In this document: positions 1 through 61,675 of the stretch, piece after piece
How positions within the stretch are numbered: position 1 is the stretch's first letter
Layout of the letters: each line of letters opens with the position of its first letter
Assembly: GCA_030706635.1 (NCBI GenBank)
Contig: JAUZOD010000019.1
Location: 1 to 61,675 of the forward strand
DNA length: 61,675 nucleotides
Direction of reading: 5' to 3'
Origin: Bacteroidota bacterium
GTDB lineage: Bacteria > Bacteroidota > Bacteroidia > Chitinophagales > Chitinophagaceae
Position numbers and translations under genes: made by a program
The notes under the pieces: model-generated
Databases searched by the model: none
Told to the model about the DNA's origin: nothing
Seen by the model: the letters and a program-made list of their open reading frames with translations, nothing else

Positions 1-266
1 ATCTGTGGTGGGCGTTAGTAAATTGCGAGGACATGCTCTTAGTACGAGAGGACCGGAGCGTATGTACCGCTGGTGTATCGGTTGTGCCGCCAGGTGCAGT
101 GCCGAGTAGCTATGTACGGACAGGATAAACGCTGAAAGCATCTAAGCGTGAAACCTACCACAAGATGAGTTTTCTTTTAAGGGTCGTCAGAGACTATGAC
201 GTTGATAGGCTATAGGTATAAAACTGGTAACAGTAAAGCCGAGTAGTACTAATTGCCCGTATGCTT
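1..266 (+). rRNA. rrl: 23S ribosomal RNA, 3' end (partial)
   Basis: This is the 3' terminal part of a 23S rRNA gene that enters from the left edge. The universally conserved sarcin-ricin loop (AGTACGAGAGGACC) is readable at about 41-54, followed by the domain VI closing region. The 3' end is estimated where the sequence turns into a T-rich spacer, so it is uncertain by several bases. The gene is read rightward together with the 5S gene. Confidence 0.95.
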
Positions 267-386
267 TAATTTTTTTATTTTTTGCCGGAAGCTTGCTTCC
301 GCAGATTATATTAAATTCAAATGGTATTCGTATTACAACTTCCAATATGTTAATTTATTAAAGTAAGAAATTACTTTTTAATTTCT

Positions 387-497
387 TATGGTGGTTTTTC
401 CAAGGGTGTTCACCTCTTCCCATACCGAACAGAGAAGTTAAGCCCCTTATGGCCGATGGTACTGCACCAAAATGCGGGAGAGTAGGTAGCTGCCATA
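387..497 (+). rRNA. rrf: 5S ribosomal RNA
   Basis: The sequence has typical 5S features: the conserved CCGAACAGAGAAGTTAAG loop region near 427-447 and a terminal helix in which TATGGTGG at the 5' end pairs with CTGCCATA at the 3' end. The boundaries are set from that helix. It lies about 120 bases after the 23S end and is followed directly by an intrinsic terminator. Confidence 0.95.
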
Positions 498-504
498 TTC
501 ATTG

Positions 505-535
505 AAGCCTCGTCTTTTCAGACGGGGCTTTTTTT
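505..535 (+). terminator. rRNA operon terminator
   Basis: A 10-bp stem (AAGCCTCGTC with GACGGGGCTT, one G-U pair) and a 6-base loop are followed by a T run. It lies 8 bases after the 5S gene, so it should end the rRNA transcript. Confidence 0.85.
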
Positions 536-657
536 ATGCCCGTTACGGAGCAGGTTTTTCCCAAATACGAATTCCCGGCCGTCAATCTGTTTTATTTATT
601 ATTTTCAATCGGCTTACAACATCAGGCATTAAGGCCACTCACAAAATGTAAACGTGG

Positions 658-1797
658 ATGGAAATTAATATAATCGGACTTTATGGTGAATGGGCTAAAT
701 CATTCAATGAAAATAAATTACCAGCCCTTTCTTTCAGAAGAAAGGAATGGATGGATTTAGAGTCATGGCGGGCGGTTGCAAAAAAGCGTTTGGTTGAGCG
801 TTTAGCCATTCCGGATATCGGGCAAACACCAAAAGTCAGTGTGATAAGGCAATATGATTATGATGGTTTGCATATTGAAGAACTGAATTGGCAATTGCCG
901 TATGGGAGACCTACAGATGGCATCTTATTAAAGCCTTTGAATGCGAAAGGAAGATTGCCAGGTATTCTCGCTTTCCACGATCATGGCGAGAACAAATATT
1001 TTGGCACAAGAAAAATTACCAAAGTCTCCGCTGACCAGCATCCGCTGATGAAAGAACATCAAAAGGTGTTTTATGAGGGTTTTGCATGGGCCAACGAAAT
1101 GGCCAGACGTGGGTATGTGGTTTTGGTGTCTGATGCATTTCCTTTCGCGAGCAGAAGAGTAATGATGCAGGATTTGCCGGAATTTATGCGGCATGGATTA
1201 AACGATCATGATCCTGAAAATCCGGTCCACATCAAGGCATATAATGAATGGGCTTCTGATCATGAACATATCATGGCGAAATCATTATTTAGCGCCGGCA
1301 CTACCTGGCCTGGCGTATTCCTTGCTGAGGACCAAAAAGCATTGGATGTTTTGTGTGCCAGGGATGATGTGGATGCAAACCGGATTGGATGCGGAGGCTT
1401 GTCAGGTGGCGGCATGCGAACAATATTTTCCGGTGGCCTGGACCCACGGATCAGGTGCGCCGTTTGCGCAGGTTTCATGACAACCTGGGCGGATTTTCTT
1501 CTCCACAAAGCATTTACCCATACCTGGATGACCTATGTTCCCTTACAGCCCAATGAACTGGATTTGCCGGAGATACTGGGATTACGTGCGCCTCTTCCTA
1601 GTTTGGTATTGAATAATGAAGAGGATGAATTATTTACGCTTTCAGAGATGAAGCGGGCGGACAAAATCTTAAACGAAGTGTATAAAAAGGCGGATGCCGC
1701 GGATCACTACCGGGGTTCTTTTTATCCGGGTCCGCATAAATTTGATGCAAAGATGCAGGCGGAAGCCTTCGGTTGGTTTGATCGTTGGTTAAGATAA
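658..1797 (+). CDS. alpha/beta hydrolase family protein (esterase-like)
   Basis: A 379-aa protein with an alpha/beta-hydrolase core. The nucleophile elbow is GLSGG with Ser249; a histidine in GPHKF (His360) near the C-terminus and an acidic cluster at 321-323 (EED) complete a plausible triad. A HDHG segment at 107-110 is in the position of the oxyanion-hole strand. The N-terminal ~80 residues are an extra segment ahead of the core, as in dienelactone-hydrolase or acetylxylan-esterase-like proteins. There is no signal peptide, so it is probably cytoplasmic. The substrate cannot be told from sequence. It is a single gene after the rRNA operon and converges on the next gene; no Shine-Dalgarno sequence precedes the ATG. 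Confidence 0.8.
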   Translation: MEINIIGLYGEWAKSFNENKLPALSFRRKEWMDLESWRAVAKKRLVERLAIPDIGQTPKVSVIRQYDYDGLHIEELNWQLPYGRPTDGILLKPLNAKGRLPGILAFHDHGENKYFGTRKITKVSADQHPLMKEHQKVFYEGFAWANEMARRGYVVLVSDAFPFASRRVMMQDLPEFMRHGLNDHDPENPVHIKAYNEWASDHEHIMAKSLFSAGTTWPGVFLAEDQKALDVLCARDDVDANRIGCGGLSGGGMRTIFSGGLDPRIRCAVCAGFMTTWADFLLHKAFTHTWMTYVPLQPNELDLPEILGLRAPLPSLVLNNEEDELFTLSEMKRADKILNEVYKKADAADHYRGSFYPGPHKFDAKMQAEAFGWFDRWLR

Positions 1798-1930
1798 CTG
1801 GTAAAGTTCTGCCGAAGCCTCCGGTTTGCCGGGAAACAGCGCTTCGCTAACCGCAAATATATCCTGAGGGATTGTAAACCATTCTCCCTTCCGGATCAGA
1901 TTCTTTCGGGCTGTTTTATATTGCGAGGTC

Positions 1931-2845
1931 TCAGAGATTAAAATGTTTCTTCATAGCCAGGGGGTAATCCGCCAACGCGATTTCGGGAGCAGCAATTTCA
2001 GGATGCCATAATTTCTCCCATTCAAAACTATAATAACCTGCATAGTGGTGCTTGTATAGAATATCTACTGCAGTGAATATGGGTGCAACGCCTTTTCCCA
2101 GCAATACATATTTTTCCTTACCCTCTGCGGTGATCTCCAGATCCTTGATATGGGTATGCAGTATATAGGGATGCAGCATATCATACACTTCGGCAGGTGT
2201 TTCTTTTGTAACAGACCACATGTTGCAGATATCCCAGACCAGGCCCACATGTTCATGTCCGGCCGAATCCATAATGCTCTTCAGATCTTTTTTATATATC
2301 ACTTCTCCGTGGGATTCAAGTAATACATGCACCTTTGTTCCTTTTGCATAATCACCCAATTCCCTAAGTCCTTTGGCAATCAGGTCCAGGGTTTGTTGCC
2401 GGTCCCGGTCTTTGGGCAACTGATTTGGAAATACGCGGATATTGGGGCATTCTAATTTCGATGCCAGGTCGATGAATCTTTTTCCCTCATCCAGATTTTT
2501 TATTCTTTCCGGACCATCGGGTAAATGCATGGACGCGGAAGACCCCAGATCGGTAAATACAAGGTTCCTGTCTTTCATCTTTTTTAAAGTGTCCGCAATT
2601 TGCTGCACTGAACTGAATTCGGGCACTTTCGTAAGATCCATTTCATGCAAAATGCCCCGGACTTCAATACCGGAATAACCATGTTCTGATGCAAAAGACA
2701 GAATATCGTCAAATCGCCAGTCCGGGCAGCCCAGCGTGGAGAAGGATAATTTTAAAACAGATGGGTTTATATAAGTTGCAAGAAAAGGGACGGGAATAAG
2801 TGACAATCCGGACAATAGGAATTTTCGCCTGGAAAGCGGTTTCAT
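1931..2845 (-). CDS. sugar phosphate isomerase/epimerase-like TIM-barrel protein, exported
   Basis: A 304-aa protein resembling the xylose-isomerase-like TIM-barrel family. The start chosen is the ATG at 2845, because it opens a Tat-type signal (SRRKFLLSG followed by a hydrophobic stretch); a longer frame begins at TTG 2983 but its extra 46 residues look non-coding. The barrel contains family-typical acidic and histidine residues (for example HGEV, WDICN, HTHIKD and FEWEKLWHPE near the C-terminus) that usually bind a divalent metal. It probably acts in the periplasm on a sugar or inositol derivative; the substrate is unknown. It follows gltD by about 240 bases on the same strand and may be a separate unit. 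Confidence 0.75.
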   Translation of the reverse strand: MKPLSRRKFLLSGLSLIPVPFLATYINPSVLKLSFSTLGCPDWRFDDILSFASEHGYSGIEVRGILHEMDLTKVPEFSSVQQIADTLKKMKDRNLVFTDLGSSASMHLPDGPERIKNLDEGKRFIDLASKLECPNIRVFPNQLPKDRDRQQTLDLIAKGLRELGDYAKGTKVHVLLESHGEVIYKKDLKSIMDSAGHEHVGLVWDICNMWSVTKETPAEVYDMLHPYILHTHIKDLEITAEGKEKYVLLGKGVAPIFTAVDILYKHHYAGYYSFEWEKLWHPEIAAPEIALADYPLAMKKHFNL

Positions 2846-3084
2846 ATTTCGTTTTGATATTGAAGGTAAATCCTTTTTACATTTATTGAAGCAGCCTGAA
2901 GATTGCACGGATATTGAACCCTCACGTGGAGTGCTTTTAATCCCATCAACGCCCTGAAGGGCCTCCAGATTCGGGCTCTTCAAGTTCTTCGAGTAGGTCT
3001 CGGCGGACCCAGGAATAATAATACAATGCAGGATATTTACACCAGCGGATGACCAGCACTGATGAGCAGCATTTTGACTACCAG

Positions 3085-4560
3085 CTAATAAGCTATTCCG
3101 ATCAGGGAATGATCTTTTGTTTCCAGCATGGAAATCCCCATCAGGTATTCATCCACCTTCCGCGCACATTCCCGCCCTTCGCTGATGGCCCAGACAACCA
3201 GGGATTGTCCGCGACGCATGTCTCCGGCGCTGAATATTTTTGCAACACTGGTCTGAAAAGATTTTTCTGTTGCCTTCACATTTCCGCGCTCATCCAGATC
3301 AACACCAAGTTCCTGCAGCATGCCTTCGTGTTGCGGATGCACAAAGCCCATGGCCAGTAATGCCAATTCACAGGGAAGGGTCTTTTCCGATCCCGGTACC
3401 TCAGTAAACCGGGCCGGGCGGCCGTCCTCGGCCAGTTTCCATTCCAGGGTGCAGATCGTCAGCGCCTTCAGATTGCCCTGGTCATCCCCGGTAAATGATT
3501 TGGTGCCTACTGCCCAATGGCGCTCAACGCCCTCTTCATGCGACGAAGATGTTTTTAATATCATCGGATAGGTTGGCCAGGGCATATAAGGCGTCCTTTC
3601 CTTTGGCGGCTGGGGAAGCAATTCAAATTGCGTGATGGATTTTGCGCCATGACGGTTCGAGGTTCCAACACAATCACTGCCGGTGTCGCCCCCGCCGATC
3701 ACGATTACATTTTTATGTGTGGCAAAAATATCTTCTTCTTTAACTTCGGTTGCACTTACCCGCTTGTTCTGCTGCTTTAAGAAATCCATTGCGAAATAGA
3801 CTCCCTTCAGGTCCCTGCCGGGAATGGGCAGATCACGCGGTATGGTAGATCCTCCCGACAAAACGATGGCATGGTACTCCCGCATCAGGTCGTTAATCCT
3901 TACATCCACGCCGACATTGGCATTACAGCGGAATACAATTCCTTCCTGTTCCAGAATGGCGATTCTCCGGTCGATCACCCATTTTTCGAGTTTGAAATCG
4001 GGTATACCATAACGAAGCAGTCCACCTGGCGCGTCATCCCGCTCAAAAACGGTTACCGAATGTCCGGCACTGTTCAGCTGTGTGGCCGCAGCCAGCCCAG
4101 CTGGTCCGGAACCGACCACCGCAATTTTTTTACCCGTCCTTACATTTGGCTGCTTTGCTTTTACAAAGCCTTTCTCAAAGGCAATTTCAATTATATGTTT
4201 TTCAATTTCTTCGATGGTAATGGCGGGTTGGTTGATGCCCAGCACGCAACTGCTTTCACAGGGAGCCGGACAAATCCTGCCTGTAAACTCCGGAAAATTA
4301 TTCGTTGATGAGAGGATCTCATAAGCTTCCAGCCAGGAACTGCGATAAACCGCATCGTTGAATTCCGGTATCACATTTCCCAGTGGACAACCATGACTGC
4401 AAAATGGAATTCCGCAGTTCATGCAACGCGCTGACTGATGATTTAACTGTTCAGGACTATATGGATTTACAAATTCCTTGTAGTCTTTTTTTCTTTCCTG
4501 AACAGGACGCTTGCCCGGAAGCTCGCGTTTATATTCCATAAATCCGGATAGTTTACCCAT
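3085..4560 (-). CDS. gltD: glutamate synthase, small (beta) subunit
   Basis: A 491-aa FAD/NAD(P)H-dependent subunit that feeds electrons to GltB for making two glutamates from glutamine and 2-oxoglutarate. The N-terminal cysteine clusters ([22 protein letters not shown]) bind the two [4Fe-4S] clusters. Two Rossmann motifs follow: [12 protein letters not shown] for FAD and [11 protein letters not shown] for the pyridine nucleotide. The start is placed at ATG 4560; a TTG six bases upstream is also in frame but less likely. It begins 34 bases after gltB and is surely co-transcribed with it. Length and domains are normal for the family. Confidence 0.96.
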
Positions 4561-4594
4561 TGACAATATTCACTTTATGGTTTTGATTGATCAA

Positions 4595-7500
4595 TTATGA
4601 ATTTATACCCACACGGGCTTTCTTTTCCAGTAATACTTTCTTATAGTCTTTCGGAAATACTTTCACAAAATTCCGCAGCTGGTTTTCAAAATCATCCAGC
4701 ACAAACCGGGCAACCTGACTCGATGTATAGTCGTAATGTTTCGCAATCATAGATTTCATTTCAACAGCATCCTCCTGATCCAAAGGATCCAGGTCAATCA
4801 TTTCCGGATTGCAGAGGGACGCAAATTTACCATCCACGTCATATACATAGGCAATCCCGCCACTCATACCGGCTGCAAAATTTCTTCCAGTGGAACCGAG
4901 GATCACGACCCGTCCACCTGTCATGTATTCGCAGCCATGATCCCCAATCCCTTCCACCACGGCGTTTGCACCGGAATTGCGGACGGCAAAACGTTCTCCT
5001 GCTTTTCCGCGGATGAATGCTTCGCCAGACGTAGCACCGTAAAAAGCAACGTTGCCGATGATGAAATTTTCTTCCGGTACGAATCCCGCATCGGCAGCTG
5101 GATACACAATCAGCCGCGCTCCGGATAATCCTTTACCAAAATAATCATTGGCGTCTCCTTCCAGTTCCAGGGTAATACCGTGTGTATTGAATGCACCAAA
5201 ACTTTGTCCTGCCGTTCCGGTTAATTTGAAATGAATGCCATCCTGGGGTAACCCATTCCCTTTAAACAATTTGGAAATCTCATTGGAAAGCAGGGTGCCA
5301 ATGGTCCGGTCCGTATTTTTTACATCGAAAGCGGCAAAAACTTTCTGCCCCGATTCAATAGCCGGTTTTGCCGCGCTCAGCAGTTTCCAATCGAGCACCT
5401 CGGTCAATCCATGATCCTGTTCTTCCATATTATAGATGCCGGTATTTGCAGACTCCGGTTCTTTGTATAGAATCGGGGAAAGATTGAGTTTTTTAGCTTT
5501 CCAGTGTTTCGTATGATCGTTCACTTCCAGGCACTCCACCTGACCGACCATTTCATTAATGGTGCGGAAGCCAAGCTCGGCCATGATTTCCCGGAGTTCG
5601 CGGGTCAGGAATTTAAAAAGAGTTACCACATGATCTGCGTTTCCCGTAAATCGTTTTCTCAGTTCTGTATTTTGGGTGGCTACGCCTACGGGGCAGGTAT
5701 TGGTGTGGCATTTCCGCATCATGATACATCCTTCCACTACAAGCGCCGCCGTGGCTACGCCCCATTCCTCTGCTCCCAACAGGGTAGCAATAGCGATATC
5801 GCGACCGGTTTTCAACTGCCCGTCGGTTTGCAATACGACGCGGCTGCGCAATTTATTTTTTACCAGGGTTTGTTGAGACTCTGCGAGGCCCAGTTCCCAG
5901 GGCAATCCTGCGTGACGGATGGAACTGATGGGCGAGGCGCCAGTGCCCCCATCATGTCCGGATATCAGGATTACGTCTGACTTTGCTTTTGCGACACCCG
6001 CCGCAATGGTTCCGACACCGGCTTTGGATACCAGTTTAACACTGATGCGTGCTTTCCGGTTGGCATTTTTCAGATCAAAGATCAACTGCGCCAAATCCTC
6101 TATTGAATAAATATCATGGTGGGGCGGAGGGGATATAAGTCCCACACCCGGTGTGGAATGCCGCACTTTTCCGATCCAGTCATCTACCTTATGACCCGGT
6201 AATTGTCCGCCTTCCCCGGGTTTCGCGCCCTGGGCCATTTTTATTTGCAGCTCGTCGGCCTGGGTGAGATAATAACTGGTAACGCCGAAGCGGGCGGATG
6301 CCACCTGTTTGATCGCCGAACGCATGGAATCACCATTGGGAAGTCTGTCAAAACGGAATTCATCTTCGCCGCCTTCCCCGGTGTTGCTTTTGGCGCCGAT
6401 GCGGTTCATGGCAATGGCGAGGGTGGAATGCGCTTCATGGGAAATGGATCCGAAGCTCATCGCTCCGGTGGCAAAACGTTTCAGAATATTTTCTTCCGGC
6501 TCCACCTCATCCAATGGAATGGAAGGCCGGTTTCTTTTAAAAGCCAACATGCCCCGAAGGGTGGCTGCTTTTTCCGTTTGTTCGTTGACCAGCCTGGAAT
6601 ATTTTTTAAATGAAGGATAGTCGTTCATATGCGTGGAATATTGCAGATAATGAACGGTACCCGGATTGAATAAATGAAATTCGCCTTTTCTTTTCCATTG
6701 ATACACGCCGCCGGAGGGCAAACGGTCTATCGGAATATCTTTCCTGCTGAATGCAAATAAATGCTTGCTAAGGGTTTCGCGGGCAATTTCGTCCAGGCCC
6801 ATACCCTCAATCCGGGAGGTGGCTCCGGTAAAATATTTATCTACAACAGAATGATTCAGACCTATGATTTCGAATATCTGGGCTCCCTGATACGATTGCA
6901 GGGTAGAGATGCCCATTTTGGAGAATACTTTCAGCAGACCCTCATTGACAGCCTTAATATAATTTTTCTTGAGCTGCTCAGGGTCGAGAGGGGACTGCAA
7001 TTTCCCTGTATTTTTTGCATCGCGGATGGTGGCAAACGCGAGATAGGGATTAATGGCCGTGGCCCCGAACCCGATCAGGCAGGCGAAATGATGCACTTCC
7101 CATACATCTCCGGCTTCTACGATAATGCCAACCTGTCCCCTGTATCCTTTCCGGATAAGGTGATGGTGGACGGCTGCTGTAGCCAGCAGGGATGGGATGG
7201 GTGCATGTTCCGAATCAATGGCCCGGTCGGAAAGAACCAACACTTCAAAGCCATCCAGCACCGCGTCCACCGCATAACGGCAGAGCCTTTCCACGCCAGC
7301 CTGCAAAGATCCTGGTTTGCCGTCAGCCCGGAAATAGGTCTGCAAGGTCTTAGCCTGGAATACGCCGGTATCAATACTCCTGATCTTCTCCAGTTCATGA
7401 TTGGAAAGCACCGGATGTTTCAGAGCCACACTATGACAAGCCAATGGATCTTCCACCAGGAGATTGCCATTGTTTCCGGCGAAAGTGGTCAGAGACATCA

Positions 7501-9112
7501 CCAGTCTTTCCCGGATGGGGTCGATCGGTGGATTGGTTACCTGTGCGAATAATTGTTTAAAATAGCTACTGAGATGCTGAGGTTCATCACTCAATACGGC
7601 CAGCGGAATATCAGTCCCCATGGACCCGATGGGTTCCTTTGCGTCAAGCGCCATCGGGGTGATGATGTTTTCAATATCCTCCACCGAATAACCAAAAGCT
7701 TTCTGATATTTAAAAATCTGGTCGTGGTGCAGTTCGGTAAACAATACGCGGGGTTCGGGCAGCTCCTCCAGGCGTATTTTATACTTGTTCAACCATTCTG
7801 CATAGGGCTTGGAAGAACAGATCGTTTGTTTTAACTCATCATCGCTGATGATGCGTCCCTGTTCCATATCTACGACAAACATCTTACCCGGCTGAAGTCT
7901 TCCTTTTTCACGGATCATCTTCTGTTCAATCGGCAATACACCGGTTTCTGAAGCCATGATCACGCGGTCATCTGTTGTTACACAGTAACGGGAAGGACGA
8001 AGGCCGTTTCTGTCCAGCGTGGCGCCAATTATTTTCCCATCGGTAAAGGAGATTGAGGCCGGGCCGTCCCAGGGTTCCATCAGGGAAGCGTGAAATTCAT
8101 AGAATGCCTTCTTCACGGGGTCCATTTGGTCGTTGCCGTCCCAGGCCTCGGGAATCAGCATCATCATCACATGGGGTAGCGGACGTCCACAAAGCAGCAG
8201 CAATTCGATCATATTGTCAAGACACGCAGAGTCAGACTGTCCGTCTGTAATGATGGGAAGCAGCATGTCCATCTCCTCTTTCGTAAAATAGGGAGATTCA
8301 AATCCTTTTTCGCTGGTCTTGAGCCAGTTCAGATTTCCCTGCACGGTATTGATCTCTCCGTTATGGGCGATATACCGGAAGGGCTGTGCCAGTTTCCAGC
8401 TGGGAAAGGTATTGGTGGCAAAACGGGAATGGATCAGTCCGAAGGCCGAAACCACACGGTTATTTCTAAGGTCGGGAAAATAGTCTCTCACCTGCAAACT
8501 GGTGAGCTGACCTTTATAAACGACTGTTTTATAGCTCAAAGAGGCAGCATAAAAACCGATGGGGTCTTTCTTAACCGTATTGGTGATGGTGTGACTGGAA
8601 TAATTCCTTAGAATAAACAGCTTACGCTCAAATTCCTCCGGATCGCCGATATGATCGGGGCTGGCAATAAATACCTGTTCTATTTCAGGTTCCACGGATA
8701 ATGCGGTGGCGCCCAATCCGTCAGGATTTACCGGAACCTTACGATAACCCAGCACTTCGAGGCCCAGTTTTTCTGCTGCGCGGTTAAAAATATCACGGCA
8801 TTCTTCTCTTAGCATGATATCTCTGGGGAAAAACAGCATACCCACTCCGTACTTGCCATAGGCGGGCAGGTGAATACCGAGGCGGATGCATTCGTCAAAG
8901 AAGAATTCATGAGGGGTTTGGATCATGATTCCGGCACCATCTCCGGTATTGGTTTCGCATCCGCAGGCACCCCGGTGCTCCATGTTCTCCAGGATGGTCA
9001 GCGCATCTGAAATGATCTGATGGGATTTGTTCCCCTTTATATTGGCCACAAACCCAATGCCACAGGCATCCCGCTCAAAGGAAGGATGATATAATCCTTG
9101 ATTGATTTCCAT
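4595..9112 (-). CDS. gltB: glutamate synthase, large (alpha) subunit
   Basis: A 1505-aa ferredoxin/NADPH-GOGAT alpha subunit. Order of domains: class II glutamine amidotransferase with nucleophile Cys17 (ERDACGIGF), so a 16-residue propeptide should be removed; central domain; FMN-binding synthase domain with the 3Fe-4S cysteines at 1129, 1135 and 1140 (CX5CX4C); and the C-terminal GXGXG beta-helix domain. Together with GltD it converts glutamine and 2-oxoglutarate to glutamate. It follows ilvA by 144 bases in the same direction, so glutamate supply for branched-chain aminotransferases lies beside the ilv genes. The spacer in front may hold a promoter, but no convincing TAnnTTTG box was found. 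Confidence 0.97.
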   Translation of the reverse strand: MEINQGLYHPSFERDACGIGFVANIKGNKSHQIISDALTILENMEHRGACGCETNTGDGAGIMIQTPHEFFFDECIRLGIHLPAYGKYGVGMLFFPRDIMLREECRDIFNRAAEKLGLEVLGYRKVPVNPDGLGATALSVEPEIEQVFIASPDHIGDPEEFERKLFILRNYSSHTITNTVKKDPIGFYAASLSYKTVVYKGQLTSLQVRDYFPDLRNNRVVSAFGLIHSRFATNTFPSWKLAQPFRYIAHNGEINTVQGNLNWLKTSEKGFESPYFTKEEMDMLLPIITDGQSDSACLDNMIELLLLCGRPLPHVMMMLIPEAWDGNDQMDPVKKAFYEFHASLMEPWDGPASISFTDGKIIGATLDRNGLRPSRYCVTTDDRVIMASETGVLPIEQKMIREKGRLQPGKMFVVDMEQGRIISDDELKQTICSSKPYAEWLNKYKIRLEELPEPRVLFTELHHDQIFKYQKAFGYSVEDIENIITPMALDAKEPIGSMGTDIPLAVLSDEPQHLSSYFKQLFAQVTNPPIDPIRERLVMSLTTFAGNNGNLLVEDPLACHSVALKHPVLSNHELEKIRSIDTGVFQAKTLQTYFRADGKPGSLQAGVERLCRYAVDAVLDGFEVLVLSDRAIDSEHAPIPSLLATAAVHHHLIRKGYRGQVGIIVEAGDVWEVHHFACLIGFGATAINPYLAFATIRDAKNTGKLQSPLDPEQLKKNYIKAVNEGLLKVFSKMGISTLQSYQGAQIFEIIGLNHSVVDKYFTGATSRIEGMGLDEIARETLSKHLFAFSRKDIPIDRLPSGGVYQWKRKGEFHLFNPGTVHYLQYSTHMNDYPSFKKYSRLVNEQTEKAATLRGMLAFKRNRPSIPLDEVEPEENILKRFATGAMSFGSISHEAHSTLAIAMNRIGAKSNTGEGGEDEFRFDRLPNGDSMRSAIKQVASARFGVTSYYLTQADELQIKMAQGAKPGEGGQLPGHKVDDWIGKVRHSTPGVGLISPPPHHDIYSIEDLAQLIFDLKNANRKARISVKLVSKAGVGTIAAGVAKAKSDVILISGHDGGTGASPISSIRHAGLPWELGLAESQQTLVKNKLRSRVVLQTDGQLKTGRDIAIATLLGAEEWGVATAALVVEGCIMMRKCHTNTCPVGVATQNTELRKRFTGNADHVVTLFKFLTRELREIMAELGFRTINEMVGQVECLEVNDHTKHWKAKKLNLSPILYKEPESANTGIYNMEEQDHGLTEVLDWKLLSAAKPAIESGQKVFAAFDVKNTDRTIGTLLSNEISKLFKGNGLPQDGIHFKLTGTAGQSFGAFNTHGITLELEGDANDYFGKGLSGARLIVYPAADAGFVPEENFIIGNVAFYGATSGEAFIRGKAGERFAVRNSGANAVVEGIGDHGCEYMTGGRVVILGSTGRNFAAGMSGGIAYVYDVDGKFASLCNPEMIDLDPLDQEDAVEMKSMIAKHYDYTSSQVARFVLDDFENQLRNFVKVFPKDYKKVLLEKKARVGINS

Positions 9113-9256
9113 TAATTTCGATTAAGCAGTGAATGGCATCAACGAACAATCGTCGGTTCAATGATTTTTCTAAGGAAGACAGCGATTCGTCTAAAAATAT
9201 AAAAAAACGCTGATATCTTATCAAATAAATATCAACAACTACAACACCTGATATGT

Positions 9257-10513
9257 TCAAATGAGGTATCCGTACAGGGTATCGTTTTTATTGATTTCAG
9301 AGAAATCGATCTGCCGCCCTTTCAGGTTGCTGAGCAATACGTCGTAGTCGCTCCTGCTTTGCAGCTCGATCCCCACCAGGGCTGGCCCTGATTCTTTGTT
9401 TGTCTTTTGCATGTATTCGAACCGGGTAATATCGTCATTTGGACCTAACACATTGTTTACGAACTCTTTCAATGCCCCCGGTCTTTGAGCAAACTGAATC
9501 AGGAAATAATGTTTAAGCCCCTCAAACTGCAAGGATCTTTCCTTGATTTCAGGCATCCGGTCAATATCATTATTACTTCCGCTGACGATGCAGACTATAT
9601 TTTTCCCTTTTATGGAATCTGCAAAGGCCTCCAGTCCGGCAATAGATAGGGCGCCGGCGGGCTCCACGACGATGGCATCTTCGTTATATAGTTTAAGGAT
9701 GGTGGAGCAGACCCGCCCTTCGGGAACCAGCGCCAGATCGTCCAGGACCTCCCTGCAGATGGAAAAAGTCAGATCCCCGGTTCTTTTCACGGCAGCGCCG
9801 TCAACAAACCGGTCTATCTTTTCCAGGGTAACCGGGTGTCCGGCCTTGAAAGCCTCGAACATTGACGGAGCTCCCTCCGGTTCCAGGCCGATGATTTTTG
9901 TTTTGGGCGAATAGGTCTTAAAGTAGGATCCGGCACCGGATGCGAGACCCCCGCCGCCGACAGGAACGAAGAGATAATCAATTTCGGAAAGTTCCTCCAG
10001 GATCTCCAGGGCGACCGTCGCCTGCCCCTCAATGATCCGGAGATCTTCGAAGGGCGGGATAAAGGTCATTTGATTATCCGCGGTGAATTTCTTCGCTGCA
10101 ACGGCGCAATCATCAAATGTATCACCAATCAGTTTAATTTCAACAAAGGTTTCTCCGAACATTTTTGTCTGATCCACTTTTTGTTTCGGCGTGATGATCG
10201 GCATAAAAACCACACCTTTCAGGTTGAGCTTTTTACAGGAATAGGCAAATCCCTGGGCATGATTTCCTGCGCTGGCACATACCACTCCGTTCCGGAGTTT
10301 TTCTTCCGGGAGGCTGCTCATCATGTTGTAAGCGCCCCGGATCTTATAGGACCGGACAATCTGCAGGTCTTCCCGCTTCAGATAAACATTACACTGATAC
10401 CGGCGCGACAGATTGTGATTCAGCGTAAGCGGCGTACGAAATACCACTTTTTTAAGCCTGTCAGCTGCCTTTGCCACATCCAGCTGTGGCAGGGCCAGGG
10501 ATTTTGTTTCCAT
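9257..10513 (-). CDS. ilvA: threonine dehydratase (deaminase)
   Basis: A 418-aa PLP enzyme converting threonine to 2-oxobutyrate, the first step of isoleucine synthesis. The PLP lysine is Lys57 in SYKIRG; the SAGNHAQG substrate loop and the GGGGLASG phosphate-binding loop are present. About 90 C-terminal residues form a single ACT-like regulatory domain, matching the ~420-aa short form rather than the ~510-aa two-domain E. coli form. It starts 5 bases after ilvC, so it is translated from the ilv transcript. Confidence 0.94.
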   Translation of the reverse strand: METKSLALPQLDVAKAADRLKKVVFRTPLTLNHNLSRRYQCNVYLKREDLQIVRSYKIRGAYNMMSSLPEEKLRNGVVCASAGNHAQGFAYSCKKLNLKGVVFMPIITPKQKVDQTKMFGETFVEIKLIGDTFDDCAVAAKKFTADNQMTFIPPFEDLRIIEGQATVALEILEELSEIDYLFVPVGGGGLASGAGSYFKTYSPKTKIIGLEPEGAPSMFEAFKAGHPVTLEKIDRFVDGAAVKRTGDLTFSICREVLDDLALVPEGRVCSTILKLYNEDAIVVEPAGALSIAGLEAFADSIKGKNIVCIVSGSNNDIDRMPEIKERSLQFEGLKHYFLIQFAQRPGALKEFVNNVLGPNDDITRFEYMQKTNKESGPALVGIELQSRSDYDVLLSNLKGRQIDFSEINKNDTLYGYLI

Positions 10514-10518
10514 GATGA

Positions 10519-11613
10519 TTATACTTTTTCTGTCAGCTTCTTGTCTGATTTTGCTGCTGCGGGTGAAGATTGATTTTCGGGACGGAGGCTTCTCACTGTT
10601 TTACCTGCCTGCCACATCTCACTGTCGCGCAGTTCTTTCAGTTCAACTTCCAGTTTTTCCCGGTAGTCCGTTTTGCTATTGCTGTCAATAGAACGTTGGG
10701 ATTCCTTTCCGCTGGCCACGCTTTCATATAACTCTTTAAAAACAGGTGCTGTGGCATCCCGGAATTTTTTCCACCAGTCAAGGGCGCCGCGCTGAGCGGT
10801 TGTGGAACAATTGGCGTACATCCAGTCCATACCGTTTTCCGCAACCAGGGGCATCAGGCTTTGCGTAAGTTCCTCCACCGTTTCGTTGAAGGCTTCGGAA
10901 GGAGTATGGCCCTTATCGCGAAGCACCTGATACTGGGCTGCGAAAATTCCCTGAATGGCGCCCATCAGCGTTCCGCGCTCACCGGTCAGATCGCTGTAAA
11001 CTTCTTTTTTAAAATTCGTTTCAAATAGATATCCACTTCCAACGGCGATGCCCAGGGCAATAACACGGTCTTTTGCTTTGCCGGTTGCATCCTGGAAAAT
11101 TGCATAGCTGCTGTTCAGTCCGCGTCCCTGCAGGAACATTCTTCTCAAAGAAGTTCCCGAACCCTTGGGCGCCACCAGGAAAACATCCACGTCGGCGGGG
11201 GGAACAATTCCGGTCTGCTCCTTGAATGTAATCCCGAATCCATGGGAGAAATATAAAGCCTTCCCTTTGGTAAGATGCTTTTTAACCGTTGGCCACAATT
11301 CAATTTGCGCAGCATCACTCAGCAGGTAGCAGATAATCGTGCCTTTCTCCAGCGCTTCCTCTATTTCAAAAAGTGTTTTACCAGGAACGAATCCGTCACG
11401 AACGGCTTTATCCCACGTTTTAGAATTTTTACGCTGACCAACGATTACATTGATGCCGTTATCTTTCTGGTTCAACGCCTGACCGGGACCCTGCACCCCA
11501 TATCCGATAACCGCGATTACTTCATCCTTTAATACCTGCTGGGCTTTCGAAAGCGGAAATTCTTCACGGGTTACTACCGTTTCATTTACTCCGCCGAAAT
11601 TTAATGTTGCCAT
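10519..11613 (-). CDS. ilvC: ketol-acid reductoisomerase
   Basis: A 364-aa enzyme for the second common step of valine/isoleucine synthesis: isomerisation and NADPH reduction of acetolactate or acetohydroxybutyrate. The N-terminal Rossmann motif GYGVQGPGQ and the SHGFGI segment with the catalytic-domain histidine are visible, as is the Mg-binding region (DLTGERGTLMGAI). It is somewhat longer than the ~330-340-aa class I enzymes, with a charged C-terminal tail rich in S, A and K. It lies in ilvDBNCA, 62 bases after ilvN. Confidence 0.94.
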   Translation of the reverse strand: MATLNFGGVNETVVTREEFPLSKAQQVLKDEVIAVIGYGVQGPGQALNQKDNGINVIVGQRKNSKTWDKAVRDGFVPGKTLFEIEEALEKGTIICYLLSDAAQIELWPTVKKHLTKGKALYFSHGFGITFKEQTGIVPPADVDVFLVAPKGSGTSLRRMFLQGRGLNSSYAIFQDATGKAKDRVIALGIAVGSGYLFETNFKKEVYSDLTGERGTLMGAIQGIFAAQYQVLRDKGHTPSEAFNETVEELTQSLMPLVAENGMDWMYANCSTTAQRGALDWWKKFRDATAPVFKELYESVASGKESQRSIDSNSKTDYREKLEVELKELRDSEMWQAGKTVRSLRPENQSSPAAAKSDKKLTEKV

Positions 11614-11675
11614 ACTGTTTGTGTTATTGATTTATAAATTTGTTTTGATATCTGGTTAGACAAACCCGAAGAATA

Positions 11676-12266
11676 CTACATGCTGAATACTTCATCTTTT
11701 TTATCCAGGTATTCATTCTCGATCAGGTTTTCGCCAGGTTCGGTTTGTTCGAACTCCTTTAATTTTTCATGAAAACCACGACTTTCATTAATGATGGCTA
11801 CACGGGCGCTTCGCACAAATTCAATCAGCCCGTAAGGTTCAAGAACGGAAAGTAATCCATCTGTTTCTTCCCGGTGGCCCGTGGTTTCAAAAACGGTATA
11901 GTCCTTTCTGATCACGACTGCACGGGCGCCATATTTTCTTAGTAGCCGCTCCACCTTTACTTTTTCCACAATCTCATCTGTGGATACCTTATACAACGCA
12001 AGCTCCTGCCACACGATCTCATCATTCTGGTTGTAGTAAGCTTTTAAAACTTCCACCTGTTTCTCAATCTGCCGGCAGAGTTTCTTCACCACTTCTTCCA
12101 TTTCGTTGATCACAATGGTAAATCGGTGTATGCCTTCAATTTCGGATGGAGAAGTGTTCATGCTTTCAATATTGATCTTTCTCCTGGAAAAAATGATTGC
12201 GATGCGGTTGAGCAAACCGATCTGATTCTCCGTATAAACGGTTATGGTGAATTCTTGTTTTAGCAT
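11676..12266 (-). CDS. ilvN: acetolactate synthase, small regulatory subunit
   Basis: A 196-aa regulatory subunit of acetohydroxyacid synthase. The N-terminal ~75 residues are an ACT domain (FTITVYTENQIGLLNRIAII, then the NIES region) that binds valine and gives feedback control in this family; the rest is the small-subunit C-terminal domain. It follows ilvB by 52 bases and precedes ilvC by 62 bases on the same strand, the usual ilvB-ilvN-ilvC order. An acidic tail ends the protein. Confidence 0.93.
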   Translation of the reverse strand: MLKQEFTITVYTENQIGLLNRIAIIFSRRKINIESMNTSPSEIEGIHRFTIVINEMEEVVKKLCRQIEKQVEVLKAYYNQNDEIVWQELALYKVSTDEIVEKVKVERLLRKYGARAVVIRKDYTVFETTGHREETDGLLSVLEPYGLIEFVRSARVAIINESRGFHEKLKEFEQTEPGENLIENEYLDKKDEVFSM

Positions 12267-12318
12267 AAATGCATTTTTGTATAGCTGTATTGTTAATTCG
12301 CGCTTGTTCCCGGATACT

Positions 12319-14061
12319 TTATTTTAACCTGATCTCGCTGACACTGCAACCCTGGGGCACCATCGGGAAAACGTTGTTTTCCTTTCCCACCATCACTTCC
12401 AGGAGGTAAGCTCCTTTGTGCTGCAACATATTGGCCAATGACGGTTTCAGATCGGCGCGGATTGACGTATTGTGTGCTTCGATGCCATAAGCATTCGCCA
12501 GTTTTACAAAATCCGGGCTTTGGATATTTACAAAAGAATATCTTTTGTCGTTGAATAATTGCTGCCACTGACGCACCATGCCGAGGAATTGATTATTCAG
12601 GATGATGATTTTTACATCCAACCCGGTTTGCATGATGGTGCCGAGCTCCTGCAGGGTCATCTGAAATCCACCATCTCCGATGATCGCAACAACCGTTCTT
12701 TCAGGAGCACCGAATTTGGCGCCGATGGCTGCGGGTAGAGCAAAGCCCATGGTGCCGAGCCCCCCGGACGTGATATTGCTTTTGGATTGATTGAATTTTG
12801 CATAACGGCAGGCCACCATTTGGTGTTGGCCCACATCGGTAACGAGAATGGCATTCCCGCCCGTTAGCTCATTCAGGGCATCGATCACTTCGCCCATGGA
12901 TAATACGTCTGTGGAAGGATGAAGCTCAGGGTAAATACAGAGATCATTTTCCTCTTTTTGCAGCTCCTTGAATTTCTGCAGCCAGGCAGTATGAGTTCTT
13001 TTATCTATGAGTTGGGTAAGCAGCGGGAGGGTCTCTTTGCAATCGCCCCATACCGGAACAGCTGACTTTACATTTTTATCTATTTCTGCCGGATCAATAT
13101 CCAGGTGGACGACTTTCGCCTGTTTGGCGTATTTATCCAGTCTGCCCGTAACACGATCATCGAAGCGCATACCGATCGCAATCAATACGTCACATTCATT
13201 AGTCATCATGTTAGGGCCATAATTTCCATGCATACCGAGCATACCAACGGCCAGGGGATGATCGGTCGGGATGGCGCTCATGCCCATGATCGTCCAGGCA
13301 GCAGGAATTCCTGATTTTTCCAGGAACTGGATAAATTCCTTTTCAGCACGCCCGAGAATTACACCCTGTCCAAAGATGACGAAAGGTTTTTTTGCTTCAT
13401 TAATGAGTTTTGCCGCGTCCTCAACGTATTTTCTTCTGACAATGGGTTTTGGGCGGTAGCTTCTGATGTGTTCACACTTCTCATATTCTTCAAAATCGAA
13501 TACCTGCAGCTGTGCGTTTTTTGTGATGTCAATCAATACCGGTCCGGGACGCCCGCTGGAGGCCAGATAAAATGCTTTGGCCAGCACCGAAGGAATTTCA
13601 GTGGCATCGGTGATCTGATAATTCCATTTGGTTACCGGTGTGGTGATATTAATCACATCAGTTTCCTGAAAGGCATCCGTACCCAGCAAATGTGCATATA
13701 CCTGGCCGGTAATGCAGACCAGCGGCGTGCTGTCGATCATCGCATCTGCAAGTCCGGTGACCAGGTTGGTGGCGCCAGGTCCGCTGGTAGCAAACACAAC
13801 ACCCGTTTTTCCGGAAACCCGTGCGTAGCCCTGGGCAGCATGGGTAGCGCCCTGCTCGTGACGCACCAGGATGTGTTTTAGTTTATCCTGATAATCGTAC
13901 AAGGCATCATATATGGGCATAATGGCACCGCCCGGATAGCCGAAAATGGTATCCACTTTTTCTTCCAGAAATATTTCGAGCAATGCCGCAGATCCCGATA
14001 ATTTCCGGGCCTGTTTTTTTGCCGGAGCCATCTTATCTTTTTTAATTGTCAGCGCTTCCAT
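12319..14061 (-). CDS. ilvB: acetolactate synthase, large catalytic subunit
   Basis: A 580-aa thiamine-diphosphate enzyme that condenses pyruvate with pyruvate or 2-oxobutyrate. The N-terminal pyrimidine-binding domain shows FGYPGGAIMPIYDAL and the conserved glutamate in VRHEQGATHAAQGYA; the C-terminal ThDP motif starts GDGGFQM and ends at LNN. The first ~18 residues are lysine-rich and may be extra; an alternative ATG lies 10 codons in. It follows ilvD by 132 bases, a gap holding one arm of an AT-rich repeat. Confidence 0.95.
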   Translation of the reverse strand: MEALTIKKDKMAPAKKQARKLSGSAALLEIFLEEKVDTIFGYPGGAIMPIYDALYDYQDKLKHILVRHEQGATHAAQGYARVSGKTGVVFATSGPGATNLVTGLADAMIDSTPLVCITGQVYAHLLGTDAFQETDVINITTPVTKWNYQITDATEIPSVLAKAFYLASSGRPGPVLIDITKNAQLQVFDFEEYEKCEHIRSYRPKPIVRRKYVEDAAKLINEAKKPFVIFGQGVILGRAEKEFIQFLEKSGIPAAWTIMGMSAIPTDHPLAVGMLGMHGNYGPNMMTNECDVLIAIGMRFDDRVTGRLDKYAKQAKVVHLDIDPAEIDKNVKSAVPVWGDCKETLPLLTQLIDKRTHTAWLQKFKELQKEENDLCIYPELHPSTDVLSMGEVIDALNELTGGNAILVTDVGQHQMVACRYAKFNQSKSNITSGGLGTMGFALPAAIGAKFGAPERTVVAIIGDGGFQMTLQELGTIMQTGLDVKIIILNNQFLGMVRQWQQLFNDKRYSFVNIQSPDFVKLANAYGIEAHNTSIRADLKPSLANMLQHKGAYLLEVMVGKENNVFPMVPQGCSVSEIRLK

Positions 14062-14144
14062 CCTGATTTATTTTACAGTAAAAAAATTAATTTCCATGTT
14101 CAAACCCCGCACACGCTCCGTCCACAAGGATTCCAACAGGCTAT

Positions 14145-14192
14145 ACATTTTCAAATCTTCAAATTTGCACATTTACATATTGCCACATTTGC
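14145..14192. repeat. AT-rich repeat arm (AAATGTG/AATTTG type), solo
   Basis: The ilvD-ilvB spacer holds a stretch made of short units that read, on this strand, as variants of TTTTCAAAT, TTTGCACATTTAC and GCCACATTTG. It matches the arms of the paired inverted repeats found elsewhere in the window, but no partner arm is visible here. It ends within a few bases of the ilvD stop codon. Confidence 0.55.
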
Positions 14193-14193
14193 C

Positions 14194-15876
14194 TCACTCC
14201 TCATCCGTAACACAACCTTCCGCTGCATTCTTAACACTCCGGGCATATTTGAAAAGTACACCCCTGGTTGCTTTCAGTACAGGCTGTTTCCATTTTTTCC
14301 TTCTTTCTGCAATCACTTCATCCTTTACTTTTAGTGTAAGGGTGTTTTTGGTTGCGTCAATTTCGATGATGTCATCATCTTCCACCAAAGCAATCAATCC
14401 GCCTTCATAGGCCTCAGGAGTAATGTGACCCACCACAAAACCATGTGTTCCTCCGCTGAAACGGGCATCCGTGATCAGGGCAACACTCTTCCCCAGGCCG
14501 GCTCCGATGATGGCTCCGGTTGGTTTCAGCATTTCAGGCATGCCCGGAGCACCTTTCGGACCAATATTCCGGATAACAACCACATCGCCGGGGTGTACTT
14601 TGCCTGTTTGAATGCCCTGGATCAGATGATGTTCTCCATCAAATACCCTGGCGGTGCCTTCAAAACGCTCCCCTTCCTTACCGCTGATTTTTGCCACGCT
14701 TCCTCCCGTGGCCAGGTTACCATATAAAATCTGTAAGTGCCCGGTCGCCTTTAAGGGCTTTTCTAAAGGCATAACTACTTTTTGCTTTTCAAAATCGAGA
14801 TCGGGTGCTGCGGCGAGATTTTCAGCAATGGTTTTGCCGGTTACGGTAAGGCAGTCACCATGAAGCAGACCATTTTTCAGCAGGTATTTCATAACGGCTG
14901 GAACGCCCCCGAATTGATGGAGGTCCTGCATCAGGTATTTGCCGCTGGGCTTGAAATCAGCCAGCACCGGAATCCGGTTGCTGACGGCTTGAAAATCATC
15001 CTGGGTCAACGGGACATCCACGCTTTTTGCCATCGCGATCAGATGCAATACGGCATTGGTGGAACCGCCGAGCACCATCACTACGGTCATGGCATTCTCA
15101 AATGCCCTGCGGGTCATGATGTCTCTGGGTTTGATGTCTTTCTCCAGTAATAATTTGATAGCGGCACCGATGGCCTCGCATTCTTTTTGTTTGTCTTCAC
15201 TCAGCGCCGGATTTGATGATGAATAAGGCAGGCTCATACCCAGCGCCTCAATGGCACTCGCCATGGTATTGGCGGTATACATGCCTCCGCAGGCGCCCGC
15301 CCCGGGACAACTGTTCCGCACGATGCCCTTGAAATCTGCTTCGCTCAGGGTGCCGGCAATTTTTTTTCCCAGTGCTTCAAAGCTGGATACAATGTTCAGG
15401 TCCTGACCTTTGTAATGACCGGGTGCAATGGTTCCGCCATACAACATAATACCGGGACGGTTCAATCTACCCATGGCCATGATGGAGCCGGGCATGTTTT
15501 TATCACATCCCGGAATGGTGACGAGGGCGTCGTAATATTGGGCGCCGGCGTTGGTTTCAATACTATCAGCAATGATATCGCGGCTTACCAGCGAATACCG
15601 CATGCCATCGGTGCCCATGCTGATGCCGTCGCTTACCCCGATGGTATGAAAGATCAATCCCAGCAGATCTGTTTTATTAATGCTTTCCTTTACGGATTTC
15701 GCCAGATCGTTCAAATGCACGTTGCAGGGATTACCATCCCATCCCATGCTGGCGATGCCAACCTGTGCCTTATCAAAGTCGGTTTCTGCAAAGCCAATGG
15801 CATAATACATAGCCTGGGCTCCCGGCTGTGTCTGATCCTGAGTAAGTGTTCTGGAATATTTATTAAGTTCTGTCAT
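14194..15876 (-). CDS. ilvD: dihydroxy-acid dehydratase
   Basis: A 560-aa Fe-S dehydratase that turns dihydroxy-acids into 2-oxo acids in valine and isoleucine synthesis. The cluster cysteines are in GCDKNMPG and in [16 protein letters not shown]; a third conserved cysteine region is PCN near residue 50. It is the first structural gene after the ilv leader peptide: its ATG comes 6 bases after the T-rich tail of the attenuator terminator, so its expression, and that of ilvBNCA behind it, should depend on readthrough. Length is normal. Confidence 0.95.
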
Positions 15877-15881
15877 AAAAT

Positions 15882-15914
15882 GGTAAAAAGAAACCCGCCT
15901 TTTTGGAGGCGGGT
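15882..15914 (-). terminator. ilv attenuator terminator
   Basis: On the minus strand an 8-bp perfect stem (ACCCGCCT / AGGCGGGT) with a 6-base loop is followed by TTTCTTTTT. It sits between the leader peptide stop (15946) and the ilvD start (15876), the position of the terminator in a classical amino-acid attenuator. Confidence 0.85.
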
Positions 15915-15945
15915 CGTGTATGATTTTTTAAATTTTCTTACGCTA

Positions 15946-16038
15946 TCAACCCACTCCATGAAGTGCAGAAATAATAATAATAATGACCACCACCAACCGG
16001 GCGATAATGACTTTATTATATATTCTGCTGTTCAGCAT
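15946..16038 (-). CDS. ilv operon leader peptide (attenuator)
   Basis: A 30-codon open frame beginning ATG at 16038 and ending TGA at 15946. The peptide reads MLNSRIYNKVIIARLVVVII and continues IIISALHGVG. Eight Ile, five Val and three Leu codons make up just over half of it, including a run VVVIIIII. It lies between a good promoter and an intrinsic terminator directly upstream of ilvD. Ribosome stalling at these codons when charged tRNAs are scarce would prevent terminator formation, as known for ilvGMEDA leaders in enterobacteria. The codon content is seen directly; the mechanism is inferred from established attenuators. Confidence 0.85.
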   Translation of the reverse strand: MLNSRIYNKVIIARLVVVIIIIISALHGVG

Positions 16039-16054
16039 GCGTGGCTTTGAATAG

Positions 16055-16085
16055 CGAATATACGAACCGCGAATTAAAAAACAAA
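16055..16085 (-). promoter_or_regulatory. ilv leader promoter (Bacteroidota type)
   Basis: On the minus strand TTTG (16085-16082), exactly 19 bases, then TATATTCG (16062-16055) match the Bacteroidota promoter consensus TTTG-N19-TAnnTTTG with one mismatch. It lies just after the leuB stop, so transcription would start some 15 bases before the leader peptide ATG. Confidence 0.7.
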
Positions 16086-16088
16086 GAA

Positions 16089-17207
16089 CTAAATGATCGT
16101 TGACTTCCTCAATTCAATATTTTCCTTATTGAGGTCAGTTCCGGATATCTTGCCTACCAGGTAATCGCTGATCAACTCTCCGATGGTGGAGGTAAAATAA
16201 AAGTTTACCGGGTCAATATCCTTTGTAACAAATCCATTATTCAGCGTCCAGCCAACCGCTTCCCGGATCAGAGCCGCCTCCTTGGACAATCCAAAATGAT
16301 CCAGCATCATGGCTGCGGAAAGAATGGATCCGAGGGGATTGGCGATGTCTTTTCCGGCGGCCTGGGGGTAGGAGCCATGGATCGGTTCAAAAAGGGCACT
16401 GCCATGACCTACGGAAGCAGACGGAAGTAATCCCAGCGAGCCGCTGATCACGCTGGCTTCGTCGCTGAGAATATCTCCAAACATATTTTCGGTAAGCATC
16501 ACGTCAAATTGTTTCGGATTCAGAATGATTTGCATGGCTGCATTGTCAACAAACAAAAAATCAACCGCCACATCGGCGTATTGACTGGCTATTTCCTGTA
16601 CCACTTTCCGCCAGAGCCTGGAAGTTTCAAGTACATTGGCTTTGTCGACCAGTGTGAGTTTTTTCCTGCGCGTCTGTGCCTTTTTAAACGCGAGATGAGC
16701 GATGCGTTCGATTTCCTCGCGGGTGTAGGTACAGTCGTCAAATGACCGGGTCTGCTCTGCATTTGTTTCTTTCTTGCCGAAATAAATCCCACCGGTGAGT
16801 TCCCGGAAGATGATAAAATCGACACCCTCTGTGTTTTTGGGTTTTAGCGGAGACAGATGATGCAATGCAGGATAAGTGGTAATGGGCCGGATATTCGCAA
16901 ATAGCCCCAATGATTTCCGGAGTTTAAGCAAGCCCTGTTCTGGTCTCACTTTGGCGCTCGGGTCATTGTCATATTTAGGGTGGCCGATTGCACCAAATAA
17001 AATGGCATCGCTTTGCAGAGCTGCTTCAACCGTTTCATCCGGGAGCGGATTGCCTGTTTTGTCAATCGCCACTGCGCCCATCAGATGATAACGATAATGA
17101 AATTCATGGTGAAAGCATTCTGAGATGGCGTTCAGCACCTTCACGGATTGCCGGGTTACTTCGGGACCAATCCCGTCCCCTTCAATAACAACAATGTTTT
17201 TTTTCAT
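16089..17207 (-). CDS. leuB: 3-isopropylmalate dehydrogenase
   Basis: A 372-aa NAD-dependent beta-decarboxylating dehydrogenase, third stage of leucine synthesis. Visible family signatures are GDGIGPEV at the N-terminus, the substrate arginines region ([11 protein letters not shown]), [10 protein letters not shown], and the metal-site segment [13 protein letters not shown] with a following [10 protein letters not shown]. Its ATG overlaps the leuD stop (ATGA), indicating translational coupling. It is the last leu gene; the ilv promoter and leader start just after it. Confidence 0.95.
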
Positions 17208-17824
17208 ATAGTTCTTGCGTGCATGTTGGATTTGTTTTCAAATGCAGCGATCTCGTCTTTCATGCTGAGCAGGTAATCAATATCGTCGTAACCATTCAGC
17301 AGGCAGGTTTTTTTATAATGATTGATATCGAATATTTCGGTGGCGGCAGGTTGTTTGATTTTATTCAGTGTGATGGTTTGCGATGCCAGGTCAACAGTGA
17401 GGGTAGTGGAAGGAGCCAGTTCAATGGCTTTAAAAATTTCACTCAGGAAGGATTCACTCACGGTAACCGGCAGAAGAAAATTGTTGAGTGCATTGTTCTT
17501 AAAGATGTCTGCAAAAAAACTGCTGATCACCACGTCAAAGCCGTAATCCTTGAGGGCCCAGGCAGCATGCTCGCGGGATGAGCCGCATCCGAAATTTTTT
17601 GCCGCAACGAGTATTCTTCCATGGAATTTTGGGTCGTTCAGCACAAAATCTTTTCTGGGAAGCGATTCGTTGTCGTTTTCGTATCGCCAGTCGCGGAAAA
17701 GATTTTTGCCAAATCCGTCGCGGCTGGTGGCTTTTAAAAATCTGGCCGGAATGATCTGGTCCATATCCACATTCTCTTCATCGAGCGGAACTGCCGTGCT
17801 GGTTATAGTAGTGATGGCTTTCAT
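17204..17824 (-). CDS. leuD: 3-isopropylmalate dehydratase, small subunit
   Basis: A 206-aa subunit that forms the isopropylmalate isomerase with LeuC. The conserved swivel-domain segment ([14 protein letters not shown]: [14 protein letters not shown]) and the [12 protein letters not shown] motif are present. The start is placed at ATG 17824; an upstream TTG at 17836 is in frame but falls in a repeat. The repeat arm in front ends only 3 bases before this ATG. It overlaps leuB by 4 bases. Confidence 0.94.
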
Positions 17825-17827
17825 TTT

Positions 17828-17952
17828 AATGTGCAAATATGTAAATGTGATAATGTGTAAATGAAATACAGTTTATCAATTTGATTATTATTTATTTTGG
17901 CCTTTCACTTCGACTTATTTTCACATAAGCAAATTTCCACATATTCACATTA
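17828..17952. repeat. imperfect inverted repeat of AAATGTG units between leuC and leuD
   Basis: The left arm (17828-17866) is a series of AATGTG/AAATATG/TAAATG units and the right arm (17918-17952) carries the complementary units, with about 50 bases between. The pairing is imperfect. The right arm overlaps the end of leuC: its last sense codon and its stop (ATG TGA) read from repeat sequence. The left arm stops 3 bases before the leuD start. Confidence 0.65.
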
Positions 17953-19342
17953 GCTCTCTCACATCGCTCACCCTGCCTGTAATGGCCGCCGCGGCTGCCG
18001 TAAGCGGGCTCGCCAGAAAAGTGCGGGCACTGGGCCCTTGTCTTCCTTCAAAATTCCGGTTGCTGGTGGAAATACAGTATTTGCCTGCAGGAATTTTATC
18101 TTCATTCATACCCAGGCAGGCTGAACATCCGGGTTGGCGGAGCAGAAATCCGGCATCTGCAAATATCCTGTCAATGCCTTCTGCCTTAGCCTGCTGCTCC
18201 ACCTGCTTGCTTCCGGGAACAATCCAGACCTGCACTTCTGCGGCTTTTTGTTTTCCTTTTACAAAGGAAGCAACCAGTCTCAGATCCTCAATGCGGCTGT
18301 TGGTGCAGCTGCCGATGAAGACATAGTCAACCTTTTTGCCTTTGATTTCCGAACCGGGTTCAAGACCCATATAATGAAGAGATTTTTCAAAAGACGGTTT
18401 TTCCTTTTCTTCTATTTGCTGCAAACCCGGTACGTGTCCCGATATCCCGATACCCATGCCCGGATTGGTTCCGTAAGTGATCATGGGTTCTATGGCCGAC
18501 GCATCTATGTCAAGTTCCTGATCAAACGTTGCATCTGCATCCGTGAACAAGGTTTTCCAGTGGGTTAACGCGCTATCCCAATCCGCGCCCTGCGGTGCAA
18601 ACTTTTTCCCTTGTATATATTGAAAGGTGATTTCATCCGGTGCGATGATCCCGCAGCGGGCACCCATTTCGATGCTCATATTACAGATGGTCATCCGGGC
18701 TTCCATGGATAAGGCGCGGATGGCGGACCCGGCATATTCCACCGCAAAACCCGTGGCGCCGCTGGCAGAGATTTTCGAAATGATATAGAGAATAATGTCT
18801 TTGGAAACAACGCCTTTATTCAGGGTACCTTCTACGTTGATCCGCATCAGTTTCGGTTTGTTCTGCATCAGGCATTGAGTGGCGAGGACCATCTCCACTT
18901 CACTGGTGCCAATGCCGAAAGCGATGGTTCCGAAAGCACCGTGTGTTGATGTATGGCTATCTCCGCAAACAATGGTCATCCCCGGCTGGGTAATGCCGAG
19001 TTCAGGCCCGATCACGTGCACAATACCCTGATACGGATGCCCCAAACCATACAGTTCAATCCCGAATTTTGCGCAGTTTCTCTGGAGGGTGTCCACCTGA
19101 ACGCGGGAAAGCTCTTCCTTGATGGGGAGATGCTGGTTGAGTGTTGGTACATTGTGGTCGGCTGTTGCCACGACCTGTTTTGGCCGGAATACTCCGAGAC
19201 CGCGTTGTTCCAGGCCTTTGAAAGCCTGGGGGCTGGTCACCTCATGAATAAAGTGCTTGTCAATATAGAAGATGGCGGGGCCGTCCGTAATTGTTTTTAC
19301 TATGTGGGTGTCCCAGATCTTTTCGAATAATGATTTTGGCAT
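17945..19342 (-). CDS. leuC: 3-isopropylmalate dehydratase, large subunit
   Basis: A 465-aa aconitase-family subunit carrying the [4Fe-4S] cluster; it isomerises 2- to 3-isopropylmalate with LeuD. Cluster cysteines are in GSCTNSR and in PGCSACLG; the [11 protein letters not shown] substrate segment is intact. Length is normal. It begins 46 bases after leuA. Its C-terminus ends inside an intergenic repeat. Confidence 0.95.
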
Positions 19343-19388
19343 CGTTTTATTTTAATGGTATCGGATCTATTCCGGTCTGACGGAAACT

Positions 19389-20540
19389 TCAGGCGCTTAC
19401 CCGGGCAAGCTGGTGTAAATCTTCTTCCCCTACTTCTTTTTTTGTGTCTGCCATACGCAGAAATTCGGTATAGAGCACATCGATCTCATTCCGGGTAAAA
19501 TCGTATCCGATCTTGTGCAAACGGTGGGCGAGGGCGCTCCGGCCGCTTCTGGCGGTAAGCACGATCTTGGAACCATCTGCACCCACTTCATCCGGATTAA
19601 TGATCTCATAGGTTAGGGCATCTTTCAGGAAGCCGTCCTGGTGGATGCCGGAAGAATGGGAAAATGCATTGGCACCCACGATGGCCTTGTTCGGCTGTAC
19701 GGGCATTCGCATGGTGTCTGCCACCAGCCTGCTTACAGGGTTCAGTCTTTGGGTTTTAATATTGGTGCTGAATCCGAGATGGGCATGCTGATTAATAATC
19801 ATCACCACTTCTTCCAGGGCTGTGTTCCCGGCGCGTTCACCCAGTCCGTTGATGGTGCATTCTATCTGACGTGCTCCGGCAATGATGCCCGCAATGGAAT
19901 TAGCCGTTGCCAGCCCGAGGTCATTGTGACAATGACAGGAAATGGTTGCCTGTTCAATATTTTTTACGTGACTGACGAGGTAGGCGATTTTTTCCCCGTA
20001 TTGATCGGGAAGACAATACCCTGTGGTGTCCGGGATGTTCACTACGGTGGCTCCGGCGGCGATCACAGCTTCAATTACCCGGGCCAGGTATTCATTCTCG
20101 GTACGGCCGGCATCTTCTGCATAAAACTCCACGTCATCAACGAAACTTTTAGCTTTTTTTACTGCACGGGTGGCTCTTTCAATAATTTCTTCCCGGTTGG
20201 AATTGAACTTGGATTTAATATGATAATCTGAAGTTCCGATACCGGTATGAATTCGGGGATAACGCGCGTTTTTAAGTGCGTCTGCGGCCACCTCTATATC
20301 TTTTTCCACTGCCCGGCTAAGCGCGCATACCGTGGCCCGCTTGATGATTTTGGAAATTTCCGTCACGGAAAGGAAATCACCTGGGCTCGATATTGGGAAG
20401 CCGGCTTCGATCACGTCTACCCCAAGATCCTCCAGCTCAAGGGCTAGTTCAAGCTTTTCCTTGGTATTCAGCTTACAACCAGGCACCTGTTCCCCGTCGC
20501 GCAGGGTAGTATCAAAAATGAAGATTTTATCCGTTTTCAT
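19389..20540 (-). CDS. leuA: 2-isopropylmalate synthase, short form
   Basis: A 383-aa HMGL-like TIM-barrel enzyme condensing acetyl-CoA with 2-oxoisovalerate. The start is ATG 20540, which opens directly on the conserved [13 protein letters not shown]; an upstream in-frame TTG (20612) adds residues of no known domain. Metal ligands HCHNDLGLA and the [11 protein letters not shown] segment are present. The ~110-120-residue C-terminal leucine-binding regulatory domain of the usual ~520-aa LeuA is absent, so direct leucine feedback is not expected; the closest alternative reading is a homocitrate-synthase-like enzyme, but the leuACDB context argues for LeuA. No leader peptide is visible upstream. 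Confidence 0.9.
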
Positions 20541-20683
20541 ATCATTTTGGGAATGAGTGGATTCGAAGTTATTTTTGTTTAGTCCGGCAGAAAAATCAAA
20601 TTCAGCTTCCAATTACAGGTGTGAAAAGGAGGTTTCTGGGCTCAAACCCAGTGTGGATAAGGTTTTAGCTGGTCCAAATTACG

Positions 20684-22249
20684 ATGCCCAACCGATCATC
20701 AGACACCCTGTTTCAACTTGTTAAATCTCTGAAAAAGTCAGAGAAACGCAATTTTAAGCTCTATGTGGGGCGAAGTTCCTCCGCAGAGAACCTGAAAATC
20801 ACTCTATTGTTCGATGCATTGGACAAAATGGAGATTTATGATGAGGTCCAGTTGCTCAAAAAAAACAAGGGTCTCAGTAAGCAGCAACTTTCCAACAGCA
20901 AGGCCCATTTATATAAACAGATTTTATCCAGCCTGAGGCTGATCCGCCACGAAATAAACATGGAAATCCAGCTGCACGAGCAACTGGATTATGCCGTGAT
21001 CCTGTATAATCAGGGATTATACCTGCAAAGCCTGAAAGTGTTAGACCGGATCAAGGAATACGCGCGCAGCTTCCACCAGATCAGTTATGTGCTTCAGGCA
21101 CTTTTCTTCGAACAAAAAATTGAATCATTACACATTACCCGCAGCATGCAGGACCGGGCAGGCCGGCTGGCGGAAGAAATGAAGACAGCGAATGAGCAGA
21201 TGACGCTTACAGGTATTTTATCCAGCCTCTCGCTGCAATTATACAGCTGGTACATACAGCATGGGGTGGCCAGAAATGAAAAAGATGAAAAAGCGGTCCG
21301 CGAATTTTTTGAATCGCAGCTTCCGGTTCAACCTCCCGGATCCCAAACATTTTATTCAAACTTATACCTGTATCAGTGTTATAGCTGGAATGCCTTTATC
21401 GGGCAGGATTTTCTTTCTTATTACCGCTATACACGCCGCTGGGTGGACCTCTTCGATAAAGAACCCCGGATGATCGGTATAGAAACTGCACTTTACATTA
21501 AAGGGATACACAATTTACTGAGCGCCCATTTTGACCTGCTCAACTACCCCAAATTCGTGGAAACCCTGAACCTGTTTGAAAAATTTTTTCATAGTGATTT
21601 TGTTCAGGAAAATGATAATAACCGGATTCAGACTTTCGTGTATCTGCATATTGCTAAGATCAACATGCATTTTATTGACGGGACCTTTTCTGATGGCCTG
21701 TCGCTGGTTCCTTATATTGAACGGAAACTGAAAGAATATGAAATTTACCTGGACGGCCACCGCATTCTCATTTTCTATTACAAATTTGCTTCCCTTTATT
21801 TCGGCAGTGGGGACTATGAAAACACGATCAAGTATCTGAACAAGATCATCAACTGGAAGATGGACCTGCGCACCGATCTGCAATGTTATTCGCGGCTGCT
21901 TCACCTGATCGCTCACTATGAACTGGGCAATTACGACCTGCTGGAATATCTGATCAAAACAGTTTACCGGTTTATGGCAAAGATGGAAAACCTGAGTCTC
22001 GTGGAAGAAGAAATTTTCCGTTTTCTGCGGAAATCTTTTAATCTTTCTCCGAAAGAACTCGAACCCGAATTCGGGAATTTACTGGAGCGGCTGAAAACCT
22101 ATCAGATGAACCGGTTTGAGACCAGGGCGTTTGTGTACCTGGACATTATTTCCTGGCTGGAAAGTAAAATCCGGAACGTTCCCGTTCAAAAAATAATCCG
22201 GGAAAAGTTTTTGGAAAGAAATGTAGCCCTCGTGAAAAATAATCCATAG
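20684..22249 (+). CDS. conserved hypothetical alpha-helical (TPR-like) protein
   Basis: A 521-aa protein without signal peptide or membrane segments. It opens with a Ser/Lys-rich helix (KSLKKSEKRNFKLYV), and the rest is strongly helical with recurring Leu/Tyr/Phe spacing that resembles tetratricopeptide-type helix pairs (for example ILYNQGLYLQSLKVL and LYFGSGDYENTIKYL). No catalytic motif is recognised. It is transcribed away from leuA, with 143 bases between the two starts. A protein-interaction scaffold role is a guess from fold only. Confidence 0.7.
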   Translation: MPNRSSDTLFQLVKSLKKSEKRNFKLYVGRSSSAENLKITLLFDALDKMEIYDEVQLLKKNKGLSKQQLSNSKAHLYKQILSSLRLIRHEINMEIQLHEQLDYAVILYNQGLYLQSLKVLDRIKEYARSFHQISYVLQALFFEQKIESLHITRSMQDRAGRLAEEMKTANEQMTLTGILSSLSLQLYSWYIQHGVARNEKDEKAVREFFESQLPVQPPGSQTFYSNLYLYQCYSWNAFIGQDFLSYYRYTRRWVDLFDKEPRMIGIETALYIKGIHNLLSAHFDLLNYPKFVETLNLFEKFFHSDFVQENDNNRIQTFVYLHIAKINMHFIDGTFSDGLSLVPYIERKLKEYEIYLDGHRILIFYYKFASLYFGSGDYENTIKYLNKIINWKMDLRTDLQCYSRLLHLIAHYELGNYDLLEYLIKTVYRFMAKMENLSLVEEEIFRFLRKSFNLSPKELEPEFGNLLERLKTYQMNRFETRAFVYLDIISWLESKIRNVPVQKIIREKFLERNVALVKNNP

Positions 22250-23054
22250 TATTTTATTCTCCGTAGCTGTCCAGCACGTTTCACTTAATGAACTAAGCCA
22301 TCCGTAATTGATATAGAGAAAGGAAGGGATTTCTGTTTTAATATCAAGCTGGGTATGGATCTTGATGGCAGCTTACCGCAGTATGATTTTTTTTCGTATT
22401 TTTAATCCTGACCTGATTACCCATGACTGCAACGGTCAGGATCACCCCGAAATGAGCCGGTAATCCTCAAATTCGAGGCGCGTTCCACTCAGGATGACGC
22501 CACCCCGGCCCCACACATTCCTGCGGAAAAATTTCCAAAAGCACCCGTTAAACTGAGGTTGTTCGATAAGAAGCCTATATTTAATATTATATAAAATAAT
22601 AATAAGACAACAAAAAAACAAAGATAAGGAAGAGATAAGCCAGTTCTTTAAAGATCTGGCTTATCACTGGCTTATCACTGGCTTATCTCTGGGTTATCTC
22701 TGCCTTATTATTTAATAAATATAGAACAAACCCAGTCTTGTACCGGCTGCCCGCCTTCTTTAAGATATCTTTTTGTTAACAGGTGGAAGAAACTCCAGCC
22801 CCGGAAAAAAATCCCCCGGAAAATCCCCCTGGGAATGATGGAAGATAACGATTTCAGACCCGAATGGGCACAAAATCCATACCATTTTAACACGTCCGCC
22901 CCCTCACCTCGGCTCCAGCGTCTGCTTAATCCGCTCGGCAACATCCAGCGGTCAGGTGCGCACGCGCAATGGAGGGTGTGTCAGAAATCATTTATAGGAA
23001 ACCCTTATCCATCAATAATTTCAGAGAACGATAATTTAAAATGTTAGCACGGTA
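22250..23054. other. gene-free spacer with repeats
   Basis: No convincing coding region was found in these 805 bases; short open frames here have atypical composition. The middle holds a tandem/inverted repeat structure (22574-22724, listed separately). Around 22480-22500 a TCAGGATGACG-type segment resembles short extragenic palindrome debris. The stretch 22895-22980 is more GC-rich than its surroundings and could be remnant coding sequence, but nothing is recognisable. Confidence 0.6.
22574..22724. repeat. palindromic element with five 11-bp tandem units
   Basis: Five consecutive 11-base units run from 22657 to 22711: TGGCTTATCAC twice, TGGCTTATCTC, TGGGTTATCTC and TGCCTTATTAT. The opposite-strand version of the same unit occurs just upstream (22624-22643, ending GATAAGCCAG), so the block can fold back. 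Outer AT-rich arms (about 22575-22606 and 22705-22724) extend the inverted symmetry. Confidence 0.7.
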
Positions 23055-24121
23055 ATGCAAAGGTGTATGTTTTCCAGGAACGCTTTCCTCTTTTATATCG
23101 TGTCGCTTTTCCTGGCAACCCTTGTTTTATCGAAGTTTCCGGGACATAATGGGGATATGCCCTTTTATATTGCCTGTGTCATCGAGAAAGAACAGGGATC
23201 CGCGGATAATGTCGTTGTTAAAACAAAGGAGGTTCTTCAAAAGGAACTCCCGGCAGGAGAATATCAGGATCACGCAGCGCGTATCACAAGTGCCCCGCGA
23301 TGATATTCGAAAGGTATAGGATCAAACCTCTCTACATATTATTGGTTTTAGCCTTTCGCAAGTTGGGCTTTTCTTACATTCACGCGACCCGTGTTCCTTC
23401 CCTTTTCAGCTATTTTCTGATCGGGCTCAGCGTTTGGCAGATCGCAAAACGGTGGTTGGATCCTCCTTAAACTTTTCTGGTTTGTATGGTCTGTATGATG
23501 ATTTATCCAACGCTTGTGCTCGCAAGACTTTCCACGCCGGATGCCATGTCCTGCCTCATCCTGTTGAATGCAATTTTTCTGATTTACTCCGGGAGAAATA
23601 AAACTCTGTGGGTATGCCTGTTTCTACTAGCCATATGCACGCGGCTTGATAATGTCGTTTCGGAATTGATTTTCCTTTTCGCCTTATGGAAATGGCCGGT
23701 CGGCGGTTTCTTAAACAAACTGAATACAAAGGAATTTATCCTTATGTCATTGAGTCTGGCCGGAATGGCTCTTTTGGTTAATCTGGCCGCTACCCATCAT
23801 TTCTTCTGGTTTAGAGACCCTGATTTTTCCGAGCCGCCGGGGCAGTATCTGAAAGACGTCACCTTATACTTTTTCGTAATACCAGGGTCTTTTTTTATGT
23901 ACCTGCTTGTTCTCTTTATCTTTTCCGGTTTTGGCCGGGGATTTAGTTGGAAGCAGGAGGTGAATTACCTGTTTTATACGGTTTGCGCCATCGTTTTTGT
24001 TCGGTTCCTTCTATATCCTTTTTATGAAGAACGTTATATTGCACCGTATTTATTATTCTCTCTGTTGACCATTTGCAGTTATTATGCGGCCTCGGGAAAT
24101 AGAACCAAAACGGCTGGTTAA
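23055..24121 (+). pseudogene. degraded integral membrane protein (GT-C glycosyltransferase-like)
   Basis: Reading frames of one membrane protein are broken here. The first part (23055 to about 23300) encodes a hydrophobic N-terminus followed by FPGHNGDMPFYIA, with an Asp in the first loop as in GT-C transferases. The reading then shifts frame near 23300 and continues as an IKPLYILLVLAF segment, meets an in-frame TAA at 23468, and resumes without a frame change to 24121 with several more hydrophobic segments. One frameshift and one nonsense codon thus separate three coherent pieces. Sequencing error is possible, but two lesions suggest decay. The family assignment is tentative. Confidence 0.7.
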
Positions 24122-24146
24122 ATTCAGCCCCGGGGATAGCACCTTA

Positions 24147-24178
24147 CTTGGTAAATTAATGCAAACCCCGTACCTTTG
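24147..24178 (+). promoter_or_regulatory. rpoC promoter (Bacteroidota type)
   Basis: CTTG at 24147-24150, 20 bases, then TACCTTTG at 24171-24178, a perfect match to TAnnTTTG. It implies a 5' leader of about 145 bases and independent transcription of rpoC. Confidence 0.6.
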
Positions 24179-24330
24179 CCCTCCTTATGCTGGCATTTTC
24201 ACAATCGATTTCGCTGTAAAATATTTAATTTCAACAAGTTAGCAGATTCTTGCGGGTGTTGAGCATCCCCTGATTTGCCCTTGGTTCATGCATTGGTGGT
24301 AACTTATTTTTAAAAACCTGATATTTTAAT

Positions 24331-27300
24331 ATGGCTATTAAAAAAGAAAATCGTCCCAAAGCCACTTTCTCCAAAATTACCATCGGGCTTGCTTCTCCCG
24401 ATTCCATCCTGGAAAGATCTTATGGAGAGGTTTTAAAGCCTGAAACGATAAACTACCGAACGTACAAGCCGGAAAGGGATGGCCTGTTCTGCGAACGCAT
24501 TTTCGGGCCTGTCAAGGACTACGAATGCGCCTGTGGAAAATATAAAAGGATCCGGTACAAAGGGATCGTATGTGACCGTTGCGGTGTAGAGGTTACGGAA
24601 AAGAAGGTGCGACGCGAACGCATGGGCCACATCAAACTGGTGGTTCCGGTGGTTCATATCTGGTATTTCAAAAGCCTTCCAAATAAGACAGGCTATCTTT
24701 TGGGCATGAGTTCAAAAAAGCTCGAGAGTATCGTGTATTATGAAAGATATGTAGTGATCCAACCCGGAATCCGCGCTGATAAAAATCAAAATCTCGGAGA
24801 TCTGTTAACCGAGGAAGAATATCTGGAAATCCTGGATACCCTTCCTAAGGATAACCAGTTCCTCACAGACGATGATCCGACAAAGTTCATTGCGAAGATG
24901 GGGGCAGAAGCTGTTCACGATCTGCTACAGCGCATTGACCTCGATCAGCTTTCTTTCGACCTGCGCAATGCAGCTGCTCACGAAACTTCCCAGCAACGTA
25001 AGGCCGATGCTTTAAAAAGACTGAGTGTGGTAGAGGCTTTCCGCGATGCCAACACCCGCATCACCAATCGTCCTGAATGGATGGTCATGCAATACATTCC
25101 AGTTATCCCTCCGGAACTGCGTCCGCTCGTTCCGCTGGATGGTGGCCGTTTTGCCTCTTCAGATCTGAATGATCTCTACCGCCGGGTCATCATCCGGAAT
25201 AACCGGTTGAAGCGCCTGCTGGAAATCAAAGCACCCGAAGTGATCCTGAGGAACGAAAAAAGAATGCTGCAGGAAGCCATTGATTCGCTCTTCGACAATA
25301 GCCGTAAGTCTAATGCCGTAAAAGCAGAAGGCGGACGCGCTTTGAAATCCCTCAGCGATGTGCTCAAAGGGAAACAGGGCCGGTTCCGTCAGAACCTCCT
25401 CGGGAAAAGAGTAGACTACTCCGGTCGTTCCGTGATCGTGGTGGGACCTGAATTAAAACTCCATGAATGCGGGCTGCCAAAGGATATGGCCGCAGAGCTC
25501 TTCAAGCCGTTTATCATTCGTAAACTGATTGAAAGGGGTATTGTAAAAACAGTGAAATCAGCCCGTAAACTGGTAGATCGTAAAGAAGCCATCGTATGGG
25601 ACATCCTTGAAAATATTCTGAAAGGCCATCCGGTTATGTTGAACCGGGCCCCGACACTTCACCGTTTATCCATTCAGGCCTTCCAGCCCAAATTGATCGA
25701 GGGCAAGGCAATCCAGTTGCATCCACTGGTGTGTACGGCCTTTAATGCCGACTTTGATGGTGACCAGATGGCGGTGCACGTTCCGCTGAGTAGCGCAGCC
25801 GTACTGGAGGCCCAGTTGCTGATGTTGTCCAGTCATAATATTCTCAATCCACAAAACGGGACGCCGATTACCCTGCCCTCACAGGACATGGTATTGGGAC
25901 TTTATTATATTACAAAAGGAAGAAAATCTACCGAAAAGGTAAAGGTAAAAGGAGAAGGAAAGGCTTTTTACAGTCCTGAGGAAGTCATCATCGCGTACAA
26001 TGAAGGCCAGCTGGACCTTCATGCTTTTATTAAAGTAAAAGTGAATGTGCGGAATGATCAGGATCAGCTGGAAAAGAAATTGTTGGAAACAACCACCGGC
26101 AGGGTGCTTTTTAATCAGTTCACGCCGGCAGAAGTTGGATTTGTAAACCAGCTGCTGACCAAAAAGTCTCTCCGGGAAATTATCGGGAATATCATTAAAT
26201 GGACAACCGTTCCCAAAACAGCCAAATTCCTGGATGATATCAAGACCCTGGGATTCAGAATGGCCTTCAGAGGTGGTTTGTCATTCAGCATCAATGACCT
26301 GATCATCCCCGATAGCAAAGAGCAACTGCTGGTGAATGCCAAAGTTGAAGTAGACGAAGTATGGGATAACTACAATACCGGTTTAATTACTAATAACGAA
26401 CGATATAATCAGATCGTGGATATCTGGTCCAGGGTGGATACCCGCATTACGGAAACCCTGATCCGCGAGTTGAGTTCCGATAAGCAGGGGTTTAATTCGG
26501 TTTATATGATGCTGGATTCAGGAGCGCGTGGTTCCAAACAACAGATCAAACAGCTGGCAGGAATACGCGGACTGATGGCTAAACCCAGAAAGTCGGGATC
26601 CACCGGAAGCGAAATCATTGAAAACCCGATCCTTTCCAATTTCAAGGGAGGTTTGAACGTGTTGGATTATTTCATCTCCACGCATGGTGCCCGTAAAGGT
26701 CTTGCGGATACTGCCTTGAAAACGGCTGACGCCGGTTACCTGACCCGCCGTTTGGTAGATGTGGCCCAGGACGTGGTGATTAAGGATGAGGATTGCGGAA
26801 CCTTACGCGGCATCGCTACCACGGCCCTGAAAGATAATGAAGACATTGTTGAGCCTTTATACGATCGAATTCTCGGACGTGTTTCCCTCCATGATGTTTA
26901 TGATCCGTCTTCAGATCAGATCATTGCCAGAGGAGGTGTGGAGATTACAGAAGAAGTGGCAAGGAAAATTGAAGAAGCCGGTATTGAAACCATCGAGATC
27001 CGTTCCGTGCTTACCTGCGAAAGCAAAAGGGGTGTTTGTGTAAAATGTTACGGAAAGAATCTCGCTACCGGTTATACCGCCCAGAAGGGGGACGCGGTCG
27101 GCATCATCGCTGCCCAGTCCATTGGTGAACCCGGTACACAGCTTACCCTGCGTACCTTCCACGTGGGTGGTGTTGCGGGCTCGGCATCGGTTGAATCTTC
27201 GCTGATGGCCAAATTTGATGGCACTATTCAGTTTGACGGTTTAAGAACAGTGTTGGCGGAAAATAATGATGGTACCAAGGTGCCGGTGGTTATTGGCCGT

Positions 27301-28626
27301 ACCGGTGAGGTGAGGATCATGGATGTGAAAAATGACCGGTTGCTGATCACCAACAACGTTCCTTATGGTGCGACCCTGACCGTGAAAGACGGACAGAAAG
27401 TGGTCAAAGGAGAAGTGATCTGTACCTGGGATCCATTTAATAATGTAGTCATTTCTGAAATCACCGGAAGACTTAAGTTTGAAAGTGTGCTGGAAGGGTT
27501 CACCTACCGCGAAGAGGCGGATGAACAAACCGGCCACCGCGAAAAAGTAGTTATTGAAACAAAAGACAAAACCAAGATTCCGTCCATCATTGTGGAAGGC
27601 GGAAAGGAAATAAAATCATACAACCTTCCGGTAGGCAGCCACATCATCATGGAAGAAGCGGACGAGGTTCGTGCCGGACAGGTGATTGTGAAGATCCCCC
27701 GTGTTCTCGGTAAGCTGAGGGATATTACCGGAGGTTTGCCGCGGGTTACCGAATTGTTTGAAGCAAGAAATCCCGGTAATCCGGCTGTTGTTTCTGAAAT
27801 AGACGGTGTAGTTGCCTTCGGAAACATCAAGCGGGGTAATCGCGAGATCATCGTGGAGGCTAAGGACGGTATCGTTAAAAAATACCTGGTGCCCCTGACC
27901 CGTCAGATCCTGGCTCAGGATGGTGACTTTATCAAAGCCGGGGCCCAATTGTCTGATGGCCAGATTGCGCCGGCAGATATCCTTTCCATCAAGGGACCAT
28001 TTGCTGTTCAGGAATATGTGGTGAATGAGATTCAGGAAGTTTATCGTCTTCAGGGAGTGAAGATCAATGACAAACACATTGAAGTGATCGTACGCCAGAT
28101 GATGCGTAAGCTGAATATCGTTGATCCCGGAGATACCCGTTTCCTGGAAGATGAAACCGTGGACAAGATTGAGTTCCTCGATGAGAACGATTGGATCTTT
28201 GATAAAAAAGTAGTTACCGACGCCGGTGAGTCTACCAAACTGAAACCCGGACAGATTGTTAGTCTCCGGGAAGTAAGGGAAGAAAATTCCATCCTGCGCA
28301 GGAATGATAAAAAACTTGCGGAATTCCGGGATGCCCATTCAGCCACTTCGGCCCCGATGCTGCTGGGTATTACCAAGGCCTCGCTCGGGACGCAAAGCTG
28401 GATTTCAGCTGCATCTTTCCAGGAAACCACAAAAGTGTTGTCGTCAGCCGCTATCATGGGCAAAACCGACGATATGATGGGCCTGAAGGAGAACGTCATC
28501 ACGGGCCATCCGATTCCGGCCGGTACCGGATTGCGTGAGTTCGAAAATATGATTGTAGGCAGCAAGGAAGAATATGAGCTATTGCAAACTTCCCGTGAAG
28601 CGATGCAATTTGACGAGGAAGAATAG
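24331..28626 (+). CDS. rpoC: DNA-directed RNA polymerase subunit beta'
   Basis: A complete 1431-aa beta' subunit. The N-terminal zinc site has Cys66, 68, 81 and 84; the catalytic Mg motif NADFDGDQ spans 472-479 with Asp474, 476 and 478; the second zinc site is in [11 protein letters not shown]; the bridge-helix/trigger-loop regions ([16 protein letters not shown]) are intact. Unlike in nearly all bacteria it does not follow rpoB, which is about 19.7 kb away on the other strand. It has its own upstream promoter-like box and a strong terminator 25 bases after the stop, so it looks monocistronic. Upstream is a pseudogene. Confidence 0.98.
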
Positions 28627-28650
28627 TCCAAAATTTAAGGAATCATAAGC

Positions 28651-28680
28651 AGTAGGAAGCAGAAATGCTTCCTACTTTTA
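28651..28680 (+). terminator. rpoC terminator
   Basis: An 11-bp perfect stem (AGTAGGAAGCA / TGCTTCCTACT) with a GAAA tetraloop followed by TTTTA, 25 bases after the rpoC stop. Confidence 0.75.
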
Positions 28681-28732
28681 TGTTGGGTACATTGATCGAA
28701 ATCGGATCTTTCATTTAATTGAATTGCATTTT

Positions 28733-29320
28733 ATGAGAAACATGGCGATGGTCCCGGGTATTCTTGCCTTATTACTTTCCGGGGTATTATTTTATGCTGT
28801 TTACCATAAGCCGGTGACTAAACAAGTGGCTTCGCCTGGTTCAGTTGCATCGCCCACCCAGCCGTTCAGGATTGCCTACTTCAACCTGGATTCCCTCGAG
28901 GCTCATTATGAATATTTCAAAGATGTACTTGGCCAGGTGAAGGGAAAGGAAAATGAAATGAATGCAGAATTGAGCGGAATGGAAAAAGGATATCAGAAAA
29001 AGATCAGTGAATGGCAGAAAAAAGGAAATGCTATGTCCCAGGCCGAAAGTGAACAGGCCCAGCAGGAATATGCTCAAATGCAGCAGGCGTACCAGATCAG
29101 AAAGCAAACCCTTCAGGAATCCCTGCTTAAGCATAATGAGGATCTGAAAGCAGATATTCGCAAAAAGATCGAGGACTATCTCAAAGATTACAATAAAGAA
29201 AAGGGATATAATTACATCATCTCTTATGAGTCCAACTCATTCATATATGTAAGAGATACCACCTACAATATTACCGGCGATCTCATTACCGGGTTAAATG
29301 CATTGTACAGGAAAAAGTAG
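28733..29320 (+). CDS. OmpH/Skp-family periplasmic chaperone-like protein
   Basis: A 195-aa protein with an N-terminal signal or signal-anchor (MAMVPGILALLLSGVLFYAVY), then a short Ser/Pro linker and a beta segment RIAYFNLDSLEAHYEYFKDV that is typical of the OmpH/Skp family. Residues ~85-155 are a long charged, Gln-rich coiled coil, which forms the tentacle arms in Skp. It would act in the periplasm on outer-membrane proteins. The start is ATG 28733; an in-frame TTG three codons earlier is less likely. It is downstream of the rpoC terminator and probably has its own promoter. Confidence 0.82.
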   Translation: MRNMAMVPGILALLLSGVLFYAVYHKPVTKQVASPGSVASPTQPFRIAYFNLDSLEAHYEYFKDVLGQVKGKENEMNAELSGMEKGYQKKISEWQKKGNAMSQAESEQAQQEYAQMQQAYQIRKQTLQESLLKHNEDLKADIRKKIEDYLKDYNKEKGYNYIISYESNSFIYVRDTTYNITGDLITGLNALYRKK

Positions 29321-29380
29321 AAAGACGTTCTGAATTCCGGTTTTGCGTCTGATTTACTATCTTCCGGTTTAAATCAATGT

Positions 29381-30853
29381 ATGTCCGGAGAAAGCCCTTC
29401 TTTTAAACCCAGCCTTGGGCTAATGGATGCCACGATGATTGTTGCCGGGTCCATGATTGGTTCCGGCATCTTTATCGTCAGTGCAGACATAATACGCAAT
29501 GTGGGAAGTGCGGGATGGCTTGTCCTGGTTTGGCTGATTACCGGTTTTATGACGATTACTGCTGCGGTGAGTTACGGAGAACTGAGCGGCATGTTCCCGA
29601 AGGCCGGCGGCCAATATATCTACCTCAGGGAAGCGTATAATCCATTGATCGGATTTTTATATGGATGGAGTTTCTTTTCTGTGATTCAAACCGGCACCAT
29701 TGCGGCCGTGGGGGTTGCCTTTTCGAAGTATGCGGCGTATTTGATTCCGGCGCTTAGTGAGGACAATAAACTGATCCGTATGCAAACCGGCATCAACGCC
29801 TGCGGGAATCCCTCCTATTTCAGCATCAGTGCCGCGCAGGTCGCTTCCATTGGCATCATCGGACTGCTAACGTACAGCAACACACGCGGAATCAAAGGAG
29901 GAAAGCGAATCCAGAATATTTTCACCTCCACGAAACTGCTGGCTTTATTCGGACTGATTCTGGCGGGATGGCTGGCCTTTCGTCCAGAAGTATGGCATAC
30001 CAATTGGACTGACGCGTGGACGTCAACCAAAACTTCGCTTAGGGATGTCTGTAATCCATCCCGTGGGTTTACCATCACACCCATCAGCGGAGCCGCTTTA
30101 TTTGGAGGCATCGCAGCAGCCATGGTGGGTTCCGTATTCAGTAGCGATGCCTGGAATAATGTGACTTTCATTGCCGGTGAAATCAAAAACCCGCAAAAAA
30201 ATATTGGCGCCTCCTTGTTTCTGGGTACCCTTATTGTAACGATTATTTATATCGGGGCGAATCTGATGTATATTTCAGTACTCCCCCTGAATGAGATCGC
30301 CCATGCGGACAAGGACCGGATTGCAGTGGCTGCAGCCAGGGTCATTTTTGGACATGGAGGAACTATTATTATTGCCTTACTTATTATGATTGCCACTTTT
30401 GGTTGTAATAATGGCCTGATTTTATCTGGTGCACGCGTTTATTACAGCATGGCCAGGGATGGATTGTTCTTTAAAAATGCCGGCACGCTCAATAAAAATG
30501 CTGTTCCCCAGTGGTCCCTGTGGGCGCAGTTCGCCGTCGCATCCGTGTTATGTCTTAGCGGTAAATACGGGGATTTGCTGGACATGATTTCTTTTGTGGT
30601 GGTGATTTTTTATGTCCTCACCATTGCCGGAATATTCATACTAAGAAAGAGGAAGCCCGATCTGCCGAGACCGTACAGGGCTTTTGGATATCCGGTGCTG
30701 CCGACACTGTATATTTTAATGGGTATTAGTTTTTGCATACTGCTGATTATTTATAAACCCGAATTTACCTGGCCCGGATTAATTATTACCCTTTTGGGCA
30801 TACCCCTGTATTTTATAGCTGTGTCTGGTAACCGGAAAACGACGGATCAATAA
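29381..30853 (+). CDS. APC-superfamily amino acid permease
   Basis: A 490-aa inner-membrane transporter with about 12 hydrophobic segments. The first helix carries the substrate-binding GSMIGSGIFI motif of APC-family (LAT-like) permeases; another conserved region is SVFSSDAWNNVTFIAGEIKNP. The substrate is probably an amino acid, but which one is not readable. The next gene, the heptose kinase, begins one base after its stop codon, so the two are co-transcribed even though no functional tie is obvious. Confidence 0.88.
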   Translation: MSGESPSFKPSLGLMDATMIVAGSMIGSGIFIVSADIIRNVGSAGWLVLVWLITGFMTITAAVSYGELSGMFPKAGGQYIYLREAYNPLIGFLYGWSFFSVIQTGTIAAVGVAFSKYAAYLIPALSEDNKLIRMQTGINACGNPSYFSISAAQVASIGIIGLLTYSNTRGIKGGKRIQNIFTSTKLLALFGLILAGWLAFRPEVWHTNWTDAWTSTKTSLRDVCNPSRGFTITPISGAALFGGIAAAMVGSVFSSDAWNNVTFIAGEIKNPQKNIGASLFLGTLIVTIIYIGANLMYISVLPLNEIAHADKDRIAVAAARVIFGHGGTIIIALLIMIATFGCNNGLILSGARVYYSMARDGLFFKNAGTLNKNAVPQWSLWAQFAVASVLCLSGKYGDLLDMISFVVVIFYVLTIAGIFILRKRKPDLPRPYRAFGYPVLPTLYILMGISFCILLIIYKPEFTWPGLIITLLGIPLYFIAVSGNRKTTDQ

Positions 30854-30854
30854 C

Positions 30855-31850
30855 ATGTCAACAACAGATTTTAAACAGCTTTTTAAAAAATTTTCTTCGG
30901 CGAAGATCGGCGTGATCGGAGACGTTATGCTGGATACCTACTGGTGGGGACAAGTGGATAGAATTTCGCCGGAGGCGCCGGTCCCTATTGTAACGGTGGA
31001 TCGGAAGGAACAACGGATAGGCGGTGCTGCAAATGTGGCGCTAAACCTGTCTTCACTTGGAGCACCGGTAACGATATTCTCCTTGTTGGGTGAAGATGAA
31101 GACGGTTCGATTTTATCGGATTTGCTGAAGGAGCAGCGGATCACTACCTCGTATTTATTAAGAACAGCTTCCCGGATCACAACAAACAAAATGCGCGTGA
31201 TCAGCCGAAACCAGCAGATGCTGCGGCTGGACTCTGAGACGGTGCGGCCTTTGCTGGAGGAAGAACAGCAATTGCTCATCGGTCAGGTTGAAAAATTCAT
31301 CCGGGACGAATCGCCACAGGCCATCATATTTGAGGATTATAATAAAGGGGTCCTTACGGAAAATGTGATCAGTTCCGTTATCCGCCTATGTAAAAAATTT
31401 TCCGTGATCACGGCAGTCGATCCCAAGAGGAAACATTTTTTTCAATATAAAGAGGTGGACATATTCAAGCCCAATCTCAAGGAAGCGCGGGAAGCGCTGA
31501 ATCTATTGCAGGATGAAGCAGATGAGCCATTTCTGCTCTCCATTCACGATGAATTGCAGAAGCAACTGAAACACCGGATTTCCCTTATTACTTTGTCTGA
31601 AAAAGGAGTGTTTTATAAAAGTGCACAAACTTCAGATATTGTACCTTCTTATATAAGGAATGTGGCTGATGTTTCGGGTGCCGGAGATACCGTAGTCGCT
31701 GTGGCTACCCTGATATATGCCATCACAAAAGATGTCAAACTCATGGCGGAGGTCGCCAATCTGGCGGGCGGACTGGTTTGTGAATCCGTGGGTACAGTGG
31801 CCATCAGCAAGCAAAAACTGCTCAAGGAATGCCTGCGGATATTAATTTGA
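30855..31850 (+). CDS. rfaE1: D-glycero-beta-D-manno-heptose-7-phosphate kinase (RfaE1/HldA)
   Basis: A 331-aa PfkB/ribokinase-family protein. It begins with a family-typical GVIGDVMLDTYWWG and the RISPEAPVPIV segment, has the GGAANVALNL signature, and near residue 275 the GAGDT anion-hole motif with the catalytic aspartate. These features are those of the kinase half of HldE; the nucleotidyltransferase half is absent, as in split RfaE1/RfaE2 systems. It provides ADP-heptose precursors for the lipopolysaccharide inner core. The start is one base after the permease stop. Confidence 0.88.
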   Translation: MSTTDFKQLFKKFSSAKIGVIGDVMLDTYWWGQVDRISPEAPVPIVTVDRKEQRIGGAANVALNLSSLGAPVTIFSLLGEDEDGSILSDLLKEQRITTSYLLRTASRITTNKMRVISRNQQMLRLDSETVRPLLEEEQQLLIGQVEKFIRDESPQAIIFEDYNKGVLTENVISSVIRLCKKFSVITAVDPKRKHFFQYKEVDIFKPNLKEAREALNLLQDEADEPFLLSIHDELQKQLKHRISLITLSEKGVFYKSAQTSDIVPSYIRNVADVSGAGDTVVAVATLIYAITKDVKLMAEVANLAGGLVCESVGTVAISKQKLLKECLRILI

Positions 31851-32000
31851 AGATTTGATAACGGACGAATCTGAAAGTGATAAAAATCGCTTTCGGGCAA
31901 TGTCGTTCGCTTTCAACAGCCAGGGAAGTTTATGGCGTATCTGAAAGCAGTAATGGCACCGGAATGAATACAGTTTACCAGATTTTATAATAGCCGGAGG

Positions 32001-32681
32001 ATGAAAAAATACGCTGTGATAGTTGCTGGCGGTTACGGATTGCGGATGGGAGGCTCTCTGCCAAAACAATTTCTGTTAATTCATAACAGACCCGTTCTCT
32101 GGTATACCCTGAATACCTTTCTAAAATCCTTCGAAGATATCCGGATCCTGCTCGTTCTGCCTGCAGAATATTTGGAGATGGGCAGGTCTATCGGCAACGA
32201 CACGGGATCTGCCCACCGGATCGAAATCATTCCCGGAGGGGAAACCCGGTTCCATTCTGTTCAAAAAGGACTAGCCCATGTAAGGGAACGATCCATCGTT
32301 TTTGTACACGATGGTGTCCGATGCCTGCTCAGCCCGGCCCTTATCCACCGTTGTTTTGAGGAAGCGCAGCAATTCGGCTCAGCAGTTCCCTGTATTGATT
32401 CCAAAGATAGTGTTCGGATACTGATGGACGCGGGGTTTGAATCCATAAAAAGAACCAGTATTAAGTTAATGCAGACCCCTCAGACCTTTTTAGGTGATCT
32501 GATTTTGCCGGCATACCAGGCTGAATACAGGGAAGAATTTACGGATGATGCCTCCGTTGTGGAGGCATTTCATCGTCCCATACATCTGGTGGAAGGGGAA
32601 GTGAACAATATAAAGATAACCACACCGCTTGACATTATTCTGGCAGAGAAACTGCTTGAGCAGCCGCATTACCCGTTTTGA
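32001..32681 (+). CDS. ispD: 2-C-methyl-D-erythritol 4-phosphate cytidylyltransferase
   Basis: A 226-aa nucleotidyltransferase of the non-mevalonate isoprenoid pathway: it joins CTP to methylerythritol phosphate. The N-terminal VIVAGGYGLRMG...PKQF nucleotide-binding motif, the VFVHDGVRCL region and the C-terminal TDDASVVE and KITTPLDI segments are typical. A GGAGG directly abuts the ATG, too close to act as a normal ribosome-binding site. It follows rfaE1 by 150 bases and converges on the FemAB-like gene. Confidence 0.92.
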   Translation: MKKYAVIVAGGYGLRMGGSLPKQFLLIHNRPVLWYTLNTFLKSFEDIRILLVLPAEYLEMGRSIGNDTGSAHRIEIIPGGETRFHSVQKGLAHVRERSIVFVHDGVRCLLSPALIHRCFEEAQQFGSAVPCIDSKDSVRILMDAGFESIKRTSIKLMQTPQTFLGDLILPAYQAEYREEFTDDASVVEAFHRPIHLVEGEVNNIKITTPLDIILAEKLLEQPHYPF

Positions 32682-32760
32682 ATTGCGCGGGTGAGAAATG
32701 CGTATTGGCAATGTGCAACAACAGATACGCTGTACGCGGCGCTTTTCTTAGCATCTGCGT

Positions 32761-33687
32761 CTATTTCAATAACCGGATTGGGAATGGCAGGTGATTGAAT
32801 CTGAGGAAGGGACAAGGTTCTAATGAACTTCCGAATTTTCGATAGAATTCCGCAATCCCGGATATCTCAGAACCTTCTAAATCCAATATTATATTTTTCC
32901 CTGAATACTCCCTGATCAACTGATCAAGTAAAAATGGATTGGCTTGCGTGTGCCGGCCGTCGGGCAGCGTTACCGGCATGATATTGTAAATCCTTTTTCC
33001 CTCTACGAAAAAGATTCCTGCAGCTAATAATGCTCCCGAATTTCTGTCTTTCACCTCGCGAAGAATGGCCAGTTCTTCTTGAAACAGATATCTGCAAAGT
33101 TCTGAAAATCGCGCGAAATCGATCTCTGTAACGTGGGGGAATCGTTTGCCGTAAAGATTTTTATGCAAATCTACTACGGATTGGTAATCTGTCGAACCGG
33201 TATAAATCAGGGTATCGAATTTCTTGTTCTTTAAATTCCTGTTCAGGTCTTTCCGGTAACCTCTACGGATCTGCTCGTAGCTGTTTTGCAGATCCAGGAC
33301 ATAATTTGCCCTTATGGGTAGGCCCGGCAACAGGTTGGCATAATTTAACCGCATTTCGCAAAACCGAAAATGTTTTTCACATTGAGTAACGAATGCATTG
33401 ATCAGCGAATGATCAATTGGCGGGAAACGGGAAAAAATACCAAGCTGCGCAGTAAAAGGAGGCTGATATAAATAGCGAATTCCATATTTGCGGTTCCATG
33501 TCAGGGGCATGACAGCTTCGTAATCATTCAGCACCAGTGCAGCCCAGTTTTTGGCCATCCGGCTCAGATAAAAGGAGTGGCCATAGATTAAACCATTTGC
33601 TGAATCGGAAACGCATTGATCCCATTTTTGCAGGTCAATTTCTGCCTGTTGCAAAAAGCTAATATTTCCTTTAGTTCCTGAATTCAT
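32761..33687 (-). CDS. FemAB/GNAT-like acyltransferase-fold protein
   Basis: A 308-aa protein with features of the GNAT/FemAB fold: a central GYRKDLNRNLKNKKF segment like that of peptidoglycan bridge-forming or lipid-related acyltransferases, and a C-terminal LDLEGSEISGIAEFYRKFG region. There is no signal peptide. Its start overlaps the 3' end of the M1-like gene by 17 bases, so the two are translationally linked. The donor and acceptor cannot be told; aminoacyl transfer to an envelope molecule is possible. Confidence 0.65.
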   Translation of the reverse strand: MNSGTKGNISFLQQAEIDLQKWDQCVSDSANGLIYGHSFYLSRMAKNWAALVLNDYEAVMPLTWNRKYGIRYLYQPPFTAQLGIFSRFPPIDHSLINAFVTQCEKHFRFCEMRLNYANLLPGLPIRANYVLDLQNSYEQIRRGYRKDLNRNLKNKKFDTLIYTGSTDYQSVVDLHKNLYGKRFPHVTEIDFARFSELCRYLFQEELAILREVKDRNSGALLAAGIFFVEGKRIYNIMPVTLPDGRHTQANPFLLDQLIREYSGKNIILDLEGSEISGIAEFYRKFGSSLEPCPFLRFNHLPFPIRLLK

Positions 33688-36382
33688 GACGCAGCATTTC
33701 TTCCTTGCTTCTGGAGTCCAGATTCTGAATATCTATACTGAAGGTAATGCGTTTGCCAAATCCTTCTGTTTTAATAAGATCCCGAAAGTCGCTACTGTAA
33801 ATCAGCGGCGCATAAATATTCAGCAGGTTTTTAAGCAGGGAAAGCTGGATCCCGCCGGTATATAGAAATCGGCTGGTTTCCGCATTGGTTTTCCAGGCTT
33901 CTGCATAGGTGCCAACGTCAAAAAAGATACGGATGGGAACGGGAACAGGAAATAACTGTGCCGGCAAGGTGGTGGAAAAATTCAATGCACTTACCCAGTT
34001 TGCGGACCGGCCCTGAATATAACCATAGGGATCCAGGCGGAGTTTCAATCCACCATCGCGGATCATGATTTGCCGGGCCGGCAATCCGCCATTGGATAAA
34101 GACGTATTCTCCAGAGCATAGGAAGAAGATCGTCCAACGAAATACTGGTCATAAGTATAATCCTCATTGCCGGTTACACCCAGGAGTTTTGGTTCATACC
34201 GGGATAGGTCCTGGCGGCTGTTGACGTTCCACACGCCAAATTTCGAGGCAAAGAACCGTATGGTCATGCCTCCGCCTGAGGGATAATTAAAGAAATAATG
34301 GGCGCTGAGGTTAACACGGTAGAACAAATCGCTTTGCTGTAATTCCAGTCTTGCATCGTAGGGATATAAGGTTCGACCATCCCGAAGGTTCATACTCCAT
34401 TGATTCAGGTACCGGAAACTGCCTGAACTTGCATTGGGATGAATCAGCGAGTCTTTTGATGAAACGGCGTAGTCTGTAAAACCCTTTTCATGGATCAGGT
34501 AAGATTTAAAATCCATCCATTTTTCCAAAGTGCTTCGGGGCGAATATTTCCGGAAATCAATACGCAGATAAGGAACCAGTTTCGAAAATCCTTCATACAA
34601 AATTGTTCCCGTGCTGTCTTTCGCGTAGTTGCTGGAGAAGCGGGATCCGTTGAGACCGAGGGTAATCTTACGGATGCTTTTTCCCGGATGCCAGGAATAG
34701 CTGATACGGCCAATCCCTTCCAGGGATTTGCTTCCGGTGGCATAAAGGGGTATGAAAAGAAATTGAAAGTTATTTTCAGGCAGATTGAAATTATGGATCA
34801 TCGCACCGATCATAAATTGATCATATCGGTTATAACCGATCATAGGAGCTAAATTGACATAATTGTATTTGTCGCTCTGCACGGAAGAGAAAAGAAAAGC
34901 AGCCCTTAGTATTTTTTTGGGCGATGGCGGAAGCAAGGGCTCGTCTCTATGTATTTTTTCAAAAAGGCTATCCACATTTTTGTCTGAAACCTTTTCCACA
35001 ATGCGTTTGAAGTCCTCAGGGTAAGGATGACCGAATTTCCACTGGTCAAAGTAAACATGCATGATTTGATCGAATTTTTTTTCACCCAGCGTATCTTCGA
35101 GGGATTCAATCCATAGAGACGCTTTTGTTCCGGCAATTAGCAAATAATTCTCCTGACTCAAGGCCGGTGAAGCGGTGCTGATGGGTTGAGTGGTTCTTTC
35201 TTTTTCCGCCACCCTTAGCCAGAGCCGGTCGTCTTTCAGCGCCGTCCGGGTACTCTGTTTTTCTGAAGAGATTGGATTCAACCGACGGGTATAATATTGT
35301 GTAAATCCTTTTGATAACCAGGGATGCTGTCGTTCATCGGATAAGCAGATGGCCTGGAACCATTGAGCCACCAGGGCTTTACGCAGCGCGCCGTCCGGGT
35401 TAGATTTTAATGCCGTGGCATCCAGTTGAATCATGCCTGAAAAACTTTGCTCCGGGGATCGGGTGGTTTCGATGATATTCAGGCTGCCATAAGGATATTC
35501 CGTAAGCAGCCGGGAAAGCGTCCGGATGAGCGGTTTAGCCTGTGTGAGTTGCTTTTGCATCAGGATATCATCCTGAGCTAAATAAAATAAATGGAGTTCG
35601 ATGTGTTTGCCACCGTCCAGGTGAACCGTATCCTTTTTTTCCATCAGCCGTTTGTCAGCCACCCAGGAAAAGGCATTTGCATGATGAATGGAGAAGAAGT
35701 AATGGGTGTAACCATCAATATCGTTTCCGGATATGGAATCTGGCTGACAGCCGGTCGCCACGATATAGCCGTTCGGAACTTCGATGTGAACCTGATAGTC
35801 TGCCGACTCGTGATAGGCGCCACCCTGTTCAAGAAAAGGCATCGGGTGCCAGCCTTTGCGGTCGTACACGGCTGGTTCAGGATACCAGTTGCTGATCTGA
35901 TCATTATGGCCCCGGTATCCGCTGCCTGAAAAATTAAAAGGAAGCTTAACGTGAAAGCTTACGGAGATTTGGACGCTGTCGCCGGGATCGAGCCCATGCG
36001 GCAAAACCAATTTGACCACATCCAGATATTCCGGATGATCCTGAATGTCTGCCGTAGCGCCGGCAATCCGAAATTCCAGGTGATTGATATATCCCCTGCT
36101 TTCTTTTTCAGAAAAATAAAAACCTGTTTTCCCGTTTTCCAGCAGTTGTTCGCTGTAACTGGTTTTATCGTTGCGATAGGCATCGGGCCAAACGTGGAAC
36201 CAGATAAAGTGAAGGGTGTCCGGGGAGTGATTCGTATACAGGAGTTCCATTTTCCCATCGAGTTCCTGTTGTTTTTCATTCAGCTTAACACCTATCCGGT
36301 ATTGAAGCCCCTGCCGCCAGCCGGTCTGGCCGACTGCAACCAGAAATAAAAGCATCGCAGGAAAAATGACTAATTTTTTCAA
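33671..36382 (-). CDS. M1-family metallopeptidase homologue with lost zinc site, exported
   Basis: A 903-aa protein. An N-terminal signal peptide (KKLVIFPAMLLFLVAVGQ) precedes an M1-like beta domain and a peptidase-like domain. The region that should carry HExxH reads KALVAQWF (335-342); the downstream zinc glutamate position in WxDEG reads WLSKGF (355-360); the GAMEN-like exopeptidase loop reads SGMIQLD (315-321). All key residues are thus missing although the surrounding sequence (TTRSPEQSF, ERQHPW, TQYY) is well kept, so it should be catalytically inactive. The last ~400 residues are rich in aromatic beta-strand patterns and might be a barrel or surface domain. The start codon is TTG (36382); the next ATG would cut into the signal. 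Confidence 0.8.
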   Translation of the reverse strand: MKKLVIFPAMLLFLVAVGQTGWRQGLQYRIGVKLNEKQQELDGKMELLYTNHSPDTLHFIWFHVWPDAYRNDKTSYSEQLLENGKTGFYFSEKESRGYINHLEFRIAGATADIQDHPEYLDVVKLVLPHGLDPGDSVQISVSFHVKLPFNFSGSGYRGHNDQISNWYPEPAVYDRKGWHPMPFLEQGGAYHESADYQVHIEVPNGYIVATGCQPDSISGNDIDGYTHYFFSIHHANAFSWVADKRLMEKKDTVHLDGGKHIELHLFYLAQDDILMQKQLTQAKPLIRTLSRLLTEYPYGSLNIIETTRSPEQSFSGMIQLDATALKSNPDGALRKALVAQWFQAICLSDERQHPWLSKGFTQYYTRRLNPISSEKQSTRTALKDDRLWLRVAEKERTTQPISTASPALSQENYLLIAGTKASLWIESLEDTLGEKKFDQIMHVYFDQWKFGHPYPEDFKRIVEKVSDKNVDSLFEKIHRDEPLLPPSPKKILRAAFLFSSVQSDKYNYVNLAPMIGYNRYDQFMIGAMIHNFNLPENNFQFLFIPLYATGSKSLEGIGRISYSWHPGKSIRKITLGLNGSRFSSNYAKDSTGTILYEGFSKLVPYLRIDFRKYSPRSTLEKWMDFKSYLIHEKGFTDYAVSSKDSLIHPNASSGSFRYLNQWSMNLRDGRTLYPYDARLELQQSDLFYRVNLSAHYFFNYPSGGGMTIRFFASKFGVWNVNSRQDLSRYEPKLLGVTGNEDYTYDQYFVGRSSSYALENTSLSNGGLPARQIMIRDGGLKLRLDPYGYIQGRSANWVSALNFSTTLPAQLFPVPVPIRIFFDVGTYAEAWKTNAETSRFLYTGGIQLSLLKNLLNIYAPLIYSSDFRDLIKTEGFGKRITFSIDIQNLDSRSKEEMLRHEFRN

Positions 36383-36404
36383 GTCAGGAAACAGTTTGAA
36401 GCAG

Positions 36405-37817
36405 TTATCGACCTTTGCCTTTAAAAATGGTCAGTAAGGTATGGATCATGATCTTAAAGTCGAGCGCCAAAGAGATATTCTCTATATAGATCAGGTCATA
36501 TTTCATTCTTTCAATCATTTCGTCAACGCTTTCTGCGTACCCAAATTGCACCATGCCCCAGGAAGTTATTCCCGGTTTTACTTTCAGCAGGTACCGGAAA
36601 TAAGGAGTCTTTTGCAGGATCTGGTCGATGTAATATTGACGTTCCGGCCTGGGTCCCACCAGGCTCATTTCGCCCCGGAGCACGTTCAGCATCTGAGGCA
36701 ATTCATCAATGCGCCATTTTCTCATGATCTTTCCCCATTTGGTGATCCGAAGATCATTTTCGGAAGAAAGGGCGGGTCCGGTCTTTTCAGAATCCTTTGT
36801 CATGGAACGGAACTTATGGATGCTGAATTTCTTTCCCTTGAACCCAATCCTTTCCTGGGAATAGAATACGGGACCTTCTGATCCGGATTTTACCCGAATG
36901 GCCGCATAGAGCAGGAGTGGAGAAAAAATAATGAGGGTCAGTACCGAAAGCGTGATGTCAATGAGTCGTTTAATGTGCATTTGCCATTCGGGCATTAGTC
37001 CTGTGTTGATATCGCTCAATACTGCGCTGAAGAGATTGCTGGTTTTTACAGAACCCGAGAGTATGTCCAGTATGCCGGGGATGATTTTGATCTCTAAGTC
37101 TTTTTCACTTAGTCTTTGTATGATTTTTTCTGCCGTTTCATCATCGTTCTTTTCGATGGCAATCACCACAAGCCGGATATTTTCCCGGTCAATAATTTTC
37201 TCCAGATCGCTGAGCATTCCCAGGGAGGGGAGTGGGATATCTGCGGAACAACGAATCCCGGCGTCTACGAACCCCGTATAATGATAACCGCTACCCTGCA
37301 GGCCGGTCCGGCTTTCTTCATAGGTTTTCAGGGCGGTGGGTCCCGCGCCGAGTAACAGACTGTTGAAAATAATTTTCCCGGTCCGGAGCTGTCTTTTGGC
37401 CAGGCTTAGGAGGATCCAGCGGCCCATCCAGGTGATCAGAAAATGCATGAATAGAAAGGTGAAATAGGCCTTGTAATAATACCGGTAGTCGGTTTGAGGA
37501 TCATTAATGACAATGGCAAAAAACAACACGGTGCAACCGATCAGAGTGCAAACCGCCGTGTTGCTGAATTCACTTAACCTGGATTTTTTGTAAATGGAAT
37601 GATACGCGCCGGTAAGGCCATAGAATATCAGCCATCCGGCGGGAATAAAACACAGTCCGAGCCAGAAGCGGTTACTAATGTAAAAAGATAAGTCACTGAA
37701 TAAATTCTCAGAAAGCAGGAAGCGCCGGGTAAAATACAGAACCATCCACGAAAGTATTGCGGATAAAAAATCGCTTAGTACATACCAATTTATATGGATC
37801 TTTCTGCTCGAATTCAT
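36405..37817 (-). CDS. polyprenyl-phosphate sugar phosphotransferase (WcaJ/PglC-type, exopolysaccharide)
   Basis: A 470-aa membrane protein that starts exopolysaccharide or glycan synthesis by moving a sugar-1-phosphate to undecaprenyl phosphate. About four N-terminal membrane segments and a Rossmann-like middle domain (VVIAIEKNDDETAEKII) precede a C-terminal bacterial sugar transferase domain: membrane re-entrant helix, then KFRSM, WRIDELPQMLNVLRGEMSLVGPRP, and PGITSWG, with the catalytic Asp-Glu pair in IDELPQ. It begins 7 bases after the Gfo/Idh gene and is followed after 22 bases by the M1-like gene, so all four form one transcript. Confidence 0.9.
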   Translation of the reverse strand: MNSSRKIHINWYVLSDFLSAILSWMVLYFTRRFLLSENLFSDLSFYISNRFWLGLCFIPAGWLIFYGLTGAYHSIYKKSRLSEFSNTAVCTLIGCTVLFFAIVINDPQTDYRYYYKAYFTFLFMHFLITWMGRWILLSLAKRQLRTGKIIFNSLLLGAGPTALKTYEESRTGLQGSGYHYTGFVDAGIRCSADIPLPSLGMLSDLEKIIDRENIRLVVIAIEKNDDETAEKIIQRLSEKDLEIKIIPGILDILSGSVKTSNLFSAVLSDINTGLMPEWQMHIKRLIDITLSVLTLIIFSPLLLYAAIRVKSGSEGPVFYSQERIGFKGKKFSIHKFRSMTKDSEKTGPALSSENDLRITKWGKIMRKWRIDELPQMLNVLRGEMSLVGPRPERQYYIDQILQKTPYFRYLLKVKPGITSWGMVQFGYAESVDEMIERMKYDLIYIENISLALDFKIMIHTLLTIFKGKGR

Positions 37818-37824
37818 GCATTTT

Positions 37825-38799
37825 TCAGCTATTGATGGAGTTGTATTTTATCTTCTGAATAATCTGGTGTGCAACATCCATGGCGCGGTAACCGTCCATT
37901 TCAGATACTGCTGTTGGTTTGTTCTCCAGAATGGATTCCGTAAATTTTTGCAGCTCCATTTTGATGGCATTCACCTCCGGAATTTCCGGATTGATCACCG
38001 AAATGGATTTTTTCCCGTTGCGCGTTTCAATATCGAAAGTAAAACCGCGGTTGTTTCCTTCTGTGTTTAAGCTGATGATCTCTGTTGTTTTAGCCAGAAA
38101 ATCCACGCCGATATAAGCATCTTTTTGAAATATGCGCATTTTGCGCATCTTTTTCATGGAGATTCTGCTGGACGTGAGATTAGCTACACAACCATTGTTA
38201 AATTCGATGCGGACATTGGCGATATCGGGCGTATCGGTCATCACGGCAACGCCACTGGAATAGATGTTTTTTACTTCGCTCTTCACGATGTGGAGGATGA
38301 TATCTATATCGTGGATCATTAAATCGAGGATTACGCTTACTTCCGTTCCGCGCGGATTGAATTCCGCGAGACGATGTACCTCAATGAACATTGGTTTCAG
38401 AGGCATGTTTCCGAGGGCCAGGAATGCAGGATTGAACCTTTCCACATGTCCAACCTGAAGCTTTACATTCGACTCTTTCACCAGGTTGATTAACTCGCGG
38501 GCCTCGTCCATGTTATTGGCCAGTGGTTTTTCTACAAACACATGCTTGCCTTTCCGGATGGCTTGCTGGCAAAGCTCAAAATGAACATTAGTAGGTGCTA
38601 TGATATCCACGGCATCACATTGATCCATCAGTTTGGTTATGCTGTCAAAACGTTCAATCTGATATTTTTCCGCAACTGCCGCACTGGCAATCGGATCGGG
38701 GTCGTAAAATCCTACTATTTCGGCTTCCGGGATCGCTTTCCAGTTATTCAGATGAAATTTACCGAGATGTCCCGTTCCGAACACGCCAACTTTGAGCAT
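37825..38799 (-). CDS. Gfo/Idh/MocA-family oxidoreductase
   Basis: A 324-aa NAD(P)-dependent oxidoreductase. The N-terminal Rossmann motif GVFGTGHLGKFH and the EKPLANN segment with the family lysine are clear, with the C-terminal alpha/beta domain following. It likely acts on a sugar or nucleotide sugar because the next gene is a sugar-phosphate transferase 7 bases away. The exact substrate is unknown. A TATATTTG box lies 18 bases upstream of the ATG. Confidence 0.88.
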   Translation of the reverse strand: MLKVGVFGTGHLGKFHLNNWKAIPEAEIVGFYDPDPIASAAVAEKYQIERFDSITKLMDQCDAVDIIAPTNVHFELCQQAIRKGKHVFVEKPLANNMDEARELINLVKESNVKLQVGHVERFNPAFLALGNMPLKPMFIEVHRLAEFNPRGTEVSVILDLMIHDIDIILHIVKSEVKNIYSSGVAVMTDTPDIANVRIEFNNGCVANLTSSRISMKKMRKMRIFQKDAYIGVDFLAKTTEIISLNTEGNNRGFTFDIETRNGKKSISVINPEIPEVNAIKMELQKFTESILENKPTAVSEMDGYRAMDVAHQIIQKIKYNSINS

Positions 38800-38817
38800 C
38801 CAAAATATTTAAGAAGT

Positions 38818-38825
38818 CAAATATA
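38818..38825 (-). promoter_or_regulatory. -7 box upstream of the Gfo/Idh gene
   Basis: TATATTTG on the minus strand is a perfect TAnnTTTG box, 18 bases before the ATG. No good TTTG box is seen 19 bases further up, so support is partial. Confidence 0.4.
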
Positions 38826-38899
38826 AATAATGTGGTAGATGTGTACGGGAATGATATGGATCTGACCGGCACAAATGTGGATATGTGGGAAATATACGG

Positions 38900-39784
38900 T
38901 CAGGCCTGTCCCTGCTCAGGCATTTTGCTGCCCAATATTCGAAGACGGAGATATTTGAAAATGTTAGAAAAGGTAAACGGAATATTTTTTTGCGGAAATA
39001 TTTTTGCCTGGATGAGTTTTTTCAGCGTTAAAGTGAAAATAAGGATGAAAAAAAACAGCATAATATTAAAACAAATATCGTATAACTTCAGGAAATGGGT
39101 TCTGATGGAAATGGTATCCGCCTCTGCCTTACCCAGGGTAAGATCCAGCATCTTTTTGACTGCGGGAAATATAACCGGGATCTTGGTCCAGTTGGAGTAC
39201 CGGACATCCTCGTATCGGTACTTAAGATCATAGTTGGGAGGCAGCTGTTGCTTATAATAATTCCAGTTATTCTTTACATCTGCGAAACTGGCCAACCTGT
39301 GGTCAGGCCTGGTAAAGTATACATCAAATAACGGATCCAATACCACCCATCCATGCAAGGTTTCCACCTCAACGATCATGTGGGCGCCGAATTTACCCAT
39401 GGCTTTCATCTGCGCGATCCTGACCGGGAAATTATATCCCTGAAGCAAACGGGCTAATACTACGGAAAAACTACCGCAGGCGCCATCGGCCGTCATCAGG
39501 TCAACGGTCGTCGGGTGCAAGAAGCCAGACTTAATCCCGGTAAATGATTTCCCCTCAAAAACAGGTTCCCGGTTGGTCATCAGGCCATGGCAGGCATGCA
39601 TTACCTTGACTACCACGGAATCCTGGGGATCATCTGCTTTGATGTTGCTGTTAACATCTGACCGTATGGCGCCAAATAGCTCTCGTTCGTAGTTCGCTTC
39701 CATCTTGAAATAAAAGAGCGAAGCCAGTAGAAAGCCATTCAAAAAAGTAAGAAAATACAGATTCCAGAAGATTCGTTTGATCAT
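38900..39784 (-). CDS. membrane-anchored transglutaminase-like protein
   Basis: A 294-aa protein from the ATG at 39784, which opens on a hydrophobic anchor (FWNLYFLTFLNGFLLASLFYF). An ATG at 39940 would add 52 residues that look unlike protein, though it lies close behind ppc. A transglutaminase-like core is suggested by Cys in DGACGSFSVVLARLL, His in GAHMIVEV and Asp in VVLDPLFD. A second hydrophobic segment (NIMLFFFILIFTLTL) is near the C-terminus, so it has two membrane spans. It might act in envelope glycan or peptide processing; function unknown. Confidence 0.65.
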   Translation of the reverse strand: MIKRIFWNLYFLTFLNGFLLASLFYFKMEANYERELFGAIRSDVNSNIKADDPQDSVVVKVMHACHGLMTNREPVFEGKSFTGIKSGFLHPTTVDLMTADGACGSFSVVLARLLQGYNFPVRIAQMKAMGKFGAHMIVEVETLHGWVVLDPLFDVYFTRPDHRLASFADVKNNWNYYKQQLPPNYDLKYRYEDVRYSNWTKIPVIFPAVKKMLDLTLGKAEADTISIRTHFLKLYDICFNIMLFFFILIFTLTLKKLIQAKIFPQKNIPFTFSNIFKYLRLRILGSKMPEQGQA

Positions 39785-39949
39785 TACCCTCCCATGTTTC
39801 TTATTGAATTGGTTGCATTCAAAGGACGGATTCCGTGCGGATAGCTTTGGGAAAAGGGAATGTCCAAAACTACTGAAAATCCATGAATTCACATGACGTA
39901 ATCGGTAAAATGGCAATTTTTTATCCTGCCAGGGAACCATTTCGCCGCA

Positions 39950-42517
39950 TCAGGCCGAATTTCTGGCCGCATTGATTACGCCGAATGAACAGCGGATGAT
40001 CAGTTTCTCGAATATTTCCTTCATGGGGGAGTTTGTATGTTCTAATTCCCGGAACCTGATCAGGGCATATTGTTGTATGGTGCTCAGGGGCAATACGATC
40101 CTTTCGCGCATTTGGATGGATAACTGCTCAATCGGGTAGTCAGACATAAGCTCTTGTTTCCCTGAGAGTTTATAAATAAATTTCCTGGTCAGTTCGAACT
40201 CATTGTAAATGATCGCCCATATTTTCCCGAACCGGGGATGTTTGGAAAACCCTTCCGTCAGCGGAAAGAAACATTTTTTCATCGCCATTTCGCTGTTATC
40301 CAGCAGGGTTTTAAAATAGGGTGAATTGGCATATAATTGTCTTACCTGCTGCCATTTGCCCTTTTTCTCCATTTCAAACAGGGCTGTGCCCACCCCATGA
40401 TATCCGGTTACATTTTGTTTTAGTTGGCTCCACGAGCCTACAAAGGGGATTGCCCGAAGATCCTTAAATTCCAGTTTGCCGGAATTTTTCCTTTTGCTGG
40501 GGCGGCTGCCAATATTGGTTTCACTGTAAAACTGCAACGGGCTCACCACATTCAGGTATTCCATAAAGTCCGGATGGTCCCTTAATCCTGTATAAGATTC
40601 GTAACTGATGGCTGCCATTTCCTCCAGCAAGGATTCCTCTTCTTTGTTGAGCGTAACTTTCCTGGCAGAGAAAAGATCGTTGGCAATGCCGGCATGCACC
40701 AGCTGTTCAATATTGAACTGGGCAGAATCTACCGTCCCGAAATTGGAACTTACGGTTTGTCCCTGAACGGTTAATTGAATTTCTTTGTTGGCGATATTTT
40801 TGCCCAGAGACGCGTAAAACCGGTGTGTTTTTCCGCCGCCACGGGCAGGAGGCCCGCCCCGTCCATCAAAGAAAACCACTCGGACGCCATGGGCCTCGGA
40901 GATTTTTGTAAGCTCTTCCTTTGCTTTATAAATGCCCCAATTGGCCATCAGATAACCGCCATCTTTGGTGCCATCTGAAAATCCAACCATGATGGTTTGG
41001 GTGTTGTTCCGTTTTTTCAGATGCGCCCGGTAGTCTTCCTGGGTGTACAAGGTGCCCATTATCCCGGAAGCATTGTGCAGATCCTCAACGGTTTCGAACA
41101 GCGGCACGATATCTATGTTAAGGGCCTCTTTCTTCCAGCCGCTCAGCAGAAATAAGCCATAGACTTCCATCATATTCAGCGCGCTGTTGCACTGGCTGAT
41201 GATGTACCGGTTACAACCCAGCGGACCATTTTTTTCCTGAATTTTCTTTACTGCCCGGATACTTTCCAGGGTATCATTTACCATGTCGTCCTGGAAAGGG
41301 CTATTCGTAACGGGTTTCAGATGAACGAGGGCCTTAATTTTTTCCGTTTCAGGCAGGGACTCATAATTAGCGGGCAATAACCTTTCCCTTTCCTCTACGA
41401 TCTTCAGCACTTTTACGTGTACTGAGCTGTCCTGACGCAGATCCAGAGTAGCAAAATGAAGCCCGAATATGCGGAGCTTGCTGATAAAGTTTTCCACCAG
41501 ATGCAGGAAAAGCCCGTTATTCTGGTAGATCAGAATTTCCCGTATTCTGCCCATGGCCGCGAGCATGTCCTTGATTTTTAAAGGTGCTTCTGGCCTGGGA
41601 TTGAAAAGTTCCTGGTATAATTGTTCTTCCAGATCGGCTATAATCAGATCAACTTCTTTAAAAGTAAGCCTTCGTTTTAGACGGCGGACATCATAATAAT
41701 AACAACGCAGAATGGCTTCACGTAAGGAATCCACGACCTTCAGGGTTGTGGCTGTTTTTACAAATGGGTTTCCGTCCCGGTCACCGCCTGGCCAGAACCC
41801 CATTTGAATAACCGGGTTCTGATCTGAAACAGCATCGGGAAATTGACTTTTCAAAGAAGAAAGAATCTTGCCGGCTGCATGATAAAATACATTTTCCAAA
41901 TACCAGATCAGGCTTACCGCTTCATCGTAGGGGGTTGGTTTTTGTTTTTTGAGAAAAGGGGTTTTCCCAAGCTGCTGCATGAACATATTGATCTGCGCAG
42001 CATTGTTTTCAATTACCGCCCTGGAAAGATCATTGATGATGCCCAGCACGGGTCCGGGATAAAATTGGGTTGGATGGGCAGTCAAAACCAATCTTACTGC
42101 GTAATCCTTTAATTTCTCTTTCAGTTCCTTTTCTTTGTCGTACTGAACTACTTCAGAAGACAAATGTTTCAGTGTGCCGGCGCCACCCATATCATTTACG
42201 CTCGTAAAGGCAGCGTCCTCCAGTGCATCAAAAAGCACTACCTGCCGCTCAACGTATTGAACGAAACGGAATAGAATATCGGATCTCTCGCGGTCTGTGC
42301 CATCGGGGGAGTGTTTGCTGAAAAAATCGTCTATGATCTGCAGCGGACTTAACTTTTTATGATAGCCTTCTTCGCAATAGGTAAGCAAAAGAGAAAGAAA
42401 TATTCCCGTTTTTTCGATGCGGTGAAAGGGGAGTGAAGTGAACAGGCTATTGTAAAGCTGGAATTTAATGCCGACCAGGTTTTTGAACTCCTGCAATCCG
42501 GACGATTGGTTACTCAT
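39950..42517 (-). CDS. ppc: phosphoenolpyruvate carboxylase
   Basis: An 855-aa enzyme that adds bicarbonate to PEP to form oxaloacetate. The catalytic LTAHPTQ histidine, the FWPGGDRDGNP segment, GFSDGTKDGG and the FFDGRGGPPARGGG loop are all visible. The extreme C-terminus reads RNSA instead of the usual QNTG-type tail. It is divergent from the thr operon with a 332-base shared region, so the oxaloacetate (aspartate) supply lies next to the aspartate-family pathway. Confidence 0.96.
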   Translation of the reverse strand: MSNQSSGLQEFKNLVGIKFQLYNSLFTSLPFHRIEKTGIFLSLLLTYCEEGYHKKLSPLQIIDDFFSKHSPDGTDRERSDILFRFVQYVERQVVLFDALEDAAFTSVNDMGGAGTLKHLSSEVVQYDKEKELKEKLKDYAVRLVLTAHPTQFYPGPVLGIINDLSRAVIENNAAQINMFMQQLGKTPFLKKQKPTPYDEAVSLIWYLENVFYHAAGKILSSLKSQFPDAVSDQNPVIQMGFWPGGDRDGNPFVKTATTLKVVDSLREAILRCYYYDVRRLKRRLTFKEVDLIIADLEEQLYQELFNPRPEAPLKIKDMLAAMGRIREILIYQNNGLFLHLVENFISKLRIFGLHFATLDLRQDSSVHVKVLKIVEERERLLPANYESLPETEKIKALVHLKPVTNSPFQDDMVNDTLESIRAVKKIQEKNGPLGCNRYIISQCNSALNMMEVYGLFLLSGWKKEALNIDIVPLFETVEDLHNASGIMGTLYTQEDYRAHLKKRNNTQTIMVGFSDGTKDGGYLMANWGIYKAKEELTKISEAHGVRVVFFDGRGGPPARGGGKTHRFYASLGKNIANKEIQLTVQGQTVSSNFGTVDSAQFNIEQLVHAGIANDLFSARKVTLNKEEESLLEEMAAISYESYTGLRDHPDFMEYLNVVSPLQFYSETNIGSRPSKRKNSGKLEFKDLRAIPFVGSWSQLKQNVTGYHGVGTALFEMEKKGKWQQVRQLYANSPYFKTLLDNSEMAMKKCFFPLTEGFSKHPRFGKIWAIIYNEFELTRKFIYKLSGKQELMSDYPIEQLSIQMRERIVLPLSTIQQYALIRFRELEHTNSPMKEIFEKLIIRCSFGVINAARNSA

Positions 42518-42666
42518 AGTGCGAAATTAAAATTCGTTCAACAAATCAAGCAGGATATAATAAAAAATCAAAACAATTCATCAAAATCGTTGATTTCTTG
42601 AGAAATTAAATTCATTTGTTTTATTTTCTTTAATATTATTCATTAACTTCACCCCTCGTATCTCCC

Positions 42667-42756
42667 ATGATTCGTCTAAGTAAACATATTATCACAATAC
42701 CCGCAATCAGCCGCACAATCGGTGGTACGATCATTATTTCCACCACAACCCTGTAA
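42667..42756 (+). CDS. thr operon leader peptide (attenuator)
   Basis: A 29-codon frame, ATG 42667 to TAA 42754-42756. It reads MIRLSKHIITIPAISRTIGG then TIIISTTTL. Nine Ile and six Thr codons are present, with a Thr triplet just before the end. A terminator-like hairpin and T-rich tract follow before thrA. This is the composition of threonine/isoleucine-controlled leaders such as E. coli thrL, though the sequence is different. A weak TAACTTCA box (42644-42651) is the only promoter candidate seen. Confidence 0.82.
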   Translation: MIRLSKHIITIPAISRTIGGTIIISTTTL

Positions 42757-42764
42757 AGGGTTGT
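42745..42764 (+). promoter_or_regulatory. leader hairpin overlapping Thr codons and stop
   Basis: A perfect 7-bp stem (ACAACCC with GGGTTGT, loop TGTAAA) covers the last Thr codons and the stop of the thr leader peptide. It is placed where ribosome position would decide whether it forms, as expected of an attenuator pause or antiterminator structure. Confidence 0.6.
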
Positions 42765-42794
42765 ATTTCCACATATTCCCCCTGGGCTGTTGCT

Positions 42795-42830
42795 GCATAC
42801 CTGAACCAGATTATGGTATGCCCTTTTTCC
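42795..42830 (+). terminator. thr attenuator terminator
   Basis: A 7-bp stem (GCATACC with GGTATGC, 13-base loop) is followed by CCCTTTTTCC, 20 bases before thrA. The T run is short and interrupted, so strength is uncertain. Confidence 0.6.
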
Positions 42831-42849
42831 ATATCAAAAAAAATTATTC

Positions 42850-45294
42850 ATGCAGGTTCTTAAGTTCGGCGGCTCTTCCGTAGCCAACGCCGTGAATATC
42901 AGTAAAACGGTACAGGTTATCCGCCAGGCGATCCTGAAAGAAAAGACCATTGTAGTGGTTTCTGCTTTTGGAGGTATGACGGATATACTGTTGCAGTGCG
43001 GCAGCACCGCTGCCCGGGGCGATGAATCTTATAAAGATTCACTGATCCTGATAGAGCAACGTCATCTGGAAACGGTAAGGCAACTCATTCCGGTCGCCAC
43101 CCAGAGCGGCGTACTCAGCATGGTCAAGAAAATCTGCAATGAACTCGAAGACATTTTTAAAGGCATTTTCCTGCTGCAGGAGCTTTCTGACCGAACCAAA
43201 GATGGCGTCGTTGCATTTGGAGAGCTGTTATCCTCCCGTATTCTCTCTGCCGTCCTGACCAGCCAGGGTGTGGAGAATGTCTGGAAAGACTCCCGCGAGC
43301 TGATCATAACGGATTCAAGACACGGGCGTGCGCAGGTGGATTTCCGGGCCACGAAGAAGAAAATGCTGGAATATTTCCGGTCACCTGAGGTTTCCCTGCT
43401 GGTGGTTCCGGGCTTTATTGCTTCGGATGCACAAGGTGTAACCACCACCCTCGGCCGGGGTGGCTCCGACTATACTGCTGCCATTTATGGCAGTGTACTG
43501 GCCTGCGACGGCATTGAAATCTGGACCGATGTATCGGGTATGATGACAGCAGACCCGCGCCTGGTCAGCAATGCCCGGGTGATACCCCATATTTCCTATC
43601 AGGAAGCCATGGAGCTTTCTCATTTTGGCGCTAAGGTGATTTATCCCCCGACCCTTCAGCCGGTCATGAGCAAGGGCATACCGGTATGGGTGAAAAACAC
43701 GTTTGCGCCGACGGATCCGGGAACCCTGATCGAAAAGGTTTCCCGCCGAACCGCCAGCAGTATCCGGGGTATTTCCAGCATCAATCAAATTGCCCTGCTG
43801 AGCCTGGAAGGAAGTGGTATGATAGGCATTCCCGGATTTTCCAAAAGGTTGTTTGAGGCTTTGTCGGGTCACCAGATCAATGTGATCCTGATCACGCAGG
43901 CCTCCTCAGAACATTCCATTTGCGTAGGCGTGGACGTGGTTCAGGCTTCCCTGGCCAAATCGGTTATTGATGCTGCTTTTTTCACCGAGATAAATAACGG
44001 AGACGTACAGCCGCTGATTGTGGAACTGGAATTGGCCATCATAGCGCTGGTCGGAGACAACATGAAAAGCCATCCGGGCATCAGTGGAAAATTATTTGGT
44101 GTATTGGGAAGAAACGGGATCAATGTACGGGCTATAGCTCAGGGATCTTCCGAGCGGAACATCTCTGCCGTCATCTCCACGAAAGACGTGCAGAAAGCAG
44201 TCAATGTGTTACATGAAGAATTTTTTGAGGCCACGTACAAACAGTTGAACCTGTTTATTACCGGCACCGGCAATGTGGGAAAAAGACTGATCCAGCAACT
44301 GCATCAGCAGCACGATTACCTGTTTGACCAGCTTCGGTTACAGGTGCGAGTTACCGGCGTGGCCAACAGCCGCCGGATGCTGATCAATGAGGAAGGGATA
44401 GACCTGAACCACTGGCAGGAATTGCTTGATCAGGGATCTCCCATGAACCTCCGGAACTTCGAAGAGATTATTCATTCCAAAAATCTGCGCAATTCCGTAT
44501 TTGTGGATGTAACCGCCAATAAGGAAGTGGGCACCAGCTATGAGCGCCTACTGCAGAAAAGTGTTGCCGTAGTGGCCTGCAATAAAATTGCGTGTTCATC
44601 CCCCTACTTATATTATCGTAAACTGAAAGATCTTTCCAAAGAATTCAATGCTGCTTTCTATTTTGAAACAAATGTGGGTGCCGGTCTTCCGGTGATCGGC
44701 ACCCTCAACGATTTGCTGAGGAGCGGGGACAAGATCCGCAAAATAGAAGCGGTACTCAGCGGGACGCTCAATTTTGTCTTTAATCATTATAACGGCAAAA
44801 CCTCTTTTGCCAAGGTGGTCAGGCAGGCGCAGGATGAGGGCTATACGGAGCCGGATCCAAGGCTGGACCTCAGTGGCACGGATGTCATGCGCAAGATCAT
44901 GATCCTTGCCCGGGAAGCCGGAAACGTGATCGAAATGGAAGACATCAGCAATAGCGTTTTTCTCCCGGCTTCGTGTAACGCGGGATCCGTGGCGGATTTC
45001 TATAAGGCCCTGGAAAAGGAAGAAACCCATTTTAAAAAATTATATGAAGGGGCAGCGGCAGAAGGCAAAAAACTGAAATTTGTCGCAACCTACGAAAAGG
45101 GCAATGCGTCTGTTGGTCTGCAACATATTGATCCGGCCCACGATTTTTATCATTTATACGGAAAGGATAATATCGTGGTTTTTTATACTGACCGGTACCC
45201 GGAACAACCCCTGGTGATCAAGGGTGCGGGAGCCGGAGCGGAAGTGACTGCCTCGGGCGTGTTTGCTGATATCATTCGTGCAGCGAGCGCCTGA
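42850..45294 (+). CDS. thrA: bifunctional aspartokinase / homoserine dehydrogenase
   Basis: An 814-aa fused enzyme for the first and third steps of the aspartate family. The N-terminal kinase starts KFGGSSVAN and has GRGGSDYTAA; two ACT units follow in the middle (around 310-460, with NINVRAIAQGSSERNISAV-like repeats); the homoserine dehydrogenase half begins with FITGTGNVGKRL. Fusion and length are as in E. coli ThrA, and feedback by threonine through the ACT units is expected. It is first of thrA-thrB-thrC, controlled by the leader upstream. Confidence 0.96.
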   Translation: MQVLKFGGSSVANAVNISKTVQVIRQAILKEKTIVVVSAFGGMTDILLQCGSTAARGDESYKDSLILIEQRHLETVRQLIPVATQSGVLSMVKKICNELEDIFKGIFLLQELSDRTKDGVVAFGELLSSRILSAVLTSQGVENVWKDSRELIITDSRHGRAQVDFRATKKKMLEYFRSPEVSLLVVPGFIASDAQGVTTTLGRGGSDYTAAIYGSVLACDGIEIWTDVSGMMTADPRLVSNARVIPHISYQEAMELSHFGAKVIYPPTLQPVMSKGIPVWVKNTFAPTDPGTLIEKVSRRTASSIRGISSINQIALLSLEGSGMIGIPGFSKRLFEALSGHQINVILITQASSEHSICVGVDVVQASLAKSVIDAAFFTEINNGDVQPLIVELELAIIALVGDNMKSHPGISGKLFGVLGRNGINVRAIAQGSSERNISAVISTKDVQKAVNVLHEEFFEATYKQLNLFITGTGNVGKRLIQQLHQQHDYLFDQLRLQVRVTGVANSRRMLINEEGIDLNHWQELLDQGSPMNLRNFEEIIHSKNLRNSVFVDVTANKEVGTSYERLLQKSVAVVACNKIACSSPYLYYRKLKDLSKEFNAAFYFETNVGAGLPVIGTLNDLLRSGDKIRKIEAVLSGTLNFVFNHYNGKTSFAKVVRQAQDEGYTEPDPRLDLSGTDVMRKIMILAREAGNVIEMEDISNSVFLPASCNAGSVADFYKALEKEETHFKKLYEGAAAEGKKLKFVATYEKGNASVGLQHIDPAHDFYHLYGKDNIVVFYTDRYPEQPLVIKGAGAGAEVTASGVFADIIRAASA

Positions 45295-45309
45295 ATAAAG
45301 ATTTAGAAT

Positions 45310-46236
45310 ATGAAAGAGATAACCATACATGCCCCCGGAACCGTGGCCAATCTGGTTTGCGGATTCGATGTGCTGGGTCTTTGTTTGACCGAGCCCTACG
45401 ACATCATGAAGGTGCGCCTGCTGGATAAAAAAGAAGTGATTATCCGTACTACGGACAACTATCCGTTGCCATCGGATCCTGCATTGAACACAGCCGGTGC
45501 CCCGTTATTGGAGATGATCGGCGGCATGCAGAGGGAGATCGGTTTCGAGGTCAGCATTACCAAGCAGATCAAGCCCGGCAGCGGTATTGGTTCCAGTGCT
45601 GCCAGCGCGGCCGGTGCTGTGGTGGCTGCCAACGAATTGCTGGGGAATATTTTTTCGAAGGAAGAACTCGTGCGTTTTGCCATGTTTGGGGAAAAAGTGG
45701 CTTCGGGTGTTAAACATGCAGATAATATTGCACCTTGTATTTACGGAGGTGTAACCCTTATCCGTTCCATTTTCCCGCTCGATATCATCCCGATCCCGAC
45801 ACCTGCACTTTTTGTTACCGTGGTACACCCTCAGATAGAAGTGCGTACTTCTGATGCCCGGCAAATTCTCCGGAAAGAGGTTTTATTGAAAGATGCTATC
45901 CGGCAGTGGGGTAATATTGCGGGCCTGGTGGCAGGTCTCATGAAGAGTGACTATGATCTCATCGGACGGTCGCTCGAAGATGTGATCATTGAACCCGTGA
46001 GGTCCATCCTGATTCCCGGATTTCACGAGATCAAGAAGGCGTGCCGGGCTGCAGGAGCCATTGGCGGCGGTATTTCCGGTTCGGGTCCTTCGGTATTCAT
46101 GCTCAGCAGGAACCGGGAAACAGCCTGTGTCGTGGAGAACGTCATGAAATCGGTATACGACCGGATCGGGCTAAATTATAATTCGTATGTGACTACGATC
46201 AGTCAGCATGGAGTAACCTGTTTAAATACTTTATAA
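45310..46236 (+). CDS. thrB: homoserine kinase
   Basis: A 308-aa GHMP-family kinase that phosphorylates homoserine. The ATP-binding PGSGIGSSAASAAGAV signature is at about residues 90-105, the N-terminal APGTVANLVCGFDVLGL is typical, and the C-terminal GGGISGSGPSVFML loop closes the active site. It starts 15 bases after thrA and is followed 12 bases later by thrC. Confidence 0.95.
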   Translation: MKEITIHAPGTVANLVCGFDVLGLCLTEPYDIMKVRLLDKKEVIIRTTDNYPLPSDPALNTAGAPLLEMIGGMQREIGFEVSITKQIKPGSGIGSSAASAAGAVVAANELLGNIFSKEELVRFAMFGEKVASGVKHADNIAPCIYGGVTLIRSIFPLDIIPIPTPALFVTVVHPQIEVRTSDARQILRKEVLLKDAIRQWGNIAGLVAGLMKSDYDLIGRSLEDVIIEPVRSILIPGFHEIKKACRAAGAIGGGISGSGPSVFMLSRNRETACVVENVMKSVYDRIGLNYNSYVTTISQHGVTCLNTL

Positions 46237-46248
46237 ACCGGAAGTGGT

Positions 46249-47547
46249 ATGCTTTTTTATAACCTTCGCAAGCCTTCAGAAAAAGTGGATTTCCGTACCG
46301 CTACCATTCAGGGACTGGGTACGGACAAGGGACTTTATTTTCCTGAACAGATTCCGGAATTTCCAAATGAATGGATCCGGAATATTGACCATCTGACGGA
46401 TGAGGAGATCGCTTACGCCGTAGTCAGTCCTTACGTTGGAAATACGATACCGGAAGAGGTTCTGAGAAAAATGGTTGCTGAAACCATTGCGTTTGATATT
46501 CCGTTGGTTCCGGTATCTGAAAATATTTCTGCCCTGGAATTATTCCATGGCCCGACACTCGCTTTTAAAGACGTGGGTGCACGTTTCATGAGCCGTTGCC
46601 TCGGTCATTTCATGAAAGGGAATGCCCGGCCTGTAACCGTTCTGGTGGCTACTTCAGGTGATACGGGAGGAGCTGTCGCCAATGGCTTTTATGAAGTAGA
46701 GGGGGTTCGTGTGGTGATTCTTTATCCATCAGGTAAGGTGAGCAGCGTGCAGGAACTTCAATTAACTACACTGGGGAAAAATATTTCCGCACTGGAAGTG
46801 GAGGGTAGTTTTGATGACTGCCAGGCGCTCGTCAAACAGGCTTTTTCCGATGAGGAGTTGAATTCAACGATTTTTTTAACCTCGGCCAATTCTATTAATG
46901 TCGCCCGTTGGCTGCCACAGCAGATCTACTATCTCCTGGCCTGGAAGCAATGGAAAAATAAAGACAAACCGCCTGTGTTTTCCGTCCCCAGCGGAAATTT
47001 CGGAAATATTTGTGCCGGGTTGCTGGCCTACCATTCGGGATTGCCGGTCACTCATTTTATAGCGGCCTGCAATGCGAATGCGGTTGTACCCGATTTTCTG
47101 AAAAGCGGCGAGTATAAACCGGTAAAGGCAAAAACGACCTTATCCAATGCCATGGATGTGGGAGACCCGAGTAACTTTGTGCGCGTACTGGAATTATTCA
47201 ACCATCAATTTGAACCCCTGAAGCAGACGATGAGCAGCGAAAGTATTTCTGATGAAGAAACGGCCGCCATTATCCGGTCCGTTTATGCTGAACATAGCTA
47301 TTTGATGGATCCGCATGGCGCCGTCGGTTATCTGGCGCTGAAGCGCTATTTGAAGGACCATGCGGGAGATTCAGGAATATTCCTGGAAACAGCACATCCG
47401 GTAAAGTTCTACGATGTGGTTGAGCCCATCATTGAAAAAAGTATTCCGGTGCCGGAGACGGTGAAGATATTACTGAATAGAAATAAAACTCAGGTGAAGA
47501 TAGCGGCTGATTACGATTCTTTAAAGCATTTTTTGCTGGTTAGCTAA
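46249..47547 (+). CDS. thrC: threonine synthase
   Basis: A 432-aa PLP enzyme making threonine from phosphohomoserine. The PLP lysine is in HGPTLAFKDVGARF, the SGDTGGAVA phosphate/PLP region follows, and the FSVPSGNFGN segment is conserved. It belongs to the branch with N-terminal YNLRKPSEKVDF. Last gene of thrABC; no clear terminator follows. Confidence 0.95.
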   Translation: MLFYNLRKPSEKVDFRTATIQGLGTDKGLYFPEQIPEFPNEWIRNIDHLTDEEIAYAVVSPYVGNTIPEEVLRKMVAETIAFDIPLVPVSENISALELFHGPTLAFKDVGARFMSRCLGHFMKGNARPVTVLVATSGDTGGAVANGFYEVEGVRVVILYPSGKVSSVQELQLTTLGKNISALEVEGSFDDCQALVKQAFSDEELNSTIFLTSANSINVARWLPQQIYYLLAWKQWKNKDKPPVFSVPSGNFGNICAGLLAYHSGLPVTHFIAACNANAVVPDFLKSGEYKPVKAKTTLSNAMDVGDPSNFVRVLELFNHQFEPLKQTMSSESISDEETAAIIRSVYAEHSYLMDPHGAVGYLALKRYLKDHAGDSGIFLETAHPVKFYDVVEPIIEKSIPVPETVKILLNRNKTQVKIAADYDSLKHFLLVS

Positions 47548-47669
47548 TCGCGGATCAGGATACCACCTTATACGTCCTCCAGGCAAAACAACCTAGTCTG
47601 GCAATAAAATGGTTATCATCTGCCATTTCTTTAATTTTAGCTTCCTAAATAACCTTTAAAAATAGCATC

Positions 47670-48263
47670 ATGAAAAACAGCAAATGGCTTTTGCTCATGG
47701 CCCTAATTCTGACCACGGCAACTGCGATCAATGCCCAGAAAGTAAAACTCATTGACGGGGATCTCTCTCCGCTCAAATCTGAAAAATCCATCGTGCTGGC
47801 TTTTTCATACGATCCTATGAAAGTCGGGAAGTTTGACCGCGACGGGGACTATGTCAGCAGCAGGAAGCAGGATCTGAATAGTAAGGAACCCGGCCGGGGC
47901 GACACCTGGGCGAATAGCTGGGTTGCTGACCGGGCTGCCCGTTATGAACCCAAATTCACGGAACTGTTTGAAAAATATTCGGTGCTGGCGCCTGCGCAGC
48001 ATGCCAAATACACGCTGATATTCAAAACTACATTTACAGAACCTGGCTGGAATGTAGGCGTTATGAAGAAAAGCGCTTTGATCGATGCGGAAGCCTGGAT
48101 CGTGGAATCGGACAACAAAGACCACGTCGTCGCTAAAATATCCGTGATGAAGTCACCCGGGCGTACTTTCTGGGGTTCAGACTACGATACCGGTGTCAGG
48201 ATTGAAGAAGCATATGCAGCCGCTGGTAAAGCAGTAGGCAGGTTTCTCAAGGATAAGCTATAA
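47670..48263 (+). CDS. exported hypothetical protein
   Basis: A 197-aa protein with a clear signal peptide (KNSKWLLLMALILTTATAINAQ). The mature part has alternating beta-type stretches (YTLIFKTTF, DAEAWIVES, HVVAKISVM), which suggests a small beta-rich periplasmic or outer-membrane-associated domain. No family is recognised. It lies 122 bases after thrC and is ended by a bidirectional terminator shared with rpoB. Confidence 0.75.
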   Translation: MKNSKWLLLMALILTTATAINAQKVKLIDGDLSPLKSEKSIVLAFSYDPMKVGKFDRDGDYVSSRKQDLNSKEPGRGDTWANSWVADRAARYEPKFTELFEKYSVLAPAQHAKYTLIFKTTFTEPGWNVGVMKKSALIDAEAWIVESDNKDHVVAKISVMKSPGRTFWGSDYDTGVRIEEAYAAAGKAVGRFLKDKL

Positions 48264-48284
48264 AGAATGCTTAATTGAGTTTAA

Positions 48285-48318
48285 CAAAAAAGCCGGGCTT
48301 TTCAGTCCGGCTTTATAT
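48285..48318. terminator. bidirectional terminator between the exported protein gene and rpoB
   Basis: An 8-bp stem (AAAGCCGG with CCGGCTTT) has an A run before and T-rich sequence after, so it can end both the rightward gene at 48263 and the leftward rpoB ending at 48339. Confidence 0.75.
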
Positions 48319-48338
48319 TTTGCTTTTAGCCCCGGTGC

Positions 48339-51300
48339 TTAGTCAAATCTCAGATCCAGCCCCAGTCCGCGCAACTCATGAACCAGTACATTGAATGATT
48401 CAGGTATCCCGGCTCTTGGAATGCTGTCGCCCTTCACAATTGCTTCATAGGTCTTCGCCCTGCCGATGATATCATCGGACTTGAGCGTGAGCAGTTCCTG
48501 CAAAATGTTGGAAGCGCCATAGGCCTCAAGTGCCCATACTTCCATTTCTCCGAAACGCTGACCCCCGAACTGGGCTTTACCACCCAACGGTTGCTGTGTG
48601 ATAAGACTATATGGCCCGATGCTCCGCGCATGCATCTTATCGTCCACCATATGGTGTAATTTGATGATGTAGATGATGCCGACGGTTGCTTTTTGATCGA
48701 AGCGGTCCCCGGTTTCTCCATCGTAAAGGTAGGTATGACCGAAAGTAGGCAAACCGGCTCTGTCAATATGCTCTGCTATTTCCTCAACGGATGCCCCGTC
48801 AAAAATCGGCGTAGCAAATTTTAATCCGAGCTTTTCGCCTGCCCAACCCAGAACCGTTTCATAGATCTGGCCCAGATTCATACGGGATGGTACGCCGAGT
48901 GGGTTTAGCACAATATCCACGGGTGTTCCGTCTTCCAGAAAAGGCATGTCTTCGGCCCGTACAATCTTGGCCACGATGCCTTTGTTACCATGACGGCCGG
49001 CCATCTTATCGCCAACTTTCAACTTACGTTTTACCGCCAGATATACCTTGGCCAGTTTCAATACGCCGGCAGGCAATTCATCTCCGATGGAAACATTGAA
49101 CTTCTCCCGCTTGTACCTTCCCAGCTCTTCGTTGTATTTGATGTTATAGTTGTGCAGCAGGACGTTGATGAGTTCATCGGTTTTTGCATCCCCGGTCCAA
49201 CCCAACGGATTGATATTAAGGTAATCGATGCCGCCCAGGTTTTTCTGGGTGAACTTTGCTCCCTTGCCGATCTGCACTTCTCCGAAATTATTATTGACCC
49301 CGGTAGATGTATGTTCTTTCAGCAATACCTGCAGTTTGGAAACGAGCACTTCCATAAGATCAATCTCGTTTTTCTCGTGTACTTTTTCGATCTTATCCAA
49401 TACTGCCTTCTCACGCACCTTGGCGTTTTTATCTTTCTTTGCCCGCTGGAACAATTTCTTACTGATCACAACGCCTTCCGTTCCACTTGGCGCTTTCAGG
49501 GATGCGTCTTTTGCATCGCCCGCTTTATCACCGAAGATGGCCCTGAGCAGTTTTTCTTCGGGCGTCGGATCGCTCTCACCTTTCGGAGTGATTTTACCAA
49601 TCAGGATGTCTCCTTCCTTAATCTGGGCGCCCACCCGTATGATCCCGTTTTCATCAAGATCTTTGGTAGCTTCCTCAGATACATTGGGGATATCCGGAGT
49701 AAGTTCCTCTTCTCCGAGTTTGGTGTCGCGCACCTCCAGTTCGTATTCTGAAATATGAACTGAGGTGAAAAGATCTTCACGAACCACTTTCTCACTGATC
49801 ACGATGGCGTCCTCAAAATTGTATCCTTTCCAGGGCATGAAGGCCACTTTCAGGTTACGTCCCAGTGCCATTTCACCAGCCTGCACCGCATATCCTTCGG
49901 TGAGGAAGTCGCCTTCCTTCACGCGCTGGCCTTTCTTTACGGCAGGCTTGAGGTTAATACAGGTTTCCTGGTTGGTCTTTATAAACTTGGTGAGTTTGTA
50001 TATTTTCAAATCGTCTTCAAAGCTGACGAGCTTCTGCGTTTCATTCCTTTCATATCGCACATGGATCTCGTTGGCGTCTACAAATTCCACCAGGCCTTCT
50101 CCCTCGGAGTGGATCTGGATCCGGGCATCGCGGGCAGCTTTGGCTTCCAGACCGGTACCTACAATTGGCATTTCGGGTCGAATAAGCGGCACGGCCTGAC
50201 GTTGCATGTTCGAGCCCATCAGAGCACGGTTTGCATCGTCATGTTCGAGGAAGGGGATCAGGGAAGTGCTCAAACCAACAATCTGATTCGGGGCAACATC
50301 CATATACTCCACTTCGTTGCGGTCAAGGATCGGAAAGTCACCGGTTTGACGGGAAACGATCTTGTCTTCGATGAAGTGACCCTTGTCGTCCATGGGAATA
50401 TTCGCCTGCGCGATCTTGGCAACGTCTTCTTCTTCGGCACTCAGGTAAGTGAGTTTCTTCATGTCAACTTTTCCTTCATTCACTTTGCGGTACGGTGTTT
50501 CAATGAAGCCCATTTCATTGATTTTTGCATGCACGCAAAGGGTGGAAATCAATCCGATATTCGGACCTTCCGGAGTTTCAATGGTACATAAGCGGCCATA
50601 ATGGGAATAGTGTACATCGCGTACTTCAAATCCCGCTCTTTCCCTGCTCAGACCGCCGGGCCCGAGGGCGGAAATACGCCGTTTATGGGTTATTTCGCTT
50701 AATGGATTGGTCTGATCAAGGAACTGCGACAGTTGGGATGTTCCGAAAAAGGAGTTGATCACGGAAGAAAGGGTTCTTGCGTTGATCAGATCTACTGGTG
50801 TGAACACCTCATTGTCCCGCACATTCATACGTTCCCGGATCGTCCGCGCCATACGGGCAAGACCGACGCCGAATTGAGCATATAGTTGTTCTCCAACAGT
50901 ACGCACTCTACGATTGCTCAGGTGATCTATATCGTCAATTTCCGCCTTGCCGTTGGTTAAACGGACAAGATATTTGATGATCTCGATCATATCGCCCCGG
51001 GTAAGGGTTTTCTGTTCGAGAGGTAAATTCAGATTAAGCTTGCGGTTGATTTTATAACGACCTACTTCGCCGAGGTCATAGCGCTTGTCGCTGAAGAAAA
51101 GTTTGTCAATGATTCCGCGGGCAGTTTCATCATCCGGAGCATCAGCTCCGCGCAACTGGCGGTATATGTGCTGAACGGCTTCCAGCTCGCTGTTGGATGT
51201 ATCTTTATTCAGCGTATTGTAGATAATGGCATAATCACCGCCTACGTCTTCTTTTTGAATGAACACGCTCTTTACTTCCATTTCTATTACCATGTCAATG

Positions 51301-52142
51301 GCTTCTTCATCGAGCACCGTGTCCCGTTCCAGAACGATTTCATTACGTTCAATGGAAACCACTTCGCCGGTATCCTCATCCACGAAATCTTCCACCCAGG
51401 TTCTCAATACGCGGGCGGCAAGTTTTTTTCCGAGGTATTTATGCAGTGTTTTTTTATCCACTTTCACTTCGTCGGCCATGCCGAAAAGAGCGAGGATATC
51501 TTTATCTGTCTCGTATCCGATCGAACGAAGCAGGGTAGTAACGGGAAATTTCTTTTTCCGGTCAATATAGGCAAACATCACATTGTTGATGTCTGTCGCA
51601 AATTCCATCCAGGCTCCCTTAAACGGAATAACGCGGGCTGAATAGATCTTGGTGCCATTCGGGTGAATGGACTGGCCGAAGAATACACCCGGAGAACGGT
51701 GCAATTGGGAAACAACCACCCTTTCAGCTCCGTTGATCACGAAGGTTCCCCGGGGGGTCATATAGGGAATATTTCCCAGAAATACATCCTGCACGATGGT
51801 CTGGAAGTCCACGTGTTCTTCATCATTACAGCTCAGGCGCAGCTTGGCCTTCAACGGAACAGCGTAAGTTAGTCCGCGTTCCATGCACTCTTCAATAGTA
51901 TAACGGGGCGGATCAATAAAGTAGTCCAGGAATTCCAGCATGAAAATGTTCCGGGTATCCGTGATCGGAAAATTTTCCTTGAACACCTTGAACAAGCCCT
52001 CAATATTGCGCTTGTCCGGCGTGGTTTCGAGCTGGAAAAATTCTTTAAAAGATTGGATCTGTACTTCTAGCAGGTCTGGCGTTTCAGCAAGGTGTTTGAT
52101 CTTTCCTAAATTGACCCTTGTTTGGAGCTTGGTGGAAGACAT
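48339..52142 (-). CDS. rpoB: DNA-directed RNA polymerase subunit beta
   Basis: A complete 1267-aa beta subunit. The rifampicin region ([34 protein letters not shown] split over a Ser/His/Arg-rich loop), the active-site AGRHGNKG segment, and the C-terminal [21 protein letters not shown] are intact. It follows rplL but is ended by its own terminator; rpoC is missing from its normal place behind it. A TAACTTTG box 153 bases upstream suggests its own promoter, with a repeat between rplL and that box. See the rpoC entry. Confidence 0.98.
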
Positions 52143-52294
52143 ATTGTAAGAATCCTTTTTAAATGTTCTAACTACAGTTCACCTGAAAACAATAAAATCC
52201 CCTGAAAATTCATAGAATTCCCAAGGCATTGATTTCTACCATGTTATATTGTGCTGAATACTTTATAGCTTAATTCGTTATCGCAAACGGACGG

Positions 52295-52302
52295 CAAAGT
52301 TA
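52295..52302 (-). promoter_or_regulatory. rpoB promoter -7 box
   Basis: TAACTTTG on the minus strand is a perfect TAnnTTTG. A TTTG lies upstream at 52318-52315 but with only a 12-base gap, so the -33 element is unclear. It gives rpoB a possible ~150-base leader, similar in length to that of rpoC. Confidence 0.5.
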
Positions 52303-52329
52303 GGTATTTTATTGCAAAAAGCATGAAAT

Positions 52330-52481
52330 AATCGTGGATGGTATATGGTTGATGGTTAATGGTGCTACCGTGTATTTTTGCTCAAATTCACTAATTAGTG
52401 ACAAAAGGTAATGGTTGACAGAGATCCGGTGCATTTTACACCTAAAGTCCATCAACCATCAACCATATACCATCAACGATG
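52330..52481. repeat. inverted repeat of ATGGTTG units between rplL and rpoB
   Basis: Two 33-base arms (52330-52362 and 52449-52481) match at about 30 of 33 positions in inverted orientation, separated by 86 bases. The arms are made of short units (GATGGTATATGG, TTGATGG). It starts 28 bases after the rplL stop. Confidence 0.8.
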
Positions 52482-52509
52482 TAAGTCGCTGATTAAACTT
52501 CTCAATCTT

Positions 52510-52887
52510 TTACTGAACCTCTACGTCCGCGCCGGCTTCCTTCAGCTTCGTAACCAGTGCATCTGCATCGGCTTTGCTAACACCTTCCTTAACGGGTTTC
52601 GGAGCACCATCTACCAGATCTTTGGCTTCTTTCAGCCCAAGGCCTGTCAGGTCTTTAACGATCTTAACCACGTTCAGCTTGTTTGCGCCAGCGGCTTTCA
52701 GAATCACAGTGAAAGCTGTTTTTTCTTCAGCGGCGGGAGCAGCACCACCGGCAGCAGGTCCTGCAACGGCAACAGCTGCAGCAGCTGGTTCAATGCCATA
52801 CTCTTCTTTAAGGATTTTTGCGAGTTCATTTACTTCTTTAACAGTCAGGGATACCAGCTGTTCTGCGAATGCTTTTAAATCTGCCAT
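52510..52887 (-). CDS. rplL: 50S ribosomal protein L7/L12
   Basis: A 125-aa stalk protein. The N-terminal dimerisation helix, the Ala/Pro/Gly hinge ([14 protein letters not shown]) and the C-terminal globular domain ([32 protein letters not shown]) are all present. It recruits elongation factors. A hairpin with a strong Shine-Dalgarno-like AAGGAGG lies just upstream. Confidence 0.97.
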
Positions 52888-52901
52888 TTTGTTTGATTTT
52901 T

Positions 52902-52938
52902 TCCTCCTTCATGGTCTGATTTCCCAGACTCCGGAGGA
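52902..52938 (-). promoter_or_regulatory. hairpin masking an SD-like motif before rplL
   Basis: On the minus strand TCCTCC (52938-52933) can pair with GGAGGA (52907-52902), with an inner GTCTG/CAGAC stem. The GGAGGA is part of AAGGAGG, a perfect Shine-Dalgarno-like motif 15 bases before the rplL ATG. In a lineage that rarely uses such motifs this is unusual and could control rplL translation. Confidence 0.45.
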
Positions 52939-53035
52939 TGGTTTAAAAAAATTTGCCTTTTTGAATCCCATCCGGCCAGGTATCTTGAAAACTGAAATGC
53001 TGTCTTTTATTCACTTTGCCACAGTACCAAAAACC

Positions 53036-53569
53036 TCAGGCCTGTGCAGCTCTTGATTCCAATGCCTGCACCAAACCGGCCAGCTTACCACCCGCATTCA
53101 ACGCACTGATTACATTTTTAGCCGGTGACTGGAGCAATCCGATAATTTCCCCAATCAGGTCGTGTTTGCTCTTCAGCGTGGTCAGGGTTTTCAACTGATT
53201 ATCGCCTTCAAACACATCTCCGTCGATGAATGCGGCTTTCAGTACTGGCCTTTCTATGTTCCCATCTTTCCGGAAACTGCTGATGATCAGTGCCGGCTCT
53301 TTGGCGCTTTCCGAGAACATCAGGGCGGTAACTCCGTTCAGGGAATCAAACACGCCCGAAAAACGGGAGGCATCCAGATTCTCCAACGCCTTTTTGATCA
53401 GGGTGTTTTTGGCCACTTTCATTTCCACTTTTTTATCAAAGCAGATCCTGCGGAGCTTTACAACCTGTTCCACGTTGAGCGACTCGGTATTTGTTACGTA
53501 AAAATTTTGGTATTGGGAGAACTTGTCTTTCAACAGTTCAATTACTTCGTTTTTTTGATCTTTAGTCAT
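53036..53569 (-). CDS. rplJ: 50S ribosomal protein L10
   Basis: A 177-aa protein that forms the base of the stalk and binds L7/L12 dimers. The N-terminal globular region (KLRRICFDKKVEMKVAKNTLIKKAL) and the C-terminal helix (VISALNAGGKLAGLVQALES) are typical. It begins 13 bases after rplA, so no separate L10 leader RNA can lie upstream; rplL follows after 148 bases. Confidence 0.96.
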   Translation of the reverse strand: MTKDQKNEVIELLKDKFSQYQNFYVTNTESLNVEQVVKLRRICFDKKVEMKVAKNTLIKKALENLDASRFSGVFDSLNGVTALMFSESAKEPALIISSFRKDGNIERPVLKAAFIDGDVFEGDNQLKTLTTLKSKHDLIGEIIGLLQSPAKNVISALNAGGKLAGLVQALESRAAQA

Positions 53570-53582
53570 AACCTTTTTTTAA

Positions 53583-54275
53583 TTATTGTGCAAAGCCCCT
53601 GGTATCGATAGAAATGGCCGGGCTCATGGTACTGGCCATGAACACGCTTTTAACATAAGTTCCTTTTGCTGTGGCGGGTTTGGCCCTGATTACGGCATTG
53701 ATCAGCTCCTGACTGTTCTGGGTAATCTTATCGGGACTGAAACTCACCCGGCCGATCGAGGCATGGATTATCCCGGCTTTATCTACCTTAAAGGCTATCT
53801 TGCCGCCTTTTACTTCGTTTACTGCGGCAGCCACATCATTGGTGACCGTACCTGTTTTCGGGTTAGGCATCAGGTTACGGGGACCCAGCACTTTACCCAA
53901 TTTACCGATCTTGGGCATAACTGCGGGTGTGGCAATGACCACATCCACGTCCACCCAGCCGCCTTCAATTTTCTGGATGAATTCATCCAGGCCAACATAA
54001 TCCGCGCCGGCTGCTCTTGCTGCATCCTCTTTGTCCGGCGTGCATAAAACAAGTACCCTTTTGGTTTTACCGGTACCGTGGGGGAGACTGACGGTTCCAC
54101 GAACGGACTGGTCGGCTTTTTTCGGATCCACGCCCAGTCGGATGTGGAGATCCACAGACGAATCGAATTTGGTAGTATTCACTTCTTTTACCAGGGAAGA
54201 AGCGTCTTTCAGGGTGTAGGCTTTATTTTTATCTACCTTGCCGGCAGCGATTTTTCTTTTTTTGCTGATTGCCAT
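53583..54275 (-). CDS. rplA: 50S ribosomal protein L1
   Basis: A 230-aa protein of the L1 stalk. Conserved segments are [18 protein letters not shown], the [24 protein letters not shown] hallmark and the GKIAFKVDK region. It begins 25 bases after rplK. Confidence 0.97.
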
Positions 54276-54300
54276 ATCATAATTTTTTTAGCGTTAGAAA

Positions 54301-54744
54301 TCAATTGTCCCAGGGTGCTTTACCATCCACATTGATACCCATGCTCCGGGCCGTTCCAGCCACCATTCGCATGGCGCTTTCCACGGTGAAACAATTCAGG
54401 TCGGGCATCTTATCTTTAGCAATGGCTTCCACCTGGGTCCAGCTGACTTTTCCGACCTTATTACGATTAGGCTCCTTAGAACCGCTCTGTAATTTGGCAG
54501 CTTCCAGGATCTGCACCGCCGCCGGCGGTGTTTTAATAATAAATTCGAAGGATTTATCAGAATAAACTGTGATCAAAACAGGAAGAACCTTTCCTATCCT
54601 GTCCTGGGTCCTGGCATTGAACTGCTTGCAGAATTCCATAATATTGATTCCTTTGGAACCAAGGGCAGGTCCGATGGGGGGAGCGGGATTGGCCTGACCG
54701 CCCTTTACCTGCAACTTAACATAACCGGTAATTTCTTTTGCCAT
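54301..54744 (-). CDS. rplK: 50S ribosomal protein L11
   Basis: A 147-aa protein of the GTPase-associated centre. The N-terminal [34 protein letters not shown] is split in the usual way and the C-terminal rRNA-binding domain carries [13 protein letters not shown] and [20 protein letters not shown]. First of rplK-rplA-rplJ-rplL. It has its own promoter-like region because a histone-like gene and a terminator separate it from nusG. Confidence 0.97.
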
Positions 54745-54766
54745 GTTTGCTTTTTTTGGTGATAAC

Positions 54767-54784
54767 GTACCGTTTAACCGGTAC
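54767..54784 (-). promoter_or_regulatory. hairpin in rplK leader
   Basis: A perfect 6-bp stem (GTACCG with CGGTAC, 6-base loop) lies 22 bases before the rplK ATG. A second short palindrome (CCCAAATTGGG) is adjacent. It could be a protein- or stability-related leader structure; no match to a known L11/L1 site was attempted. Confidence 0.4.
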
Positions 54785-54800
54785 TCCCAAATTGGGGACG

Positions 54801-54829
54801 CGAAATTAGTGAAAAAAACGGAAAATCAA
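54801..54829 (-). promoter_or_regulatory. rplK promoter (candidate)
   Basis: On the minus strand TTG (54829-54827), 18 bases, then TAATTTCG (54808-54801), one mismatch to TAnnTTTG. The -33 part lies in the edge of the inverted repeat. Confidence 0.45.
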
Positions 54830-54970
54830 TGTGAAAATGTGAAAATATGTAAATGTGAAAGTGGTAGGCCTGCAATGCCTTAAAATCCTTGTATTGGGTA
54901 TAAGTATAAGGTTTCCGCGGTTTGCCAGAGGGCATCTTCACATTTACATATTTTCACATTTTCACATTTG
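54827..54970. repeat. inverted repeat of AAATGTG units between rplK and the histone-like gene
   Basis: Arms 54827-54861 and 54936-54970 are inverted copies of each other with a single-base indel over 34-35 bases, separated by 74 bases. Each arm is built from GTGAAAAT and ATGTAAAT units. It is the most nearly perfect member of the family in the window. Confidence 0.85.
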
Positions 54971-55073
54971 TTTTCAATTGTGTGTACTCATTTTTTTCTA
55001 TATGAAGATTTCTGTTTAACTTTTTGCCACAATCTACAATTGCACTCAAAATCATTTAAACTATCTTCAAATC

Positions 55074-55487
55074 ATGGCAAAATCAAAGAAAAAAGCCGCC
55101 AAAAAGAAAGTTGCTTCTAAAAAGAAGTCTGCGCCGAGAAAAGCGGTAAAGAAAGCAGCAAAGAAAAGAGCTCCGGCAAAAAAGAAAGCAGCAAAGAAAA
55201 AAGCTGCTCCTAAAAAGAAGGCGGCTCCCCGGAAAAAGGCGGCTCCCAAAAAGAAGGCGGCAAAGAAAAAAGCAACGCCGAAAAGGAAAGCAGCACCTAA
55301 AAAGAAAGTAGCTAAAAAAGCAGCTCCCAAAAAAGCGGCGCCAAAGCGTTCTGCCAGAAAGACTGTCCGTGTTTCCAAGCCGGCTCCTGTGCCGCAGGAA
55401 GTGCCTGCAATGCTGGATTCACCGGCCAGCTATATGCCAGATTCCTCCAATGAAAATAATCGCGAAGGAGGCAGTTCTTCTTTCTAG
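55074..55487 (+). CDS. lysine/alanine-rich histone H1-like protein
   Basis: A 137-aa protein, with residues 1-95 almost only Lys, Ala, Pro and Arg in repeats such as KKKAAPKKKAAPRKKAA, followed by a short Ser/Pro/acidic tail. This is the composition of H1-like DNA-binding proteins (eukaryotic H1 tails, Hc1/Hc2-like and AlgP-like bacterial proteins); it should bind DNA or RNA by charge. It sits on the plus strand inside the otherwise minus-strand tuf-nusG-rplK-rpoB block, between rplK and nusG. Such low-complexity repeats vary easily in length. A bidirectional terminator follows. Confidence 0.8.
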   Translation: MAKSKKKAAKKKVASKKKSAPRKAVKKAAKKRAPAKKKAAKKKAAPKKKAAPRKKAAPKKKAAKKKATPKRKAAPKKKVAKKAAPKKAAPKRSARKTVRVSKPAPVPQEVPAMLDSPASYMPDSSNENNREGGSSSF

Positions 55488-55540
55488 GGTTTTGCACTTT
55501 GACGATAGGGAGGATGGCGATAAATTGACCAGATTTAAAT

Positions 55541-55577
55541 AAAAAAGACGCAGGCTTTCGATGCGTCTTTTTTTATT
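55541..55577. terminator. bidirectional terminator between the histone-like gene and nusG
   Basis: A 12-bp perfect stem (AAAAAAGACGCA with TGCGTCTTTTTT) with a 9-base loop. The A/T flanks serve both strands, so it ends the histone-like gene and, leftward, the nusG transcript. Confidence 0.9.
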
Positions 55578-55615
55578 TAGATTGATTTTGCCCGGTTGTG
55601 TCCCGGCTATGAAAC

Positions 55616-56224
55616 TCAGGCGATTTTTTCTACCTGCATATAATTCAATTCCACGGGCGTGGACCGGCCGAAAATCTTTACAGTAACTTTCAGTTTCTTC
55701 TTTTCATCATTCACTTCCTCAATGATTCCATTGAAGTCGTTGAAAGGGCCTTCGATGATTTTGATGGTTTCTCCGATGATGAAGGGTTCGCTCATGCTCA
55801 TGCCGCCGGCTTCTGCCATTTCATCCATTTTCCCCAGCATCTTGTTCACTTCTGTTTTCCGCAGGGCAATGGGATTCTCTTTTCCCAGAAAATGAATGAC
55901 ACTCGGCGTGTTTTTAACGGCATCCCGGAGATCATCTCCCAGCTTGCCCTCCACGACCTCAACCATCACATATCCAGGGTAGTAGTTTCTTTCCCGCATT
56001 ACTTTTTTCCCGTTCTGCACCTTATAAACCTTTTCTATCGGGAGAAATATCTGTTTTACAACCTCGCTCCAGCCACCGCGGGAGATTTCCTTATCGAGGT
56101 ATTCCTTTACTTTTCTTTCCTTGCCACTGACCACCCGAAGCACATACCACTTGGTCTCTTTTTGCGGGACCGCGGGGGTTTGTTCCTCAGAAGCAATGGC
56201 CGAAGGTTGATTTGTTGTTTCCAT
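55616..56224 (-). CDS. nusG: transcription termination/antitermination protein NusG
   Basis: A 202-aa protein. The N-terminal NGN domain starts at KWYVLRVVSGKERKVKEYL and has the YYPGYVMVE segment; the C-terminal KOW motif is around GETIKIIEGPFNDFNGIIEE. The start is ATG 56224, which overlaps the secE stop (TGATG); a longer frame to 56350 would run over secE. About 25 N-terminal residues precede the NGN domain. It is followed by a terminator, not by rplK. Confidence 0.96.
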   Translation of the reverse strand: METTNQPSAIASEEQTPAVPQKETKWYVLRVVSGKERKVKEYLDKEISRGGWSEVVKQIFLPIEKVYKVQNGKKVMRERNYYPGYVMVEVVEGKLGDDLRDAVKNTPSVIHFLGKENPIALRKTEVNKMLGKMDEMAEAGGMSMSEPFIIGETIKIIEGPFNDFNGIIEEVNDEKKKLKVTVKIFGRSTPVELNYMQVEKIA

Positions 56225-56418
56225 CAGGAGAATAATGAATAAATGAATTTGAGAACGCCGTTGGATATTATATCCATTATGTACACGAGAAAAGTAATCA
56301 GCAAAATGGCTACCAGCATAATAACTGTTGACTGCTGCAGTTCCGACCACGAAGGCCAGGTCACCTTTTCCAACAGCTCTTTGTAAGATTCTTTAAAGTA
56401 AGTCGTGACTTTGTTCAC
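56224..56418 (-). CDS. secE: preprotein translocase subunit SecE
   Basis: A 64-aa single-span form of SecE. The amphipathic KESYKELLEKVTWPSWSEL precedes one membrane segment (VIMLVAILLITFLVYIMDII). Residue pattern WPSW-x-EL-x-S is the family mark. The start codon is GTG at 56418. It overlaps nusG by one base, and an inverted repeat arm ends six bases before its start. Confidence 0.93.
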   Translation of the reverse strand: MNKVTTYFKESYKELLEKVTWPSWSELQQSTVIMLVAILLITFLVYIMDIISNGVLKFIYSLFS

Positions 56419-56424
56419 AAGAAT

Positions 56425-56534
56425 AATTTGAAAATTTGAGAATTTGAGAATTTGAAAATGAGTGATTTTCCAATTGCAAAACAGAAGCCGGTAAGCTCCA
56501 TTTTCAAATTATCAAATTCCCAAATTTTCAAATT
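56425..56534. repeat. inverted repeat of AATTTGAG units between tRNA-Trp and secE
   Basis: Two 36-base arms (56425-56460, 56499-56534) pair with only two mismatches across a 38-base loop. Each arm is four copies of an AATTTGA(A/G) unit. The 3' arm, in transcript sense, stops six bases before the secE GTG and the 5' arm begins six bases after tRNA-Trp. Confidence 0.85.
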
Positions 56535-56540
56535 AACCCG

Positions 56541-56612
56541 CACGGGAACTAGGATTCGAACCCAGATCAAAGGTTTTGGAGACCTCTATTCTAACCGTTG
56601 AACTATTCCCGT
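56541..56612 (-). tRNA. tRNA-Trp (CCA anticodon)
   Basis: The cloverleaf folds with a 7-bp acceptor stem (ACGGGAA/TTCCCGT), a D-arm, an anticodon loop CTCCAAA giving anticodon CCA, and GGTTCGAATCC in the T-arm. No CCA end is encoded. It lies between tuf and secE, the classical position. Confidence 0.93.
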
Positions 56613-56618
56613 AGAAAG

Positions 56619-56655
56619 CTAAAAGCTATCTCGAGTGAAACGAGACAGCTTTTAG
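56619..56655 (-). promoter_or_regulatory. hairpin upstream of tRNA-Trp
   Basis: Two 15-base arms (CTAAAAGCT-TCTCG type) pair with one mismatch around a 7-base loop. It lies between the TATATTTG promoter box and the 5' end of tRNA-Trp, so it is in the 5' leader of the trpT-secE-nusG transcript, or acts as a weak terminator for tuf. Confidence 0.6.
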
Positions 56656-56661
56656 TTACTA

Positions 56662-56690
56662 CAAATATAGGTAATTTCTGATTTATCCAA
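56662..56690 (-). promoter_or_regulatory. promoter for tRNA-Trp-secE-nusG
   Basis: On the minus strand TTG (56690-56688), 18 bases, then TATATTTG (56669-56662), a perfect TAnnTTTG. It would let trpT, secE and nusG be transcribed apart from tuf. Confidence 0.6.
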
Positions 56691-56717
56691 CCCTGGCCCG
56701 CGGCCCCTGGGAAGGGG

Positions 56718-57905
56718 TTATTTCAGTATTTCTGTTACCTGTCCTGCGCCCACTGTACGGCCACCTTCCCGGATCGCAAATTTCAATCCTTTTTCCATCG
56801 CGATCGGCTGGATCAGTTTTACGGTAAGTGCGCTGTTATCGCCGGGCATCACCATTTCGGTACCTGCCGGCAATTCTACTTCCCCGGTTACATCCGTAGT
56901 ACGGAAATAAAACTGAGGACGGTATTTATTGAAGAACGGAGTATGACGGCCGCCTTCTTCCTTGCTCAACACATATACTTCACATTTAAATTCCGTATGG
57001 GGTGTGATAGAGCCGGGTTTACAAAGAACCATTCCACGGCGGATCTGGGTCTTTTCAATTCCACGCAGCAGCAAACCGGCATTGTCGCCCGCTTCACCCT
57101 GATCCAGCAGTTTACGAAACATTTCTACTCCTGTTACGGTAGACGTTAATGGAGCTTCCATGAGACCTACGATTTCAATGCCTTCACCCACCTTGATGCG
57201 GCCTCTTTCAATACGGCCCGTTGCTACGGTACCGCGGCCTGTGATCGAAAATACGTCTTCCACAGACATCAGGAACGGCTGATCAACGGGGCGCGGAGGC
57301 AGGGGAATATAGCTATCGACAGCAGCCATCAGTTCGTCAATGGCTTTTACCCATTTTTCTTCGCCGGCGAGAGCGCCGGTAGCTGATCCCTGAATGATCG
57401 GGGTATTGTCTCCGTCAAATCCGTAGAAAGTAAGCAATTCACGAATTTCCATTTCAACGAGTTCCAGCAATTCCGGATCGTCCACGAGATCGACCTTATT
57501 CATAAACACCACCATACGCGGAACGCCTACCTGGCGGGCCAGGAGGATGTGTTCCTTGGTTTGCGGCATCGGACCGTCTGTCGCAGCCACAACCAGTATA
57601 GCGCCGTCCATCTGGGCAGCTCCGGTGATCATATTTTTAACATAGTCAGCATGACCAGGGCAATCCACGTGAGCGTAGTGACGGTTTGTCGTCTGATATT
57701 CTACGTGCGCTGTGTTGATGGTAATCCCGCGCTCTTTTTCTTCCGGAGCCGCATCGATTTCATCATACTTTCTGGCTTCGGCCAAACCTCTTGTAGACAA
57801 GATGGTGGTAATGGCTGCGGTTAAAGTGGTTTTACCGTGGTCAATATGACCAATGGTTCCAACGTTAACGTGGGGTTTATCCCTTTTGAAGGTCTCTTTT
57901 GACAT
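56718..57905 (-). CDS. tuf: elongation factor Tu
   Basis: A 395-aa translation GTPase that delivers aminoacyl-tRNA. P-loop GHIDHGKT at residues 19-26, [12 protein letters not shown] and the beta-barrel domains 2 and 3 ([14 protein letters not shown]-terminal [15 protein letters not shown]) are all intact. It is preceded by four tRNA genes in the same order as in the E. coli tufB operon and followed by tRNA-Trp-secE-nusG. Confidence 0.98.
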
Positions 57906-58007
57906 TGGTATCTAGTTTTTAATTGTGTTTTTTAAATGAATCAATACTATTTTCCTTAGTTCTTCTAATTCCACTTTACCCCGACCAACAACTCTTTCTT
58001 AACCATG

Positions 58008-58077
<70 letters not shown>

Positions 58078-58079
<2 letters not shown>

Positions 58080-58192
58080 AAGCCATCGCTGAAGCTTCGG
58101 CTTGCAAGCAAGAGCAGCTTTTTCGGCAGATCTGCCCGCCAAAGCATTGTTCATGGCAGGCTTGCCCGCCGTAGCCCTGGCGCAGGCAGGTG
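58078..58192. repeat. REP-like palindromes between tRNA-Thr(GGT) and tRNA-Gly
   Basis: Short GC-rich palindromes lie in this spacer: GCAAGCC...GGCTTGC around a GAAGCTTCAGC core near 58078-58106, and further GCCCGCC/GGCGGGC-type segments at about 58126-58192. The same GCT-AAAGCTTCGG core recurs at 58405-58440. Confidence 0.6.
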
Positions 58193-58194
58193 AG

Positions 58195-58267
58195 AGCGGA
58201 AGACGAGGTTCGAACCCGCGACCTACAGCTTGGAAGGCTGTCGCTCTACCAACTGAGCTACTTCCGC
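58195..58267 (-). tRNA. tRNA-Gly (TCC anticodon)
   Basis: Acceptor stem GCGGAAG/CTTCCGC, anticodon stem ACAGC/GCTGT, loop CTTCCAA giving anticodon TCC, and GGTTCGAACC in the T-arm. No encoded CCA. Confidence 0.93.
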
Positions 58268-58273
58268 GAAATA

Positions 58274-58400
58274 CAAATGTGAAAATATGCTAATGTGCTA
58301 ATGTGAAAATTGCGCACGTTTCAACCATTTTCAAAAACAAAGATCTTCAAAAATACATCTCCTTATCTTCACATTTTCAAATTATCACATTTTCATATTG
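58274..58400. repeat. imperfect inverted repeat of AAATGTG units between tRNA-Gly and tRNA-Tyr
   Basis: Left arm 58274-58312 (AAATGTG, AAAATATG, CTAATGTG units) and right arm 58367-58400 (TTCACATTTTC, TTATCACATTTTC units) are complementary in pattern but only partly matched. They lie inside the tRNA cluster. Confidence 0.6.
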
Positions 58401-58404
58401 TCCA

Positions 58405-58440
58405 GCCCACCTTTGCTAAAGCTTCGGTGGATAAGTGGGC
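58405..58440. repeat. REP-like palindrome touching tRNA-Tyr
   Basis: GCCCACC and GGTGG/GTGGGC arms enclose a CTAAAGCTTC core. Its last five bases are also the discriminator and the first acceptor-stem bases at the 3' end of tRNA-Tyr. Confidence 0.6.
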
Positions 58441-58518
58441 AAGGATGGATTCGAACCACCGAACTCCGAAGAGAACAGATTTACAGTCTGTTGTCGTTGG
58501 CCACTTGACTACTTGCCC
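58436..58518 (-). tRNA. tRNA-Tyr (GTA anticodon)
   Basis: An 83-base gene with the long variable arm of class II tRNAs, acceptor stem GGGCAAG with its partner, anticodon stem CAGA/TCTG and loop CTGTAAA giving GTA, and GGTTCGAATCC in the T-arm. Confidence 0.93.
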
Positions 58519-58551
58519 GGATCTGCTACAAACCGCATTTTCTGCCAGTTG

Positions 58552-58624
58552 AGCCAGAGAAGGGAATCGAACCCCCGACCAGCTGATTACAAATCAGCTG
58601 CTCTACCATCTGAGCTACTCTGGC
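58552..58624 (-). tRNA. tRNA-Thr (TGT anticodon)
   Basis: Acceptor stem GCCAGAG/CTCTGGC, anticodon stem GCTGA/TCAGC and loop TTTGTAA (anticodon TGT), GGTTCGATTCC in the T-arm. First gene of the tRNA-tuf transcript. Confidence 0.93.
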
Positions 58625-58697
58625 AAATATTCCTTTTAACGCCCTGAATACAAAGAACTAAAACTGACGGATTTATCCACCTGTTTTTTTGGGAAGG

Positions 58698-58726
58698 CAA
58701 AGGTAAGCGAATTTGTTAAATTCAAA
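58698..58726 (-). promoter_or_regulatory. promoter of the tRNA-tuf operon
   Basis: On the minus strand TTTG (58726-58723), 17 bases, then TACCTTTG (58705-58698), identical to the rpoC -7 box. Transcription would start about 65 bases before tRNA-Thr(TGT). Confidence 0.6.
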
Positions 58727-58792
58727 AATTTTGAAGTGTTTTTTATAAGAAGAATATATCCTCGAACCCGATTGTTCCTGACCTGACACAAA

Positions 58793-58818
58793 TAAAAAAA
58801 CCCCGGATCCGGGGTTTT
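58793..58818 (-). terminator. hpf terminator
   Basis: A fully palindromic AAAACCCCGG/CCGGGGTTTT stem with T-rich flanks, just after the hpf stop at 58824. Confidence 0.85.
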
Positions 58819-58823
58819 GAGTA

Positions 58824-59123
58824 TTATGCTGCCTGTTTGTCTTTTTTTCGTTTGATCAGATTGATCAGAGAATTCATCGCATTGTCGAAAGATTCTTCGA
58901 ATGATTTAGAGGAACATTTGACAAAAAAGTCCTGTTTGGGTACATGTACTTTGATTTCGGCAATCTTGTCTTTAATCGTGTGTACCACGTTGTCGAGCTT
59001 CAGGAACACATCAACCTTTACGATTCTGTCGTGAAAAGTATCAAGCCGTACTAATTTTTTGTTGATGTAATCTACCAGCTTGTTGTCTGCCTCAAAGTGT
59101 ACTGTCTGAATATTAACGTTCAT
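58824..59123 (-). CDS. hpf: ribosome hibernation promoting factor (HPF/RaiA family)
   Basis: A 99-aa protein with the beta-alpha-beta-beta-beta-alpha pattern of short HPF/YfiA: NVNIQTVHFEADNKLVDYINKKLVRL, then DVFLKLD, AEIKVHVP and a C-terminal helix with FEESFDNAMNSLI. It binds the decoding centre of idle ribosomes. The start is ATG 59123; a longer frame begins at 59150. It lies behind the recombinase gene and before the tRNAs of the tuf operon. Confidence 0.9.
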   Translation of the reverse strand: MNVNIQTVHFEADNKLVDYINKKLVRLDTFHDRIVKVDVFLKLDNVVHTIKDKIAEIKVHVPKQDFFVKCSSKSFEESFDNAMNSLINLIKRKKDKQAA

Positions 59124-59285
59124 AGCTACGCTTTTTAAACAATGAAACAATATTTAAAAGAACTCTCCGCTGAAAACCTTCGGGTGTTCCGCGGTTGATT
59201 GAAATTAACCCCTAAACCTAATTTTTCCAAATATTTGATCCCTAAATTGAGGCCAATCTTTCAGTGTCCTGTTCAGTGTCCGGGG

Positions 59286-60197
59286 TTAGCCTCTGGGATG
59301 GGTTTTTTTGTGTACATCCCGAAGTTTTTCTATGCTGTTGTGGGTGTATAACTGGGTAGCGGCGAGACTGGAATGCCCAAGCAGCTCCTTAACCGAATTC
59401 AGGTCTGCCCCATGGTCCATTAAGTGGGTGGCAAAGCTGTGCCTGAGCACGTGCGGACTTTTTTTATTGATTGTGGTTACCCGGGACAGATATTTCTTCA
59501 CCGCCAGGTAGGCATATTTTGCATATAGTTTTTTGCCCTGACTGTTTACCAGCAGGGTGTCGCCGGTATTCCGGCCCGCCTCGGTTTTCTCTTTTATATA
59601 ATCCTGTATTTCGGTTATCAGAAGGGTGCTTAGGGGGATCATCCGTTCTTTATTCCCTTTTCCCAGCACTTTCATCATGGCGGCATTCAGATCCACCTGG
59701 CTGCTTTTCAGGCCGATCAGTTCGGCGAGCCGGACGCCGGTATGATAGAAAATCAGGATCAGCAGACGGTCAGTTTTGCCCTGCCAGTTACGGGGAAATT
59801 CCACATGGCTGATCAGCAGATTCATGTCTTTTTCCTCCACATACACCGGAAGTCTTTTCCCTGATTTCGGACTGATGATGCTGCTCATCGGTGTTTTTTC
59901 CAGATTGCCGGTTCTCAGCTGGTATTTGAAGAATGACTTCAGGGAAGAAATTTTCCGGTTGATGGATTTCGACGTGATTTTTTTTTCCTTCAGGCTGGCC
60001 AGCCACGACCGGATATAATTGGGAGAGATCCTGGCAAGTTCCTGCTGGCCATACATGGCGTCCTGGAAGCAAAAGAATTGTTCTAGGTCGTCTGTGTAGG
60101 CCCTGACGGTGTTTTGGGAATACCGTTTTTCGAATTTCAGGTAATCAATGAATGACCCGATGGATTCACGCAAAAGAAAGGTTATTGGTTCATTCAA
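59286..60197 (-). CDS. xerC: tyrosine recombinase XerC/XerD family
   Basis: A 303-aa recombinase. The N-terminal SAM-like core-binding domain spans about 12-100; the catalytic domain has Arg156, Lys180, His249/Arg252 (HVLRH), His275 and Tyr284. All are intact, so it can be a chromosome dimer resolvase; XerC and XerD cannot be separated here. No ATG is available near the start: the frame opens with TTG at 60197 (another TTG is at 60173), only 10 bases after the rpsU terminator hairpin. Expression may rest on read-through. Confidence 0.88.
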   Translation of the reverse strand: MNEPITFLLRESIGSFIDYLKFEKRYSQNTVRAYTDDLEQFFCFQDAMYGQQELARISPNYIRSWLASLKEKKITSKSINRKISSLKSFFKYQLRTGNLEKTPMSSIISPKSGKRLPVYVEEKDMNLLISHVEFPRNWQGKTDRLLILIFYHTGVRLAELIGLKSSQVDLNAAMMKVLGKGNKERMIPLSTLLITEIQDYIKEKTEAGRNTGDTLLVNSQGKKLYAKYAYLAVKKYLSRVTTINKKSPHVLRHSFATHLMDHGADLNSVKELLGHSSLAATQLYTHNSIEKLRDVHKKTHPRG

Positions 60198-60204
60198 ATA
60201 TAAA

Positions 60205-60237
60205 ATAAAAAGGCCATCCGGGAGGATAGCCTTTTAG
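60205..60237 (-). terminator. terminator between rpsU and the recombinase gene
   Basis: A stem AAAAGGCTATCC / GGATGGCCTTTT (one mismatch) ends in a T run on the minus strand, 21 bases after the rpsU stop. Confidence 0.75.
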
Positions 60238-60257
60238 TATTCGGTTGAATAAGTGTA

Positions 60258-60455
60258 TTATAGTTCAAATTTACCACTGGCCAGTTGCTGTTTGTATACG
60301 GCCTTCAGTACTTCACCCCGTCTTTTAATAGACGGTTTTGTAAAAGACTGGCGGCTGCGCAACTGGATCAACACCTTCGCTTTTTCAAATTTCTTTTTGT
60401 ACTTCTTCAGCGCCTTGTCAATATTTTCGCAATCTTTTGAGTCGATAATCAGCAT
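60258..60455 (-). CDS. rpsU: 30S ribosomal protein S21
   Basis: A 65-aa basic protein with the bS21 pattern: ENIDKALKKYKKKFEKAKVLIQLRSRQSFTKP split over two helices, then KRRGEVLKAVYKQ. It binds near the 3' end of 16S rRNA. No Shine-Dalgarno motif is seen upstream of its ATG. Confidence 0.94.
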   Translation of the reverse strand: MLIIDSKDCENIDKALKKYKKKFEKAKVLIQLRSRQSFTKPSIKRRGEVLKAVYKQQLASGKFEL

Positions 60456-60488
60456 AATGTTCCGCTTTTAGAATTGAATTACGGCCTG

Positions 60489-60496
60489 CAAAGATA
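60489..60496 (-). promoter_or_regulatory. rpsU promoter -7 box
   Basis: TATCTTTG on the minus strand is a perfect TAnnTTTG, 33 bases before the rpsU ATG. The -33 element is not clear. Confidence 0.5.
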
Positions 60497-60550
60497 GGAG
60501 ATTTTACAAAATAAAGTAATAAAAAGCTTGGAAATTCCGATTTTTACAAC

Positions 60551-61150
60551 ATGTTTACCGGCATTATTGAGGCCCAGGGCGTAATACAGGAGATTACCCG
60601 GTCCGGGTCCAACAAAACTTTCCGTATTTCTTCCGTTTTGGCGCCCGAACTCCGGGTGGACCAGAGCCTTTCCCACGACGGGGCCTGCCTGACCGTAGAA
60701 GCGGTTTCGGGGGATACTTATACAGTGACCGCAATTGAGGAAACCCTTTCCAAAACCACGCTCAACCAGTGGAAAACCGGAGACCGTGTCAACCTGGAGC
60801 GCTGTATGCAGATCAATGGCCGGCTGGATGGTCATATTGTACAGGGGCATGTGGATTGCACGGCTGTTTGCGTAAGCCGGGAAAATAAGGACGGGAGTTG
60901 GGAGTTCCGGTTTGAATTCCCGGAATCTTTTAGTCACCTGATGATTGAAAAAGGATCCATTGCAGTTAACGGGATCAGTCTGACCTGCTTCGGGGTGGCG
61001 GAAAATGCATTCAGGGTAGCCATTATTCCGTATACCTTCGAACATACGAACGCGAACGCCATTCAGTCAGGATCTGATGTGAATATTGAATTTGATATGA
61101 TTGGAAAATATGTGAACCGTTTTTTGACGAGCCGGTCTGCCATCAGCTAA
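60551..61150 (+). CDS. ribE: riboflavin synthase, alpha chain
   Basis: A 199-aa enzyme that makes riboflavin by dismutation of lumazine molecules. Two internally homologous halves are visible: MFTGIIEAQGVI with SHDGACLTVE in the first, and HIVQGHVDCTA with EKGSIAVNGISLT in the second, each a lumazine-binding barrel. Length is normal. It is divergent from rpsU and the next gene begins ten bases later. Confidence 0.95.
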   Translation: MFTGIIEAQGVIQEITRSGSNKTFRISSVLAPELRVDQSLSHDGACLTVEAVSGDTYTVTAIEETLSKTTLNQWKTGDRVNLERCMQINGRLDGHIVQGHVDCTAVCVSRENKDGSWEFRFEFPESFSHLMIEKGSIAVNGISLTCFGVAENAFRVAIIPYTFEHTNANAIQSGSDVNIEFDMIGKYVNRFLTSRSAIS

Positions 61151-61160
61151 CCCCATAAAT

Positions 61161-61675
61161 ATGGTTCAAAAATATTTGATAAAGAGGTATAAGAACTTCA
61201 AAAAGCAACTTTATCTTAACAAAGACGTAAGTTATGATAATCAGTACGCTTTTATCGGAGCTGGGAATCATAGCCTGAATAATCTTTACCCATGCATACA
61301 ACATCTCGGGGTGCCCCTTAAATACATTTGCACTGAAAATATTTCAAATGCAAAAAAGATGGCCGCACGGTTCCGGGGATGTACCGGAACAGATAAAATG
61401 TCTGATGTCGTAAATGATCAGGAAGTGAACGCTGTTTTTGTATGCCTTCCCCCGCTCTTGCATTGCGAAACCTTAAAGAAGCTGTTTTCTGTTTCCAAAC
61501 ATGTTTTTATTGAGAAGCCCGTATGTTATTCGTTAAAGGATTTGCAGAATTTAATATCACTACAGCAGAACAGCATCTGTATTCCCGGATTGCAAAAACG
61601 GTTCTGCAAGATCAATCAATTACTTAAGAAAAAATCTTCTGACACATCATCCTATCACTACAGATATCTTTCCGG
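61161..61675 (+). CDS. Gfo/Idh/MocA-family oxidoreductase (partial, runs off the window)
   Basis: An open frame from ATG 61161 to the right edge, 171 complete codons. After a basic N-terminal stretch there is a Rossmann start (YAFIGAGNHSLNNL), the AVFVCLPPLLHCE segment and an IEKPV motif, which mark a Gfo/Idh/MocA-type NAD(P)-dependent oxidoreductase. The C-terminal domain lies outside the window. The ~25-residue extension before the Rossmann strand is unusual and might link it to a larger module. Substrate unknown. Confidence 0.75.
   Translation, partial: MVQKYLIKRYKNFKKQLYLNKDVSYDNQYAFIGAGNHSLNNLYPCIQHLGVPLKYICTENISNAKKMAARFRGCTGTDKMSDVVNDQEVNAVFVCLPPLLHCETLKKLFSVSKHVFIEKPVCYSLKDLQNLISLQQNSICIPGLQKRFCKINQLLKKKSSDTSSYHYRYLS

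Follow-up and report, generated by a model that had tools for sequence, protein, structure and literature searches.

To our knowledge, the adjacency of rpoB and rpoC is treated as a near-universal rule in bacteria, and the beta operon that holds them, rplK-rplA-rplJ-rplL-rpoB-rpoC, as a textbook operon for subunit balance. Rare departures from this layout include the rpoB-rpoC fusion of Helicobacter and Wolbachia and the rpoC1/rpoC2 arrangement of cyanobacteria. More generally, the operon life-cycle model describes the destruction of operons, followed by the acquisition of a new promoter. An earlier study deals with the evolution of the rpoBC-holding gene cluster in other phyla, and a description of split rpoB and rpoC in Bacteroidota was not found among the open-licence papers searched.

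Here we analyze a 61,675-nt stretch of Chitinophagaceae DNA (the window) in which rplKAJL-rpoB retains the order and orientation of the beta operon; unlike in that operon, rpoC does not lie behind rpoB, the pair being parted by a block of genes in relatives and, in the window, by a probable inversion as well. Like the fusion and rpoC1/rpoC2, this is a rare departure from the usual layout; in those cases the genes are joined or rpoC is divided, whereas in the window each protein stays intact and it is the genes that are separated. The operon-destruction model is matched in that a conserved operon is broken and its downstream gene has an apparent promoter of its own. The case differs in that the two genes encode the largest subunits of one essential complex, that the break recurs within one taxonomic order, and that the rpoC leader partly resembles the leader of its lost partner. 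Our overall reading, to which we assign a probability of roughly 60%, is that a block came between rpoB and rpoC, that rpoC gained a promoter of the rpoB class together with a leader partly like that of rpoB, and that a local inversion took place later.

Arrangement of rpoB and rpoC in the window

24331..28626, + strand: rpoC (RNA polymerase beta' subunit), 1431 aa; Pfam RNA_pol_Rpb1_1 to _5; monocistronic-looking
28651..28676, + strand: rpoC terminator hairpin, 25 nt past the stop; 0.0 expected in shuffles
48289..48314, unstranded: hairpin between u47670 and rpoB, about 25 nt past the rpoB stop; scored on the + strand only
48339..52142, − strand: rpoB (RNA polymerase beta subunit), 1267 aa; six Pfam RNA_pol_Rpb2 domains
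52510..54744, − strand: rplL, rplJ, rplA, rplK (Pfam), upstream of rpoB

The first-pass annotation had placed the two genes on opposite strands about 19.7 kb apart, and this is borne out: rpoB and rpoC converge, with 19,712 bases between them. Both proteins are full length, with all domains found by Pfam and TIGR profiles, and profile searches of the genome returned each gene as a single copy (TIGR02013 for rpoB, one match at 1821.2 bits; TIGR02386 for rpoC, one gene in two pieces at 1698.4 bits). Within the window, rpoC is not the same-strand downstream neighbor of rpoB. The remainder of the operon, also as annotated, keeps the ancestral order, and tuf, tRNA-Trp and nusG precede rplKAJL-rpoB.

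The terminator reported 25 bases after the rpoC stop was recovered. The one reported behind rpoB stands in part: the hairpin is present, its score applies to the + strand, and the T run on the − strand was read from the sequence. It is probably a two-way terminator. These terminator-like hairpins behind both genes speak against one common transcript.

Distribution of the split and the intervening block

The split is not peculiar to the window's genome. Comparison of rpoB-rpoC distances, suggested in the first-pass annotation, gave adjacent genes in 125 of 125 phylum-sample genomes outside Chitinophagaceae and split genes in 35 of 107 resolvable genomes of the family sample, where "adjacent" means the same strand and a gap below 2.5 kb, a definition that takes in G173 (2,080) and G118 (1,008). 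The family sample held 122 genomes, three with one gene missing and six with neither. In 24 the genes lie on different contigs: 12 of these were read and all are split, six (G043, G087, G105, G169, G172, G183) were called split by distance to the contig end, and six (G086, G109, G114, G115, G125, G144) were left out of the count. Five genomes from other families of the order (G048, G053, G061, G072, G075) look split by coordinates.

3085..20612, − strand: gltD-gltB-ilvA-ilvC-ilvN-ilvB-ilvD-leuB-leuD-leuC-leuA (Pfam), remainder of the block
20684..22249, + strand: 521-aa protein without a Pfam match
28724..32681, + strand: Skp-like protein, amino acid permease, rfaE-like kinase and ispD, downstream of rpoC
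39941..39949, unstranded: putative inversion breakpoint (ppc / 38900-39940), by comparing gene order in the window with G010, G028 and G040
39950..42517, − strand: phosphoenolpyruvate carboxylase-like gene (ppc); NCBIfam NF000584 at 476.6 bits, under the cut-off of 815
42850..47547, + strand: thrA-thrB-thrC (Pfam), the rpoB-side end of the block, likewise in 8 of the 9 split intervals read

Among the 25 family genomes split on one contig, intervals were read for nine, and eight of these carry a thr-ilv-leu biosynthesis block between rpoB and rpoC; the ninth, a 4.2-kb interval in G103, is without block genes. A ppc gene follows thrA in five of the eight, and in split relatives the block gene closest to rpoC is the one for the 521-aa protein, at a distance of roughly 0.2 to 14 kb. 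The ilv/leu cluster lies apart from both genes in the split genomes G117, G081, G178 and G129 (one or two contigs). The genes from the Skp-like protein to ispD are also found downstream of rpoC in many genomes with adjacent rpoB-rpoC, and the Skp-like gene is kept in 24 of the 32 split rpoC loci read. The earlier proposal that rpoC moved or was left by an inversion stands in part: an inversion was probably involved, whereas rpoC, with this neighbor mostly retained, did not travel by itself.

We envision an ancestor of many Chitinophagaceae in which rpoB and rpoC were parted by the arrival of the thr-(ppc/glt)-ilv-leu block, which adjacent relatives carry at another place. The resulting order is directly shown; the route may have been two inversions or a translocation, and the flanks of the block in adjacent genomes are too variable to give any clue to its donor site. 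By this step rpoC would have become a separate unit with most of its downstream neighbors retained. A single subsequent inversion, within the subclade of the window, would then have turned the two genes towards each other. The order in relatives suggests that this inversion separated the glt-ilv-leu part from thr, with a second breakpoint presumably left of 3085, and that it was a local step subsequent to the block-type split.

Promoter-like boxes and leaders

24148..24178, + strand: rpoC promoter-like site; TTG at 24148-24150, 20 nt, TACCTTTG at 24171-24178, then CCCTCC
24179..24330, + strand: rpoC 5' leader, about 150 nt; box start to ATG 160 nt
24217..24234, + strand: leader element TAAAATATTTAATTTCAA, 46 nt past the start of the −7 box; genus rpoC motif, PWM score 15.5
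52143..52294, − strand: rpoB 5' leader; box start to ATG 160 nt
52289..52302, − strand: rpoB −7 box and following bases, TAACTTTGCCGTCC

Each gene is preceded by a promoter-like box of its own, as first noted, TACCTTTG for rpoC and TAACTTTG for rpoB (52302-52295, − strand). Both boxes begin exactly 160 nt ahead of the ATG, in agreement with the predicted leaders of about 145-150 nt. The Bacteroidota promoter consensus is given as TTTG/TANNTTTG, with a −33 motif that is described as much less evident in Flavobacterium johnsoniae (PMC6847099). The rpoC site fits a Bacteroidota promoter test (−7 TAnnTTTG, −33 TTG at 17-22 nt) with a spacing of 20; the TTG nearest to the rpoB box is off in spacing, judged by eye. 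Among split rpoC genes, 38 of 40 have a TAnnTTTG box ahead of them, against 9.7 in shuffles; for adjacent rpoC genes the figures are 7 of 66 and 9.8. In the window's genome, TANCTTTGCNNTCC has 19 sites against two for the reversed pattern, and the class also lies ahead of the tRNA-tuf operon and of genes whose translations look like ribosomal proteins; the names S20, L13, IF-1/S13/S11, S12/S7, L20 and ValRS are readings of the translations. In this view rpoC probably gained a strong-looking Bacteroidota promoter of a class shared with rpoB and these genes.

The start of the rpoC leader is alike among split relatives. A motif built from 26 rpoC leaders of the genus, including the window's own, recurs at offset 54-57 in 19 of 29 rpoB leaders of the genus, with a mean score of 8.2 versus 0.4 in shuffles (largest 2.0), and scores at least 8 in 16 of the 33 usable rpoB leaders from 41 adjacent loci (expected 0.9). 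Reciprocal training on rpoB (33 usable leaders of 39) recovers the motif in rpoC leaders (9.5 vs 4.5) and gives none upstream of adjacent rpoC (5.5 vs 5.5). In consensus tests, genus rpoC leaders resemble adjacent rpoB leaders over positions 14-80 (p 0.0028) and genus rpoB leaders over 45-80 (p 0.01), while the tests against genus rpoB over 14-80 and against adjacent rpoB over 45-80 give p 0.55 and p 0.65; these p values are uncorrected for 15 comparisons. The 17 control leaders, mostly tRNA-tuf under a pattern that also catches two or more sites lying ahead of some other gene, gave 0.36 and 0.26. Three genus rpoC leaders with a mis-set box (L247, L254, L256) were omitted from the motif and consensus tests, and duplicates were merged. 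The shuffle tests overstate significance, since the leaders within a set are relatives of one another.

A duplicated rpoB leader was also sought by aligning rpoC and rpoB leaders within genomes over 56 nt past the box, and the scores stayed at the level of shuffles (a single pair among 28 reached p 0.05; pair L094, with no box before rpoB, was dropped); the later position-wise tests are moderate and mixed. Altogether, the leader comparisons suggest, with moderate confidence, that the rpoC leader of the genus is partly like rpoB leaders. An RNA hairpin at the motif was rejected for want of covariation: its TTGA/TCAA arms pair in 141 of 170 cases for rpoC (139.9 when re-dealt) and in 119 of 165 for rpoB (125.2). 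An Rfam scan of the window gave only rRNA and tRNA matches at gathering scores and no leader family.

We agree with the first-pass annotation that an equal supply of beta and beta' needs a new control, since balance based on the operon has to be replaced. Probably, this control is a promoter of the rpoB class plus a leader partly like that of rpoB; the same growth-linked promoter class and the rpoB-like leader would stand in for the shared transcript. The rpoC leader may even be a copy. Taken furthest, the idea is that leader duplication rewired the broken operon: the rpoC leader of split Chitinophagaceae would stem from the promoter and leader of the ancestral rpoB, and one factor, perhaps RNA polymerase itself or an antitermination complex, would act at the shared element, some 45 nt into each transcript, to equalize the two subunits although they no longer share a transcript; this we hold only tentatively and rather doubt.

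The strongest alternative is an ordinary operon break, in which rpoC, like any essential gene severed from its operon, had to take on a generic strong promoter, and the partial leader likeness is a trait that growth-gene leaders have in common, no special coupling being involved; we regard it as a live option that probably falls short. It would account for the box class preceding the tRNA-tuf operon and ribosomal-like genes, for the negative within-genome alignment, and for the low motif score of the rpoB leader in the window (4.0, offset 56, near 52229-52246), which two other box sites of the genome outscore (7.3 and 6.3). It also gains from the occurrence of TTGANNNTCA in some family leaders of other genera that read as tRNA-tuf or rRNA, matches that weaken the idea of an element exclusive to rpoB and rpoC. 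However, the remaining 17 box sites of the window's genome reach at most 7.3 at +40 to +100 versus 15.5 for rpoC, and in 10 tRNA-tuf leaders of the genus the motif was not seen, scores above 6 sitting inside the tRNA gene. The reciprocal PWM and consensus tests likewise favor rpoB. The exclusive element had been suggested by the fetched loci, some of which overlap, where 34 box-plus-motif composites stood among 242 boxes, all ahead of rpoB or rpoC, against one with shuffled downstream sequence; the family matches to TTGANNNTCA then weakened it.

Origin of the split and its significance

A single clean origin is rejected: on the RpoB+RpoC tree, AU tests reject monophyly of the core split genomes (p below 1e-36). 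A possible course is that the split arose once in the core ancestor and that a handful of lineages (L018, G128, G149, L025/L027/L028) later regained adjacency, whether by rejoining or by taking up the rpoB-rpoC junction from an adjacent relative. Adding these six to the core split genomes gives a clade that the tests do not reject (p 0.24, 0.27), L018 has a 539-nt gap, and in G128 and G149 the 521-aa protein groups, with weak support, outside related split genomes. We nevertheless find restoration somewhat doubtful. Monophyly of the six by themselves is rejected (p 0.01), which would call for restoration more than once; neither clear scars nor relic boxes were seen in their gaps, an exact rejoining is difficult to imagine, and the block gene trees are messy, those of the 521-aa protein and the ilv/leu genes being weak or perturbed by divergent homologues.

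Separate insertions or inversions at a break-tolerant rpoB-rpoC gap in several Chitinophagaceae lineages would explain the rejected monophyly, the at least nine changes that the split label takes on the RpoC tree (eight forced by starred branches), the cases outside the core clade (L133/G161, L044, L047/L048), the five apparent splits in other families and the G103 gap without the block. This is unlikely, as the block seen in eight of nine intervals, which come from several core lineages and have the same block end facing rpoC, would have to re-arise each time, and so would the similarity of the rpoC leader starts. An assembly or binning artefact, conceivable for a draft of 162 contigs whose window is one whole contig, is improbable in the extreme: G017 and G014 also have converging genes (G017 with the window's flanks on both sides), splits occur in the single-contig genomes G081, G117, G176 and G178, and among 28 genomes of the same genus in which rpoB and rpoC were both placed, none has them adjacent and 10 have them split on one contig.

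About one-third of the resolvable genomes sampled from the family thus break the rpoB-rpoC rule, beside relatives that keep it, and the gene set free has apparently acquired a promoter. This provides a natural experiment on the purpose of operons, in which beta:beta' supply, noise and growth control may be compared between split and adjacent relatives.

Converging rpoB and rpoC genes

The window is one complete contig (C74) of a genome of 162 contigs and 4.58 Mb with a completeness of 99.93%. The two genes, which the first-pass annotation had placed apart on opposite strands, are indeed intact and single, and converge across 19.7 kb:

24331-28626, plus strand: rpoC, full length by Pfam, single copy in the genome
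48339-52142, minus strand: rpoB, full length by Pfam, single copy in the genome

The order rplK-A-J-L-rpoB is kept, as that annotation had it, with nusG, tRNA-Trp and tuf also upstream of rpoB. Its promoter-like box for each gene and its terminators were likewise borne out: a Bacteroidota -7 box precedes both rpoB and rpoC, its first base lying exactly 160 nt from the ATG in either case, and terminator-like hairpins stand about 25 nt past both stops. A well-positioned -33 TTG is found before rpoC only. Passages of PMC6847099 give TTTG/TANNTTTG as the Bacteroidota promoter consensus, and describe the -33 motif as much less evident in Flavobacterium johnsoniae. By eye, the rplL-rpoB gap (52330-52480) carries short repeated inverted sequences, of GGTTGATGG / CCATCAACC type and similar, and comparable short inverted repeats lie in the rpoB-rpoC gap of some genomes with adjacent genes (loci L013, L172 and L174); REP-like elements at the junction are a possible reading.

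Spread of the split

Matches of rpoC to named sequences assign the genome to the Chitinophagaceae. Within the window's genus, both genes were located in 28 of 33 genomes: none had them adjacent (same strand, gap <2.5 kb), 10 had them split on one contig and 18 on different contigs, and no rpoB end was seen in 20 stretches of some 650 nt upstream of rpoC (best match E 0.06). Converging genes also occur in genomes G017 and G014, the former sharing flanks with the window on the rpoB side (47670-48263, thrC, thrB) and on the rpoC side (20684-22249 and 23486-24121). In G015 (C266:18025-23158) the rpoC match is broken near residue 445, with a second stretch holding 28 stops; either the gene carries an insertion or the assembly is at fault. 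In G013, of the same genus, two N-terminal and two C-terminal rpoC pieces end near the same residue, which suggests two rpoC copies in one genome; contamination is 2%, and is hence a possible source:

C15:6-2078, rpoC piece
C19:5513-7591, rpoC piece
C8:381954-383198, rpoC piece
C10:6-1265, rpoC piece

Across a family sample of 122 genomes, 72 were adjacent and 35 split, the latter recognised on one contig (17), from at least 3 kb of sequence read ahead of rpoC (12) or from how far the gene lay from its contig end (6); 6 genomes were placed in neither class and 9 were without one or both genes. The split is present in the single-contig genomes G081, G117, G176 and G178. The rpoB-rpoC distance across Bacteroidota, a comparison that the first-pass annotation had proposed, is 24-402 nt in all 125 genomes of the phylum sample outside the family (133 searched, 7 belonging to Chitinophagaceae and 1 without a match). 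Among 31 genomes from other families of the order, 20 were adjacent, 5 lacked a gene and 6 had the genes on different contigs; in 5 of these 6 (G048, G053, G061, G072, G075) the coordinates place one gene deep in its contig with the partner absent there, so that the family is not the sole case despite the phylum result.

A biosynthesis block at the junction

For most of the core, the main group of split Chitinophagaceae, the separation is the arrival at the junction of a block of thr-(ppc/glt)-ilv-leu genes. Eight of the nine split intervals read hold the same block (G010, G028, G101, G142, G176, G134, G123, G040), with thrC-thrB-thrA at the rpoB side, then ilvA-ilvC-ilvN-ilvB-ilvD and leu genes, and a 521-aa protein without Pfam match towards rpoC; ppc is present in 5 of the eight and gltD-gltB in 6. 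In adjacent genomes, parts of the block sit together at another place, at distances from rpoC that range from about 150 kb (G085, G153) to 3 Mb (G147, G036). A Skp-like gene, a permease, rfaE and ispD follow rpoC in many adjacent-pair genomes, and the Skp-like gene stands behind rpoC in 24 of the 32 split loci read. The ninth interval (G103, 4.2 kb) holds no block gene, and the ilv/leu cluster lies apart from both rpoB and rpoC in four split genomes (G117, G081, G178, G129), which may have undergone later moves or had another origin; together these cases slightly reduce confidence in the best explanation.

The first-pass annotation had rpoC moved, or left behind by an inversion. Its inversion survives as an inferred step: the window order would derive from the block order through one inversion, with one end between ppc and 38900-39940 and the other left of gltD; the separation itself would go back to block arrival. 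The first 498 bases of the contig hold the tail of a 23S rRNA gene and then 5S; this is near the presumed outer inversion end, and rRNA operons could have been the mediators.

The co-directional gaps of L161 (G103) and L162 (G173; 2.1 kb, also devoid of block genes) may each be a small insertion at this junction; 149 nt upstream of rpoC, G103 carries a TACTTTTG box. The ilvC match in the G134 interval (L155-L156) is just 24% identical, against 88-93% in the other seven block intervals, and is probably a different KARI type at the same place.

In an RpoB+RpoC tree of 79 taxa, split and adjacent genomes are interleaved. A single clade of all core split genomes was rejected (AU tests, p 9e-53 and 8e-37), a clade of core split plus six adjacent genomes was accepted (p 0.24 and 0.27), and the six adjacent genomes as one clade were rejected (p 0.01). 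The common block speaks for a single insertion, the tree for more history than that; the interleaving may stem from rejoining, from an intact junction being taken up, from repeated insertion or from tree error. Gene trees for the 521-aa protein and for ilv/leu were weak or disturbed by divergent homologues, and did not decide between these histories. Outside the core clade, the RpoC tree suggests separate splits for L133/G161, L044 and L047/L048; in L047 and L048 the -7 box lies a mere 27 nt before the rpoC ATG, leaving a very short leader.

Leaders and promoters of the separated genes

From 26 distinct genus rpoC leaders (box to ATG) we derived a motif, TAAATTATTGATTTTCAA, mostly 46-58 nt past the box start. 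The rpoC-leader matrix scored a mean of 8.2 in 29 genus rpoB leaders (shuffles 0.4, largest 2.0; offset 54-57 in 19 of them) and 7.1 in 33 rpoB leaders from genomes with the adjacent pair (shuffles -0.4). Applied to split genomes of other genera, the same matrix gave 6.6 for 24 rpoC leaders, where shuffles gave 0.9, and 3.0 for 18 rpoB leaders, against 0.1 for shuffles. With a matrix from adjacent rpoB leaders, the score was 9.5 for genus rpoC leaders, as against 4.5 in shuffles, and there was no signal upstream of 39 adjacent rpoC genes (5.5 vs 5.5). Since the rows of a leader set are related, comparing two consensus profiles is the fairer test: uncorrected over 15 comparisons, p was 0.0028 (positions 14-80), 0.006 (14-45) and 0.65 (45-80) for genus rpoC against adjacent rpoB, and 0.01 (45-80) and 0.55 (14-80) against genus rpoB; control leaders, mostly tRNA-tuf, were not significant. 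Alignment of rpoC and rpoB leaders within genomes was negative (1 of 28 pairs), the rpoB leader of the window matches the motif weakly (4.0, lower than two other box sites of that genome), and no pairing covariation was seen at the motif. Judged by sequence comparison, a likeness between rpoC and rpoB leaders is moderately supported, and it is plausible that the former was copied from the latter.

Over the 33 genus genomes the leader-motif pattern has 32 matches (control 2): 13 rpoC leaders, 2 rpoB leaders and 17 others. A similar pattern has 65 over the 122 family genomes (control 12), of which, going by coordinates, 17 are rpoB and 2 are rpoC leaders; about a dozen read as tRNA-tuf or rRNA leaders. 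For the 10 tRNA-tuf leaders taken from the genus, scores above 6 were located inside the tRNA gene; the adjacent genome G145 has a match of 8.8 at offset 55. In several family genomes, among them L117 (G117), L176 (G128) and L010, rpoB leaders carry a TGGCCA palindrome about 45-60 nt past the box; by eye it is rare in rpoC leaders, and present in L092.

Promoter gain at split rpoC is, at the sequence level, well supported. Of 40 split rpoC genes, 38 have TAnnTTTG in the 400 nt upstream, where shuffles give 9.7, and 28 have TACCTTTG; among 66 adjacent rpoC genes just 7 have TAnnTTTG, with 9.8 in shuffles. The window's genome has 19 TANCTTTGCNNTCC sites (reversed pattern, 2), including rpoC, rpoB, the tRNA-tuf operon and genes reading as ribosomal proteins (names by eye), which would place rpoC now in a growth-related promoter class. 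Searches of open-licence papers found no description of split rpoB/rpoC in Bacteroidota, and operon breakage with promoter gain is a known kind of event; what sets this case apart from it is its subject, its scale and the partly matched leader together.
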